DNA from: Paratrimastix pyriformis
Lineage: Eukaryota > Preaxostyla > Paratrimastigidae
DNA: 64,000 nucleotides
Reading direction: 5' to 3'
Assembly (NCBI GenBank): GCA_027972325.1
Contig: JAPMOS010000001.1
Location: 1,025,001 to 1,089,000, forward strand
Each line of letters starts with the position of its first letter. Within the stretch, counting starts at the first letter, position 1. The position numbers were made by a program, and so were the translations under genes. Of the stretch, positions 1 through 64,000 are shown piece by piece. The notes under the pieces were generated by a model that saw nothing but the letters and a program-made list of their open reading frames with translations, was not told the DNA's origin and searched no databases.

Positions 1-90
1 AACGTCAGGGCCGGAAGCTCAGATGTTTGCGCCCCCAGAAAAACGAGAGCCTTCACCAATCGCCTTTGTGAATCGTTATTCTGACGAAAG

Positions 91-672
91 ATGCACTCTA
101 TTCAAAGTCTAGCTCTGTTTTTTACACCATGCATCATCAGGGCTTGGCAAAAGGTCCCTTTTTTTTTTGATGGGCCAGACCCAGACACTGGTGCCCGTGT
201 GGAAATCAAAGTCGAAGGGTGCGTATGGATTGCGCGCACATTCCTCCTGATAGCAGGGTCATAGGGTGGCTGATCGGTTCGAGATGAAGTACGATCCGCC
301 CTCTCGCCTGTGGAAGAGAATCATCAACCTCCCGGCCGGAACATGTCGCTACTTGTATGTTGTGAATGGAACGAACTGGCTCCCTGACCCTGCGGAGCCT
401 TCTCGGATTCAATGGTCCCCAGAGGGCGAGGTGCGCACAATTCTTGAGGTGCTGTCGGACCCGACACACCAAGTGCTGTCTGACCCGCCTGCTCTTGTCG
501 CTGCAACCGAAGCTGAGGCCTGGCGAGCAAAACAGCACCACGTTTTGCGAAGTGCCGGCTTGGGGGCGGTCGGTAACCCATGCGCTCGGTGTTCTAACCG
601 ATTGCCTTCCCTCAGGCGGCGGCGGCTTCGGATGACGCGGCGGGTATCGGATCCGAATTATTCCACTCGTGA
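91..672 (+). CDS. Small stand-alone CBM48 (AMPK-beta-like) carbohydrate-binding protein
   Basis: Three exons (91-218, 265-430, 616-672) give a protein of about 116 residues. The introns start GTGCGT and GTGCGC and end TAG and CAG. The core has the CBM48/AMPK-beta glycogen-binding fold signature: VPFFFDG, then VEIKVEG, then LPAGTCRYLYVVNG followed by WLPDP, matching the usual strand order V-x-V-x-G ... LPPGxYxYxFxVDG. The first ATG in frame is at 91 and the reading frame runs cleanly into it. No kinase-interacting C-terminal ASC domain follows; the protein ends with a short Ala/Asp-rich tail and a stop at 670-672. It could be a free glycan-binding adaptor or a shortened AMPK beta relative. The family call is good; the function is inferred. 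It faces ATG3 tail to tail. Confidence 0.7.
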
Positions 673-918
673 GAAAGGGGATGAGGAAAAAAAGAAACAT
701 GTGAAGTTGCTGCAGCGAGCGGCAACCCTGCGCCTCAGGGCAGACACCCGGCCGGGCAGAACCGCATCGAGAAAAAAAAAAAAAGGACACAGAGGGGAGG
801 GCATGAGCGATCGGTGCCTGGGCAGGGTGACGACCCATGGGTGAGCGAGGGGGCTGCCGGGAGTTGGCGCCGGTTAACTTCCCGCTGCTTCTTGCAGTAA
901 AGTGGAAGTGCTCTAACA

Positions 919-1892
919 TCAGAGCGATTCCATCTCGACAGTCATCCCGTACTCGATCGTGGGAATCACGGCATTCATGAACTTGAGGAATTGGAAGAAG
1001 TAGCTGGAAGGGCAAAAAAGAGCACATTCCATGAGACGCTCTCCGCAGAGGGGTGGAACAGACTGGGTCGGATTGAGGCCCTTGTTCTCCTGGGCGAGAC
1101 GATCGATGAACCGCTTCATCAGACTGGCGTGCTTGCAGGGGTGGATGGTGGCGTATGGGACCTGGACGCGACACAGGTGAACGGACGATTGGCGGTGATG
1201 ATGATGGCGGGGAGGGCATGAGTCACAGACGCCCAGGTGGGGATGCTGCTCGATGGTGACGGTCTTGCGGGCGTGGTCCTCGGAGATGTCCTCGAAGACC
1301 TGCTCCTGGGTCAACAGGGTGGTCCCGTCCTAGGGGTGGTGTGGGGTGGTGTGGGGTGGTGTGGTGTGGTGTGGTGTGGGGTGGTGTGGTGTGGGGGGTG
1401 ATGAGATCGGAGAGTTCAGCGGGTGGGGCCGCAGGCGGGCAACTGGGCGTGGGCGGACCTCGGCGTAGCCCAGGAGCCACATGCGGGGCGACTGGTAGAA
1501 GATGTCGTACGTGATGCACACGTCGTACGTCCGATGGGCGGCACCCCCCGCGGCGGCGGCCCCCGAGGCCGGGGTCTGGCGGGACGCAGGCAAGGCAGGA
1601 GAGGCGGCACCATGTGCACGCGTTCGTCCAAACCGCTTCGGCATCCCCTCCCCACCACATCCTGCACCCCTCCCCACCACATCCTGCACCCCTCCCCGTC
1701 ACATCTCGCATCCTCCCCGTCACATCTCGCATCCTCCCCGTCACATCTCGCATCCCTCCCCACCACACCACATCCCCCCACTATCGGCAGACCACCGCTG
1801 CGGCGCTGGGGTCGGCCTGTTCGGTGGGAAGCATCATTCCCATGTCATCGTCGTCCTCATCTTTCTGGGCGGGGGCGGGGGCGGCTGTGGCT

Positions 1893-1927
<35 letters not shown>

Positions 1928-1975
1928 AATGGGAGCGGGCGCGGGAGCGGGCGCGGGAATGGGAGCGGGCGCGGG

Positions 1976-2023
<48 letters not shown>

Positions 2024-2611
2024 AGCAGGGGGAGCTGCAGCAGCGGCAGCGGCAGCGGCAGCTGTGGCAGGGGCGGGAGCGGAAGGTGCTGTGGCTGTGA
2101 CCGCTGTGGTGGGAGCGGGCTCAGAGACGGCAGCATCAGGAGTGGCAACGGCAGCTGCGAGATCGAAAATGGTGAGACCAGGGCGACGGAGGGAGGGGCG
2201 AGAGACATTCGGGGACGAGCCACGAGTCGCCACCGTCTCCTTCGACTTCGGACTCCTCGGCACGAGTCAACAAGCTCGAGGCGCGCTTTCGGCAGGGTAC
2301 ACGCTGAGTGATCAGAAACTGCTTGCCCGGAGGCAGGTACTGGAGGGCTTTGGAGGGCTCGCCCGCCGCCCACCGCCAGGCAGGACATTTATCAATCAGC
2401 TGGTCGCCAGCGGCAACAAATTGATCTGTGAGTTATATGCCACCGTGAAGAGCAAAACTTTGAGGGGAGGTGACCTGGAGTGATCTTGCCATCACGTTCG
2501 AAAGTATTCTCTGTTGGAATACTCTTATTCTTACTATTTTAAAAGGGATTTCAGTGAAATAATCGGATCAGTAAACTGAACTAACCGAAAAAGATTTTTC
2601 AAGGCTTCCAT
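919..2611 (-). CDS. ATG3: ATG3, E2-like enzyme for Atg8 lipidation
   Basis: ATG3 transfers Atg8/LC3 from ATG7 to phosphatidylethanolamine at the growing autophagosome. Family landmarks in order are: [20 protein letters not shown] then YLPPGKQF and PC (about 2490-2290); [10 protein letters not shown] with WLLGYAE (1540-1459); [16 protein letters not shown] (1310-1260); the catalytic-cysteine motif IHPCKHA (about 1150); and the C-terminal [14 protein letters not shown] (990-940). The stop is at 919-921. Introns include 2426-2474 and 1330-1458 (5' end GTCCGC on the coding strand). A likely start at 2611 gives an amphipathic N-terminal helix ([11 protein letters not shown]), as the family has, but its join to the exon near 2500 could not be resolved; a very short intron or a sequence error is possible. 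The flexible region carries a long Pro-Ala repeat that is not typical of the family. Confidence 0.92.
1873..2040 (-). repeat. Coding GC hexamer array encoding a Pro-Ala rod in ATG3
   Basis: Tandem GGGCGC/GGGAGC hexamers on the + strand read as (Pro-Ala)n on the coding strand. They are continuous with an acidic exon segment ([10 protein letters not shown]) that occupies the place of the ATG3 flexible region, so the array is translated, unlike most tandem repeats in this window. Confidence 0.75.
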
Positions 2612-2744
2612 TGTGTAAAAAATAAAAAGAAAAGCAAGCCTGGAGCTATCGCCTCAGTACAGCCTTCTATCTCCAGAAAAATTCGATCGCCCTTTGGAAA
2701 GGGTCGCGACGCGGACTTTCCGCTCTTTCTCTTTTTGTGATTCA

Positions 2745-5700
2745 ATGATGTGGGTACGAGCGTTCATGGTATTTTTATTCTGTCCGATTGCGTTTGCCAG
2801 CCCATGCTATCTTTCAAACAACGGGACGAATAACCCGTTGTGTTCTTTTCTAGGTCAATCTCCTTTCGTCCTGTGTCCGTAGCAACCCCATCTTACGTAG
2901 AGCCCTGCTCTTCACTCGGTTTTGCGATTCGGGATGTAAAATGCATCGAGATTCATTTTTTGTCAGCTACTTTCAATGTCACCGAATCTGTGCGACTCCC
3001 GGATAACACCCCCTCCCTGACATTGCTTTCGCCCACCAACACCGAGCTGATCTGCCTGGGTGAGAGCCCCTTCAGCCTGTTGAACGTGCCCCCGGGAAGC
3101 CGGCTGGGGCGACTGGCCCTGGCGAACCTGACCGTCTCCGGCTGCGCGTCGCCAAATTCCGGGGCGGTGGTCCACCTCCGACACAACAGCACCAACTCGG
3201 GCTCCCTTGCCGTGGCGATCACCGGCTGCACCTTCGCTCGCTGCACGGCCCCCTGTGGCGGCGCCTGTCTGGACCTGGTCGACCTCGCCGGGGCGCCCGG
3301 CCCACCGATGGCCGATTCCTTGGACGTGTCCATCACGGGGTCGCACTTCGTGGGCTCGCACCTCGAGGACACCACAGACAGTTGCACGGAAGACCTCCCA
3401 CCCTGGGCGACCGTCCCCCAGGGCGGGGCCGCCATCCGGGTGGTGGCCGGGCCGACGGGCCGGCTCAACCTGACGGGCTGCTCCTTCGCGGACATGGAGG
3501 TCCGTGCGCCCGAGCCGTGGGGCGGGGCTCTACTGGTGGACGGCCCCCTGGCCGGCGCCGCCCTGCGTCAGTGTACTTTTACGGGCTGTCGGCTCGTGGC
3601 CACCCTCTCGGGCCGGGGCGGGGCCGTGGCCGTCCGTGGGGCGGCGGCCCTGGAGCTGATCGGGTGCGCCTTCGCCGACGTCTGGATCGAGAGCCCCGCG
3701 GAGGGCTACGGCGGCGCGCTGGCCTTCAGCCCCTCGTCGACCGCCGCATGGGGCCGCCTGGTCAACAGCACCTTCCAGCAGTGCCGCGTGGATGCGGCCG
3801 ACACCGCCCGCGGAGGGGCGCTCTGGGCGTCGGGGCTGCACCGCTTGGAGGTGGCCGGGTCCCTGTTTACGGAGTGCTCCCTGACCGGGGACGCCGGGTC
3901 CGGGGCGGGCCTGGCCCTCTGGGACGCCACCGAGCTGCTCCTCGAGGAGGGGAGCCGCTTCGAGGGCAACCACATCCGGGCCGCCAGCAGCGCCATGGGG
4001 GCCGCCCTGGCCAGCGTCGGGGCCGTCCTGGTGGAGCTGCGGGGCGGGGCCCACTTCAGCCAGAACACCGTGAGCCTGAGCAACTCGGGGGAGGGCGAGG
4101 CCCGGGGGGGCGCGGTGGCCCTTGTGCCGCCCGCCTCGGGGGCCCCGGCCCGGTGCCTCCTGGAGGGGGGCATCTTCGCGGCCAACATGGTCACCGGCCA
4201 CAATGCCCGCGGGGGCGCCCTCCACCTGGCCGATGGCAACGTCCGGCTGGCCATGCGGCGGGTGCAGTGGCACGGCAACCAGGCCAGCACCCCGCTCGCC
4301 CTGGTGGACGACAGCTCGGCCTTTGGCGGGGCCCTGGCCGTGGGCCGGGCCCAGTCCGTGGCGGCCGAGGATTGCACCTTCGCCGGGAACGCGGTCGACT
4401 CGCAGGTCCGCCCGGCCACCCTCCCCTCCCCAGCCACGCCCGCTTCTTCACGCCCGCCTCCCCTGCGCCTGCGCCTGCACCCCCATCGGGCTCGACCTCC
4501 CGCTGACGATCCCACCCAACGCGGCCACCCGCAGGGCCAGGGAGGCGGAGGGGCCGTGCACCTGGAGAAGCTGCAGGGGTCGCTGGACGTGGCCGGGTGC
4601 GCCTTCGTGGGGAACGCCGTCGATGCCCGGGCCACGGCCCAGGTGGCCGAGGGCGGGGCGCTCTACTGCCAGGAGGCCGCCGCGACGGCCATCAACCAGA
4701 CCCAATTCGTCGAGAACAGCCTCACCGGGGCCGGGTTCGCCGTGGGCGGGGCCGCCTCCCTGTCCGCATGGCACTCCATCATCCCCTCCCTCCCCTGCCC
4801 CACCGGCGGCCACCTCACCCATCCACACCCACCCACCCACCTCACCCAACCCACCCACCCGCTCACCCGGGGCCCTCTGCTCTTTCATCGCCGCCATTCT
4901 TCATGGGCCGTGGGCTGCAGGTACAAGGGGACGGCCACCCTGGATGGGGTCACCGTCCGGGGCTCAGTCGTCCGCAGCAAGGCCGCCGCTTGGGGCGGGG
5001 GCCTCTCCTTCCGCTACTGCCTGGCGGTCACCGTCCGGGGGGGCCGCTTCGAGGGCAACAACGTCACCTCGACCACCGACGCGGCCGGGGCGGCGGGCAT
5101 GCTGGCCCTGGAGACGGCCCAGGTGGCCCTCGAGGGGCCCGCCTTCCGGGCCAACACGGCCCAGGGCGCACAGGCCTTCGGGGCCGCCCTCGCCCTCCTG
5201 GGCCTGCAGGCCGTCCAGGTCGCCATGCCCACGCCTGCTGCTGCGCCGCCCCCGCCCCCGCCCACTCACACTCACACTCACACTCACACTCACGCTCGCT
5301 GGCCAGGTGACGGGGGCCGATTTCCAGGGGAACCTCGCCGACGGGCAAACGCTGGCCCAGGGGGGCGTGCTCTACCTGTCCGAGTGCACCGCCCGGGTGG
5401 CCCTGACGGGGTGCGCCATGGCCGCCAACGGGGCCCGGGCCGAGACGGTCGAGGGGGCGGCCCTCTTCCTCAAGCCCAGCGACACGGCCCCGGTGGCCAT
5501 CACCGGCTGCTCCTTCCTCGAGAACGTCGCCATGGCCACCGTCTCCGGCTCGGGCGGTCCGCACCCCAGTCCCGCGCCCCGTCCACGCCCCTCCGCAGCA
5601 GCACCACGCTCCCGCCCCCTTCTCTCGGGCGATGCTGACGGCCCTGCTGGCGTGTCTCGGGGTGGGGTGGCTCTGACGTGGCTGCTTTGTGGGTGGGTGT

Positions 5701-6439
5701 GTCGCCCACCAGGGGCCGTGACGGTGGTCAACGGGGGCGGCCTGGAGGTGCGCGGCTGCCAGGCCAACGGCAACCGGGTCGAGTGCGCCGGCTGCGTGGC
5801 CCGGGGGTCGGCCTTCTTCGTGACCAGCATCGAGGGGGACGTCACCCTCGCCCAGAACGCCTTCGTGGGGTCGGCCTCCCTGGCCGAGGCCATCTTCCAC
5901 GCGGGCGGGTGCCTCTACCTGCGCGCCAACGAGCGGGCCGTGGCCGCCGGGCGCCGCTTCACCCTGGCCAACTGCACCTTCGAGCAGTGCCGCGCCCCCG
6001 ACGGCGGCGCGGTGGCCATCAGCGGGGCCCCGGTGGCGGTCGTGGGGTGCACCTTCAAGGGGTGCATCTCGGAGAAGACCGGGGCGGCCCTCTCCACCGA
6101 CGCCCCCCTGAACCTCACCGAGACGGCCTGCCTGGGCTGCTCGGCCCTCTACGGTCCGCCCCCCTGGCCGCCTGGCCCCCCCAGGGGGCCCGCTCACCCT
6201 CCCTCTCCCATCGGGCGCGGGGGGGCGTTGGGGCTGCAGGGGGCTGCGTCTCGTCGACGAGCGACATCGCCGTCCGGGGCGGCTCCTTCGTGCGCAACGT
6301 GGCCCTGCTGGCGGGGGGCGGCTTCTACGTGCGGGGCGGCTCGCTGCTCATGGACAACGCAACAGCCACCCGCAACACCGTCCGCCGCTGCCCCCCCTGG
6401 GTATCATCACAGCATGGGGGCGTGGGTGGCATGGGGGCG

Positions 6440-6503
<64 letters not shown>

Positions 6504-7002
6504 CACGGGCACGCGGCCCCGTCCGGATCGTGGCTCATCGGGCAGGAGCTCATCCGCTTGCTCGCCACCCTTCCCACCCATCCACCCGCTTGCTCTCGGC
6601 CCCAGGTGGTGCACGGGGAAGGGGGCCTGACGTACGCCTACCGTGCGACGGTCACCCTGCGCGGGTCGCACTTCCAGGAGAACCGGGCCAAGGACGGGGC
6701 CGTGCTCTTCGGGGTCGACAGCCGGGCCCTCAGCCGGGGCTGCGCCTACGAGGGCGGCCAGGCCACCTCGGGCTCGGCGGCCACCATGGACGGGGGCACC
6801 CTCGACTCGGCCGGGGACGCCTTCTGGGCCAATGCGGCCGCCTCGTTCGGGGTGCTCGCCTTCACCCGGGCCGACTTCGTGGTGACCCAGGGCAGCTTCG
6901 AGGCCAACTCGGCCCAGCTGGGCAGCGCCCTCTACGCCTCGCGCGCCTCGGGCTCATTGGAGGCCCGCCCCCCGCACTCACCACACACTCATGCCCCCCC
7001 CC

Positions 7003-7033
<31 letters not shown>

Positions 7034-9026
7034 ACAGACAGACAGGACAGACAGACACAGACAGACAGACTCACTCGTCCACCTTCACCCCCGTCCACCC
7101 CCACCTTCACCACCGCACCGCAGGGCTGCTCCTTCCGCGGCAACCAGGCCGACTCGGGCACGGTCTACATGGGGGCCTCGGCCCTGCTGGTGGGGCGGTG
7201 CCTCTTCGCGGGCAACGTAGCCCTGACCCAGGGCGGGGCCCTGGTGCTGGTCTCGGGCAGCCAGCTGGCCGTCGAGGGGTCCCGCTTCGCCCGCAACAAC
7301 GCCACCGAGGGCGGCGCCGTCTACGCGTGCAACTCCTCCGCCACCACCTTCACGGGGTCCACCTTCCACCGCGTCCGCATGGCCCCCATCAGCCCCCATC
7401 AGCCCCCCCCACCAGCCCCCCATCAGCCTACCAGCCCCTGCCCAGGCACGACCTCCCTCCGGTGCTTTGCTCTGCCATTTCGATAAATGCCCCCCCCCCC
7501 CCCCCCCCCCGTAGAATGCGGCCGAGGACGAGGGCGGGGCCATCCGGTGCCGGGACAACGGGCTGACGGTGGTCGAGGGGTGCCTCTTCGAGGGCAACCG
7601 GGCCTACGAGGGGACGGCCATCCAGGGCGAGGGCGCCTCGGCCCTCGAGCTGGCCGACTGCGCCTTCCGGGACAACCTCAGCCCCCGCCTGACGGCCACC
7701 CAGAGCACCACCGACGCCATGCGGGGCGCCCTGGCCCTGGAGGGGGCCGAGGCCCGGGCGGCCCTGGCCCAGGCCCGCTTCGAGGGCAACCTGGGCGGGG
7801 GCCTGTGCCTCCACGGGGGCGCCACCGCCCGGCTGGGGCCGGGGTGCACCTTCGCGGGCAACCTGCAGGCGGGCAGCAACGGCAGCCGGCCCGCCAACGC
7901 CCACCTGCAGGCCGGCTGCGGGCTGGACATTGCCGACCCCCAGGCCATGACCGACCCCACCCTGGCGGGGGGCAGTCTGTGGGTCTACGCGGCCCAGGGC
8001 TCCCAGGTGACCGTGGGGGGCCTGCCCCAGCCCGAGGGCCCGCACAACTACCTGCCCCAGATGCGGGGCCGCTTCCTGCTGGGCGACGAGGGCGCCACCC
8101 AGGCCGGCCGGGCGGCCTTCGCGGTGCCCCACCTGGACGCCATCGTCGACCTGGCCGACCCGCGGGCCGACGCCCAGTTCGAGGCGACCTGCCTCTTCGC
8201 CACGGCCGGCCGGCCCAACGTCACCATGCCCGCCATGCCCTGGACGGTGCTCGGCCGGCGGTTCCTCCGCTGCGACCTGCTCGACGGGGCCACCCCGCGC
8301 ACGTACACCCTCTTCCTCAGGTCCCCGCCACCCCACCCCACGCCACCCCACCCCACGCCACCCCACGCCACCGCATCTCCCCGGTACACCCTCGGCAGAG
8401 GAGGGAGGAAGGGAGGGATGGGGGGGACGGAGGGACGGAGGGACGGAGGGACGGAGGGACGGAGGGATGGGGGGGGAGAGGGAGAGGAGGAGAAGGAGGG
8501 AGGGAGGAGGAGGACTCGAGGTCACCCGGTGCGGGTGGATGCGTGGGACGGTCGGGTGGACGCGGTGGGGGCTGCAGCAACGACGGGTTCCAGTGGACCC
8601 GCTTCGGGGAGCTGGTCCTCTACGCCGACTACACCTACCTCGTCGTCGCGGGCGGCATCACGGCCGGGGCGGTGGTCCTCTTCGCCCTCGTCCGCACCGC
8701 CCGCCATGCCCGCCCCCCCCTCAGCCCACCATGCCCACCCCCCCAGCCCGCCGCCGCTCCGCCACCGCCACCCATCCAGCCGCGCCGGCCCCACCACCCC
8801 GCCCCGCTCGCGAATCACGCATCATCCCATCGGGCGGGGGCGGTGTCCGGGCCTGGGGGTCGGTGCGGGTGCATGCAGATGGGGCTGATGGTGTTCTGGT
8901 GGTGCCGCTTCGTGGTGCTCCGCCGGCGGACGACCCTCGAGCTGGCCACCTGGCGCTCGCAGGTCGTCACGACGGTCGACTTCGGCTCGCTGCGCATCCT
9001 CGAGTGCGTCCGTCGGCCCACCCGCA

Positions 9027-9062
<36 letters not shown>

Positions 9063-11611
9063 TGCTGCTGCTGCCTGCTGCTGCTGATGCCCCTCGGTCT
9101 GGAGCCCCGCCCAGCGAGCTCATCCGGCCCGTGGCGCCCGCTCCTCGGGGGCTGCCCGCTGGCGCAGATCGGCCACGGGGCCGACTCGGACGTCTTCAAG
9201 GGGCAGCTCAAGGGCACCGGCCTGGTGGCCGTCAAGGTCCCTCGCCCGGCCCCGCCCGGCCCCGCCTGCCCCCGCCCGGCCCCGCCCGGCCCTTGCCCGC
9301 TGGTTGCCAAGGGTTGCAGGAATTCTCATCAGCGGTTGAATGCGGGGCGTGGCGGTGGCGGTGGCGGTGGCGGTGGCGGTGGCGGTGGCGGTGGCGGTGG
9401 CTCTGCAGCGTCTGTACAGCCGCACCGAGCGGGACGACACGGTCGAGGAGCGGGCCCAGTTCGGCCGGGAGATGTCCCTCCTGAAGAACGTCTCCCACCC
9501 CGTCCGTCCCGGCCCCGGCCCCTCCCTCGGCCCCCGCCCTCCTCCGAGCCCCCGCCTGCGACCAGGTCGCCGGACGCGGCGCCACCCCCCTGCCCTGCCC
9601 CCCTGCCTCGCCTCCCATCCGCCCCATCCATCCATCCCCATCCCCCTCTCCCATCCTCCCCATCCTCATCACGCCCCATCCACCGGCAGAACATCGTCCG
9701 GTTCATCGGCGCCACCCATGCCGGCCCGACCCGACCCACCAGTACGGGCCCACGTCCGCCTACCGCCCGCCGCCCCGCCCACCGCCGCCCGCCCACTTCC
9801 ACCCCGCCCACCGCCGCCCCTCTTCCTCCCACCCTCCCGCCCATTGACTGCCCGTCTGCGGGGCCATTCCTGTCCTGACCATTCCTCCATTCTGCTGGCC
9901 GACCCGGGGGCCGACCTGTCCATGTCCCTCCGCGTCCGGATGGCCCTCGAGATCGCACGCGGCCCGCATCCCTCCCCCATCCTCCTGTTCCCCCCCCCCC
10001 CCCCCCATCCTCCGTCTCCCTCCTTGCCATCCTCCTCCTCGCCACGTGCTGACCGAGTGGTGCCGGCTGCCGGCTGGCCTCCCCACCGCAGGGCTGAACT
10101 ACCTGCACTCGCTGGTGCCCCCCATCGCCCATCGGTCCGCCCGGCCCCTCCGGCCCCCTCCCCCAGCATCTCCTTCCGCCCGCCCCCACGGGGTCAGGCC
10201 CGGTGGTCCGCAGGGCGGCTGCCGTCTCAGGCTGCGTCTGGGGCGGGGCGGGGCGGGGCGCGCAGGGACGTCAAGTGCAGCAACATGCTGGTGACGGAGG
10301 ACCTCCACGTCAAGATCGCCGACTTCGGCATCTCCATGCTCCACCAGGGCCGCGGCACCGTCGCCGCGGGCACACCTGGTCCGCTCACCCCGCACTCGCC
10401 TTTGCGCCCGCCTCGCACCCCCCCGCCACCAGCCGGCCGGTGGGTGGGGTGGGAGATGAGCGCCGCGAAGAATCGGCGGCGGCTGTGGCGGCGGCCGCCT
10501 CGTCTCATCGGGGTCTTTGGGGGCGGTGGGGGATGGATGGGGCGGGTTGTTTCGGGCGGGGGTGGTTGGTGGCCCAGCCTACGCGGCCCCCGAGGTGCTC
10601 CTCCTGCGGCCCTCGGGCCTCCCGGCGGACATCTTCTCATACGGGGTCCGCCCTCCGCTCCCCGACCCGTCTCCATCCCCATCCCCGTCTCCATCCCCAT
10701 CCCCGTCTCCGTTTCCGTCTTCTCGTCCGGGATCCGCCAGCTCCCCACCCCGTGCTCTCCATCTGCATCGCCCCGTCTCCCTCCATCTCCAGTTTCATCT
10801 CCGACTTTTGGCTGGCGGGTGTGGATGCTCATGCTCATGCGGGGTGCGGGGGGGGGGGGGGGGGCAGGTCTGCCTGTGGGAGCTGATGACGCGGCAGCCC
10901 CCCTGGCGGGACGTCTCCTCGCTACAGGTCCGCACACGGCGCCCCGGCCGCACCCCCCGCGCGCCTCGCTCCCGCCGCTGTCTTCCAACCGACCGCCCGG
11001 GCGGGGCGGAGGGCAGCGGCCCAGGCCCAAGGGCAAACCACATCCGCAAAAGACACAAACCAAACCCCCAAATGCCAAACGGAACCTCCTTCGACTGACT
11101 CCCTGCACCCCACCGACTGACCGGCCCCATTGGGTCGGGATGGGCTGTGGGTTGGGTTGGGCAGCTGATGCGGGATGTGCCCGCGGGGCGGCGGCTGCCC
11201 CTGCCGCAGGGCGTGCCGGCCGAGGTTGCGCACATCATCACCCGGTGCTTCGTGGAGGACCCCGAGGAGCGCCCCACGGCCGAGGTCATCGTCGAGCACC
11301 TCACCGCCTACCTGCGCCGCCACCCCTACGTGGCCCCCCTCGCGGCCGGCCCCACCGAGGCCCCAGCGGCCTCCCAGCGGCGCCAGCGGCGCCACCCGCC
11401 CGCCACGCCTTCTTCCGCCTCGCCATCGGAGGCCGCCGGGCCGGCGACGCCCTCCTACGTCACCGAGCCGCCGCCCACGACGAGCAGGTCGAGCCGCCCC
11501 TCGCGCCCGCGGGCCCCCAAGCGCCCCAGCAGCCCCGCCCTCGAGCTGCGCTCGGAGCCGCAGGAGCAGCACTCCACGGCCCGGCTGCCCCTCCTCGCCA
11601 ACGCCGAGTGA
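2745..11611 (+). CDS. Receptor-like TKL kinase with parallel beta-helix ectodomain
   Basis: The start at 2745 opens a signal peptide (MMWVRAFMVFLFCPIAFA). About 5.5 kb of exons then encode Gly/Cys-rich right-handed beta-helix repeats (recurring G-C-x-F and N-x-V/G-G-A patterns, pectin-lyase/POMP-like). One membrane helix (about 8630-8910) spans an intron and ends in a basic stop-transfer stretch (LRRR). The kinase domain follows: glycine loop GHGADSDVFKG (about 9170), VAVK lysine (9231), HRDVKCSNML (rebuilt exactly across intron 10135-10265), IADFGISM (about 10320), AYAAPE (10578), DIFSYGVCLWEL, and a C-lobe ending near 11330. A Ser/Pro-rich tail follows and the stop is at 11609-11611. All catalytic residues are present. 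At least 19 introns were placed, mostly starting GTCCGC; the exon edges near 9007-9110 and 9720-9900 are uncertain. The role is inferred: surface sensing with cytoplasmic Ser/Thr or Tyr-like phosphorylation. Confidence 0.85.
6963..7123 (+). repeat. Intron with poly-C, CA and ACAG microsatellites
   Basis: The intron begins GCCCGC, not GT, and ends CAG. It carries a C run near 6997-7018, then (CA)n and (ACAG)n. Joining 6962 to 7124 restores the beta-helix pattern LEGCSFRGNQ. Confidence 0.7.
8321..8577 (+). repeat. Intron tandem repeats (CCACGCCACC and GGGACGGA units)
   Basis: The intron preceding the transmembrane exon of the receptor kinase. It holds CCACGCCACC-type repeats (8328-8372) followed by purine-rich GGGACGGA repeats (8425-8470). 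It begins GTCCCC and ends CAG. Confidence 0.7.
9237..9408 (+). repeat. Intron with GC boxes and a (GGTGGC)n array at its 3' end
   Basis: Splits the kinase domain just after the VAVK lysine. CCCGGCCCCG units (9245-9292) are followed by about nine GGTGGC hexamers (9349-9402) that run up to the acceptor TCTGCAG. The usual pyrimidine tract is replaced by a G-rich array. Confidence 0.75.
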
Positions 11612-11893
11612 CACCCCGCCTCCCATGCCCCCTCCCCACCCCACCCCACCCGCTCCCTGGCCATGCGAGAGCGGCCGTCCCAACACCAAGCGGCGGCCGG
11701 CACCGGGGCGACAGGCCCCGCCTCCTCCCTCCTCCTCCCTGAATAACACAGTGTGACCCGTGTGTGCGAGCTGTCGCCAGCTGTCACGTCCGGTTTGTTG
11801 TTCTGCCTGCCGACACCCGCACGGCAGTGGGCCTGCCTGTCGAAGACGTATCGTGTTCCCTCCTTCCGCTGCGCAGCAATCCAGGGGCAATGC
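11612..11893. other. Convergent intergenic spacer
   Basis: Spacer between the stops of the receptor kinase and the UBX gene. It is C-rich at the left and AT-richer at the right; no coding or RNA gene was recognised, and it most likely holds the two 3' UTRs. Confidence 0.5.
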
Positions 11894-14562
11894 TCACCGC
11901 CGGACGACCCGCTCGGCGGCCACGGGGAGGAGGGGCTTCCGCAGGATGTCCAGCCGGGCGGTCAGGCGGGCCTGCTGGTGGGCCCACTGGCGCCCCTCGT
12001 CCTGGTTCGGGTCCCACAAGCCCACGCAGGCAGCAGACCCCGTGAGCACAAGACGAAGATCGCCAGACAGCAGAGGCAGTGCGAGACATGGCATTGGGGC
12101 GGACCTGGGGGGGGTTGGCAGCCCGGAGGGCATCCAATGTCACCACCCGGCCGGCTGCTGCGAAGGAGGCCGACGTTCGGAGCGGGCTGGGGCGGGGCGG
12201 GGCGGCCGACATGAGAACCTGGGGCTGCGGACTTGAGGGGACCGGCCACGGAGCCACGGGAGCGACCAGGGCCGGGGCCGGGGCCGGGGCCGGCACCGGG
12301 ACCGCAGGCTGTCCAGGTGGGGTCGGAGGCATGCAGGCAGGGGGTGCGGCACCGCTGGGCGACGGGGGCGAGTCGACGATCAGGGCGAGGGGCACCGCTC
12401 CCAAGGCGAGCAGGCCGCCATCGAGCGAGCCTCCTTGGAGGGAAGCCGCCTCGGGTGGCTGTGTGGCGGGTGGGGCAGCGGGTTCGGCCGGTGGGGCAGC
12501 GGGTTCGGCCGGTGGTTCGGCCGGTGGGGCAGCGGGTTCGGCGGGCGCCGTGGGCGCTGCGTGTTCCGTGGGTTCGGCGTGTTCCGTGGGTGCGGTCGCA
12601 GCGGATGATGAGTCAGCTGGTGTCATCCCAGCGGAGGCGACAGGGCCCGGCGCGCTCAGTGCAGCACTGGGTGCAAGAGGCTCTTCCGAGACAGCCGACG
12701 CGGGCTGCGTGATGGGGGCCGCGGATGCCTCAAGAGGCGCGACATCCCGGACCGGGCCCGGAGTGGACGGAGCCGGAACAAGTGGGGCCGCCGGGGCCGC
12801 TGTAACAGATGGAGCCGGAACAAGTGGGGCAGCCGGGGTCGGACCAGGGGGAGGGGCGGCGTGGCCGAGGGATGGGGACGAAGGAGCTTTGGTGGGCGAG
12901 GAGACCCCGGCTGCTTTCTGACGGGCGTGGGCTCGCTTGGCGAAGAACTGTTTCACGTCCCCGGGCAGGTCGAGCCCACGAACGGCCGCCAGGTACCGCG
13001 CCAAAGGCCCCGCACCTCCGGAGGCTGTCGAGGGCCGCGGCGGTGTTTGGGGAGGCTGTGGCGGGCGAGCAAGCTGCTGCGGAGCGGGCGGGCGAGCAAG
13101 GGCGGCAGGAGTCATCATTTGAGTGAGGACCTGCATCAAGGCGGCCGCAGTGATGGCCGCGTCGGCTGAGGCCGAGGGGCTCGGGGTTGGCTGTGCGAGA
13201 AAGGCCGCCGCCTCGGGGGTCAGGAGGGGAGCCGGCCCCCGATCGAGCGGTGGGAAGCCACTCGGCGCGGATGGCGGATCGCGAGCCTGAGGGCAGGGCG
13301 GGGAGACAGTGCTCGTAGACGGCGAAACGCCTGCCGACGTCGGCGCGGCCTCTGATGATTCCGCCTCGTCGAATTGGGTGGCGACGGGGCTGCAGCGATG
13401 GGACAAGGCAAAGGTCAGCTCACCCTTTGCGGGGGTGGGTGGGGGGGGGGGGGTGGGGAGGGAGGATAACAGACGGTTTCTTCTCGACGACGAGGGTTTC
13501 GCTGGGGGCGATGCCGAGCTCGAGGAGGGTCCGCTCCATGTGCTCGGGCATGAAGCAGAACCAGGTCGGGAGCGGGACGACGATGCGCAGGTCGCGGAAA
13601 GCGCCCGTGCCCCTCGCCTCTGGGACCTGCGGCTGCGCCACGATGGGCGGCGGACCTGGTTGCTGCAGGGGAGGTGGACCAGGGGGCCGCAAAAGGTGAA
13701 TGTGATGAGAGGCTGCCATTGGAAGGAGTTGACCGAAGCCGGCTTCGGCTGCGGGGGCCAGGGGTGCCGCGGGGGCTTCGGACGCAGTTGGAGCTTCGGA
13801 TGCAATTGGAGCTTCGGATGCAATTGGAGCATCGGATGCAGATGGAGCTTCGGATGCAGTTGGAGCTTCGGATGCAGATGGAGCGGAATGGAGCGGAATG
13901 GAGATCATGCTGAGTTTCTCGGCACAGAGTCGATACACTTCGCCAAGCTTGGTCGTGTTCGGGAAGCGCAACCGAAGCGAGGTGTCAAGGGCAGGGAGAC
14001 GGATCTGCGGAGCAAAAGCCGACAAATAGCCGAAAAGATTCCACGGCAAAGACCGACCAGTAAATTCGCGGTGCCAGACGAATCGGGAGGAGGTGGCGGC
14101 TCAGCTGTCGGGGCCGGCGGATGGGGAGGGGTGACTGGGGGTGATGGGGTCCGTTTCACTTTTCTGGACTCAATTTCGGCCCGGATTTTAGCAAGATTAT
14201 CGTCTTGCTCTTTCCTTTCGCGGATTTTCCTCTCTTTTTCGAGGCGTGCACGCATTTGAGATATTTCTTCGGCTGATTTGCCTTCTTCATCCCAATGGAC
14301 AATCCGTTCTGGGAACGCAAAAAAAAAAAATCTTCATGAGCGGTCGGCACCAAACCTGGCGTCCCTTGTGTGTGACGAGCAGCAGGCTGGGAATTGAGAG
14401 CATCATCTCGGGAAGGCGGAAGCCCAAACAAATGGCGATACCGAGCAGGCTAAGGGGGATGGGCAACTGGGGGAAAAAAAACGCGTGCGGACGAGACGGC
14501 CCATTTCGGATTTTCCGTCAACTTTAGTAACTGAATTTAGTGGATAGCTCAGCCGGGTCATA
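11894..14562 (-). CDS. UBX-domain protein (p97/Cdc48 cofactor type) with long disordered tail
   Basis: An N-terminal segment (WDEEGKSAEEISQM) leads into a charged helix (RARLEKERKIRERKEQDD, about 14250), the arrangement seen before the UBX domain in SAKS1/UBXN1-like proteins. The UBX ubiquitin-like fold starts at IRLPALDTSLRLRFPNTTKL (about 14010) and ends with ELGIAPSETLVVEKK (about 13490). Between the halves lies a family-atypical insert of EAPxAS repeats and Pro-rich sequence. After UBX the frame continues for about 450 residues of Pro/Ala/Thr-rich sequence, with helical patches (ARYLAAVRGLDLPGDVKQFF near 12960) and a C-terminal helix (ARLTARLDILRKP), stop at 11894. Introns start GTCCGC, GTCGGT and GTCTGT. 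The start at 14562 is a guess; upstream ATGs exist. Expected role: ubiquitin/p97 adaptor. Confidence 0.72.
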
Positions 14563-14836
14563 AGCGCAAGAAGGCGGGCAAATGGCAAATGCATCTCCTT
14601 GTTGCGAAGAGGAAGCACCACAAAGGCATACAGAACTCTAAGAAATGCACCGGGCGTCTTGCGACGAGACAGTTGCTGATAGACACACAAGCACAATGAC
14701 AAAAAGAGACGACGTCACGCGCACGCACACAGCCAACAAAAAAAATTGTACAGGAGCCCCACTGAAGAAAGAAATCTGAAGAAAAAGATACCAACAAGAA
14801 AACAGGAAGAGGGAATACAAGGGAGTGAGAGGATGC

Positions 14837-15832
14837 CTAGCTGGCACGCTGAAGGAACCAATCGAGCACCTCACGGACGCCCTCACCCGTCTTGGCGCTG
14901 GTGCTGAGGCAATTGAATTCTGTGGAGGAATGGATGTGAGTGCGAAACGAAGGGAGGTCAGACCTCGGTCCTTCATGCCGTCCACCTTAATGCCATTGGG
15001 GAAGAGGCGCTGTACGAGTTGCTCGGATGTGAGGGCGCCTGCGATATCGTTCTTGTTGCCCACGATTGAAAGAGGCACCCGAGCAAGAGCGGGCTGGTTC
15101 AGGATGAGCTTGTGGAGGGTCTCGCTGGCTTCGTCCATCTTAGCCAAGTCACTTGCGTCCACCACGTACACGATGAGGCTGGTCTTCTCCTGGAATCTGC
15201 GCACAGAAACAGTGCCGGGCAATGATTCAACAAAAATATGGCAGGAAAAAGGAGGCCACCGCAAACTGTGGGATCAGCAACACATTCATTCCATTTGTGA
15301 GGAGGCGAAAAAGAGAGAAAAAGGAGCAAAGAAAGGAAAAGAGCGGGGAGAGACCGCCTCGTCAAACCTTTTACGAAACATCATATCCCACATCAAATCC
15401 ACGACAAAGGGCAAATGAAGAGGAAGCCAGACCGTTGCCAGTGAACCCGGAAGGCTGTCGGTGCCGCCAAACAAAAGGGGATGAAGTCCCAGAAATATCT
15501 GGTGCAGACCTTGCTGCCCTGACATATCCAGAATGTTGAAAGTTTTTCCACCAACGGTGATGGGAATTGTGTCGACGCCAATCGTGGGAACAGCAGCCAT
15601 CTCTTCATCCGAGGCTGCCGGGACGGGAGGAAGACCCTCGGGAGAGGGGTCGGCAGGGTCCGATACCGTATTGGGAAGCGTTTGGGCGTGTGAGAAAATA
15701 CGGCGGCAAAGAGTTGTCTTGCCAACACCATTCAAACCTATCGGAACTGAGCTCGCCAACAAAAAAAGAACGCAACCGACCGCAGATGACAATAGACTTG
15801 CTCTGTACCTTCCTCGACATGCAAGAACCCAT
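14837..15832 (-). CDS. ARF-like small GTPase, ARL6-like, with acylation signal
   Basis: The start at 15832 gives MGSCMSRK: Gly2 fits N-myristoylation and Cys4 palmitoylation. The GTPase boxes are present: GLNGVGKTT (G1, across an intron starting GTCGGT), PTIGVD (G2 Thr), DMSGQ (G3; ARL6 has the same DMSGQ), NKND (G4) and TSAK (G5). The protein ends DWFLQRAS with the stop at 14837-14839. There is an insertion of about 30 residues between G1 and G2 and another after G3, so it is longer than a typical ARL. Introns are short, with 5' ends GTCGGT, GTTTGA and GTCTGA. ARL6/BBS3 recruits the BBSome to membranes near the cilium; assignment to ARL6 rather than another ARL is tentative. Confidence 0.75.
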
Positions 15833-16220
15833 CCTAAAAAATATAACATAAGTCTCCCAAGTGTTTTCCACCGACCTTAAATGCCCGAAGGGAGAGAAAC
15901 TGAGAAAGAGAAACTTGAGGTTGTTTCACCCCGGTGACTGAGACACGTGCCGGAGCAGCAACCACTCCAATTGCCTCCCGGCGACCGTCCCCTCTTCCGT
16001 CCCCTTCGCTGGGCAGGGCCCGGCGGAGATTTGAGGTGCTGACACGGGAAGCTGATCTCGGCGTTGGCCAGGACGAGCTGCATGTCGATACCGTTTGGGA
16101 TGTGGGTGGGCAAGAGCAGATGATGAGAATTCCAATGCCGTCATTTTCGTTGTCGATTCGGCCGATACATCGCCTTTTTTGTGCCACTGGCTAATGTGTG
16201 GAGATGATGGGAAAGATGTC
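15833..16220. other. Spacer between ARL-like and TBCC genes
   Basis: Tandem same-strand genes. The left part presumably holds the ARL-like promoter and the right part the TBCC 3' UTR. An alternative last TBCC exon in this spacer (a CAG or TAG acceptor near 16190) cannot be excluded. No RNA gene was recognised. Confidence 0.4.
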
Positions 16221-17419
16221 TTAATGCAAATCGCCAGGGAGTTGGACGGATCCGGGCGAGGTAGGCTCCTCTGCTGTTAGAAAAGGATTACACCGATTCT
16301 CCCTGCAACCATTTCGCGGACCCACAATGACATAATTGGCTGTGCTCCCCAAGGCAGTAAAATCATGAACCTCATTCCACGCATTCTGTTTGCTGATGCC
16401 GGCACGCTGCAGAAAGAGGTACGGGCAGAAAGAACAATCGAAAAAAGGCACACGGAAAGAGACCTGCAGATCATCGTCCAACTCTCGGTAGGAGAATCGG
16501 TACGTCCCGAAGGTGAGGCGAGAGCAGTGCTCGATGATGGGAGCGGTGGTGGCGGCTACGGAGAAGATCGTCTCGTGAGTGTGGTGGATCCGGAGCTATG
16601 CGGGACAAAAGTTTATCATGACCCTCCGCCAGTAAGAAGGGCAACCTGCTGGGCGGCCAGGTGGATCGTGCTGTTGAGGCACCGTTCGACAAAGACCGAG
16701 CCCCTTGCAGGGCCTAAGTAAATCCGGCAGTCGCGGACATCCCAGATCTCAACATTCGTGGCTGTGGAAACAAGCCGATCAACCGCGGAAAAGATCGGGC
16801 GCGGACCTGCAATGCCTGGAAGCCAGACGACACAATTGCGGAGGTTTTTCAGTTCGACCAGGGTGTGGTCGGCAGGGTCAAGCAGGGCGTAGAGAGTGGC
16901 TCCCTCACGCCCGGCGAATCCCCGTTGGACGGAGGACACCGGGGGAGGGAGAGCCGTCGGAGAAGCCTCTGAAGGTTGGGGTGTTTGCTGTGCCGCCGCT
17001 GGCGGAGAAGGGATGGGGTGGGGCGATGGCGTCGCCTAACGGGCCGATGGAGGGTGGCGCGAAGAGCAAGGACACCCAAACCTTGCGAGTAAAGGAGAAT
17101 GCAAACTTTTTGCGAGACCGCTTCTCGTCAATTTCTTTGTCGATGAGGCTAAAAGACTACAGAGTTGCAAAGGGGAGACAGTGAGCGAGGGAGCCGCCAA
17201 CGACCGAACCTCTTTAAATCGCTGTAGGATGTGGGGAGGAAGAGTTGCCGGGCGCTGCCTTTGCAACATTTCGTGTTTTTCCGTGCGTAATCGCAGTGCT
17301 TCTTCCGGTGAAGTGGCCAGAGTTCTCCTGATCTCTGTGAATTGGGCGTACGAGTTGGTTCGCGGGTAGGAATTAATATTGACCGGAAAGACTGCTCTCC
17401 ATCTTCGTAAGGAAATCAT
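16221..17419 (-). CDS. TBCC: Tubulin-binding cofactor C
   Basis: The N-terminal helical part has KKFAF-type residues (RSRKKFAFSF, about 17100) as in TBCC. The C-CAP/TBCC beta-helix reads LRNCVVW, then NVEIWDVRDCRIYLGPARGSV, SVFVERC and IHLAAQQ (16900-16640). LRIHHTHETIF and APIIEHCSRLTFGTYRFSY (16610-16500) follow, then NAWNEVHDF near 16360. TBCC acts with cofactors D and E in the tubulin heterodimer folding complex and as a GAP for beta-tubulin (or for ARL2/3 in the RP2 branch). The Arg expected for GAP activity (QQ-x-R) fits LAAQQLR across an intron. Introns begin GTCAAT, GTTCGG, GTTTGG, GTCCGC, GTTGCC and GTCTCT. The start is 17419; the extreme C-terminus is uncertain. Confidence 0.85.
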
Positions 17420-17460
17420 CGATCCCTCGCTCTGTTTCCCGTTTCCCGGCAGGTTCTGTC
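17420..17460. promoter_or_regulatory. Very short divergent promoter region
   Basis: Only about 41 bases separate the TBCC start codon (17419, minus) from the phosphatase start codon (17461, plus). Both transcripts must start in or near this segment; no TATA box is evident. Confidence 0.55.
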
Positions 17461-20400
17461 ATGGGCAGAGCGCTCAGTGAGAGGTTCCCCGGCACCAGGC
17501 CGTTTATGAGTCAACTCAGCACTTTGCCCTGTCCTTCTCCAACGCCGATCGTACTAAATGAACTGATTCTCGAAACTCTCCGAGACTTTGCGGAACACAG
17601 CGAGACCGTGAGCCTCCTCTCGAACATCCATCCAGATCATCCTTGGCATGCCATGGAAATGGTTGTGGGCTTTATGCTCAACAAGCCCCTGCCGTTTGCG
17701 GATTTTCTGAGTGAGTTGCTCACCCATTTTGCGCGGCATCCTTGTCCGACACTCACAGTTCGGTTCTCCGCGCAGACCACCCACCGGCTGTGCGTGCTCC
17801 TCGTGGGGCCCACCTTGTACCGGGTCAACTGCTACCTCCTTTCCACCCCCCAAGAGCTCGTGCTTCTCTCCCCGTCGTTCTTCCCCTCGACCCTCACGCA
17901 AGTCGTTGCCAAGGGCGACCCCGCCACCCTGGTGGGGCACATGTGCGATTTCAGCGAGCTCTCCTTCCGGGATCGGCTCCGAGCCTCTGCCCTCACCACA
18001 CTGGTCGAATTTGAAGCCTTCAGCCACCACTCTGGTCCGTCACTGCTCGTGGGCGCGCACGTGCTGGTGTGGGCGGTGCGGGTGGATGAAGGATTGGGGC
18101 AAGCAGCGTCCCGCTCACTGTCCACTGGCGGCCCACCCACCCGCCCCAGCTCGATATGACATTTTCCGGTCCTGGTCGAGCTACACGGATGCCCTGCGCC
18201 AGATCGGGTCGATGATCTACATGATGCGCTACAACCAGCCCATCCTGAAGGCCGGGCTGCACCTGGCCCCGGGCACGGGCCTCTTCGCCTCGCCCTCGCC
18301 TCCCCAGACCCCGGCGGGCACCCCGAGCTTCCTGGGCCCACCCAACGCCACCGGCGGCAGCCGGTGTACCTTGCCGGGTGGCTGCATCTCCACCAACCCC
18401 ACCCCGGCCCCCCTCGCGGCCCCCCCCGCCGACGGCAGCTCGCAGGCCACACCCGCGGCCACACCCGCGGCCACACCCGCGGCCACCCCGGCCGGGACCC
18501 CCTTCGGGCTGGCCCCCGGCGCCAGCGCGGCCCGGCTGTTGGAGCTGCCCTCGCTGCAGGCGACCTGGCTGCACGGCCCGGTGACCCCGCCCTGCATCAT
18601 GGAGCAGCTGCTGAGCAACTTCGAGCAGCAGTTCTTCCGGGGCCTCGCGCCCGACTTCAAGATCGAATGCGCAAACGGAGAGAAGGTCCCCGGCACCCTC
18701 CCTCCACCCCTCCCGGCCTCGACCCCCTCCCCTTCCCGCGTCCTCATTCCTTCCCGCCCTCACTCGCACACGCACACGGTACCTCTTTCCTTCTGTGTCT
18801 GATGACACACGCACAACGCACACCCCCCGCGGGGCCGCACCAGACCAAGTTCATGGAGATGTACGGGCGGCTCCTGCGGGAGGCCTACCGGACCTTCGGG
18901 CGGGAGGTCTTCACCAACACCGAGGTCGATCGGCTCCTCCGCATCGCGGACGACATCTACTCGCGGTCGGCACGCCCGCCCCCCGTTGCTCTCTCCCCCG
19001 CCCCTTCCATCCCCATCCTTTGCCCTGTCTGGCACGCACGCCCCACGACCCTCACCATCTTGCACTCTGCTCCTCCTCCTCCTTCCCCCCCCCCCCCCCC
19101 CCCCCCCCCCTCCCCTCCCCTGCGCAGGGATTTCCTGTGGAACTTCCGGGACATCTCCGATGCCGACCCGACCCGGCTGCGGCCGGGGCTGCTCTACCGG
19201 AGCTCTTCGCTGACCTACTTCCAGGACGACACCCGCCTCCACCAGTGGATCGCCAACCGGGGCCTCCGCTCCATCCTCGACCTTCGCAGCGCCGAGGAGC
19301 GCGCCTCCCACGGTCCGCTCCCTCGCACCACCCCCGATCGCACCACCCCCGTTCACACCACCCCCCGTTCACACCACCCCCGATCGCACCACCCCCGTTC
19401 ACACCACCCCGTTCGCACCACCCCCCGTTCACACCACCCGCTCACTGGCCGATCTTCTTCTTTGTCTGTCGGTCTGTCGGTCTGTCGGTCTGTCGGTCTG
19501 TCGGTCTGTCGGTCTGTCGGTCTGTCGGTCTGCGCGCGCACTGGGGTTGACGGCGCGCAGGGAACCCGGATGTGATCCGGCTGTTGCAGTACAGCAGCAG
19601 CTTTTGGCGGCGCTTCCCCAAGGTGGCCCTGGTGGAGATCCCCCTCATCGAGCGGGTCAACCCGCCCGCCTCGCAGTCGCGCGAGATGCGGCCCCAGGAC
19701 CTGGTCCAGCACCGGGTCGACGGGTACCTGCGCATGATGCGCGAGGGCCGGCCCCATCTGGGGACCTTCTTCCAGACCCTCGCCCAGGCCGTGCGCCTCT
19801 CCCAGCAGCACGCGCTGCCCTTCGAGCTGCCCCCCTCCCTGGCGGCCGCCTCGCAGGTGCCCCCTGCAGCCGCTGCCACCGCCGGCCCGGGGCCCTTCAC
19901 GAGCTCGCTCTCGACCCAGGCCCTCATCGACCCGGCCGCCGCCTCGGCCGCCATCCCCGTGGCTGTTGGCGCCGGGGGCGGCCCGGCCGGCGTCTCGGCC
20001 ACCTCGCCGGGCGACTCGCTCTTCCCTTACGGAGGCCGCTCGCCCGTGCGGGGCTCGGCCCTGCTGGCCCACTCGCCCTCGACCCACTCGCCCCTGGCCC
20101 AGTCGACCATGGCCATCCAGGAGGAGGCCGCCCCGCCCATGGCCACCTCGGCCGGCGCCGACATGCTGCCCTTCGTCGGCCCCGGGGCCACCGCCGCCGC
20201 CGCCGCCACCACCACCACCAGCACGACCCCCCTGGGGCCCTCGCGCCCCATCGGGATGCCCCAGCCCACGGGCCCCGCCCCCGGGTCGGCACAGTCGGGG
20301 TCCCACGGGGTCTCCCCCACGGGGGGCATCTCGCCCAGCCACGGGCTGCCCTGGCTCAGCAACGCCCCCATCCCCACCCCGGGCACCTCCTGGGGCAGCA

Positions 20401-21248
20401 CCGGCAGCGGCAGCGGCAGCAGCACCACGAGCGGCTTCGTGGGCATCCAGCGGGGCCCCACCCTGGGCATCCCGCCCCGGAGCTCCTCGCCCGGCATGTA
20501 CCCGCTGGCCTCGACGCCCCCCAGCGAGCGGGCCGTCAAGCTGCCCGGGGTCTTCCACTGCTCGACGGGGGTCGACCGGACCGGGGTCTGCTCGGCCCTG
20601 CTGCTGCTGCTGCTGGAGACCCCCAGGGAGCAGATCCTCTGCGACTTCATGATGTCCGGCTCGCACACCATCGAGTACTACAGGTCCGGCCCCGCTTGGG
20701 TGTGTGTGTGTGCGTGTGTGCGTGCGTGGGAGGGAGGGGGGTGGGAGGGGATGGCATGTTCCCCTGTTCTTCATCAACCCCTCCCCCTCCTCCCCTCTCC
20801 CCGCCCCGCGACACGCAGCGAGCTGATCTTCCACGAGGTCGACCAGGCCGGGGGCGTGCGGCCCTTCCTGGAGGCGTGCGGGGTGACGGCCGAGGAGATT
20901 GCCACCATCCGGGGCGCATTCCTCAGGACCCCGACCCCGCCGACCAGACCGCCCGCATCCCCACCCCCAGCCATCCCCGGTCCCGCCCACCCCCGCCCCA
21001 ACACCCTTCCACTGATTCCTCCTCCCCGACCGAGTCGGCACGCGCCCCCTGTTCAATTGCCTGATCCAGGATGTGCCCCTCTGTCACCCCAATGGTCCTC
21101 CCTTTCGCCTTTTTGTGTCCATCGTTTTTTGGTGTGTTGTTGGCTTTGGCTCCATCCACATCTCGTTCCACCAACATCTCCTGCTTTTGTTAAACTCGCT
21201 CATTTCGGGCCATTTTTTCCTCCCCCCTCTCCTCATCATCGGTTCTGA
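17461..21248 (+). CDS. Protein tyrosine phosphatase (Y_phosphatase3/Siw14-like), with large inserts
   Basis: A long N-terminal region of no recognised fold (17461-18690) is followed by an acidic helical exon. The phosphatase domain then begins: FLWNFRDISDADPTRLRPG, LLYRSSSL, GLRSILDLRSAEER (19130-19310), NPDVIRLL and later the P-loop HCSTGVDRTG (about 20560), with Cys, Arg and the DRTGV signature of the family. Between the first half and the P-loop is an insert of roughly 250 residues rich in Pro, Ala, Ser and Gly (19810-20540). The domain closes with ELIFHEVDQAGG and VTAEEIATIRGAFL (20820-20930). Related enzymes remove phosphate from phosphotyrosine, inositol pyrophosphates or phosphoinositides; substrate unknown. 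Introns begin GTCCGT, GTCCCC, GTCGGC, GTCCGC and GTCCGG. The C-terminal end is uncertain; the first in-frame stop is at 21246. Confidence 0.8.
19320..19560 (+). repeat. Intron repeats: ACACCACCCCCGTTC units and (GTCTGTCG)n
   Basis: A single intron of the phosphatase gene (5' end GTCCGC near 19314, 3' end GCGCGCAG). It holds two repeat blocks: a C-rich imperfect 12-15-mer (19325-19440) and a clean GTCTGTCG-type octamer array (about 19465-19531). Confidence 0.7.
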
Positions 21249-21397
21249 TTTTATTCTGTCAGATTGTTCTGAAAATTCTGTGTTTGAGAGCGTAAATACG
21301 AGTCGAAATATCCACATTGTGCACACGGGAAGACGGGAGAAACGTCGCCCGTTACCTTCAAGAACCCAAGGTACCTGAGACTCGCTCGCACTTTGAA

Positions 21398-22231
21398 ATG
21401 AGTGAGACCGAGTCAGGCCCTCAGCCGCAACAGGGACCACCACCCGAAGAAACCGAAATCTCCAAGCCGGAAGAGCCGGAAGATTTATTGAAATGGAGTC
21501 TTTCGTCTGTTTTTCAACATCACTTAAGCGTCCTATGTTTTTGCTCCAGGTACTCTTTTGGTTTTGAGGCCTCTCGCCGTAACAATCTATTTGTTCTTCA
21601 GGACGAGTTGTTTGCCTTTGTTTCGGGGAATTACGTCGTTTTCTACAACACGCAAACCCATGCTGAAAGGCCCGCGCCTTCGGATCCCCCCACACATGAC
21701 ACCGAATCTTTCCCCTCGGAGCAGCTTCATCGCAGGCAAGAATCAGGGTACTGGAGCTTTCACGGTCAGCCTCATCTCACCGATGCCTTCTATCTCATCA
21801 CCGATCCATCCCCTGGCAGGTGCACCCCTCCAAAAAGTACGTTGTCGTTGGTGAAAAGGGGCCCAATCCGGAGATTCTGATCTACGAATACCCCTCGCTG
21901 GAGCTGAAGCAGGTCCTCAGCAAGGGTACCGAGGCCGGCTACTCGGGTCCGCCCGGCGCCATTCCCCCCCCCCCCCCCCCCCCCCCCAGGGCCAGGCAGG
22001 AGGCAGAGGACAGAGCCGTGGTGAACGCCCCTCACCGACCCATGGATGTGTCTGTCGGGACAGTGCTGGGCTTCAACGAGGAGGGCGACCGGCTGGCCTC
22101 TGTGGGCATGTTCCCCGACTTCATGCTCACCCTGTGGAGCTGGCGCGAGGGCCGGGTCCTCCTCAAGAGCAAGGCCTTCTCCCAGGTCGCCCACCCCCGG
22201 CCAGCCAGCCGCCAGCCAGCCCGCCAGCCAG

Positions 22232-22268
<37 letters not shown>

Positions 22269-24610
22269 AGCTCCACCTGCTCACGCACGGTACGGCACGG
22301 CCCCTCGTCTCTCCTCTCCGGGTTGGCTCCCCTGGCAGGACGTGTACCGGGTGGCCTTCTCGCCCTACAACCCGGGTGCCCTGTGCACGTCGGGCATGGG
22401 GCACATCAAGTTCTGGAAGATGGCCGTCACCTTCACGGGCCTCAAGCTCAAGGGCGACCTGGGCAAGTTCGGCAACATCGAGCTCTCCGACATCGCCGGT
22501 CGGCAGCCCCCCCCCCCCCCCCCCCGATCCTCCCCTTCCTCCCCACCAGCGGGCAGGGGCTCCCGGGGAGAGCACGGAGGCAGCGGGGCAGAGCTGGGAG
22601 TGTCGAGACGATGGTGCGGCCCTCAGCTGGGTCTCAACTCATGCCCCTGGCCCCTCCTCGGCTGGCTCCCGCGCAGGCTTCGTGGAGCTGCCCGACGGCA
22701 AGGTGGTCAGCGGCACCGAGGCGGGCACCCTGCTGCTGTGGGACGGGATCCTCATCAAGACCCAGTTCGGCCGCACCCCGACACGCCCTGCCACACGGGC
22801 ATGATCGAGGTCTGCCCCCCCCCCCCCCCCCCCCCCACGCCACGCCACGCCACGCCACGCCACGCCACGCCACGCCACGCCACGCCACGCCAGGCCACAG
22901 GCCCACCTCCACTCCTGCCTCGGCGCGGATGGTCCTCCGTCACCCTCGGCTGCGCTTTCGGGGGCGGCTGCGGGTGGGGGCGGCGTCTGTGGCGGGCAGG
23001 TTGTGCGGTACGACGGGCCCAGCAAGCAGCTCATCACGGCGGGCCACGACGGGGCCATCCGCTGGTGGGCGCTGCCGGGGGGCGACGAGGAGAGCCCCAA
23101 CCCGGCCCTGCTGCAGCCCCTGCCCTGCCTCCGCGAGGTGCGGCTGCCCGGGCGGGCCCAGATCCGGTCCCTGCTGCCATGCACCAACTACTGGCTCATC
23201 CAGGACGGGGCCGGGGCCCTGACCAAGCTCTACTACCAGTCCTCCCTCACCACCCGCGTCCTCCAGTTCCCCGCCGGTCCGCGCGCCCCCCCGCACCCCA
23301 CGGGCCGCGCCGCCCCCCCCACCGCCCCCCGGCCATCGTCCCCGACACCATCACGCCAACCACCCACCCACCCCACCACCACCGATCCACCCCCCCGGCA
23401 GGCGCTGTGAGCGGGGTTGCCATCCAGGGCGGCACGGGCGGCCAGCGGCACGGGGGCAAGGGGGCCGCCATCGCGGTGGCCGTGCGGGACGGCTCGGTGC
23501 GGCTGTACGACGGGGCCCAGCGGCGCCTCATCTGCGCCCGCCAGTGGGCCCTGGAGGACCGCCCCGCCGCCCCCGCCGAGGGCGCCCCCGCCAGCAGCCA
23601 GCCGGCCGGCCAGCCCCTCGCCGCCACCTGCGTCCTGTGGGCCCCCCAGGCCCGTCCCCACCCCACCCCACCCCACCCCACCACCACCCCCCCTCCCACT
23701 CCACCCACCCCCCTCCCTCCACCCCACTCCACTCCACCCCACCCCTGGCATCTCCCCGGGAGGAGTCCCATCTCATGGCGCCGGCCTTTGGTCTGGGGGG
23801 GGTGGGAGAGCAGGAAGTGGACCCGACGGGGCGGGTGGTGTATGCGGCTTCTCGGACGGCGTCCTCCGCGTGGCGGCCGTGGCCCAGCCCGATGCCGAGC
23901 CCGGCCGGGTGGCCAGGCCGGTCCTGCGGCTGCTGGAGGTGCGCAAGCCCCACCGGGCCGCCATCACGGGATGGCCTTCAGCCCCGACGCCAGGCCCGCC
24001 GCCCCGCTGCCTTCCACTCCACCCCATTCTATGCCCCGCCCCGCCCGCCCCCCCCCCCCCGCCCCCCCGCCCCCCCCCCCCCCCCCCCCCCCGCCCCGCC
24101 CCGCCCCGCCCCGCCCCGCCCCGCCCCGCCCCGCCCACCGAGACCGACGCACCCACGCCGCTCCCTTTCCCCCTCTGTGCTGCCGTCTCATTCGACTGGG
24201 CGCACGGGCGCGACGGATGGGCGCGCAGGCTGCTGGTGACGGGCTCGGCGGACGGGACGCTGTTCTTCTTCGCCACCCGGCCCCGGGAGGGTCAGCCCAA
24301 GGGCCCCATCGGTCCGCCCGCCCCGCCGCCCCGCCTGCCCCCCTTCTGCCGCCCGGCCCTTCGCCGCTCCCTTTTGCCCACCGGCGCCCTTGGTGGGGGC
24401 TGCCAGGGCTGGTCCGGGTGGGGCAGCAGCCGATCATCTCGGTGGCCTGGCGGCCGGCCGTGCGGGTCGAGGGCCAGCCCGAGGTGCCCCCGACGGTGCT
24501 CGTCTGCTTCCAGGACGGCACCCTGGCCGAGGTGGTCGCCCCGCCGCCCGCCGCCCAGCCCGAGGGGGCCGACTCGTTCGTGCTGGACATCCCCCACACC
24601 CAGGCCAAGG

Positions 24611-24644
<34 letters not shown>

Positions 24645-27600
24645 CAGCCACACTGACACAGGCCACGCCTCCACACCACCCCTCCACCCCTCCACCCCTC
24701 CACCCCTCCACCCCCACCCTTCCCCTTATCGGGCCGTGGCTCATCTGGCTGCTCTTTGCCTGTGGCGGGGGCATGGCGGGGGGCATGGCGGGGCATGGCG
24801 GGGGGCATGGGGCATGGCGGGGGCATGGCGGGGGCATGGCGGGGGGCATGGCGGGGGGCATGGCGGGGGGCATGGCGGGGGCGGGACAGTTCGGGTGGGA
24901 GCCCATGGTGGCCGAGATCGCGGCCTTCGAGAAGGAGGTCACCCGCCGCAAGGCCGAGAAGGACCTGAAGGAGCGCGAGGTCCGCTCGCCCCCGCCCTCC
25001 CCCCTCCCCCTCCCCCTCCCCTCTCCCCTCTCCCCTCCCCTCTCCCCTCCCCTCTCCCCTCTCCCCTCCCCTCTCCCCTACCTCGGGGACGCCCGATGTT
25101 CATCCTGCCTCCCTGGTCCCTCTCCGCCTCGCTCGGTCTCTCCCTGGTGGCCTGCAGGCCGCCGAGGCGGCCCGGCTGGCTGCCCAGCCCGCCCTGATGG
25201 ACCCCCGGCTGCTGCTGCAGCAGCTCAACCAGCAGGCCGCCAAGGGCCCCGCCAAGGAGGGCGCCGATGCTCCCAAGGAGGGCGACAAGGCCAAGGAGGG
25301 TCCCGATGGGGCCCCGGGGGCGCCCGGTGGGGCCCCGGCCGAGGAGAAGCCCAAGGAGGACGAGGAGCCCCCCGAGAAGAGCCCATCCAGGATCCTCAGT
25401 CCGCCCCGCCCCTGCCGCCTCGCCTGTGTGTCGATGTGCGTGCCGCCTGTGTGTCGATGTGTGTGCCGCCTCTGTGTCGATGTGTGTGCCGCCTCTGTGT
25501 CGATGTGTGTGCCGCCTCTGTGTCGATGTGTGTGCTGCCTCTGTGTCGATGTGTGTGCTGCCTCTGTGTCGATGTGTGTGCTGCCTCTGTGTCGATGTGC
25601 ATGCTGCCTCTGTGTCGATGTGCATGCTGCCTCTGTGTTGATGTGCGTGCCGCCTATGTGTTGATGTGTGTGCCGCCTATGTGTTGATGTGCATGCTGCC
25701 TGTGGGTCGATGTGTGTGCTGCCTGTGTCAATGCGTGTCGCTCTGTGGTGGGGGGCCTCGATGCGCTCCTCTCTGCTGGTCTGATCGCCCCACGGCCGGG
25801 CGCACCCCCAGGCGCGACCTACCTGGACCTGGCCGAGGCTGCCCGGCTGGTGCGGGACTGGCCGCAGGACATCAACCCCAACGGGTTCGTCGGCCTGCCC
25901 GTCAGCATCCAGTCCCTCCTGCGGCGCGACTACCTCCGCGCTGCCCCGCCCGCCCCCGCACCGGCAGCCCCGGCGGCCCCACCCGCGGGCGGCGAGGCCA
26001 AGAAGGACGATGGTCTGCGGCACCCTCCACGACGGCAGCCCCCATCCATGCGGCCACATTCCGACACCCCGCTGATGGATCCCCCCCGTCCCTCTGCTCT
26101 CCACCCGACCCCTCACCGCCCCTTCCCACCCCGCCCCAGCCGAGTCGACCGGTCCCGCTGCCGCTGCCGCTGCGCCTGCCCCTGCGGCGGCCGTCCCGAC
26201 CGTGACCGAGTTCAAGGAGATCGTCATGCCGCAGCCACTGCTGGGCCGGCCGGAGCCCCTCATGCGGCTTGTGGCCGTGGGGGGCACCCGGGGCGGGGGC
26301 CTCTACCTGCTGGGGGCCGGCAGCCCCGACCCGATCAGCGTCTTCCGCATCCCGGGCCTGACCGCCTTCGCCTACACGCCCGGCTACGGGCTCCTGCTGG
26401 CGGGCGACGACCGGGGCGTGGTCACCCTCTACGCCCGGGCCCAGCCCCGGGCCGAGGCCCCCAAGGGCGGCCCCTTCGTCATGCCGCTGCACCCCTTCTG
26501 CGCCCCCCTGGAGCCCGTCTGGCACCGGCACCTCCACGACGGTCCGCACGCGCACCTTCTCCCCCCATCCGGACCTCCCCGCCGTCAGTACCTGCATCCG
26601 CTTCCCCCTCGTGGCTGCGCCGTCGGCACGTCTCTCCCCCTTCGCCTCGTCATCTCTCCATCCGGGTGCCGGGGCCGTGTCTGGCGGGGGGCAGAGCTGC
26701 GGGGCCCGGTCACCTCGGTGGCCATCTACGGCGGCTCGCGGATGGTCTGCGGCGGGGCCGACGGGAACCTGTTCATGTTCGAGCTGCCCGAGGACCAGCG
26801 CCCCGCCCTCAGCCAGCTCGTCCTGGAGCGCGGTCCGCCCCCCCGCCGCCACCATCCCGTCCCGCCGCCGCCATCCCATCCCGCCGCCACCACATCCCAT
26901 CCCGCCGCCACCGCCAATGGTGTCCGCGGCGACCGGTGATCCTCTGCCGGCCATGCCTTTGCCTGACCCATCCTCCGTGCTTGGCTTTGGGGGGATGGCT
27001 TCCGTTGGCCGGCATCCGACCGTAGGCGCGGCCCTGCCCACGCCCCGGATCACGGCCCGGGTGCCCCTCAGCAGCCCCGACGCGCACGCCCTCAGCCAGC
27101 CCGCCGCCCCGATGAGCGACATGCCCACGTGCGACCTCGAGGAGGCCTCCGTCGCGTCTCCTGCCCCCCCCGCCTGCCCCGCCTGCCCCGCCTGCCCGCC
27201 TGCCCCGCCTGCCCGCCTGCCCCGCCTGCCCCGCCTGCCCCGCCTGCCCCGCCTGCCCCGCCTGCCCCGCCTGCCCCGCCTGCCCCGCCTGCCCGCCTGC
27301 CCTGCCGCTCTCGTTCATGTCGATGCCTTGTTGTGCTCCCGTTCATGCCCCCCCCCCCCCCCCCCCCCTAAGGCCCCCCCGCGCGGCACGGGGCCCTCAG
27401 CACCCCGCCCACGACCCTCCCGTGACAGCCCGCTCGGCTGCTCCCCGAGGCGGCCGCCATCCCGGCCGTGGCCCTGAGGCCGGGCCCATGTCTGCCCTCA
27501 CCTGCCCCCTCCGCCTGCGCCATGCCCCCGCTGCCCCCCCGCTGCCCCCCGCTGCCCCCCGCTGCCCCCGCTGCCCCCCGTTGCCCCCTCGCTGCTCCCC

Positions 27601-27722
27601 CGCTGCCCCCCCCCGGGATGCCGTGTGTTGACGTGGCACTCATGGACTGGCGGTGGGCGTGGTTGCGGGGGGGCGGTGGCGGTGGCGGTGGCGGTGGCGG
27701 TGGCGGTGGCGGTGGCGGTGGC

Positions 27723-27753
<31 letters not shown>

Positions 27754-30700
27754 CGTCTGTGCAGCCCGACCGAGCCGGCGGCCGAGCAGCTGGCGGTGGT
27801 GGTGCGGGAGGCGGACCCCGTGGCGGACATCCGGGACGGGGCCGCGTACAGCATCCAGGAGGCCCGCATCAAGGAGGAGGAGGACCGCCGCCTGGCGGCC
27901 GCCAACGCCACCAAGGAGGCCACCCGGCGCGCCCTGGCGGCCCTCAAGCAGGAGCTGGCCCAGCTGCAGGCCGAGAACCGGATCGCCCCCGCCCGGGCCC
28001 GGCTGGGCGAGGCCGACATGGAGATCGACCCAGAGATCCGCAGGCTCTTCGGTCCGCCCCACTCGCCCCTCGCTACCCCTCGCTACCCCTCGCTACCCCT
28101 CGCTACCCCTCGCTACCCCTCGCTACCCCTCGCTCCCTCCTCGCCCCTCCGGCGCCTCAGCCGAACCCACCGCCGGCGTGCATCCGATGGCCACCACCCA
28201 TCACCGCCCAACCGGCGCAATCCAACCCAACCCAATCGGCATCACCGCCACATGACCCATCGCCCCCACCCCCTCGGCCCATGCAGCGGCCCAGGCGGAG
28301 GAGCGGGTCGAGCAGGCGCGGCGGGAGATGGCCTGGGTGACGTGCCGCGAGGAGGTGGGCCTGAACAAGGTCAAGAACCGCTTCGTGGAGGACCTCGAGT
28401 TCGAGCGGATCGCCCTCTGGGACTTCGCCGTCCGTCCCGGCCCGCCCCCCGCGCCCCCGCTGCTGCCTGCCCCCGCTGCTGCCCCCGCTGCTGCCCCCCG
28501 CTGCTGCCCCCCGCTGCTGCCCCGCTGCCCCCGCGCTGCCGTCTCATGGGCCCGGCTCTGACTGGCGCAGCATCGCAACTCGGTGTCGACCTTCCGGCTG
28601 CGGCGGCTGCCCGCCCGGCTGGAGGCGGCCCTGGCCGAGATGCACGAGGCCATCCAGGCCCACAAGCGCGGAAGGGTCGGCATCCCGGCCCGCCCTGCAC
28701 CTCCCTGCGCCGCCATCCCCCCCCCCCCCCCCCCCCCCCTCCCCCCCCGAACCTCCCCGAACCTCCCCGAACCTCCCCGAACCTCCCGAACCTCCCCGAA
28801 CCTCCCCGACCTCCCCGAACCTCCCCGAACCTCCCCTCCCCGAACCTCGCCCTGCCCGCCTCCTCGCAGATCTTGGCTCATCTGAAAAATCCCCCCCCCC
28901 CCCCCCCCCCCCCGGCGCCGCAGGACTCCCTGAGCGCTCCCCAACGGGCATTGCCTCCTCGGCCCGCTCGGTCTGTGCTTCCCATGCCCCGCCCCGCCCC
29001 GCCCTGCCCCGCCCCCGTCTGGTGCCCCCCGTCTGGTGCCCCCGGCCTGCTGCCCGATTCGACCCTCGGTCCGGGTGTGTGTGCGTCCTGCAGAGCGTGC
29101 GGTCGCCGCCGCCCCCTCGGCGGAGGGCTCGCGGCCGGGCACCCAGGAGCCGCCCTCGTCGCAGGGCCCCCGGCGGCCCCGGGTGCTGACCAAGCAGCAG
29201 GAGGCCGAGGAGCGCAAGCGGCGCCGGGCCGAGGACTGGCTCCAGTTCCGGGCCACCAAGCCCCCGCTCATCACCCGCGACCTCCTCGAGAAGGCCCGCC
29301 CCGCCTGCACCGCCTGCACCGCCTGCACCGCCTGCACCGCCTGCACCGCCTGCACCGCCTGCACCGCCTGCACCGCCTGCACCGCCTGCCCCGCCTGCCC
29401 CGCCTGCCCCGCCTGCCCCGCCTGCCCCGCCTGCCCCGCCTGCCCCGCCTGCCCCGCCTGCCCCGCCTGCCCCGCTTGCCTTGCCAGGCCCGACCCCCTC
29501 CTCCGTGGATCCCCGGCCTCGACGGAGCACTCGCCTAACGCCCGGTGGCTGGCGGGACATCTGTCTGTCTGTGCCTGCGTGCCTGCGTGCCTGCGTGCCT
29601 GCGTGCCTGCGTGCCTGCGTGCCTGCGTGCCTGCGTGCCTGCGTGCCTGCGTGCCTGCGTGCCTGCGTGCCTGCGTGCGTGTGTGCGTGTGCGTGTGTGC
29701 GCGTGTGGCCCGCCTGTGTGGGCCCTGCAGGACGCTCCGTTCCAGAAGATGCGGCTGGCCGAGGAGGCGGCCTTCGGGGACTTCAACATGAAGAGCAGCC
29801 CCGCCTACAAGGCCCCCGAGGCCGAGCGGGTCAACGCCGACCGCAAGCTGCAGCTGATGCTCCTCCAGCAGCAGGCCGTCCACAGTACCAAGCTCGTCCG
29901 CACCCGCACCCGCGCCTGCCCAGCCCTTCTCGGCCCCGCTGGCCCTCGGACTGACGGGTTGGTCGGCGCCATCTGGTCGGGTGCGTGGGGGCCGGGGCGG
30001 GCCGGGGGTGGGTGGGCAGCTGTTCAACGAGCGGGTGCTCGAGCAGCGGGACAAGAAGCGCCTCCTGATTGAGCACCTCCGCCGCGCCCGGCAGCGGGTC
30101 GCCCAGATCGACGCGGCCCTGGGCGAGGAGCAGCGCCCCACCGAGCTCGTCGACCCCCAGCTCGACGTCCGCCCGCAGCCCCCTCTCGCCCTGGCCCCCC
30201 TGCCCACACGGCCGCCCCCACACGGCCGCCATGGCGACGGCTGGCGCTTGGTGCACTTCCTCACCCGCCCGTCTGGCGGCGATCTCCTTTCTGGGGCGTG
30301 GGGGGCGTGGCGGGGGTGGTGGGGTGGCGCGCAGCCCGGCGAGTTCCCGGACAACCGGTTCCAGGTGGACGAGCGAGCCATCGGCCTCTACGAGGAGCGC
30401 AAGGCCCGCCGCCGGGCCGCCGAGGAGCGGCGCGCCAAGCAGAAGGCCGGCGGGGGCTTCGCCGGGCTGGCGGCCGCCGACAAGGAACTCGACGAGGATA
30501 AGGACGACGAGCTCATCCCCCGCCGGCTCCGTCCTCCGTGCCCTCCGCCCTCCGCCCTCCGCCCCTCCGCCCTCCGCCCTCCGCCCCTCCGCCCCTCCGC
30601 CCTCCGCCCCTCCGCCCTCCGCCCTCCGCCCCTCCGCCCTCCGCCCCTCCGCCCCTCCGCCCCTCCGCCCCTCCCACGGCGCCTGCTCTCCGGCGCGGGC

Positions 30701-32216
30701 TCACTCCGGACGGGACGGCTGTCGGGGGGGGGGCGGTGGACCAGGCCACAGCGGGCCCCGGAGCGCCCGAGGGCGGCCCCCAAGCAGCGGGCGGGCCGGC
30801 AGCCACCCCGACGGGCCCCTCGCACCTCGACGCCCAGAGGCGCCAGCTCCTCGCACGCGGTCCGCACCCTCCTCCCCCTCCTCCCCACCCCCCACACACA
30901 CACACCGCCGCCCCACGCCGATCGCAAGCCGCCCAAGCCGCCCACCAACCCGTGGGCGCGCATCTGCATCACGGGCCGCGGAGGGGCTTTGGCCATGGCT
31001 TCGGCTCACCCAGCACTTGCCTGCCGGGTCGTGGGCTGGCCGGTGCAGTGGGGCTGAGCGACCTGGAGGTGCACGAGCGACAGGCCCAGGAGGCCGCCCT
31101 GCGGGCCGAGCGGACGGCCCTGGTGGGCTCGGTCACCGAGCTGGCCCGCCGCTTCGACCAACGCATCGACTTCCTCCGCACCGAGAAGTTCCGCGTCGAG
31201 GCCGGTCCGCTCCCGCACCCCACTCCCTCCCCTGAGGATGCCCCTCCCCCCCCTGTGAGCCACTGGGCCCTCGCCGATCACCCGACTCATGCTTCTGCTT
31301 GCTGTGTGCCTGGGTGTGTGCCTGGGTGTGGGGCCGGGGCGGCGGCGGGGCCGCAGAGTGCAAGCTTGTTGACCTGCGGCAGCTTGTGCACCTGAGGGAG
31401 TACCGCATCCTGAAGGAGTCCGAGGAGGCCGACAAGCGGGCGGCCGACCTGCAGAAGCGCCACGTGCGCGAGCTGGAGGAGCTCAACGGCCAGCTGGCGG
31501 GCATCGTGGCCCGGATGGGGGCCAAGGAGAAGGAGACCTCCATGGCCATGGTGCAGTCCCAGGAGCTGCGCCGCAAGTTCGACAAGGTCACCCAGCCCGT
31601 CCTGGCGGAGAAGTTCTTCGGCTACCTGCTCAAGATCTTCGAGCGCAAGATCAAGCAGAGGGTCCGCCCCGCCGCTGCCCCGCCTGCCCCGCCCACCCCA
31701 CCCACCCACCCACCCACGGCCTGTGGCTTCCTTGCCCGCCCTCTGGCCATCCCGTGGGGCCTGCGCCCCCTGCCACCCCTCGGCTGACCTGTCCGTGTGG
31801 CTGCTGGCTGCGCTTGGGGTGGGGGGCCCGTGGGGGCGGGCAGGAGGGCGACGAGGACGAGACCGAGTCGCTGGCCACCCTCGACCCCAACAACCTCGAC
31901 GCCGACACGCCCGACGAGTCCGACGAGTCGTACGTCCGTCCCGCACCCAAACCAAAACCCAAACCAAAACCAAAACCAAACCAAAACCCAAACACGGGGG
32001 GATGAGTGACCTGGGGCTGCCGCCCTCCTCACCTTTCCAGCTGCCCTGCGGGGTGGCTGGACTGGTTCGGCGCAACCCAAACCCAAACCCAAACCCAAAC
32101 CCCTCGGGCGGGCCGGCAGATTGGCCCTGTGGCAGGAGAAGAGAGGAAGGGGATGGCGACAGACAGTGGGGGCGGGGCGCGCCCTTGCCGCCGATTGGCC
32201 CACCGGCCCTGCCGCT

Positions 32217-32247
<31 letters not shown>

Positions 32248-34635
32248 CCCACACACACACCACACACACACCACACACACCCCACACACACACACACACA
32301 CCCCACACACACCACACACACCCCACACACACCCACACACCCCCCATCTGCTGGTCGCCAGTCGGGCTGCCCGCCGGGGTGCGACCCGGAGATCTACGAG
32401 CACGTCCTCAAGCTGGCCCAGCTCAACGCGCCCTTCCTCGACACCCGCGCCGACATCCAGAAGGCCGTCGCGGTCCGCCCCTCGCGCCCTGCCCGCCTCG
32501 CCCCGCCCATGCGGCGCCCCTGCCCCTGGCCGGAGGTGGCACTGGCATGAGTGTTGGCCATGGCATCGGGTGGTGTGCCTGTCTCCTCACGGCACGGCAC
32601 GGCACGGCACGGCACGACTCGGTGGGGACGCCTCGCCTCGGGGCCTCTGGGGGGCGGGGGCAGGCGCTGCGGGTGGAGAAGGAGCAGCTGGACAAGAAGT
32701 GCGCGGCCACCAAGGAGCAGCTGGAGAAGTGCAAGAAGGAGGAGGACAAGTCCGAGGCCGCCAAGCAGCAGAAGATCAACGAGCTCGTCCGGGCCCCCCT
32801 CCATCCTCCCTCGCCCCCGCGCCCCTTGCTCCATCCCCGTCCCGGCCCCTGCTGGGGGACGCCGGTCCCCGGACCTGACCCAACCCCCCTGCTCTTCACC
32901 ATTCTTGGCTGGTCGGGGACTGTCTGTCGATGTGTGCGTCCACTTGCGCTGCTGCCGGCTGGTGCCACCGCCAGGCGACCGTGCTGCCGCTGATGGCCGA
33001 CCAGGTGCGGCACCTGCAAAGCCTGCCCCGGCGGCCCTCGGCGGCCAGCCCGCTGGTCCCCGGAGGGCGGGCCCCCTCGGCGGCGGCGGCGGCCCTGCTG
33101 GCGGCCGAGGAGGAGGCCCACCCCGAGCTGGCCCTGCGGACGGACTTCGACCAGGCCCTGGTCTTCAACAGCCCCCAGATCGCAACCCTCTACAGGCGCA
33201 CCGGTCCGCGGCCACGCCCCTCGCTCGCCCCTCGCTCGCCCCCCCCCCCCCCCCCCCCCCCCCTCCCCGCCCGCCCATGCGTCGACTGGGGGAACCTCAC
33301 GGTGGCGGTGCGGCGCGGTGGGGCTGTGACCATGGGCGGGGGGGCTGGCGGGGGGCGCCTTTGGCGGGCGGGGCGGCAGACATCCTCGAGGCCGAGCGGC
33401 GCGAGAAGGAGGCCCAGCTGGCCGACCTCGAGCACACCGCCGCCATCGAGCGGGCCAACGACAAACAGGCAAAGGAGAAGGTCCCCGCCCGCCCCGCCCC
33501 GCCCCGCCACCCCTCATCGCCACCCCTCATCGCCACCGCACTGACCCCCCATCGCCGTACCACCGGTCCCTGGGGGCGGGCAGCTGCGGAAGGGGCGCGA
33601 GGACCTGCGCGAGTTCGAGATGCTGACCTTCGGCATCGAGGGCATCGACCTGGAGAAGCTCATCAAGGCCTCCGTCAACAAGCCCGCCGACGAGCTCCGC
33701 ACGGCCATCGCACGGCTGGAGCTGCTCCAGCAGCAGGAGGGCGCCGAGCTCGAGGTCCCGCCCGCCACGCCGCCACGGCCACCCCCCGCCCCACCCAGCC
33801 GCACGGACGCCACGCACCCCCGCCACCACGCCACACCACCGCCCGACCGTCACGGGGGCCTCCGTCCTGCTGCCGCCTCACGCGTGCTGTGGTGGCCGTG
33901 GCTGGTTGTTGTTGTTGTTGTTGTTGTTGGGGTGTGCAGGCCCAGACGCAGGCCTGCAAAGACCGGCTGGCGGACGCGACCCGGCACAACACGGCCCGGT
34001 TGAACCAGATGGGCGACCTGCTGCAGGCCCAGCAGGCCATGGAGCACGACCTGGGGGCGGCCCTGACCCGGGTCGTGGCCGAGTTCGCCACGGCGGGCGA
34101 CAACAAGCAGGCCACCGAGCGGGCGGCCCTTGAGCAGCTCGTCGAGCGCCAGGCGGCCGAGATCGACGCCCTCCGGACCGAGATCGGCATCCTGCGCCAC
34201 AAGGGCGGCTACGTGTACACCCCCATCCAGCAGCAGCAGCAGCAGCGCCTCCAGCAGGCAGCCGCCGCGGCCCAGCAGCAGCAGCAGCGGGCCGGGATCG
34301 CCACGCCCCCCGCGGCCGTGGGGGTGGCCATGGGCATGGGGCTCCCCGCGGCCCCGACCCCCACCCTGCAGGAGCAGATCATGGCCCAGCAGGAGCAGGA
34401 AGAGCAGCAGCAACAACAGCAGGACCAGCAGGACCAGCAGGACCGGCAGGACCGGCAGGACCGGCAGGACCGGCAGGACCCGGGGGAGATGGACGCCCAG
34501 CAGGCCCAGCAGCAAGCCGAGGAGGCCGGGGCCGGGCTCGAGGAGCAGCTGGCGCAGCAGCCCGATGCAGGCGACGAGGGGGCCGAGGGGGGCGATCTGG
34601 AGTTGTCCCCCGAGAGGCCTCCAAGGGGGGTCTGA
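21398..34635 (+). CDS. CFAP44: CFAP44, ciliary WD-repeat protein of the inner-arm dynein tether
   Basis: CFAP44 pairs with CFAP43 at the base of inner-arm dynein f/I1 on doublet microtubules. Distinctive family segments occur in order: YSFGFEASRRNNL; GTGAF/VHPSKKYVVVGEKG; ILIYEYPSLEL; DVYRVAFSPYNPGALCTSG; GHIKFWKMAVTFTGLKL; FVELPDGKVVSGTEAG with LLLWDG (21550-22770); then further WD repeats (23000-26830). Next come the coiled coils: EEDRRLAAANATKEATRR, EIDPEIRRLF, EEVGLNKVKNRFVEDLEFERIALWDF, and near the end EIDALRTEIGILRHKGGYVYTP (34160-34225), followed by Gln-rich sequence and the stop at 34633-34635. The start is at 21398, in an AT-richer 5' segment. There are more than 20 introns, many GTCCGC. 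Early ones are 21505-21549, 21670-21721 (starts GCCCGC) and 21765-21819. Several mid-gene exon edges remain approximate. Confidence 0.95.
22190..22340 (+). repeat. Long poly-C tract in CFAP44 intron
   Basis: After CCAGCCAGCCAG repeats there is an almost pure run of about 35 C residues (22233-22269), upstream of the acceptor CTGGCAG at about 22340. Confidence 0.85.
22815..22895 (+). repeat. Poly-C followed by (CCACG)n in CFAP44 intron
   Basis: About 20 C residues are followed by about eleven CCACG pentamers. This is part of an intron between two WD-repeat exons. Confidence 0.85.
24045..24140 (+). repeat. Poly-C and (CCGCC)n pentamer array in CFAP44 intron
   Basis: C runs flow into about ten CCGCC/CCCCG units. 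The same unit recurs at 38380-38550 in another gene. Confidence 0.85.
24610..24890 (+). repeat. (CA)n, CCACCCCT and GGCATGGCGGGG arrays in CFAP44 intron
   Basis: One intron contains a CA microsatellite (24611-24642), a CCACCCCT array (24676-24710) and a G-rich 11-13-mer array (24770-24885) ending close to the acceptor GCGGGACAG. Confidence 0.8.
25399..25811 (+). repeat. 24-bp minisatellite in CFAP44 intron
   Basis: An intron starting GTCCGC and ending CCCCAG. About twelve copies of a 24-bp unit (core TGTGTCGATGTG with TGCTGCC or TGCCGCC) run from about 25430 to 25735, with copies drifting toward both ends. All three frames stay open for long stretches only because the unit is a multiple of three. 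Confidence 0.85.
27160..27310 (+). repeat. (CCGCCTGCC)n nonamer array in CFAP44 intron
   Basis: About fifteen 9-bp units, followed by a poly-C run at about 27348-27368 in the same non-coding stretch. Confidence 0.8.
27670..27765 (+). repeat. (GGCGGT)n array directly upstream of a splice acceptor
   Basis: About thirteen GGCGGT hexamers end in a short spacer and CTGTGCAG, after which the CFAP44 coiled-coil exon (EPAAEQLAVVV) begins. It is a second example of the arrangement at 9349-9408. Confidence 0.8.
28070..28140 (+). repeat. (CCCCTCGCTA)n decamer array in CFAP44 intron
   Basis: Six to seven tandem CCCCTCGCTA units just downstream of a GTCCGC donor at about 28050. Confidence 0.8.
28715..28915 (+). 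repeat. Poly-C and CCCGAACCTC arrays in CFAP44 intron
   Basis: Two C runs (about 28719-28748 and 28889-28912) flank an array of about ten CCCCGAACCT decamers with some shortened copies. Confidence 0.8.
29300..29690 (+). repeat. CCGCCTGCA/CCGCCTGCC and (TGCGTGCC)n arrays in CFAP44 introns
   Basis: A 9-bp array (29300-29475) switches cleanly from CCGCCTGCA units to CCGCCTGCC units near 29388, and an 8-bp TGCGTGCC array follows at 29577-29680. Confidence 0.8.
30540..30680 (+). repeat. CCCTCCGCC/CCCCTCCGC array in CFAP44 intron
   Basis: Fifteen or so C-rich 7-9 bp units after an exon ending in KDDELI. Confidence 0.75.
31945..32350 (+). repeat. CCAAAA, CCCAAA and CA repeats in CFAP44 introns
   Basis: Imperfect CCAAAA/CCCAAA units at 31948-31995 and 32078-32102 are followed by CA-rich sequence at 32222-32345. 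It looks telomere-like but lies inside a gene. Confidence 0.75.
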
Positions 34636-35078
34636 CCATCCGCCTCCGCGGCACCCTGACCCGCATTCACCATCGCGTTTCGTCCCTTTAGGGTGACTCC
34701 GGCCAGCCTCAAGACAGCCCACCCCTGTGAGCCCTGCGTTTTCTCTGTATTTATCCTCCCTCCTCCCTTGGTCTCTATCCCCCTGGTTGTTTGGACCACG
34801 GGGCGCGTTCCTCTCAAAACACGACTTTCGTGCGAGTCCTTCGACGAATGCCCAGTCTTCGGCGGGTGACCAGAGACCTGCGGGCAGGTGACGGCCAGAA
34901 GACGTTTCTTATCCGATCACTCCTTCCTTGCACTCTCTCCTTCCTTGTTTTTGCTTTCTGTCTCTTCCCTCCTCAATTTTCCTCGGATTTGCACTGTCCC
35001 GTGGGCGAAAGGCGCCTCCTTTCCTCAAACCGAACAACCGCCGTCATCATTTGGAACAGCGTCGCTCTCCCAGAGGTC
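34636..35078. other. Spacer between CFAP44 and FHA-WDR70
   Basis: AT-richer than its surroundings, with T/C-rich stretches (34730-34775 and 34915-34985). It probably holds the CFAP44 3' UTR and the promoter of the next gene. No RNA gene was recognised. Confidence 0.45.
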
Positions 35079-38000
35079 ATGTCGGCCGCTGTGCTAGGGA
35101 CCGGGCAACCACCATGGACGGTGAACCCGCCAAGTCCTCTTGAAATTGAGGTGAAAAAGGAGGGAGAGATCATCCCCCCATTGATTCTTTCCTCGCCATG
35201 GAACATTGTTGGGCGGAATAATCAACAATCTCACATTGTCTGCAAGCATTTCTTCCTATTCCAGTGCATTTACAATGCGGTTGTAGGTTGTTACGCACCC
35301 TTCTCTTTCCCGAGCGGTCTGTTTGTTTCCACGTCCCTTTCCCGCGACATTTTGACCAGCATTTGGTGATGGCATACGGCTCTCCGCCCGGAGCTGAAGA
35401 TCCCGAGCCCATGTTGTATGTTGTCGACTTGCAGTCATGTCTGTCTCTTCTGTGTGTTGGGCCGCACCGCGATCTTCTGATTAGCCCATGGATCGACTCT
35501 CGACGAGAAAAAGCTGCCTGCCCGAATTCCCGTCAAGTGGGAGGTGGGCAAGCCCCTCCGGCTTGGGGAATCGACAAGGTCCGAAACGCAAGCGCACGAC
35601 CATCCCTTCACGATCTCATCCCTGCTGCCCTCCAGAGTGTACATTTACCGCGGCTTCGCTTCGGCCTCCCCTGCCACTGCCCCTGCCCCTGCCGCTACCC
35701 CTCCCACTGCCCCTGCCGCTACCACTCCCGCTGCCCCATCCCCGCCATACCCACCTCCGGGGCAGCAGAGACTCGAGCCGAGGCAGAGCAACCACATCCC
35801 CCCCAAGCCGGCTCACCCCCCGCCTCGCCCTCAGCGGGCGCCTCCTCCTCCTCATCACCCTCCGCTCCGGCCGCCCCACCGGCCGGGTCATCCTTCATGG
35901 CGCCGCCACGCAGTCGCCGCTCCAAGGGTGGCGATCAGGTCCCCCCACCTACCCTCACCCATCCTCCCATCACCCCAGCACCGCCCACTCACCCCAGCAC
36001 CGCCCACTCACCCCAGCACCGCCCACTCACCCCAGCACCGCCCACTCACCCCAGCACCGCCCACTCCCTCACCCCAGCACCGCCCAGCACCGCCCAGCAC
36101 CGCCCAGCACCGCCCAGCACCGCCCAGCACCGCCCAGCACCGCCCAGCACCGCCCAGCACCGCCCAGCACCGCCCAGCACCGCCCAGCACCGCCCAGCAC
36201 CGTTCATCACGTTCTCACATGGATTTGGCCCCCCCCTCGAACAGGAGGCGGTCTCGTTGCACACGGGGGCCGACAGTGTCGATGACGACGAATCCGAACT
36301 GGTCTGCCCGGCTGCCCGCCCGGCTGCCTCGACCTCCACTCGCTCGCTGCTCTGGTGGTGCGTGTCGCCCCTCAGGCTCGCCTGCGCGACCAGAAGCGGC
36401 CAGCGCCCAAGCCGACATTCACCGCACCTGCGGGCGAGCCCGACCTGCTCGCCAGCCTGCAGTCCCCGCCCCCGGCCCATCGGGCCCGGCCATGCCCCCC
36501 CCGCCCGCCCGCCACGCCAAGCCCTCCTCCGCTCGCGCCCCCGGCAGCTCGGCCTCGGCCATTGCACCGCCGCCACCACAAGACGATCAGGGCGACGCCC
36601 GGCCGCCCCCGCCAGTGCGCAAGGTTCGCCCCCCCTGGCCATCATTCATCCCTGCATTCCTTCCCCCCGCTCACCGCCCCCGCCCCTCCCAGGTCGATGT
36701 TCATGTGCTCCGCCCCTGCATGCCTGCTGTTGTCTCCCCTGGCCGTTGTCTTGCCGTTGTGCTGCCTTCCATTGCAGGCCTCCGAGGACGAGGACGAGGA
36801 GGGCATCACACTGCTGCGCCGTCCTGCGGCCGCCGGCCCGGCCTCGGGCGGCCACGGGGCCGGCATCGCCTTCAAGCTGAGCACGGCCCTGCACATCGCG
36901 GCCCCCATCATCCCGGACAGCGAGCCCGCCCCCGGGCCGGCCGCCCCTCCGCCAGCGCCCCAGGTGCCGGCCCCAGCCCCCACCGCCCAAGCCGCTCCCC
37001 AGGCGGCCCCGGTGGTGGCCCGCATGATCGCGGCCCCTGCCCCGGCCGAGGGCGACGATGAGGAGGAGGAGGAGGAGCCGGCCGCGGGTGCCGCTTCCGT
37101 GACCGCCCCGCCGCCCCCGCCGCCCCCGCCACCCCCGCCACCCGCACAGACCCGGCCTCCCGCATCGACACAGGCAGAGGCAGAGGCGCCGGCTGAGGTG
37201 GACGAGGTGGGGCGGGCGATGGCGGTCGAGCTTGGCATCACGGGCTTCGCCACGACCTCGCCCTCGGTGCAGCAGGCGGCCCGCCAGGCGGCCCGGCGGG
37301 ACCGGGAGAAGGCCAAGCGCAAGCTCCGCACCGCCCACAAGAAGCAGCAGCAGCAGCAGCAGCGCCGGGACGGGGCCCGCGCCGCCGAGGGGGCAGCCCC
37401 GGCCGGGGATGGGGAGGCCGGCCCGATGGCCCAGGAAGGCCAGGAGGGGCAGAGTGGCGAGGACGAGGGCGAGGACGATGATCACGACGAGGACGACGAC
37501 CAGGACGACGAGGGGCAGGACGATGCCCCCCAGGCAGCCGGCGACGGCTTCCATGTCCGCCCGCCTCGCCTGCCCCTCCCTCGCTCCCCTCTGTTCCCTC
37601 GCCCCGCCTCACGGGCGTCCGTTGGGGGTCTGCCGTGTGGCGGGTTGTTGCCGTCGGTCCAGGGGGAGGCCCCCAACCCCGAGGAGGATGAGCCGCTGAC
37701 CATCGCCGAGCTGGGCGGCTACGTGCTCCCCATGAGCCGCACCATCGCCCTCCAGGCCCACGCCAAGGTCGCCCCCTGCTCCGCTGGCCCCCTGCTCCGC
37801 TGGCCCCCTGCTCCGCTGGCCCCCTGCTCCGCTGGCCCCCTGCTCCGCTGGCCCCCTGCTCCGCTGGCCCCAGGGAGCTGACCCGCCCCGCGCCCCTGTG
37901 CCTCGCTGGTTGCCTGTGCACTGTGCAGGGTGTCTCGGCCCTGGACATGGAGCCGTCCGGGTCGCGGGTGGCCACGGGGTCGCTGGACTTCGAGATGCAC

Positions 38001-41000
38001 CTGCACGACTTCAACGGCATGGACCAGGACTTCGCCCCCTTCCGCCTCATCGAGCCCTGCCCCGGCCACTACGTCCGCCCCGCACCCGCACCCGCACCCC
38101 CTGCCTCACACCCTCTCTGCCCCGCACCCGCACCCCCTGCCTCACACCCTCTCTGCCCCGCACCCGCACCCCCTGCCTCACACCCTCTCTGCCCCGCACT
38201 CCCCGCCTCCCGCAACCGTTCGACGCCCCACGCACGTCCCATGACCCCTACGCTCTGCCCCGGCCTCGCACGGGCTGCAGGTGAACGATCTGCGCTACTC
38301 GCGGACGGGCGAGCTGCTGCTGGTCATCACGGCCCAGCAGAAGCCCATCCTCTACGACCGCGACGGCCGCAACCTGTCCGGCTCCCCGCCCCGCCCCGCC
38401 CCGCCCCGCCCCGCCCCGCCCGCCCCGCCCCGCCCCGCCCCGCCCCGCCCCGCCCCGCCCCGCCCCGCCCCGCCCCGCCCCGCCCCGCCCCGCCCCGCCC
38501 CGCCCCGCCCCGCCCCGCCCCGCCCCGCCCCGCCCCGCCCCCTCGCAGACCCGCCTGTCCTCCTCGTCACCATCCCCATCACCCCCCCCCCCCCCCCCGG
38601 AGCCGGCGGGTTCTCTTGCTTCTCGGGTTCCCCTCGGGTTCCTCTCTCGGGTTCCTCTCTCGGGTTCCCCTCGGGTTCCTCTCGGATTCTCTTGTTCATC
38701 TCCACTCCGCTTCATTTGCCCGGGTGCGGGCCGGTCTGCGGGCGCAGGGGGAGTACGCCAAGGGGACCAGTACCTGGTGGACATGTCCCAGACCAGCGGC
38801 CACGTGGCCCCCGTGCGCCGGTGCCAGTGGCACCCCACCGTCCGCGAGGAGTTCATGACCTGCGCCGAGGACGGCACCGTCCGGTCCGGTGCCCCCCCCC
38901 CCCCCCCCACACCACACACACACACACACACGACCCCACGAGCGTCTCACGGCGGTTTGGTGCGGTGCGGTGCGGTGCGGTGCGGTGCGGTGCGGGGTGT
39001 GGTGTGGCTTGGGCAGGCTGTGGGACCTGAACAACAAGAAGGGCCAGAAGGCCGTCATGAAGGGCTGCTCCCTGGGCCAGAAGAGGTCCGCCCCCACCCT
39101 CTTCCTCAGGCACCCGCGGACCCAGCCAGGCGCAGGCCGTCACCATCGTCATCGCCGTCATCGCCGTCATCGCCATTGCCCCGCCCTCCTCGCGGCCCCA
39201 CCAGGACCTTCGCCACCTGCTGCTGCTACAGCCCCGACGCGAGCCTGGTGGGGGCCGTCACGGCCGACGGGAACATGCACTTCTGGCCCTCCGCGGGCCC
39301 CTTCCACCGCCCCTCGCGGGTCCGTCCCCCCCACCCATCACCCATCCCCGCCCCCAGGCCCATCTCCAGGCCCATCGTCAGACCCACGCCCCCATCCCGA
39401 CATCGCATTGCCTCTCTCTCTCTCTCTCCCCCCCCCCCCCCCAGACGGTCGCCAAGGCCCACACGGCAGGGACGGAGGCCTCGAGCATCCTCTTCGCGGA
39501 CCCGCTCCACGTCATCACCCGGTCCGCACCCCGCTCCCGACCGGCCCCATCCTCCCGTCCCTCCCGCCCCTCCGCCCGCCCGCCCCGGACTCGGGTCGAC
39601 AAATCCCATCCGCGGGGCCCCGGGGATGGTGCAGGGGTGGCGACCACACCCTCAAGCTGTGGGACATCCGGGCCGTGGAGCGGCCCCTGGCGGCCGTGCA
39701 CAACCTGCACAACCGGACCCAGCTCTGCGACGCGGTCCTCAGCCCCGGCGGCGACATGGTCCTCACCGGTCCGCCCCCGCCCCGCCCCGCCCCCGCCCCC
39801 GCCCCCGTGCCCTGCCCTGCCCTGCCCTCGGTCTGCTGGGCTGACTGACCCTCCCCATTCCACCCCCCGCCGCTGGGTTGTACGGGCCAGCCACGGACGC
39901 CACCGAGGATGCCCCCAGCCAGCTGCTCTTCTTCGAGGCATCCTCCCTGCAGCTCCTCAAGGCCGTCGGTCCGCACCCGAGGCCCACCCGGGGGGGCTGG
40001 TTGGGCAAGAGACGGACGGGAGGGAGGGAGGGGTGGAGGGACCCGAGTGGGACCGTGTTCGTCCGCGAGGCTCACCCGCACACCCGCCTGGGCCCTGGGG
40101 CCCCCGGGGGGAGTCTGTGGCAGACTTCAAGGAGGGCTCGGCGGGGCGGCTCTGCTGGAACGGCCGCATCAACCAGATCGCCGTCGGCAGCACGGCCAAG
40201 GACCGGCGCGGCCACGTCTTCTACCACCCCGCCCGCAGCATCAAGGGGGCCCTCCTCTGCGCCGGCCGGGTCGTCGCCCCCACCCAGCCCGAGCTCGACC
40301 TGCCCCCGTCCGCACCGCCCCCTCGCATCCGCCCCCTCGCCTCCGCCCCCTCGCCTCCGCTCCCGGGACAGATTCGTCTGAGCGGACCCGCTGCCGCTGA
40401 CGGTGACGCTAACGCTGACGGTGCTCTTCCTTTGGCCGAAACGAACGGGTGGCTGGTCTCGTGGGGATGGGCAGAATCATCAAGACGCCCCACGCGCTGC
40501 CCCTCTTCCGGGACGAGGTGCCCCGCCGCAAGCAGCAGACCCTCGACAGGAAGGACCGCGTCAAGGGCCACAACCCCGACCGGCCCGTGACCGTCCGTGG
40601 GCGCGCCCCTCCCCGCACGGCAGCCGCTCATGACGCTCTCTGGCCCGCCCCGCTCTCTCGCTGCCCGCTCCTTCCTCTCCTCCCCCTCCCTCCCCTCCCT
40701 CCCCTCCCCGCAGGGCGTCGGCCACGGCGGGCGGTTGGGCACCAGCTTGAAGGGATCCATCATGGGGGCCATCATGAAGCCCACAGACCTCAGTCCGTTC
40801 GGCCAGGCTGACTTCTCGCCACCCCCCTTCCTTCCGGCCCACCCTGCTCATTGGTGTCCCTCTTTGCTTGCCCTGTGCAGACACGGATCCGCAGCTGGAG
40901 ATCCTGAAATACGCCGAGCTGGCCAAGAGTCTGTGGTGTGCCTTCCCCTTCTTCCCCTCCCCGCACCCAGCATTCCCCACGTGGGTCCATCGTGCCATTC

Positions 41001-41119
41001 GGCTCACCGCATTGTCTTTGGGGCGGACCCATGCAGAGCGTGCCTTCTGGGTGGACCCGGCCTACGGCGGGGCTCGGGCGGGCGAGAAGAAGCCGCGCAC
41101 GGAGGGCGAGGAGCAGTAG
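35079..41119 (+). CDS. WDR70: WDR70 homologue with an N-terminal FHA domain
   Basis: N-terminal exons build an FHA domain: WNIVGRNNQ, HLVMAYGS, LYVVDLQS, S-HGSTLDEKKLPARIPVKW and GKPLRLGESTRVYIY (35200-35660). It keeps the GR, S-HG-T and R-x-G-x-S-T elements of phosphothreonine-binding FHA domains. Pro/Ala-rich and acidic linkers follow (LRDQKRPAPKPTFTA at 36385; D/E runs at 37450-37540). The WDR70 beta-propeller then matches through: VSALDMEPSGSRVATGSLDFEMHLHDFNGMDQDF, YSRTGELLLVIT, CQWHPTVREEFMTCAEDGTVR, LKLWDIRAVERPL, and HALPLFRDEVPRRK (37930-40520). The C-terminus has GGRLGTSLKGS and AFWVDPAYGG, stop 41117-41119. WDR70 is a CUL4-DDB1 substrate receptor linked to H2B ubiquitination. The start at 35079 has an in-frame Met and clean exon joins. 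Introns use GTCTGC, GTCTGT, GTCCGA, GTCCCC and GTCCGC. Confidence 0.88.
35975..36205 (+). repeat. CACCCCAGCACCGCC / CAGCACCGCC array
   Basis: An intron of FHA-WDR70 with five 15-20 bp units followed by about fourteen CAGCACCGCC decamers. It begins GTCCCC (about 35939) and ends CTCGAACAG at about 36249. Confidence 0.8.
37765..37925 (+). repeat. 16-bp (CCCCCTGCTCCGCTGG)n array in WDR70 intron
   Basis: Six to seven copies of a 16-bp unit between the exons ending HAK and starting GVSALDM. Confidence 0.8.
38080..38555 (+). repeat. 29-bp minisatellite and (CCCCG)n array in WDR70 introns
   Basis: About three copies of a 29-bp unit (38098-38200) lie in one intron. The next intron has a CCCCG pentamer array of about 160 bp (38383-38541), then a C run (38582-38598) and CTCGGGTTCC repeats. 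Confidence 0.85.
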
Positions 41120-41285
41120 GAACACGCGTCTTGACCGCTCCCATCAGAACGAAGAATGTCACACAAGCCAACGATGGCTGCAACCGTGCCGTCCCCTTAC
41201 AGCCGAGAGACCGCGGGGGGGTTCGTGCGAGTCGGAGAGGCTAAACGGGGAGAACTCTATTGGCAAACATGGTGCGCACATCTCC

Positions 41286-43608
41286 TCATCGCCGCGCCAT
41301 CATCCGGTCGCGCTTGAGCAGCGCATACAGCAGCAGGTTTCGGACCAGCTCGGGCAGCTCGCCCAGCTTATCGAGCGGCAACTTGGCGTCGTACCTGGGC
41401 GGGGCGCGGGGAGGGGAAGAAGAGAAACCGGTGTGCGGAGGCGGCCCGGGAGGCGCAGACCTCTTGATGACGAGCTTGTTGACTGCCGCCTGGAGCCATT
41501 CCAGGGTGCTCTCCTGGGAGGCTGCCTGGGCGAGCAGGGCCGGCATGATGGCGGGGTTCCGGAGGGCCTCGTCGAGGATGTTGTCCAGGTCGAGGAGCAG
41601 CCGGCCCCGGGCCTGGTAGTACTGGGCCAGCTGGCGCATCTCCAGCGCCTGCCCGATGCTCAGCGGGCTCTGCAACTCGTCCGTGTAGAGGTACCGCAGG
41701 AAGGCTTCCACCGATTTGGCGCTCAGCCCGGACGTGTCCTACGGGGGGACGAGCGATGCCCTCAGGGACCGGAGGTGGTCCGGACCTTGAGGAGCCCCGT
41801 ATCGGCCTCGCGCATGCGGGTGCGCAGGAGCCCTTCGAAGAATTCCGTTCGCGACTGCAAGATGGCCTGGTGGCACTGGAACCCGCGAGGCGGTTGGGCT
41901 GCGGCGGGTGGATGCGCATGATGATAAAACGGGACAGCGATCAAAAGGAGTGCAGGGGTGGTGGGGACAGACCGCCAGCGGTGGGGGCGGGAGCAGCAGG
42001 ACCAGCGGAGACGCTCGTGCCGCCGGGCTCCACCGCAGGTTGGGCGGCATCGACCGTGATGGTGAAATCGGCCGCGATGTGGCGATTCTGGTCGAAGAAG
42101 CGGCCCCAGTCGGCCCGGAGGCAACTCGCCGGGACGTGGAACCCGTCCATGTTGACTGGGTTCCCACACCGCCGTTCCACGAGGGGAGCCACAGTTGATG
42201 GCACATGGGAAGAGGAGCGCCCACAGACCAAGCATTGCGGGCGCGGTCGCTTGGGTGGGCAGTGGGACCTGGCCGGGTGGGATTGCCGCACTCTCCGCTT
42301 CGCCGCCCTCCCCTTCGTCGTCGGTTTTTCGTCTCTTTTCCGTCCCCGCTTCCTGCTTCGGGTCGTGCTTCTCGCCCTTTGGGCGGTCGGTATTGCAGAG
42401 CTCGCATTGATTGAGCCCTGCGGGATTGCGGTACGTGCAGGCTGCAGAAGAAGGGTGAAGCAAGGAGCACCGAAAGGAGAGCGCGGACCGACGCACTCCC
42501 ACTCGTCGTCCGGGTTCGGCATCCCCTCGGCGGCAGCAGCGTCCTCTGCGCGGATGGTGGCCTGGGAGAGCAGCTGCAGGAAGGCATCGTCCAGGTAGCG
42601 CGCCGTTCGCGGATCTTCGACAAGCTCCACCAGCCAGGCCGGGACAGTCTGCAGCATCTCCTGCAAGACGCCCTTCAGGGCAGGCAACGAGAATCGCGCG
42701 GCCTGGCACGGGTTGGGCACATTCAGTCGCAGAAACGGAAGAGGACGGACCACTTCAACAAGGTCCATGAGGCGGGCGGATGTCCAGTGCCCCTGCAGAG
42801 CCTGGACTTGCAGGGATTGCTGCTGCTGCTGAAAGTGTTGGACACGTTCAGCGGGCGTCGCCTTGGGGTCGGCGTCGAAGAGGAGGCCGAGATCAGGCCC
42901 ATCTTCCGGCTCGGCTTCCTCCTCCCGCGCAGGGGCGCCATCTTCGTCGTCGGTTGCATGCGCCGAATGGGCCTCATCGGCCTCGTCCTCGCCCTCGTCA
43001 TCTCTGTATCGAGGGGCACGGGGACGGGGTGCTGGAGCGGCCTTTTTCTTGGCCTCGGCTTCCAACTGCCGCAGTCGGCGGGCTTCCAATTCTTGGGATG
43101 TGGAGGGATGGAGGAAGGGAAGGATGGAGGAGGAGGAGGGGGGGGGGGGGGGGGGGTGATCCAGACAAAACCGAGTTGAGACATCGGCAGTTGGAGGCAG
43201 CGAGGAGACGGACCGGCTTCTCGTTGCGCGGCGCCAGCAAGACATTGGTTGAGGGTCGCCAGGGTGAGCGCGGAAAGTCGATCCATCCCGCACCCAACGG
43301 CAGCGTACAACAGGGAGTCCAAATCCTGGAGACCCGAGATCGAATCAGAGCTGGTCTACGGAATGCCACAGACAGAGATTGCTGGGTGATCCTGGGCGGT
43401 AAACGGAAGTTCGTCGGTGTAGAGGAATTGGAGGAGGAGTCGCCCCACATGAGGCGGAAAGAGAGACAAGGCACGCTGAACCGAAGTTTGTCCTTCAGAC
43501 CCCTCTGCCCACCTGGGTGGTGGCGAGTTGGGAATGTGGTGTGAGTACGTTGTGTTATGGAGTGCGTTGGATGGGTGTTGTGTGCAGTGCGGTGTTGTGT
43601 GTGTGTGT

Positions 43609-43639
<31 letters not shown>

Positions 43640-44859
43640 GGGGACGTCAGAGAACAAGACGACCTTGGAAGGCGAGCCATCAAAACACACGTATGCACAT
43701 TCACTTCCTCGCCCTTGCATACCAGAGGAACCCTGAGTTCGCTTGTTGTGGTGGCCGCGTCAACAGCAGTTGCTACAGGTCCCGATCCATCCGTGGGGTC
43801 AAGAGCCTCTTTTCTGGCAGGAGCAGGGGCATCGCCGCTGGGCTGCGGCTCGGTGGTGGCCGAGACCTCGCATGAGGGGAGCGGTTCGGACGCCAAAACG
43901 AGTGGCGTGTCTCGTTCACCCGGAGAGGAGTCGCCAGGCACTGCGTCAGGTGGTCCCCTGCCCACGAGCGGCTCGTCTGGAGAAGTGCATGTAGCGGAAG
44001 CGGGAGGCGCTGGGGGTACCGCAGCGGCGGAAACTGGGGGGGGAGTCAGGATTCCGAGAGCTTCCAAAGCAAGATGAGGAAGCCGAAGGGGCGTCTTTCC
44101 GCACACGATGGACACATCAGCAAGCTGCGCCTCCTGAAACAACTTCAGAAACTCAAGCTCGTACAGATGGGGCTGGGCGACGGCATACGCAAAGGGCTGC
44201 GCGCCTACAGCGCAGTAAAAGACCACAAAGATACAGAAGATATTACTGACCCGTATTTAGAGTGAATGTCAGCCCGGTGAAGAGGCTGCAGGTGATGGTC
44301 GGCTTGAGAGACAACGCGGGAATACGATACCCCAAAAAGCGATCCAATCTGATCCCATTCCGCACGAAAAATACATCGCCCGTGACAAGGTTCCAGGCTG
44401 CCCCGATTGTGTCGCCAACTCCGTACGAGTCGAGGGTACTGGAAGATGACAGATGACAAAAGATGCCATTTTTTCGAGGAAACGGACCGATCGTCAACGC
44501 CATAAAAAGAATTGGATTCTTCAACAAGGCCACTCTCTGAGTGCCACCCGATGCTGGAAGGTGGATGCAGTGCCAGTTTATGATGCGTGAACAACAAACC
44601 TCTCTTCATCGTGGCCGCACATCAATGTTGGCTTTCCGGCACAAAATCCAATAGAAATGAGCGAATCTGGGCCCATTGATTGAATGGTTACTTCAAAGTA
44701 GACAAGTCCATTCAATGGCATCAGCGGTTTTGAGAGTTGGAGGGTTGCTGGTTTCGGGACCGCGTCTCCATGACCAGCAACTTCATCTTCGTCAATGAAA
44801 TCCGAAGAGAGGGCTCCGGAAGGCGTTAATACAAGATTTTTGCGGTATTCTTCGATCAT
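41286..44859 (-). CDS. SPRY-BTB-RanBP2 zinc finger-BTB protein
   Basis: Domain order from the N-terminus: a SPRY/B30.2 domain (LNGLVYFEVTI, LISIGFC, GDTIGAAWN, VFFVRNG; 44740-44260); a first BTB (FQEAQLADVSIVCGKTPLRL, HTCVLMAR, LLQFLYTDELPF, LLYAAVGCGMDRL; 44150-43260); an acidic helical linker; a RanBP2-type zinc finger rebuilt across a GTCCGC intron (EWECVACTYRNP and NQCELCNTDRP, 42500-42370); and a second BTB (FHVPASCLRADWGRFF, FTITVD, AILQSRTEFFEGLL, AFLRYLYTDEL; 42150-41650) with a BACK-like helical end, stop 41286. The start at 44859 is the first Met of the open frame; an upstream exon is possible. BTB proteins usually recruit substrates to CUL3, and RanBP2 fingers bind ubiquitin or RNA. 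That role here is inference. Other introns start GTTTGT, GTCAGT and GTCTGC. Confidence 0.8.
43136..43160 (-). repeat. Poly-G on + strand (poly-C on coding strand) in BTB-gene intron
   Basis: About 18 G residues on the + strand. Because the gene is on the minus strand this is again a coding-strand C run. A second lies at about 43622-43642, next to a (GT)n tract. Confidence 0.85.
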
Positions 44860-45283
44860 CGTTTCCACGAGGCTGCACTAACACGAGAAAGAAAGAAAGT
44901 TTACGAGCGGCCCTTTTCTGGCGTGACAGCCGAGAGACCGCAGGGGTTAGGGCAGCCTTCCGCCGCGAATAAGAATTCGGTTCGCCCTCAGGATCTCGGT
45001 CGTTCGCTTTGGGCCCGGGAAACTAGACCCCCATTTAGAAAAAAGTGAACTACAGAATTTAAAATTACCTCTTTTTGCGGTTTTGGTGCCCCATGCACCC
45101 CTTCGTTGGCCCTTCGTGACCACAGCTTTGAGGCTCGGTGCCGCACCAAGCTCGGATATTCCAAGAGAGAAACACTGAGCCCCCCATGTGTTCCTGTCCG
45201 GGTCAGGCCCAGGCCCGAGCGAGACCCCTCAATTATGGGGGGGTCGTTTTGGCCAGCGGGGTGCCGACGTGGTGCAGCCGGTG
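44860..45283. other. Spacer between BTB gene and coiled-coil gene
   Basis: AT-rich right of the BTB start; contains the promoter of the BTB gene and probably the 3' UTR of the gene to the right. No protein or RNA gene was recognised. A non-coding first exon of the BTB gene could end at a CAG near 44875. Confidence 0.4.
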
Positions 45284-48200
45284 TCACCGCAGCCGCTTGG
45301 CTACATCGAGATGAGCATCCATCGCAACGGAAGCCCTGGGCAAATCACCACTTCGACGATGTTGATGGGCAACAGCCACCCAATCAATTGGGCGGTGAGG
45401 CAAGTCGTCGGGCTCCTGATCGAGCAAAACCGCCAACCTTTTCGCCCTGGATCAAGAAGAAGAACGGGGTGAGATACCACAAACGAAGATGGCTGGACCT
45501 GGAACCGGGCGGGGTTTTCGTTCTCGCCAGCGGGATTGGAGCCTGAGCGTGAAGCGTTGGATAGTTGGCCAGATCTTCTGACGGTTCCACGGGTGCAGCA
45601 AAGGGGGGCCGAGAAGGCGGGGAGGCGGAATGAGAGATGGTATGATGGAGGTGTCGGGGGTGGGATGTGGGCGAGGTGGGCTCCGCCATCGGTGCCTCGA
45701 GGGGAGAGGGGCGATGGCTCATGCTTGGGGCGGCGGGAGAGGCGCCGGCGCCAGTGGGGGGGATGCGGAGACATTCCCCGTCTTCTTCTCGTCCGACATG
45801 CTGGTCGAGCCGGGCAGCGCGCAGTGGCGGCGGCTGGAAGGCCGGCGGAAGCGGGGGCGCCTGGTGGGGGGTGTACTGGGTCAGGAGGCGCTGCAGCAGC
45901 GGGGTCCCGCCAGCCGAGGGGCGTGGAGGCGACGGCCTGGCCTTGCGGGTTTCGCCGCTGCCATCCCCTGCCCGACCATTCCCCGCAAGGCCGGTCGGCC
46001 CGAGCGGAGGAGCCGGCGGCGGCGGCGGCGGGGGCGGGGGCGGGGCGGCTGGCGGTGCCGGTGCCGGTGCCGGTGGCGGGTCGAGGGAGGGGAAGACCCG
46101 CGAGACCACCAGGGCCCGGGGCGAGAAGGGGCTGCCGGTTCCCTCGAAGCGCACCAGCCCGCTGCTCGCGCGGAGCGGCCGGGCCGTGGCCCTGGCCTCG
46201 GACTGGTCGGCCCCCTGGGGCGGCGGCGGGGCGATGCACTCGGGAGGCGGGGACTGCTCGAAGGAGCCGAGGGGTGGGGGGCCCGGGGCCGGCCGGGCCC
46301 GTGGCCGATCACAGGGGGCCGAGCGGGGTGGGTGGGGCGGTGGCGGATGGGGTGGTAGGCGGGCGTGCGGCAACGGGTAGACGGGCTCGGGGGGAGCAGC
46401 AAGGGGAAGGGGAGGCCCTGCCGGTTCGGCGGGGGCGGGGTGGTGGTGAGCACCGCGGGGGTGCCCGGCCAGCGCCGTGGGGGAGGCGGGGGCTTCCGCT
46501 TCGCCAGCTGCCTCGTCCTCATCATCGAGAAGGCCCGGCGGGGACCCTGCCCCCGCCCGGATTGTGGCCCCGGGGGACATGCTGTGCGCCCGCCGGGCCG
46601 TTCCTGCAGCCGCTCGGCCCAAGCTGCCCGTCCCGGGGGGCCCACCTGCCGGGGTGAGCCTGCCGGCAGCCGGAGCAGGCAGGAGGCAGGGCGTGCCCCC
46701 GAACCGAACCCGGACCGGACCCGACGAGACGGCACCGGGCAGGCTGCGCCGCAGCAGGGGTGGGGGGAGCCCGGCGGGGGCAAGGGGACCGGGACGGGGC
46801 GATGCAGACGCTGAGGCAGCCCGGCCGCGCCCAGACAATAACGGAGGCTCCTCGTTGCAAGGAGAGGCGGTGGTGGTGGTGGTGGTGGTGGTGGTGGTGG
46901 TGGTGGTGGTGGTGGTGGTGGTGGCGATGGTGGCGGTGGCGGTGGCGGCGGTGGTGGTGGTGCGGGGCCCCAGGTTGCCAGGGAGGGCTGCCCCATCGGG
47001 GTGCGGCGGCGGGGGGCCAGCGGCTGGCCGAGCCGAGCGTGGGGTTGGGCCCGAGGCCGACGGCTGCGGATCGCGGGCGCTCAGGGGGGCGGGCTGGGCG
47101 CTGAGTAGGTCCCGCAGGCTCTGCAGGTCGGGGGGCGCGGGTTTGTGCGGCGGCGGCATGTGGACGTCCACCCGCGCCCCGAGGGGCAGCTGGGGCACCA
47201 GCTCGCTGCCCTGCTGCTGCTGCGGGGGCCCTGCGGACCCGGGCCGGCCGCTCCCGGGGCGGGGCGTCCCTGTGGTGGCAGGCCGGGCCGTCGGCGGAGG
47301 CTCTGCAGAGACCTGCGAGGGGGCCGTCTGATCGCCGGCCGGCGGGGCAGCGATCTTGGTGCCCGCGAGGGGGGGGAAGAGGCAGGCCGCTCGGCTCGGT
47401 GGGGGCGGGGGCCCCGCCCGGGCCGGCAGGGGTCCCGGGCCCGTCAGCGGAGTCTCGGGACGGGAGGCGCACCGCGGCGGAGCGCGACCGGCGGGAGGGA
47501 GGCAGCGGGGGCAGGTGCAGCACCAGCGAGGAGGCCAGCGAGATCCTGGTGGGGCGGGTGGGCGCCCCGGAGGGCATAAGGTATGGGGGCGGGGGGGGGG
47601 AGGGAGGGAGGGGCCTGGCGGGGCGGGCAGACCGGGTGGCGATCAGGTCACGCTCCAGCCTCGCGGCCGTGCCGTCCCGGCCCAGCGGAGGCTACCGAGG
47701 AGGTGGGTGGCCGGTGAGATCAGGATTTCCACCAAAGGTGCGCCAAGGGCGGGTGATGCTGGAGATGGAGACGATGGGGGTGGGCAGAGGCGGGCGGGCA
47801 GGCGGACAAGTGGGGCACAGGCCGCCTGGGCACGGCGTTTCCATTGCTCTGAGGAGCGGTTGACCTCGATCCACTGCCGGTGGATGTCGGCCAATTGGTG
47901 TCGGAGTGCCTGGGGGTGGGGGTGGGGGTGGGGGTGGGAGTGGGGATGGAGGTAGGGAGGATCATCATTGTGTGGGAGGCGGGTGGGGCGGCAGACCTCG
48001 ATCTTCGGGTCCACCGGGGTGGGAGCTCGGGTCTGTGGCGTCGAGGGCTTCCCCTGGGTGAGCGCGGCCAGGGAGGCCTCCAAGTCGGCCGCCTGCTGGC
48101 GGGCCGCGACGACCTGGTGGCGGAGGGCAGTGATGCGGGCCTCGGCCTGGGCCATCCGCAGCCTGGCCCCCTCGGTCTTCGCCCGGAGCTGCGACGAGGC

Positions 48201-48850
48201 CGCGTCCAAGGCCGAGCAGCGGTCCGTCAGCCGGGCAATTTCGCCGTCGTGGCGGACCACGACTCGGCCCAGCTGCAGGGGGGGGGGGGGGTAGGAGGAG
48301 GAGGAGGGATGTCAACAGCCGCGGCTCGAGAATCACCAGACCTCAATAGAATTCAAAATAACGCCGCTGTGGAGTTGTTTTCAGGAAATCTGGCAGAACT
48401 GGGGGCACAGACCCTTGATCCGGGAGAGACTTCCCCAAGACGATGTGCAATTCATCGGTGGCGTAGGCTATCCTTTTTTCGTAGATGTTCTTTAAAAGAG
48501 ATTTTGTTTCTGCCAATTGGTCAATAAGCTGCTGTGACTCGTACCGGCGCTGTTCACGATGCTCCATGAAACGATCCTTCGTCCATTCGAAATCGGAACG
48601 GAGTTGCTGGTGAACTTCTCGATTTTCGAGGGAGCCATTCGCCTCTTCCTTGAGTATGGCAAGCTTTTCTTCGTTCTCTTCGCACTCGGCATACAGGCGT
48701 CTGAGAAGAAGCACCTCTTCGCGTGAGTAGATTCTCTCTGGGCGCAGCGGCAAATCTTCTTGAGCCTCTTGGAGGACAGGCTCAGGGAACTCTTCCGGAG
48801 GGGATTCTTCGGCGATGGTGCGCAGGTATAAAATTCGGGTATAAATTCAA
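45284..48850 (-). CDS. Coiled-coil and proline-rich protein, function unknown
   Basis: The N-terminal exon is highly charged and helical (SREEVLLLRRLYAECEENEE, DRFMEHREQRRYESQQLIDQ; 48745-48450). More coiled coil follows (EIARLTDRCSALDAA, ITALRHQVVAARQQAADLE; 48240-48080) and a short helix near 47890. From about 47570 the product is Pro/Ala/Ser-rich, with a run of about 18 Thr encoded by an ACC array (46868-46925). The most 3' exon can be read as AKRLAVLLDQEPDDLPHRPIDW onward, with a stop at 45284, using an intron that starts GTCCAG and ends GATCCAG (about 45500-45450). A stop at 45384 in another frame is the alternative. No Met codon precedes the first helix in frame, so the start lies in an unseen upstream exon or is not ATG. 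No family was recognised. Confidence 0.55.
46865..46960 (-). repeat. Trinucleotide array encoding poly-Thr
   Basis: About nineteen GGT units on the + strand are ACC codons on the coding strand, inside the proline-rich exon of the coiled-coil gene. Continuity of the frame on both sides argues it is translated. Confidence 0.65.
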
Positions 48851-48908
48851 GTCCCAAGGCAAAAGCGGTCAATCTTTTTTTTAGTCTCTCCGCTACGAGC
48901 TTTATTTC
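48851..48908. promoter_or_regulatory. Short divergent promoter region
   Basis: Under 60 bases separate the left-going coiled-coil exon from the start codon of the HECT gene at 48909. It is T/A-rich with a run of T at 48872-48880. Confidence 0.45.
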
Positions 48909-51900
48909 ATGGGAGGCAGCTGCTGCAAAATTGGGTGTGCTTCATGTGTAGACGCCATGCAGCTCGACCTCTTTCAGCAAGGACTCTCCGAAATCCCGCA
49001 TGGCGTCTACAAGATCAAGTCGCTGCGACTTCTGGCATTGGGGGCAAATAAAATCTCGGAAGTTTCTCCCGATATTCAAAATCTTCACAACCTTCAAACT
49101 CTTTTGCTCTGGTGCAACGAAATTCCTCGCCTTCCCCAAGAATTGGGCCGGCTGACCCAATTAAGACGACTCGACCTCTCGAAAAATCGGCTCGATCGGC
49201 TTCCTGCCACCATTGGAAATTTGGTCTCCCTCGAAAATCTTGATGTCAGTTTTAACCAGGTCTGCCGCGCGAGGCCTCTCGCGCTCATGCAGCTCCCCCC
49301 CCCCCCCCCCCCCACCGCGTGGTGCAGATCACCGAGATCCCGGCCTCCATCGGAGGCTGCAAAAACCTTCGCGAGGTGAACATGAAGCGAAACGCCCTGA
49401 CCGACCTGCCCGAGGGCTTCGGCGACCTGGTGCAGCTGACCGAGCTCAACCTCGAGCAGAACAACATCAACCCCACCCTCGCACGCTTCTTCGATTTCGG
49501 GGACCGGTACTGCGTCCATCTCTGTGCGTTCCTGCGATTCAAGAAGGCCACTCGCCTGCCGGCCCGCTTCGAGCAGCGCCAGGATCGGCAAGGTCCCTCC
49601 GCCCATCCAGTCAGGGGGTCCCCCGCCCATCCACCGCCAGCCAGGGGTCCATCCACAAACTGCTCAGGGGCCCTCCAGCCTGCCAACTATTGGTGGGTCG
49701 TGGCGACTGGCTCGTTCATGCGTCTTGGGTGGGGCAACCCTGGGTGGGGCAACCCTGGGTGGGGACAGCCCGAGTGTACTATGCCGACCACGAGACCCAG
49801 AGCACCAGCTGGATCGACCCGCGGTACTTCATCTTCGTCCGCAACCTGGTCTGCCCCCACTCCTCCAACTCACTCTCGCTCTCTCACTGCCAGCCTCACT
49901 GTCAGCCTCACTGTCAGCCTCACTGTCAGCCTCACTGCCAGCCTCACTGCCAGCCTCACTGCCATTGCCATCCTGACTGCCTCTCATGCAACCCCTTTCC
50001 CGCCACGGGCAGCCATTCCAAGAGCGGAGGAAATTCAGCCTGAACGGCGAGCCCAGCAACCTGTTCGGTCTGCCTTGGGCGGCCTCCTCCTTCGGGACGG
50101 GGGCAGGGTGGGTACCCTCTTCCCCTGCCTGCCTGCGCTCACTCGTTCTCGCTCGCCTGCTCGCTTGACGTCCCTCTTGGTCAGCCTCCGAGGAGCGCGC
50201 CCCAGCGCCGGTCGTGCCGGCCTCGGCCACCTCCGTCACCGCCTCTTCCCCTGACGGAGTCTGCCACTGCGGCGGCCCCACGAAGGTCATTCGGTGGCCC
50301 CACGCCAGCACCCCACGCCAGCACCCCACGCCAGCACCCCACGCCAGCACCCCACGCCAGCACCCCACGCCAGCACCCCACGCCAGCACCCCACGCCAGC
50401 ACCCCACGCCAGCACCCCACGCCAGCACCCCACGCCAGCACCCCACGCCAGCACCCCACGCCAGCACCCCACGCCAGCACCCCACGCCAGCCCGCCCGCA
50501 CGCACACTGATCTCCGTTCTCGCACACACTTGGGCCCAACAGCGAGCCTGCCCGTACCACCTGTGCGCCAAGTGCTGCCGCCACGTCGACTGCCCTCTGC
50601 ACGGCAACCCTGACCTGATGGGCGGAGCCAGCCGTCTGTTGCTGTTGCCACCCCATCCCTCCCTCCAGCCTCCCTCGCGCCGCCCATCCCTGAGTGGACT
50701 CTTCCCGCGGCCCTTTTCCGCTGCTTCTGCTGGACTTACCCCTGGCGGCTCCGTGCCTGTGGCCGTGTGGGGGCCGCACACACTGTTTTGGGGTCCAGTG
50801 CGCTCCTTCACCACCCGGACGGAGGCCTTGCGACAACAGCTGAAGGCGCTCCACCTGCCCGAGCCCGAGACCTGGAAGGACAAGCCCAGGTTACGGCTCA
50901 GCCTCAAGCGGACCGAGCTCTTCGAGAACAGCTTCCGCGACGTCATGCGCGCCAACACCGAGCGCCTCAAACTCCGGTCTGGCCCCCGCCCGCGCACCAG
51001 CCGTTCCCCGGGGCCGCCCCATGGTGGCGCACCCCGCGTCGCCTACTCACCCTCCTCCCCCGGCTGTCGGCCCGCAGGCTGCAGGTGATCTTCCAGGGCG
51101 AGGAGGGCCTCGACTATGGCGGCCTCACCCGCGAGTGGTTCACGGTCCGTCCATCCGTCCATTCATCGTTCGGCCCTCCCTGCCTTCTCTTCCCTGTTGC
51201 GACGCCTTCACGCCCCATACCCGTGGGTGACGTTTCGTCATGACGGTGCGGGGGGCTGCCTGTCGGGGAGGGCAGCTGGTCTCGAAGGAGATCACCAACC
51301 CCAACTACGCCCTGTTCACGGTCAGCCAGGTGGACGACTACACCTTCCGCATCAACCCGCTCTCTTCCATCAACCCCGAGCATCTGCAGTACTTCCGGTC
51401 GGTCCTCGCCACCCCGTGTCGCCCAGCCCGCTCCCCACACCCCGTGCCGCCGGGCCCTCTCACCACCGCCTGGTGCCGCTGCCCTCGGTGGCTCTTGCGG
51501 GGTGGTATGGCAGCTTTGTGGGCCGGGTACTGGGCAAGGCCCTCTTCGATGGGTTCTTCATCAGCTGCTACTTCACGCCCGTCTTCTACAAGCGCCTCCT
51601 CGGGTCTGTCCCCTGCTCCTCCTGTGCCCGCTCTCCTCTGTGCCCGCTCCTCCTCCTCTGTGCCCGCTCCTCCTCCTCTGTGCCCGCTCTCCTCTGTGCC
51701 CGCTCCTCTGTACCCTCTCCTCTGCCCCCCCCCCCCCCCCCCCCCCCCCCGGCCCCGAGTGCCATTTACGAGGGCGGCGGCGTGGGGTTCTGGTCTGGCA
51801 GGCTGCCCGTCTCGCTGACGGACATGGAGGCCATCGACCCGGAGTACTACCGGTCGCTCAAGTGGATCCTGGAGAACGACATCACAGACACGGTCGAGCT

Positions 51901-52699
51901 GGCCTTCACCACGGAGGTCTGCGCCCTCCCCTCACCCCTCCCTGTGCACCCCATCTCGCGTACCCCGCACACCCGCGCCCTCGCCCGTCAAGGCCATCAC
52001 CTGTCATTTTGGGATGCGCTGCGGGCGTGGGTGACCCTTCTCTGGGCGGCCACCAGTTGGAGGAGTTCGGCACGACCCGGGTCATCGAGCTGAAGCCCGA
52101 CGGGGCCCAGATCCCCGTCACCGAGGAGAACAAGGGTCCGCCCTCGCCCCCCACTCCTTCATCCCCCAGTTCCCCCCCCCCCCCCCCCCCCCCTCCGTGG
52201 CCGGCGGCTCATGGTGGTTGATCGGGGGGCGGGCGGCCTGGGCTGCAGCGGAGTACGTGGACCTGCTGACGGACCACCTGCTCAGTCGGGGCACCCGCGA
52301 ACAGATGGACGCCATCGTGCGGGGCTTCCACGACCTCATCCCCCACGACCTGGTGCGCTCGTTCAACTCGGCCGAGCTCGAGCTGCTCCTCTGCGGTCCG
52401 CCCCTCCGCCGGACAGCTCCCCCTGGCCTGCCGCCCGACCTCGGAGCGCCCCCTTCACTTCGACCCGCTTGCCGCGCGGGGGGCCTGGGCGCAGGGGTCC
52501 ACTCGATCGACGTGCAGGACTGGAAGGCCAACACCGAGTACCGCTACTACACCCCCTCCACCCCGGCCGTGCAGTTCTTCTGGCAGGCCGTCGAGCGGAT
52601 GACCAACGACCAGCGGGCCAAGATGGTCCAGTTCGTGACGGGCACCTCCAAGATCCCCCCGGGCGGTCCGGACGCACAGCCTGCTCCCCTCCTCCCCCC

Positions 52700-52732
<33 letters not shown>

Positions 52733-53162
52733 ATCCTCACCCCAGGCCTGGTGAACCATGTGCCATTGTGCCTCACACCCATTCCGTTCTGTTCTGCTGT
52801 GCCGATGGCGGGTGCGGGTGCGGGGTGCGGGCGTTCGGGGGCAGGCTTCTCTTTCCTGGTGGGGAGCTCGGGGCCGCGGCGCTTCCAGATCTGCAAGGCG
52901 CACAAGTCGCCCGAGCACCTGCCCGTCGCCCACACCTGCTTCAACCAGCTCGACCTCCCCGGTCCGCCCCCCGCCCATCCCGAGCGCCGGCCCCTCCGCC
53001 CTTGGCACGTCACTCCTGACTGACCCGGGGTTCGGATGGGGGGATGCTTGGCGGCCCGTGCGCCCCCGGCTGCTGCCCGCAGAGTACCGCAGCCTCGAGG
53101 AGACCGAGGAGCGCCTGCAGGCCGTGCTCGAGTACGGCCTGACGGGCTTCGGGGAGAAGTAG
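48909..53162 (+). CDS. LRR-WW-HECT ubiquitin ligase with N-terminal acylation signal
   Basis: The protein starts MGGSCCKIGC, a strong dual myristoylation/palmitoylation signal. Six or so leucine-rich repeats of the 23-residue type follow (LRLLALGANKISEV, LQTLLLWCNEIPRLP, LRRLDLSKNRLDRLP, LENLDVSFNQITEIP, LREVNMKRNALTDLP; 49020-49480). A WW domain is rebuilt across a GTCCCT intron (LPARFEQRQDRQ-ARVYYADHE and TSWIDPR; 49555-49825), with Phe in place of the first Trp. A Cys/His-rich segment (VCHCGGPTK then RACPYHLCAKCC, DCPLH) comes next. The NEDD4-like HECT domain runs from about 50860: GLDYGGLTREWF, ITNPNYALF, FVGRVLGKALFDG, EYYRSLKWILEND, ELELLLCG, VQFVTGTSKIP, and the catalytic PVAHTCFNQLDLP (about 52930). 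Stop at 53160-53162. Introns begin GTCTGC, GTCCCT, GTCATT, GTCTGG and GTCCG. Confidence 0.9.
50290..50495 (+). repeat. 13-bp (CCCCACGCCAGCA)n minisatellite
   Basis: About fifteen near-identical 13-bp units inside the HECT-gene intron that separates the two parts of the Cys/His-rich motif. The intron begins GTCATT at about 50287 and ends CAACAG at about 50541. Confidence 0.85.
51600..51760 (+). repeat. CTCCTCTGTGCCCG repeats and poly-C in HECT intron
   Basis: Imperfect copies of a CTCCTCTGTGCCCG unit are followed by a run of about 26 C residues (51725-51750) before the exon LPVSLTDMEA. Confidence 0.75.
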
Positions 53163-53465
53163 CCGTCCCCCTCCGCTTCGCATCCGGCTGCTGCCGTGGC
53201 GGCGGCGGGCCCTGCCTCTCCACCCTTTTTGCGATGTGCTCTCCTCGCCTCGCCTCCCCCTCCGTTTCGGGTCGCTTGGGTTTGGTTTGGGGGCATTGAC
53301 TTGGTCAATACCGCGCTTTTGTGGAGCCGCTTCCTTGCAAGGGCAAACGATTGCTTCCCATCTTCGACCCCGGCGATGGCGCGCGCATGGTGGAGAAATG
53401 GGTGCTGTTTGGGGGGAGGGGAGGGGGAGGAGGAGGAGGAGGGGGGGATCCATCATCGGAATGGC
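53163..53465. other. Convergent intergenic spacer
   Basis: Between the stops of the HECT gene and PPIL3. Contains a purine-rich GGGGAGG stretch (53410-53450). No gene was recognised; 3' UTRs of both neighbours are expected. Confidence 0.5.
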
Positions 53466-54135
53466 TCAAGCGAGGGGATTGGCGTGGATGGTGACGCGCT
53501 CGATCCAAATTTCTTGCAGGGGCCTGTCCTGGTCGTCGCAGGGGACTCGCTCCAGGGCGTCCAACGTTTCCCAGCCCGAGAGAACCCTAGGGGACGAAGA
53601 TCAGAGGGGCCAGCGAGGGTGGACAACAAACTTTCCAATGATGGTGTGAAGACCGTCGAGGTGGGCTTGCTTCGAATAAGTAATGAAAAACTGGCTTCCT
53701 GCAGAAAGGGTCAGCCACAGGAGCAGGGCGCGATTCGAGTCAGACGATTCGTGTGGGGTCCGCTGTTGGCCATCGCCACGACGCCTCGTGTGTTAAACTA
53801 GGAAAATGCGTGTGAACTCAGAAATACGCATTTCAATTGCGCCGAACCTTCAAAATGTCAACGATCTCGTCGTCGAATTTGCCACCCCAGATACTCGTGC
53901 CTCCGCGTCCGGTCCCTGTTGGGTCGCCGCCCTGAATCATAAAGTCTCTTCTGTTCCGATGGAATTTCGTGTTGTCATAGTAGCCGGCCGCACAAAGCGC
54001 AATGAAATTCTGTCGTCGTTGATGGAAATAGTGAGTACATGCGATCGTACTTCAAACCTCGGCGCTTTTTGGGACAAGATCACAGAAGATTTCTAATTTA
54101 ATATCCCCATAGTTCGTGTGCAGAGTGAGCGACAT
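53466..54135 (-). CDS. PPIL3: Cyclophilin PPIL3, peptidyl-prolyl cis-trans isomerase
   Basis: The start at 54135 gives [19 protein letters not shown], then [89 protein letters not shown] and the C-terminal [10 protein letters not shown] with IHANPLA. The cyclophilin catalytic Arg (FHR...FMIQGGD) and the QFFIT and MAN motifs are intact, and length and ending match PPIL3, a spliceosome-associated cyclophilin. Four short introns begin GTTTGA, GTTCGG, GTCTGA and GTTTGT, so this moderate-GC gene keeps pyrimidines at +3/+4 and G at +5. The stop is at 53466-53468. Confidence 0.93.
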
Positions 54136-54229
54136 CGCAACAACACAGTCGTGTGCGTCGCACCGAACGGGCAATGCAAACCGCCGGAAGTGCCAAAGAG
54201 GCCCAAGCCGCCCCAAAATTTAGTGGAAG

Positions 54230-55190
54230 TCAGTCGCGATGTTCTTCTTGTTGTGATTGGGATTGTCTCCTTCTGAAACGCCGATAAAGGGGCCGGAAAC
54301 AATACAAATAGCATCCCCACAGCATGGCGAGCGGAATAGAGCAGAACAACGCGACACACAATGCGCCAAATATCAAAACGTTGCGCATTGCACGTGTGAC
54401 ATCCCCTTCGAGCAAGACAAAATCCTCTGTGAAAGGTGCCCCCACTCTCAGGCCCCACTGCCCAGAAATGAGCGGGAGCTCTGCGGGGTCGGCCGGACGA
54501 TAGCGAAGGCCGATTGTACAACCACTCAAAGTGATGTTGTGCGATGGAGGTCGCGGGATCGCGCTGTCCTCTGGGATTCGGGCAGTGGGAGACACGGCCG
54601 ATTGTGGTGGTGGGCGCTGGACCCAGGAAATCATGACAACAAGCCCTCTGGGGACGTTTTTCCGCGCAACAAGCTCAGAGTCTGAGGGCCAACGAACAGA
54701 ACAGGTCACAGGGTCGGAGCTCTCGAACGGATCAGCAGTCTGGACTGACAGGCTGGAAAGGGGGGGATTCCCGAAACAGAAAAACATATGGAGTGCAAAC
54801 CTTAAGCTGCTGTTTGTATTTCCCAAGAGAAGGGAAAGCATCTTGAAATCTGCAGGGGAGATTGGACAGGTCCGAGATTCATTAAAAAACGAGGGGAGAA
54901 TGATGGGGCTCGGGAGACGCCGATCACCTAAATAAGGTAAATTATGATTAGGTACGATTGGAGGAGCCAACCTTCCCAAACACACTCAGGAGAAGAAAGA
55001 AAGAAATTATGATCACGGATATCTCTTCCGTTATACAAGAGGGTGATCGGGAGTTGATCTTCCGCAACACGTGCTGGGGTAGGCTCGGCCCCGCACTCGA
55101 AATAGAGCGCAGAGATGGCCAAAAGGAGCGAAACAAGAGGAGACAGCTTGAAAAATAGATTGTGCTCCCCCGGCGTAACTTTATTCTTCA
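54230..55190 (-). CDS. Predicted type I membrane protein, function unknown
   Basis: A hydrophobic N-terminal stretch (LVSLLLAISALYFECGAEP) resembles a signal peptide. A luminal or extracellular part with Asn-Xaa-Thr/Ser sites (NESRT, HNITLSG) follows; then comes a single C-terminal membrane helix (NVLIFGALCVALFCSIPLAMLW), then a basic, Gln-rich tail (RPLYRRFRRRQSQSQQEEHRD) and a stop at 54230-54232. One intron near 54990-54935 starts GTGTTT and ends TTTAG. No ATG lies upstream in frame before the PCNA start codon, so the first coding exon may overlap the divergent PCNA 5' end or remain unseen. No family was recognised. Confidence 0.6.
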
Positions 55191-55205
55191 AAAGTTCAAA
55201 TCGTT

Positions 55206-56436
<1,231 letters not shown>

Positions 56437-56750
56437 GTTATCGGGTGGGTTTGATCTCTTGTTGTCTTCGTATCTTTCCGGTTCTCTTTCTCTCTCTTTC
56501 TCCCACTCTCCGCTTGCGTTTGGTCCTTCTTCGTTCTTTTTGGGGAGTCGTTCTGTAAACACATCCCGACGAAAAGGGACCATTAATGAAAGAAGATAAT
56601 CTTGGCGAGTTCAAAGAGTGTTCCCAAGAATGTCCTCCGCGATTTCTTCTGAGTCCAGAAACCCTCTGGATAGATGCGCCCAATTTTGGGGTATAATTTG
56701 TTTTCCCTGTGGGCATTGCCGGCTTCTTCCCCCACCGCAAAGACTGACCG
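56437..56750. other. Spacer between PCNA and Deltex-type gene
   Basis: Contains a CT-rich stretch (56475-56515) and AT-rich sequence; presumably the PCNA 3' UTR and the promoter of the next gene. No RNA gene was recognised. Confidence 0.45.
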
Positions 56751-57813
56751 ATGTGTGGAAAGAAATCCAAGCCAGCCAAAAAACCTCCGCCTGCGGCAGC
56801 CCCACGCCGTGCTCCTGTTGTTCATTCCCCTCCTCCTGTGCGTCGCTCATCATCTTCCGAAGATTTGCCACCCCCCGACGAAGAGCCTTCTCCAGTGATC
56901 AACTACGATGCCTTTTGGGCGCCTATCGAGCCTCACTCCGTCCCCAAGGATGAAGACCCATGCTGCATCTGTCTCTTCCCAATGCATCGGGAACCTGGTG
57001 TCGCACCTCCTCCCGAAGAAGAGGGCCTTTCGAATGATGTGGTCCAGCTTAAGAAATGTCGGCATTGTTTCCATCTCGACTGTATTCGTTCGACGGTTTC
57101 CGGTGCCTGGTTGCGCTGCCCTCTATGCACCCAGGGTCTGATACTCTGGACATTTGTGGGAGTGATTCCCCCATCCCTCTTGCAGTCACAGGAATCATCA
57201 CCGGAGACATGCCCAAGGGTACCATGCAAGTGGATGTTGTCCCTCCGGGTTCTGATCCGCTCCCTGGATTCGAGGAATATGGGACGATCCACGTCCAGTA
57301 CCATTTTCCCAGTGGCACCCAGGGCCGGCGTCATCCCAACCCGGGCGCTCCTTATGCAGGGACCAATCGAATGGGGTACCTCCCCGACAACGAAGACGGT
57401 CCGTTTCAGGTTTTTCCCCTGCGGCTGACGCCCGTGTCCAGGACGCCGCATCCGACAGCTCCTCGAAATCGCCTGGCGCCGGCGCCTTCTCTTCACCATC
57501 GGCACTTCGGTGACCACTGGCCAATCAGATTGTCTGCGCCCCCTTGAATTTACAGTCGTCATTGCCTTCTCAACCTCCCTTCGTAGGCGTAATCTGGAAT
57601 GGGGTCCACCACAAAACCGCGCAAGACGGGGGTCCCACAAACTTTGGGTATCCAGACCCGACTTATTTCCTCCGTGTCGAAGAGGAACTCCGCCAGAAGG
57701 GAGTGACTCTCGATTCCATCCATGAGGAGGAGGAGGCTGCTCGGCGGCAGGTTGAGGCCCCTCTTCCAGCAACTTCCCCCGCATCAGCTTCCTCTCCTCT
57801 TCCCGAGATATAA
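56751..57813 (+). CDS. Deltex-type RING E3 ubiquitin ligase
   Basis: Four exons. The N-terminus is basic, Pro- and Ser-rich. The RING finger reads CCICLFPM, then [11 protein letters not shown] and RCPLC (56960-57130). The Deltex C-terminal (DTC) domain follows: [102 protein letters not shown]. These are the landmarks of DTX3/DTX3L-like proteins, whose DTC domain binds NAD/ADP-ribose beside the RING. The short length (about 300 residues) and lack of WWE domains fit DTX3. Introns are 57136-57185 (GTCTGA), 57399-57441 (GTCCGT, 43 nt) and 57532-57586 (GTCTGC). The stop is at 57811-57813. Confidence 0.92.
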
Positions 57814-57999
57814 TTTGTTGTTTATTGCGGCTCCTTTCTCTCTTTTTTTATATTTGTTTGGGGAAAACATTTTGAAAGAAAAGGTTCTCAAAAACGCAAG
57901 CGAGGAGAGGGTTGATCAGACCGGCAAGGGTGGGATTCTTCAAAATGACAACAGTCATCTCTAAAACCAGGGGTTCTTGAGCCGCGGCGAAATGGTTGG

Positions 58000-60900
58000 T
58001 TTTCTGCAATCCAAATTGATGGAGTGTTTTTTTTTCTTCCGATTTTGGCATGCCTCATCTAGCAATTTGCTTCGAAATTCGTCGATGTGGACGAGAGTGA
58101 AAACGTCCAAGAAGTCGCAGATGAAGATGTTGAGGAAGGACTGTTCAGCCGTGCCACAAAAGCGGCCAGCTCACTCTTGAGGGAAGAAGATCGTCAGAAT
58201 TTGGTCCAGCAACAGCAGCCTCAACCGTTGGCGACTCGTTCCGCCGCCCCACGCTCCGCCCCACGCTCCGCTGCTCACCGCGTGGAGGCTGCTGGGACGA
58301 ACGTGGTCGCCCTTCAGCTCTCGCAGCTGGCTAACGATGCAGTTGTGCACACCGGTGAATGCATTTTCTGCCGACAATGCGGCGCCGCCTTTAGCGGTCT
58401 CAGGTCCGGCTTCAAATGTCCTTCACATCGGCCTAGCATCACCATCCAGCCGTCTGGTGGCTGCCGCTCCTGCCCCGGCGGCCACGGCCACGGCTGGTCC
58501 GGCTGCCCCACCCGCTCCTGGGGGGTCCGAGATCTGGACATGCGAGTTCTGCGGGACGCCCAACCCGATCAACCTGGACGAGGAGGAGCGGCCCCACGAG
58601 GACACCGTCGACTACCTGCTCGAGCCCGCCCCGGTGGCGGCCCCCGCGGATATGCACGACAGCTTGCTGGTCTTCGTCATCGATGTCCGTCGCTCCTTGA
58701 CGTGCCGGTGGTTGCCTTGTGCGGCTGGCTGGGCATGGTGGGAGGGCGGTCGGCGGTCGGGCGGTCGGGCGGTCGGGTGGTGTCAGCACCGGCGGGTCGT
58801 TCGGCGGCACGTCATCCCCTCTCGCCCCTGTTCGCCCCCAACGCGCACCGCCGCAGACGAGCGGCTCGATGGGCGTCACCAGCGAGTACAACGGGGTCCT
58901 CCAGCTCAAGGGCGCCGCAGCCGCCAAGTCCGCCCCCGACCCGACCCGCCTCGCCTCCCCTACTCCAGTCGCCTCGCCCCGCCTCCCCTCGCCCCATCCT
59001 CCCCTCGCCCCCTCCTCCCCTCGCCCCCTCCCCTCGCCCCTCGCCCCTCGCCCCTCGCCCCTCGCCCCTCGCCTTGCCTGTCCGACCCCTCGCTCACTGC
59101 CATGGCTGGCCCCGCCTGTGTACGGGCGTGTGCGTGGGCTGGCAGGTTGAAGGAGCTCCAGCGGACCCTGGGCGAGGGCATGGCCCAGTACCTGCCCCGC
59201 CAGGCCCGCCACGTGACGTACATCTCCCGGCTGCAGGCCGTCCAGGCATCCATCGACGGGCAGCTGGAGGCCCTCGCCAAGACCTCGCCAAACACCCGCG
59301 TGGCCCTGGGTCCGCCGGTCGCAACGGCCCCTCCTCCGGCCCAGCCTCCTGCCCATCCCCCGAGCCCTCCCAGGGGCCCCCGGGGCCTCTTGGAGGCTGT
59401 GCTCACCGCTCGGCTGCACGGTGTGGGTGGCGCAGTGGCCTTCAACAGCGAGGTGGTCATCTACGGGGACGGCCAGGGGGCCCCCCGGACGGTTGCCGGC
59501 GACCGGTTGTCGAACTACGAGCAGCTCTACCAGCAGGGCGTCGAGGCGGCCCGGGGCAGGACCATCGTCGAGGCCCGCAAGGAGCTCGTGGCCCGCCTCT
59601 GGGAGCTCGAGGAGAACGGCCCGTCTCGCACCCGTCTCGCGCACGCCCTCCCGCCCGCCTCCTCCCGCCCGCCTCCTCCCGTCCGGTGTGCCCGTTGGGC
59701 GGAGAGGCTGCCGCTTGACGGGATGCTGGGCGTCCGGATGGGGGCGGCGCAGGCCAGACGGCCCTGGGTCCGGCCCTGTCGGTGGCCCTGGGGATGGCCT
59801 CCCAGACGCCCGCCTCGAAGATCATCCTCTGCACGGACGGCCTGGCCAACGTGGGGGTGGGCGCCCTCGACGGGCTCCTCAGCGATGCCCTCGCCCAGGA
59901 GCGGGAGCGCTTCTACACCAACTGCGGCGAGGTGGCCCGCACCAACGGCACCACCGTCTCCCTGATCAGGTCCGACCCCCCTGGCCCCGACCCCTCGCCT
60001 CGGCCCGTCTTCCCCTCCGCCACCTTGGGCCGCTTACACCCGAGGGCCCCCCCCCCCCCCTCCCCGGAGATACAGGCGCATCGGGGTGGCCATGGGGGGG
60101 GGGGAGGAGGGGGAGGAGGAGGGGAGGAGGGGAGGAGGAGGAGACAGAGCGAAGTGAGAGAAACGGGGAAAGGGCGGCAGCGCTGCCAACCCCCCCCCCC
60201 CCCCCCTCCCCGGGCCCCCGCCTGCAGCCTGACGGGGACCGAGTGCCGCCTGGAGAACCTGGGGGCCGTGGCGGAGGCCACCCACGGGGAGGTCAGCCGG
60301 ATCGACCCGCTCCAGCTGGGCGCCAACGTGGCCAACATCCTGGACAACCCCATCCTGGCCACCAACGTCCAGATCAAGTCGGCCCCTGCCCTGCCCTGGC
60401 CCCCCATGTACCCACGGCAGCCCCTCGGCTCCGTCTCATGCCCTTCGTGGTCGGTTCGGTTTGGCGGGCGGGCGGGTGGCGGGCGTGGGGCGTGCAGGAT
60501 GCTGCTCCACCGGGGGCTCAAGTTCAACAACGAGGACGACGCCCACGAGGGCCTCCTCACCCGCGACGTGGGCAACGTCCAGGTCCGCCACCCCATGCCC
60601 GGCGCCCGCCATGCCCTGCGCCCGCCATGCCCTGCGCCCGCCATGCCCCCATGCCCCCACCTGCCTCCCTCCCTGGCGGCGTCGGCCTGACTCTGGCCGT
60701 TCTTTGGCTCTCCCCTCCCTCGGGCCCTCGGCCCCTCGGGCCCAGGCCGACTCAGCGATCACCTTCGAGTTCAGCCGGCGGCCCGGCTGGGTGCCCCCCG
60801 CGGACCTTGTGGCGCTGCCCTTCCAGACGCAGATCCGCTTCACCCGGCGCACCGGGGCCAAGTTCATCCGGGTGCAGACCCTCGCCCAGCCCATCACCCG

Positions 60901-62052
60901 CGAGCGCGCCCTGGCCGAGCAGGAGGTCCGCGCCCGGCCGCCCGTCCCTGCCCCCCCCCCCCCCCCCCCCCCCCCCACTGGGCGGGCCCCCCCGGGCCCC
61001 GGAGGCTCACGACGGCTCTGACATCTTCTGCGCGACACGCTCGCTCCACACATCTGGCCGGCAGGCGGACGTTGCGGTGCTGTCGATGAACAGCGTCCAG
61101 CAGGCCGCCCGGGCCGCCCAGAAGGGCGACTACATGCGGGGCCGGCTGATCAACTACGCGGCGGCCGACCTGATGCAGCGCCACGCGGCCAAGAAGAGCC
61201 CCGGCACCATCACGGGCGACCAGCAGGCCGCATACGCCCACTGGGTCCAGACCACAAGCGTCCGGCCGCTCACCCGCCGCCCACACGCCCACACGCGCCA
61301 CCACCCACACGCCACCCCATCCAAATCGCCCCACTGCCTCCTTCGGGATCGGGGGCGTCACTGTCGCCATGCTCAACGTCATCATGGGGTGCCGGGGCGG
61401 CAGGCTTTCGACGAGCGGCTGCATCAGGAGCAGGCCATCGAACGGGCCACCGTCAACCGCGACCTCGACGCCGAGGCGCCCGCGGTCTGGTGGCTCCCTC
61501 CGCCTCCCGCCTCCCGCCTCCCGCCTCCCGCCCTCGCCCTCGCCCTCGCCCTCGCCCTTGCCCGGTTTCTGACGGTCTGCTGGTGGCTGGTGCTGGGCGG
61601 GGCACACAGGCCGAGCGGGCGAAGACCCGCAAGGCGCGGCGGAGCGACGAGACGGCCCAGATGCTCTTCTCGGTCGGCCCCCACCTCGCTGCTCGCTGCT
61701 CCCTCCGCCCATCCCGTCCTGGCCCCGCCCGCCCCTCGGTGCTCCCTGCTCCCATCCTGACGGACCCTCTTCGTTTCCGCTCCGCCCGGCCGCCTGTGCG
61801 CCTCCCCAGATGCGCCAGCACAGCCCGGCCGTCTTCAAGCTGGCGGCGCGCCCCCCACCGCCGACCGTGCCCGCGTCCGCGCCCCCGGCCACGGGGATGC
61901 CGGGGATGCCGGGGCTGGGCATCTCGACCGGCATGCCCCTGCCGCCCCCGCCCCCGCCTCTCGCACCCTCGGCCTCCCAGCAGAAGCAGGCGCCCGGCTC
62001 GATGATGCCGCCCCCGCCCCCGCCCCCGCCCCCAGCCCCCAAGCGCTCGTAA
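58000..62052 (+). CDS. Sec23/24-like vWA protein of the CpRas1 type
   Basis: The first secure exon starts at 58063 (acceptor TCTAG); the true start codon, probably near 57990-58020, was not fixed. Two zinc-binding CxxC pairs (CIFCRQCG and WTCEFCGTPNP; 58365-58565) precede a vWA domain: LLVFVIDTSGSMG with a complete DxSxS MIDAS (rebuilt across a GTCCGT intron, 58686-58856), RLQAVQASIDGQL, VALVAFNSEVVIYGDG, GQTALGPALSVALGM, KIILCTDGLANVG, and TECRLENLG (58655-60260). A beta-sandwich-like part (ITFEF, TQIRF) and a helical part with MQRHAA come next, then a Pro-rich tail to the stop at 62050-62052. Dictyostelium CpRas1 and related protist proteins share this zinc-plus-vWA layout; the circularly permuted Ras part is not seen here. 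Introns begin GTCCG, GTCGG, GTCTG, and one GCCCGT (59619). The role, possibly membrane-trafficking or signalling related, is unknown. Confidence 0.75.
60045..60205 (+). repeat. Poly-C, purine-rich and poly-C blocks in vWA-gene intron
   Basis: C runs at about 60048-60061 and 60190-60207 flank a G/A-rich stretch (60093-60160). The intron runs from GTCCGA (about 59970) to CTGCAG (about 60229). Confidence 0.8.
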
Positions 62053-62183
62053 GGGGCCGTCCCGCCCCGGTGGGCTGGTTGGTGGTGTACAGCCAATGTA
62101 GTTTCGCGTCTTCAACAAGACTTGTGTACGGTGTGCCGCTGGCTGGCTGGAGGGGAAGGGTGGGGGGAGAGGGGGGGGGCCGG

Positions 62184-64000
62184 TCACCCGACGGGGAAGC
62201 AGCGCAGGGTGTGGTCGGCCCCGCCCACGGCCAGCCAGCAGGGCTCCCGCTCCCCCTGGGGGGCCAGCCCCGGGGCGAAGAAGGCCATGCAGCTGACGGC
62301 CTCGCTGGGCCGGCACGGGGCAGCCCTGGCCGGAAGACCAACCGTGAGCGGGTCCCGAGGCCAGCCACCACAACCACCCCTCATCAGGCACATGCCCCCC
62401 ACACACACACACACACCCCTTGGGTCGGAGGGGAGAGGCGGAGGGAGCTGCAGACTGGGGCGGCATGTCCAGCTCGGCCACGCGCACCGGGGGGGCCGCA
62501 TGGGCCGCCGCCTGGTCGCCCTCCTCCGCGGGGGTCGGGTCCACCGCGCATCGGCGCAGGACGACCTCCCCGCTGGCCAGCCCGATGGCCAGCAGGCAGC
62601 AGCCCTCGCCCGCCTCGGTCGCGGCCATGCCGGTGGCCATCCCCGGGGCCACCAGGGAGGGCCGCACCGCCCCCGGGTCGGGCGTGGAGCCCTGGGGGGG
62701 CAGCAGAGCCACGGACAGCAGCCGGGGCGGGTTGGTGAGGGGCGTGCGGAGGGCGGGCTGCTCGAAGGGGCTCGGGGCGCTCAGGGCGGCCGCCTGGTGG
62801 GGGGCCATCGCGGGCCCGCCCTCGGCGAGGGCCTCGGCCGCGGGGGCGGTCGGTACCAGCCGGGTGGGCAGCCGGAAGAAGAAGACCTCCCCCCGACACG
62901 TGGCCGCCGCCAGGACCAGGTGGCCCGCCCGGGCCGGGAAGGGCAGCCAGGCCAGGGCCGTGACGGGGTCCGGCAGGCCCACCGCGTGGAGGATGGTCGC
63001 TGTGCCGCCCCAGGCGCGGCCGTTCCAGTCCCAGGGGGCCGGATGAGAGGTGGGCAGGATGCAGGATGGGGCTGCTGATCGCGGGCTGAGGTCTGGGCCG
63101 GGCAGACCCTTGTCCGCGGCCCGTTCGGCCTCGCCGCTGCGGCGTTCGATGAGGAGCATGCAGAGGCGCCCCTCGCCCCCGCCCGTCGCCAGAATAGTGC
63201 CCGCTGCGGGGCCACAGGCCCCTGCAGCAGCCGTCCATGCGAGGGCATCAGTCGCGGGCAAGGGCAACCCACCGAGAGCCGGGTGGCGGATGGGGCTTTC
63301 GGGCGGGGGAGGGAGGATCCGGGTGAGCGGACCGTCAGTCGGGCGGGCGAGGATGACGTCGTGCGGGGCGAAGGCCATGCAGCTGACGGTGGCCTCGTGG
63401 AGGCGCTCGAGGATGAGCCTGGGCCAGGTGGCCCCCACCCGCCACACCGAGACCACCCCGCCCTTGCTGCACGTGCTCAGCGACCCCGAGCTCACGTAGA
63501 GCCCGTTGGGCGAGGCCGCCACCGCGGTCGCCTCGGTCGGGGGGCCGTACCTGCACAGGTCGGGCGTGTGCGTGTATGCGTGCGTCTGTGGTGGACGGGG
63601 GAGCGGGGGAGCGGGGGAGCGGGGGAGCGGGGGAGCGGGGGAGCGGGGAGCGGGGAGCGGGGGAGCGGGGAGCGGGGAGCGGGGAGCGGGGAGCGGGGAG
63701 CGGGGAGCGGGGAGCGGGGAGCGGGGAGCGGGGGAGCGGGGGAGTGGGGAGCACAGACAGCTGGCGGATCTCGGGCCAGACGGTGCGCTCCATGAGGGTC
63801 TCTTCGGTCGGGGCCCAATGGCCCTCCTCCTCCCCGGTATCGGCCTCCTCGTCGGGCCGTGGCGGCGGCATGTTGGCCGGCGACAGGGGCATGTAGGTGC
63901 GGGGGCAGGTCCTGCGTGAAGAGGTACGCCCCTGCGGCGGGTGGGCGTGTGGGCGTGCGGGCGTGACGTCGGACGTGGGGCCGGGTCTGGCAGGTGGGCG
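62184..64000 (-). CDS. ELP2: ELP2, WD-repeat subunit of Elongator (5' end beyond window)
   Basis: The visible exons match the second half of ELP2: PTEETLMERTVWPEIRQL-YG (63815-63760, then 63548), AVAASPNGLYVSSGS, VVSVWRVGATWP, LHEATVSCMAFAPHDVIL (63540-63349), ILATGGGEGRLCMLL (about 63190), ALAWLPFPARAGHLVLAAATCRGEVFFF (62960-62880), and the C-terminal AVGGADHTLRCFPVG with a stop at 62184-62186. Elongator modifies wobble uridines of tRNA; ELP2 scaffolds with ELP1 and ELP3. The phrase TEETLMERTVWPEIRQLYG is specific to ELP2. Introns start GTCTGT (about 63760) and GCCCGC (63348). The part encoding the first beta-propeller lies to the right of the window. Confidence 0.88.
63595..63755 (-). repeat. 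GGGGGAGC/GGGGAGC array in ELP2 intron
   Basis: About twenty units of 7-8 bp, read on the coding strand as C-rich GCTCCCC(C), in the intron between EIRQL and YGPP. Confidence 0.85.

What the first reader, a model, noticed from the sequence alone, without database searches (positions are those of the whole stretch)
2745..64000. Non-canonical 5' splice sites: GTCCGC / GTYYG instead of GTRAGT
Where homology fixes the exon ends, introns begin GTCCGC again and again: + strand 4406, 4762, 5557, 6154, 6380, 7373, 8690, 10135, 10379, 10646, 10928, 55870; minus strand 1458; with GTCCGT at 9502 and 57399. In AT-richer genes the same positions read GTCTGN or GTTTGN (21505, 55376, 55674, 56146, 57136, 57532, PPIL3). 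The shared rule is pyrimidine at +3 and +4 with G at +5. Only one canonical GTAAGT was seen (55511). Joining at these points rebuilds HRDVKCSN in the kinase, DTSGSMG in the vWA and the WECVACTYRNP zinc finger exactly. Classical U1 (CUUAC) pairs with GUAAG; these donors would need CRRAC.
Basis: partly seen in the sequence, partly recalled or inferred. Interest (0 to 1): 0.88.

Follow-up and report, generated by a model that had tools for sequence, protein, structure and literature searches.

The report
Rewritten intron start signal, matching U1
This protist starts most of the introns we could check with GTCYGY-like signals instead of the usual GTRAGT, and all eight U1 RNA genes found in its genome carry matching changes, so a signal long treated as almost fixed across eukaryotes seems to have been rewritten on both sides.

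Summary
All 22 donors with coordinates read as stated. Protein homology fixed 48 introns in eight conserved genes, using only the GT-AG rule: +5 is G in 48/48, +3 is C in 38 and T in 9, +4 a pyrimidine in 42, +6 in 40. GTYYG occurs in 42/48, against 11% of other GTs in predicted introns; GTRAG in 1/48 (PCNA, 55511). A gene finder trained on the DNA alone converges on AG|GTCYGY, even when started from GTRAGT. Two searches find the same eight U1 genes; all begin AUACAGACC instead of AUACUUACC. G6 pairs with +3C and C4 with +5G. A5 and A3 face +4 and +6, where C and T follow intron composition, so pairing there is loose. U1 1-7 now equals the U6 heptamer AUACAGA. METTL16 and SNRNP27K, whose loss is linked to +4 switches in yeasts, are retained. 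The open-access papers searched gave no natural precedent. RNA data are lacking.

The parts
50977..53082 (+). HECT domain of a ubiquitin ligase gene: nine introns at 50977-51077, 51145-51275, 51398-51513, 51604-51801, 51917-52056, 52136-52248, 52396-52494, 52666-52844, 52962-53082; donors GTCTGG, GTCCGT, GTCGGT, GTCTGT, GTCTGC, GTCCGC, GTCCGC, GTCCGG, GTCCGC
   Evidence: Spliced alignment to a profile of 119 homologues and, separately, to P0121, a 364-aa uninterrupted protein 87% identical; only GT-AG demanded
53469..54135 (-). PPIL3-like cyclophilin gene: donors at 54057 (GTTTGA), 53847 (GTTCGG), 53745 (GTCTGA), 53631 (GTTTGT)
   Evidence: Spliced alignment to human PPIL3 recalled from memory, score 507
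55376..56244 (+). PCNA gene: introns 55376-55419 (GTTTGG), 55511-55559 (GTAAGT, the one canonical donor), 55674-55716 (GTCTGT), 55870-55966 (GTCCGC), 56146-56244 (GTCTGT)
   Evidence: Spliced alignment to human PCNA recalled from memory, score 661; the first intron (55215, GTTGTC, next to a 3-residue exon) was dropped
9502..11164 (+). Kinase part of the repeat/kinase gene: donors at 9502 (GTCCGT), 10135, 10379, 10646, 10928 (all GTCCGC); splicing 10135-10265 gives HRDVKCSNM and 10379-10577 gives GTPAYAAPE
   Evidence: Read from the sequence; HMM introns (9502 and 10928 only with the learned donor model); kinase motifs recalled, no alignment made
4406..8878 (+). Repeat part of the same gene: donors 4406, 4762, 5557, 6154, 6380, 7373, 8690, all GTCCGC, all seven reproduced with a flat donor model
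2765..11611 (+).
   Evidence: for the exons; domain reading by eye, no family search made on it

Best explanation
The major spliceosome of this organism uses a rewritten 5' splice-site code, AG|GTCYGY, and its U1 snRNA has changed with it. Two substitutions at U1 positions 5 and 6 (UU to AG, in all eight genes found) turn the recognition sequence ACUUACC into ACAGACC. U1 then reads the donor with C9/C8/A7 on -1G/+1G/+2U (as in canonical U1), new G6 on +3C (G-U when +3 is T), new A5 facing +4 pyrimidine, C4 on the invariant +5G, and A3 facing +6 pyrimidine. After hand-off, U6 (ACAGAGA box unchanged) meets the same donor bases with the same letters, because U1 1-7 and U6 39-45 (human numbering) are both AUACAGA; +3C can pair with U6 G44. 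Shown: donor sequences, U1 and U6 gene sequences, no canonical U1 gene in the searches made, retention of PRP8, U1C, METTL16, SNRNP27K, U2, U5. Inferred: that these U1 genes are transcribed from the A of AUAC, that the pairing occurs in the cell, and that donors and U1 changed together.
For: Donors fixed by homology with no donor model beyond GT-AG: 48 introns, GTYYG 42, GTRAG 1, +5G 48/48. With no splice-site rule at all, the alignment still places all 18 PRP8 introns (plus two end artefacts), and the GT-AG register is a score tie in 16 of 18. Self-training gene finder: 572 introns from a flat start (347 GTYYG, 2 GTRAG) and 580 from a canonical start (351, 2) reach nearly the same matrix. Eight U1 genes, all AUACAGACC, each with an upstream TCCCATAA element that also stands before the U12 candidate, the two U5 genes read (of seven) and three of four U6 genes. 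Of the 16 dinucleotides possible at U1 5-6, the observed AG ranks 2nd in mean duplex energy with 43 donors (-6.96 kcal/mol; GG -9.84; UU -2.94) and 2nd also in the HMM set. +3 is C far beyond intron composition, which suits G6.
Against: No RNA evidence for splicing or for the U1 5' end. GG would pair better than AG, and with positions 3-6 all free ACAG ranks only 14th of 256 (24th in the HMM set; canonical ACUU 89th and 143rd). C, the commonest base at +4 (22/48), mispairs with A5. C:T at +4 and +6 follows intron C:T in GC quartiles, so A5 and A3 do not visibly select for T. Six of 48 donors break the GTYYG rule. The U1 search scored 41 of 992 first-look candidates, so a very divergent further U1 is not excluded. 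I cannot show the order of events or that U1, rather than U6, imposes the rule.
Confidence: 0.88

Rival explanations
1. U6 drives the donor code: the donors are simply the best complement of the unchanged U6 ACAGA box, U1 matters little (as suggested for Entamoeba with GUUUGU donors), and the U1 change is secondary or neutral.
For: Donor TCTGT is the exact complement of U6 ACAGA; U6 is unchanged in four of four genes found. A review says Entamoeba has GUUUGU donors and no known U1 and suggests U6 complementarity may substitute (PMC6018208, passages).
Against: U1 is present in eight near-identical copies with both changes in the predicted positions, and the U1 body and U1C are conserved, which argues that U1 still reads donors. 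The two views are compatible: U6 may have set the direction and U1 followed.
Confidence: 0.3
2. Base composition: a GC-rich genome drives ordinary donors towards GTCCGC with no change of recognition.
For: The scanned DNA is 66-68% GC; C:T at +4 and +6 follows intron composition.
Against: GC pressure does not favour C over G, yet +3 is G in 0 of 48 although G follows GT most often in the scanned DNA (42%). AT-richer genes keep GTCTG/GTTTG. +7 and +8 show only C-rich background. U1 changed in the matching positions.
Confidence: 0.04
3. The introns are not U1-dependent spliceosomal introns, or are minor (U12-type) introns.
For: A U12-like gene exists (C432, 44.9 bits, below the Rfam cut-off), so a minor spliceosome is likely.
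Against: U12-type donors (recalled: RTATCCTT) do not match any of the 48; acceptors are CAG-rich (548 CAG of 656 predicted); U1, U2, U5, U6, PRP8 and U1C of the major spliceosome are present.
Confidence: 0.02
4. Donors at +4 and +6 are read through modified adenines: U1 A5 and A3 carry a modification (inosine, or protonated A.C pairs) that lets them pair with C and U alike.
For: C and T are used at +4 and +6 in proportion to background, unlike what a plain A-U pair would select, and inosine would pair with both.
Against: No RNA data; simple exclusion of purine-purine clashes gives the same pattern; +6 C is (recalled) common in other GC-rich genomes with ordinary U1.
Confidence: 0.05

Closest known systems
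Yeast +4A to +4U donor switches linked to loss of METTL16 and SNRNP27K (PMC10581693, passages read)
   Same: Large lineage-wide change of donor base preference at +4; the same authors name U1 position 5 changing to A as a possible compensation
   Different: There U1 ACUUACC was invariant in every genome where U1 was found, and METTL16/SNRNP27K are lost; here U1 is changed, METTL16 and SNRNP27K (including the M141 equivalent) are kept, and +3 changes too
Entamoeba histolytica GUUUGU donors (PMC6018208, passages read)
   Same: Pyrimidines at +3/+4 and G at +5 in most introns
   Different: No U1 snRNA has been recognised in Entamoeba; here U1 is found and complementary. Predicts a missed Entamoeba U1 beginning AUACARACC
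Giardia U1 (PMC3510501) and larvacean Fritillaria U1 (PMC13326754), passages read
   Same: Unusual donors in divergent lineages
   Different: Both keep the canonical U1 5' end (1ACUUAC6 in Giardia; strict preservation reported in Fritillaria)
Diplonemid S. specki second U1 with a C stretch (PMC12621601, passages read)
   Same: A U1 gene with altered 5' end
   Different: There it coexists with a canonical U1; here all eight copies found are altered and no canonical one was found
Laboratory U1 suppressors with compensatory 5'-end mutations (recalled classical experiments, no call)
   Same: Same logic, U1 5' end changed to restore pairing
   Different: Engineered for single sites; here it is natural and seen across the genes sampled

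Membership tests
Major (U2-type) spliceosomal introns | GT-AG termini | tested here: met
   In the 48 counted introns, sliding both ends together by up to 18 bases gives either no other GT-AG register or one at least 15 half-bits worse; GT-AG was imposed, but the rule-free alignment ties with it in 16 of 18 PRP8, 6 of 9 HECT, 5 of 6 dyskerin and 3 of 4 PPIL3 introns
Major (U2-type) spliceosomal introns | donor +3..+6 RAGT complementary to canonical U1 ACUUAC | tested here: not met
   GTRAG 1 of 48; mean duplex energy with canonical U1 -3.05 against -6.96 kcal/mol with the genome's own U1 (43 donors)
Major (U2-type) spliceosomal introns | U1, U2, U5, U6 snRNAs and PRP8 present | tested here: met
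   U6 ACAGAGA intact in 4 of 4, U5 loop CGCCUUUUAC in the 2 of 7 genes read, U2 GUAGUA in the 1 of 10 matches read; U4 not searched
U1 snRNA (RF00003) | full-length match to the covariance model | tested here: met
   1-166 of 166 in 8 of 8, 50.8-60.2 bits, best E 3.7e-13; all below Rfam's curated 69.5 bits
U1 snRNA (RF00003) | 5' end AUACUUACC | tested here: not met
   AUACAGACC in 8 of 8 genes
+4 switch by loss of U6 m6A machinery | METTL16 and SNRNP27K lost | tested here: not met
   METTL16 orthologue with NPPF motif, E 1.8e-27 to the PDB chain 6gfk_A named U6 snRNA A43 methyltransferase; SNRNP27K with YRQYMNRKG kept; actual m6A not testable
U12-type introns | RTATCCTT donor (recalled) | tested here: not met
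   0 of 48 donors

The most novel reading that the evidence does not exclude
The spliceosome of this lineage has collapsed two 5' splice-site codes into one. U1 has taken on the U6 ACAGA-box sequence, so that U1 and U6 read the same five donor bases with identical letters in the same register, replacing the usual hand-off between two different pairings. The whole genome's donors were rewritten to the U6 complement, perhaps with modified U1 adenines accepting C and U alike.
Probability: 0.4. Interest if true: 0.93.

Novelty: new variant of a known kind. Interest (0 to 1): 0.87.

Why it matters
The U1 5' end is held to be close to fixed in eukaryotes; the papers read report it unchanged in yeasts with switched donors, in a larvacean and in Giardia. 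A natural, paired change of U1 and donors in an intron-rich genome would show that the first recognition step of splicing can be rewritten, give a test system for how U1 and U6 pairing trade off during hand-off, and suggest that organisms said to lack U1 (Entamoeba) may have one that searches for the canonical end miss. Practically, gene finders assuming GTRAGT would misannotate this genome.

Tried and rejected
Composition alone (rejected: +3 is G in 0 of 48). Loss of METTL16/SNRNP27K as the cause of the +4 change (rejected: both retained). U1C seemed missing after a Pfam and a protein search returned only a WBP4-like zinc finger on C86 (WBP4 by recall); a degenerate pattern then found it on C68, split by introns. 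Strong T preference at +4 expected from A5 was looked for and not found. Branch-point motif: no TACTAAC-like signal, CTCAC/CTGAC only weakly placed. Compensation between +4 purines and other donor positions in the HMM set: -2A is commoner (50% v 29%) but +6T is rarer (20% v 35%), so no clear picture. Organism: the best named dyskerin hits (120 shown of 6961) are mostly early-branching fungi and plants at 62-72% identity, with no near-identical named species; identity left open. Papers PMC3033335 and PMC3488318 (passages) gave nothing on altered U1.

Rows dropped before the count of 48, twelve in all: five HECT-profile introns in the non-homologous N-terminal part (GTGAGT, GTGTGC, GTGCAA, GTACTG, GTCAGC); the first PCNA intron next to a 3-residue exon (GTTGTC); one uL22 intron near the C-terminal end of the alignment (GTAAAG) and one uL22 donor seen only by the HMM (GTCTGT); all four METTL16 introns (GTCTGC, GTCCAA, GTGGCG, GTCGGT), two of which border a poorly conserved stretch. 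With all twelve put back it is 44 of 60 GTYYG and 2 of 60 GTRAG (dropped rows recounted). The 43-donor set still held the HMM-only uL22 donor and lacked the two U1C and four PPIL3 donors. The rule-free alignments also gave introns of no meaning: two at the ends of PRP8, one past the end of dyskerin and seven in the HECT N-terminus; one dyskerin intron came out 3 bases different.
Full report
The window lies in a 56.06 Mb eukaryotic assembly of 495 contigs (C1:1025001-1089000). It is GC-rich (68% in the window) and intron-rich: 18 introns were found in PRP8 alone.

Observation. To test whether they are donors at all, I wrote a gene finder (coding, intron and intergenic states on both strands) that learns from the DNA itself, and ran it on the window plus 200 kb of contig C24. 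Started with no donor preference beyond GT it settled on 572 introns, 347 GTYYG and 2 GTRAG; started with a canonical GTRAGT matrix it settled on 580, 351 and 2, with nearly the same matrix. Self-training can drift towards common words (the GTYYG count was still rising at the last round), so these frequencies are supportive only. With the donor model set back to GT alone and the other parts kept as learned, 349 of 656 predicted introns (window, C24, PRP8 and 15 small loci; short predicted genes left out) are GTYYG and 3 GTRAG, against 8.4% and 2.1% of all GTs.

Homology-fixed donors. The independent test is a spliced protein-to-DNA aligner of my own with no donor or acceptor preference beyond GT and AG. 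I used profiles of 120 dyskerin, 119 of 120 HECT and 21 of 120 PRP8 homologues and single references for PCNA, uL22, SNRNP27K, U1C and PPIL3. Results: PRP8 18, HECT 9, dyskerin 6, PCNA 5, PPIL3 4, SNRNP27K 2, uL22 2, U1C 2, in all 48. Counts: +3 C38 T9 A1; +4 C22 T20 G3 A3; +5 G48; +6 T25 C15 G6 A2; -1 G38. Spellings: GTCCGC 9, GTCTGT 8, GTCCGT 8, GTCTGC 5, GTTCGT 3, GTCTGG 2, GTTTGT 2, and one each of eleven others including GTAAGT. When the aligner is given no splice rule at all, it recovers all 18 PRP8 introns, and the GT-AG register ties with the free optimum in 16; in the HECT domain it ties in 6 of 9 and otherwise costs 4 to 7 half-bits; in dyskerin it ties in 5 of 6; in PPIL3 in 3 of 4. 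It also adds meaningless introns at poorly conserved ends. The nine HECT introns are also fixed by P0121, a 364-residue uninterrupted protein from an environmental source that is 87% identical over 95% of the query, presumably a transcript or annotated gene of a relative. Twelve further introns were dropped before the count; with them it would be 44 of 60 GTYYG and 2 of 60 GTRAG.

U1. The Rfam U1 model finds eight genes, each matched over its full 166 positions (50.8-60.2 bits, below the curated cut-off of 69.5; 41 of 992 first-look candidates were scored). A search for the stem-loop I core with up to three mismatches finds the same eight and no more, all without mismatch. All eight begin AUACAGACCUUGC. 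The canonical sequence is AUACUUACC, so positions 5 and 6 are changed UU to AG. A canonical U1 should score higher with the same model, and none appeared. Each gene carries the element TCCCATAA about 60 bases upstream, also found at three of four U6, the two U5 genes read of seven, and the U12 candidate, so these look like real snRNA genes. U6 (4 genes) has the ordinary AUACAGAGA; U5 loop I (2 read) and the U2 branch-site region GUAGUA (1 read) are ordinary.

Fit. Mean fixed-register duplex energy with 43 donors is -6.96 kcal/mol for AG at positions 5-6, second of 16 (GG is first, -9.84), and -2.94 for UU in the same background; over all 256 sequences at positions 3-6, ACAG is 14th and ACUU 89th. 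The fit is strong at +3 (C-G6) and +5 (G-C4) and loose at +4 and +6. Among HMM introns with +5G, in quartiles of intron GC, the C share among pyrimidines at +4 (0.48, 0.59, 0.76, 0.80) and +6 (0.49, 0.56, 0.71, 0.83) follows that of the intron itself (0.52, 0.66, 0.73, 0.80), while +3 stays at 0.81-1.00. So A5 and A3 seem to demand a pyrimidine but not U. The simplest reading is that purines clash there and C versus T is left to mutation; modified adenines are a bolder one.

U6. U1 1-7 and U6 39-45 (human numbering) are now the same heptamer AUACAGA, so the donor meets the same bases before and after hand-off. The canonical sequences already share five of these seven positions, so the match rests on the two changed bases, a 1-in-15 coincidence if any other pair were equally likely; I do not lean on it statistically.

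Machinery. METTL16 (E 1.8e-27 to 6gfk_A, named U6 snRNA A43 methyltransferase, NPPF kept) and SNRNP27K (M141 equivalent kept) are retained. The known yeast route to a +4 change, loss of these two (PMC10581693, passages), therefore does not apply. U1C is present (C68), and the two introns seen in its zinc finger start GTCTGT and GTTTGT.

Known work. U1 was found in 227 of 230 yeast genomes and ACUUACC was invariant in them; the authors name U1 position 5 becoming A as a hypothetical compensation (PMC10581693, passages). Giardia keeps 1ACUUAC6 (PMC3510501, passages). Fritillaria keeps the 5' end strictly although its abstract speaks of 95% of introns escaping the GT/AG rule (PMC13326754, abstract start and passages). 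One diplonemid has a second U1 with a C stretch beside a normal one (PMC12621601, passages). Entamoeba has GUUUGU donors and no known U1 (PMC6018208, passages). Parker et al. 2025 (PMC11732430, two sections whole and the first part of a third) gives the pairing geometry used here. That no natural U1/donor pair of this kind is in print rests only on ten searches of an open-access library; subscription papers and preprint servers were not searched.

Judgement. Donor rewriting: shown as far as DNA can, in the genes sampled. U1 change: shown in the genes. Coupling of the two: strongly implied by position. Mechanism in the cell and order of events: inferred.

Noticed in passing
G000 C432:103343-103517 (L048): A U12-like snRNA gene (AUGAGUAAGGAAAAU, 44.9 bits, below cut-off) with the shared snRNA promoter element: a minor spliceosome is probably present beside the rewritten major one.
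   Followed up: partly
L001-L008, U1 position 11 and loop I: U1 also has U instead of G at position 11 (facing exon -3) and loop I reads GAUCACACAG, unlike the Rfam consensus GAUCAaGAAG; the copy in L008 has CAGAAUG where the others have CAUAAUG next to the presumed Sm site.
   Followed up: no
L001-L012, L048, L050, L051: TCCCATAA about 60-70 bases upstream of the U1, U12, both read U5 and three of four U6 genes, i.e. shared by genes usually (recalled) made by different polymerases.
   Followed up: partly
window 2765-11611: A single predicted gene joining a long repeat region (beta-helix-like by eye) to protein kinase motifs.
   Followed up: no
window 48956-53162: Predicted gene with leucine-rich repeats (Pfam), a WW-like stretch by eye and a HECT domain; LRR-HECT proteins are listed for Monocercomonoides and Blattamonas.
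   Followed up: partly
G000 C86:24809-24943 (L049): WBP4-like zinc finger protein (by recall), the only hit of the Pfam U1-type zinc finger model; the U1C gene is on C68 and split by introns.
   Followed up: yes
P0121: Environmental 364-residue protein 87% identical to the window's HECT domain: a close relative exists in public data.
   Followed up: partly
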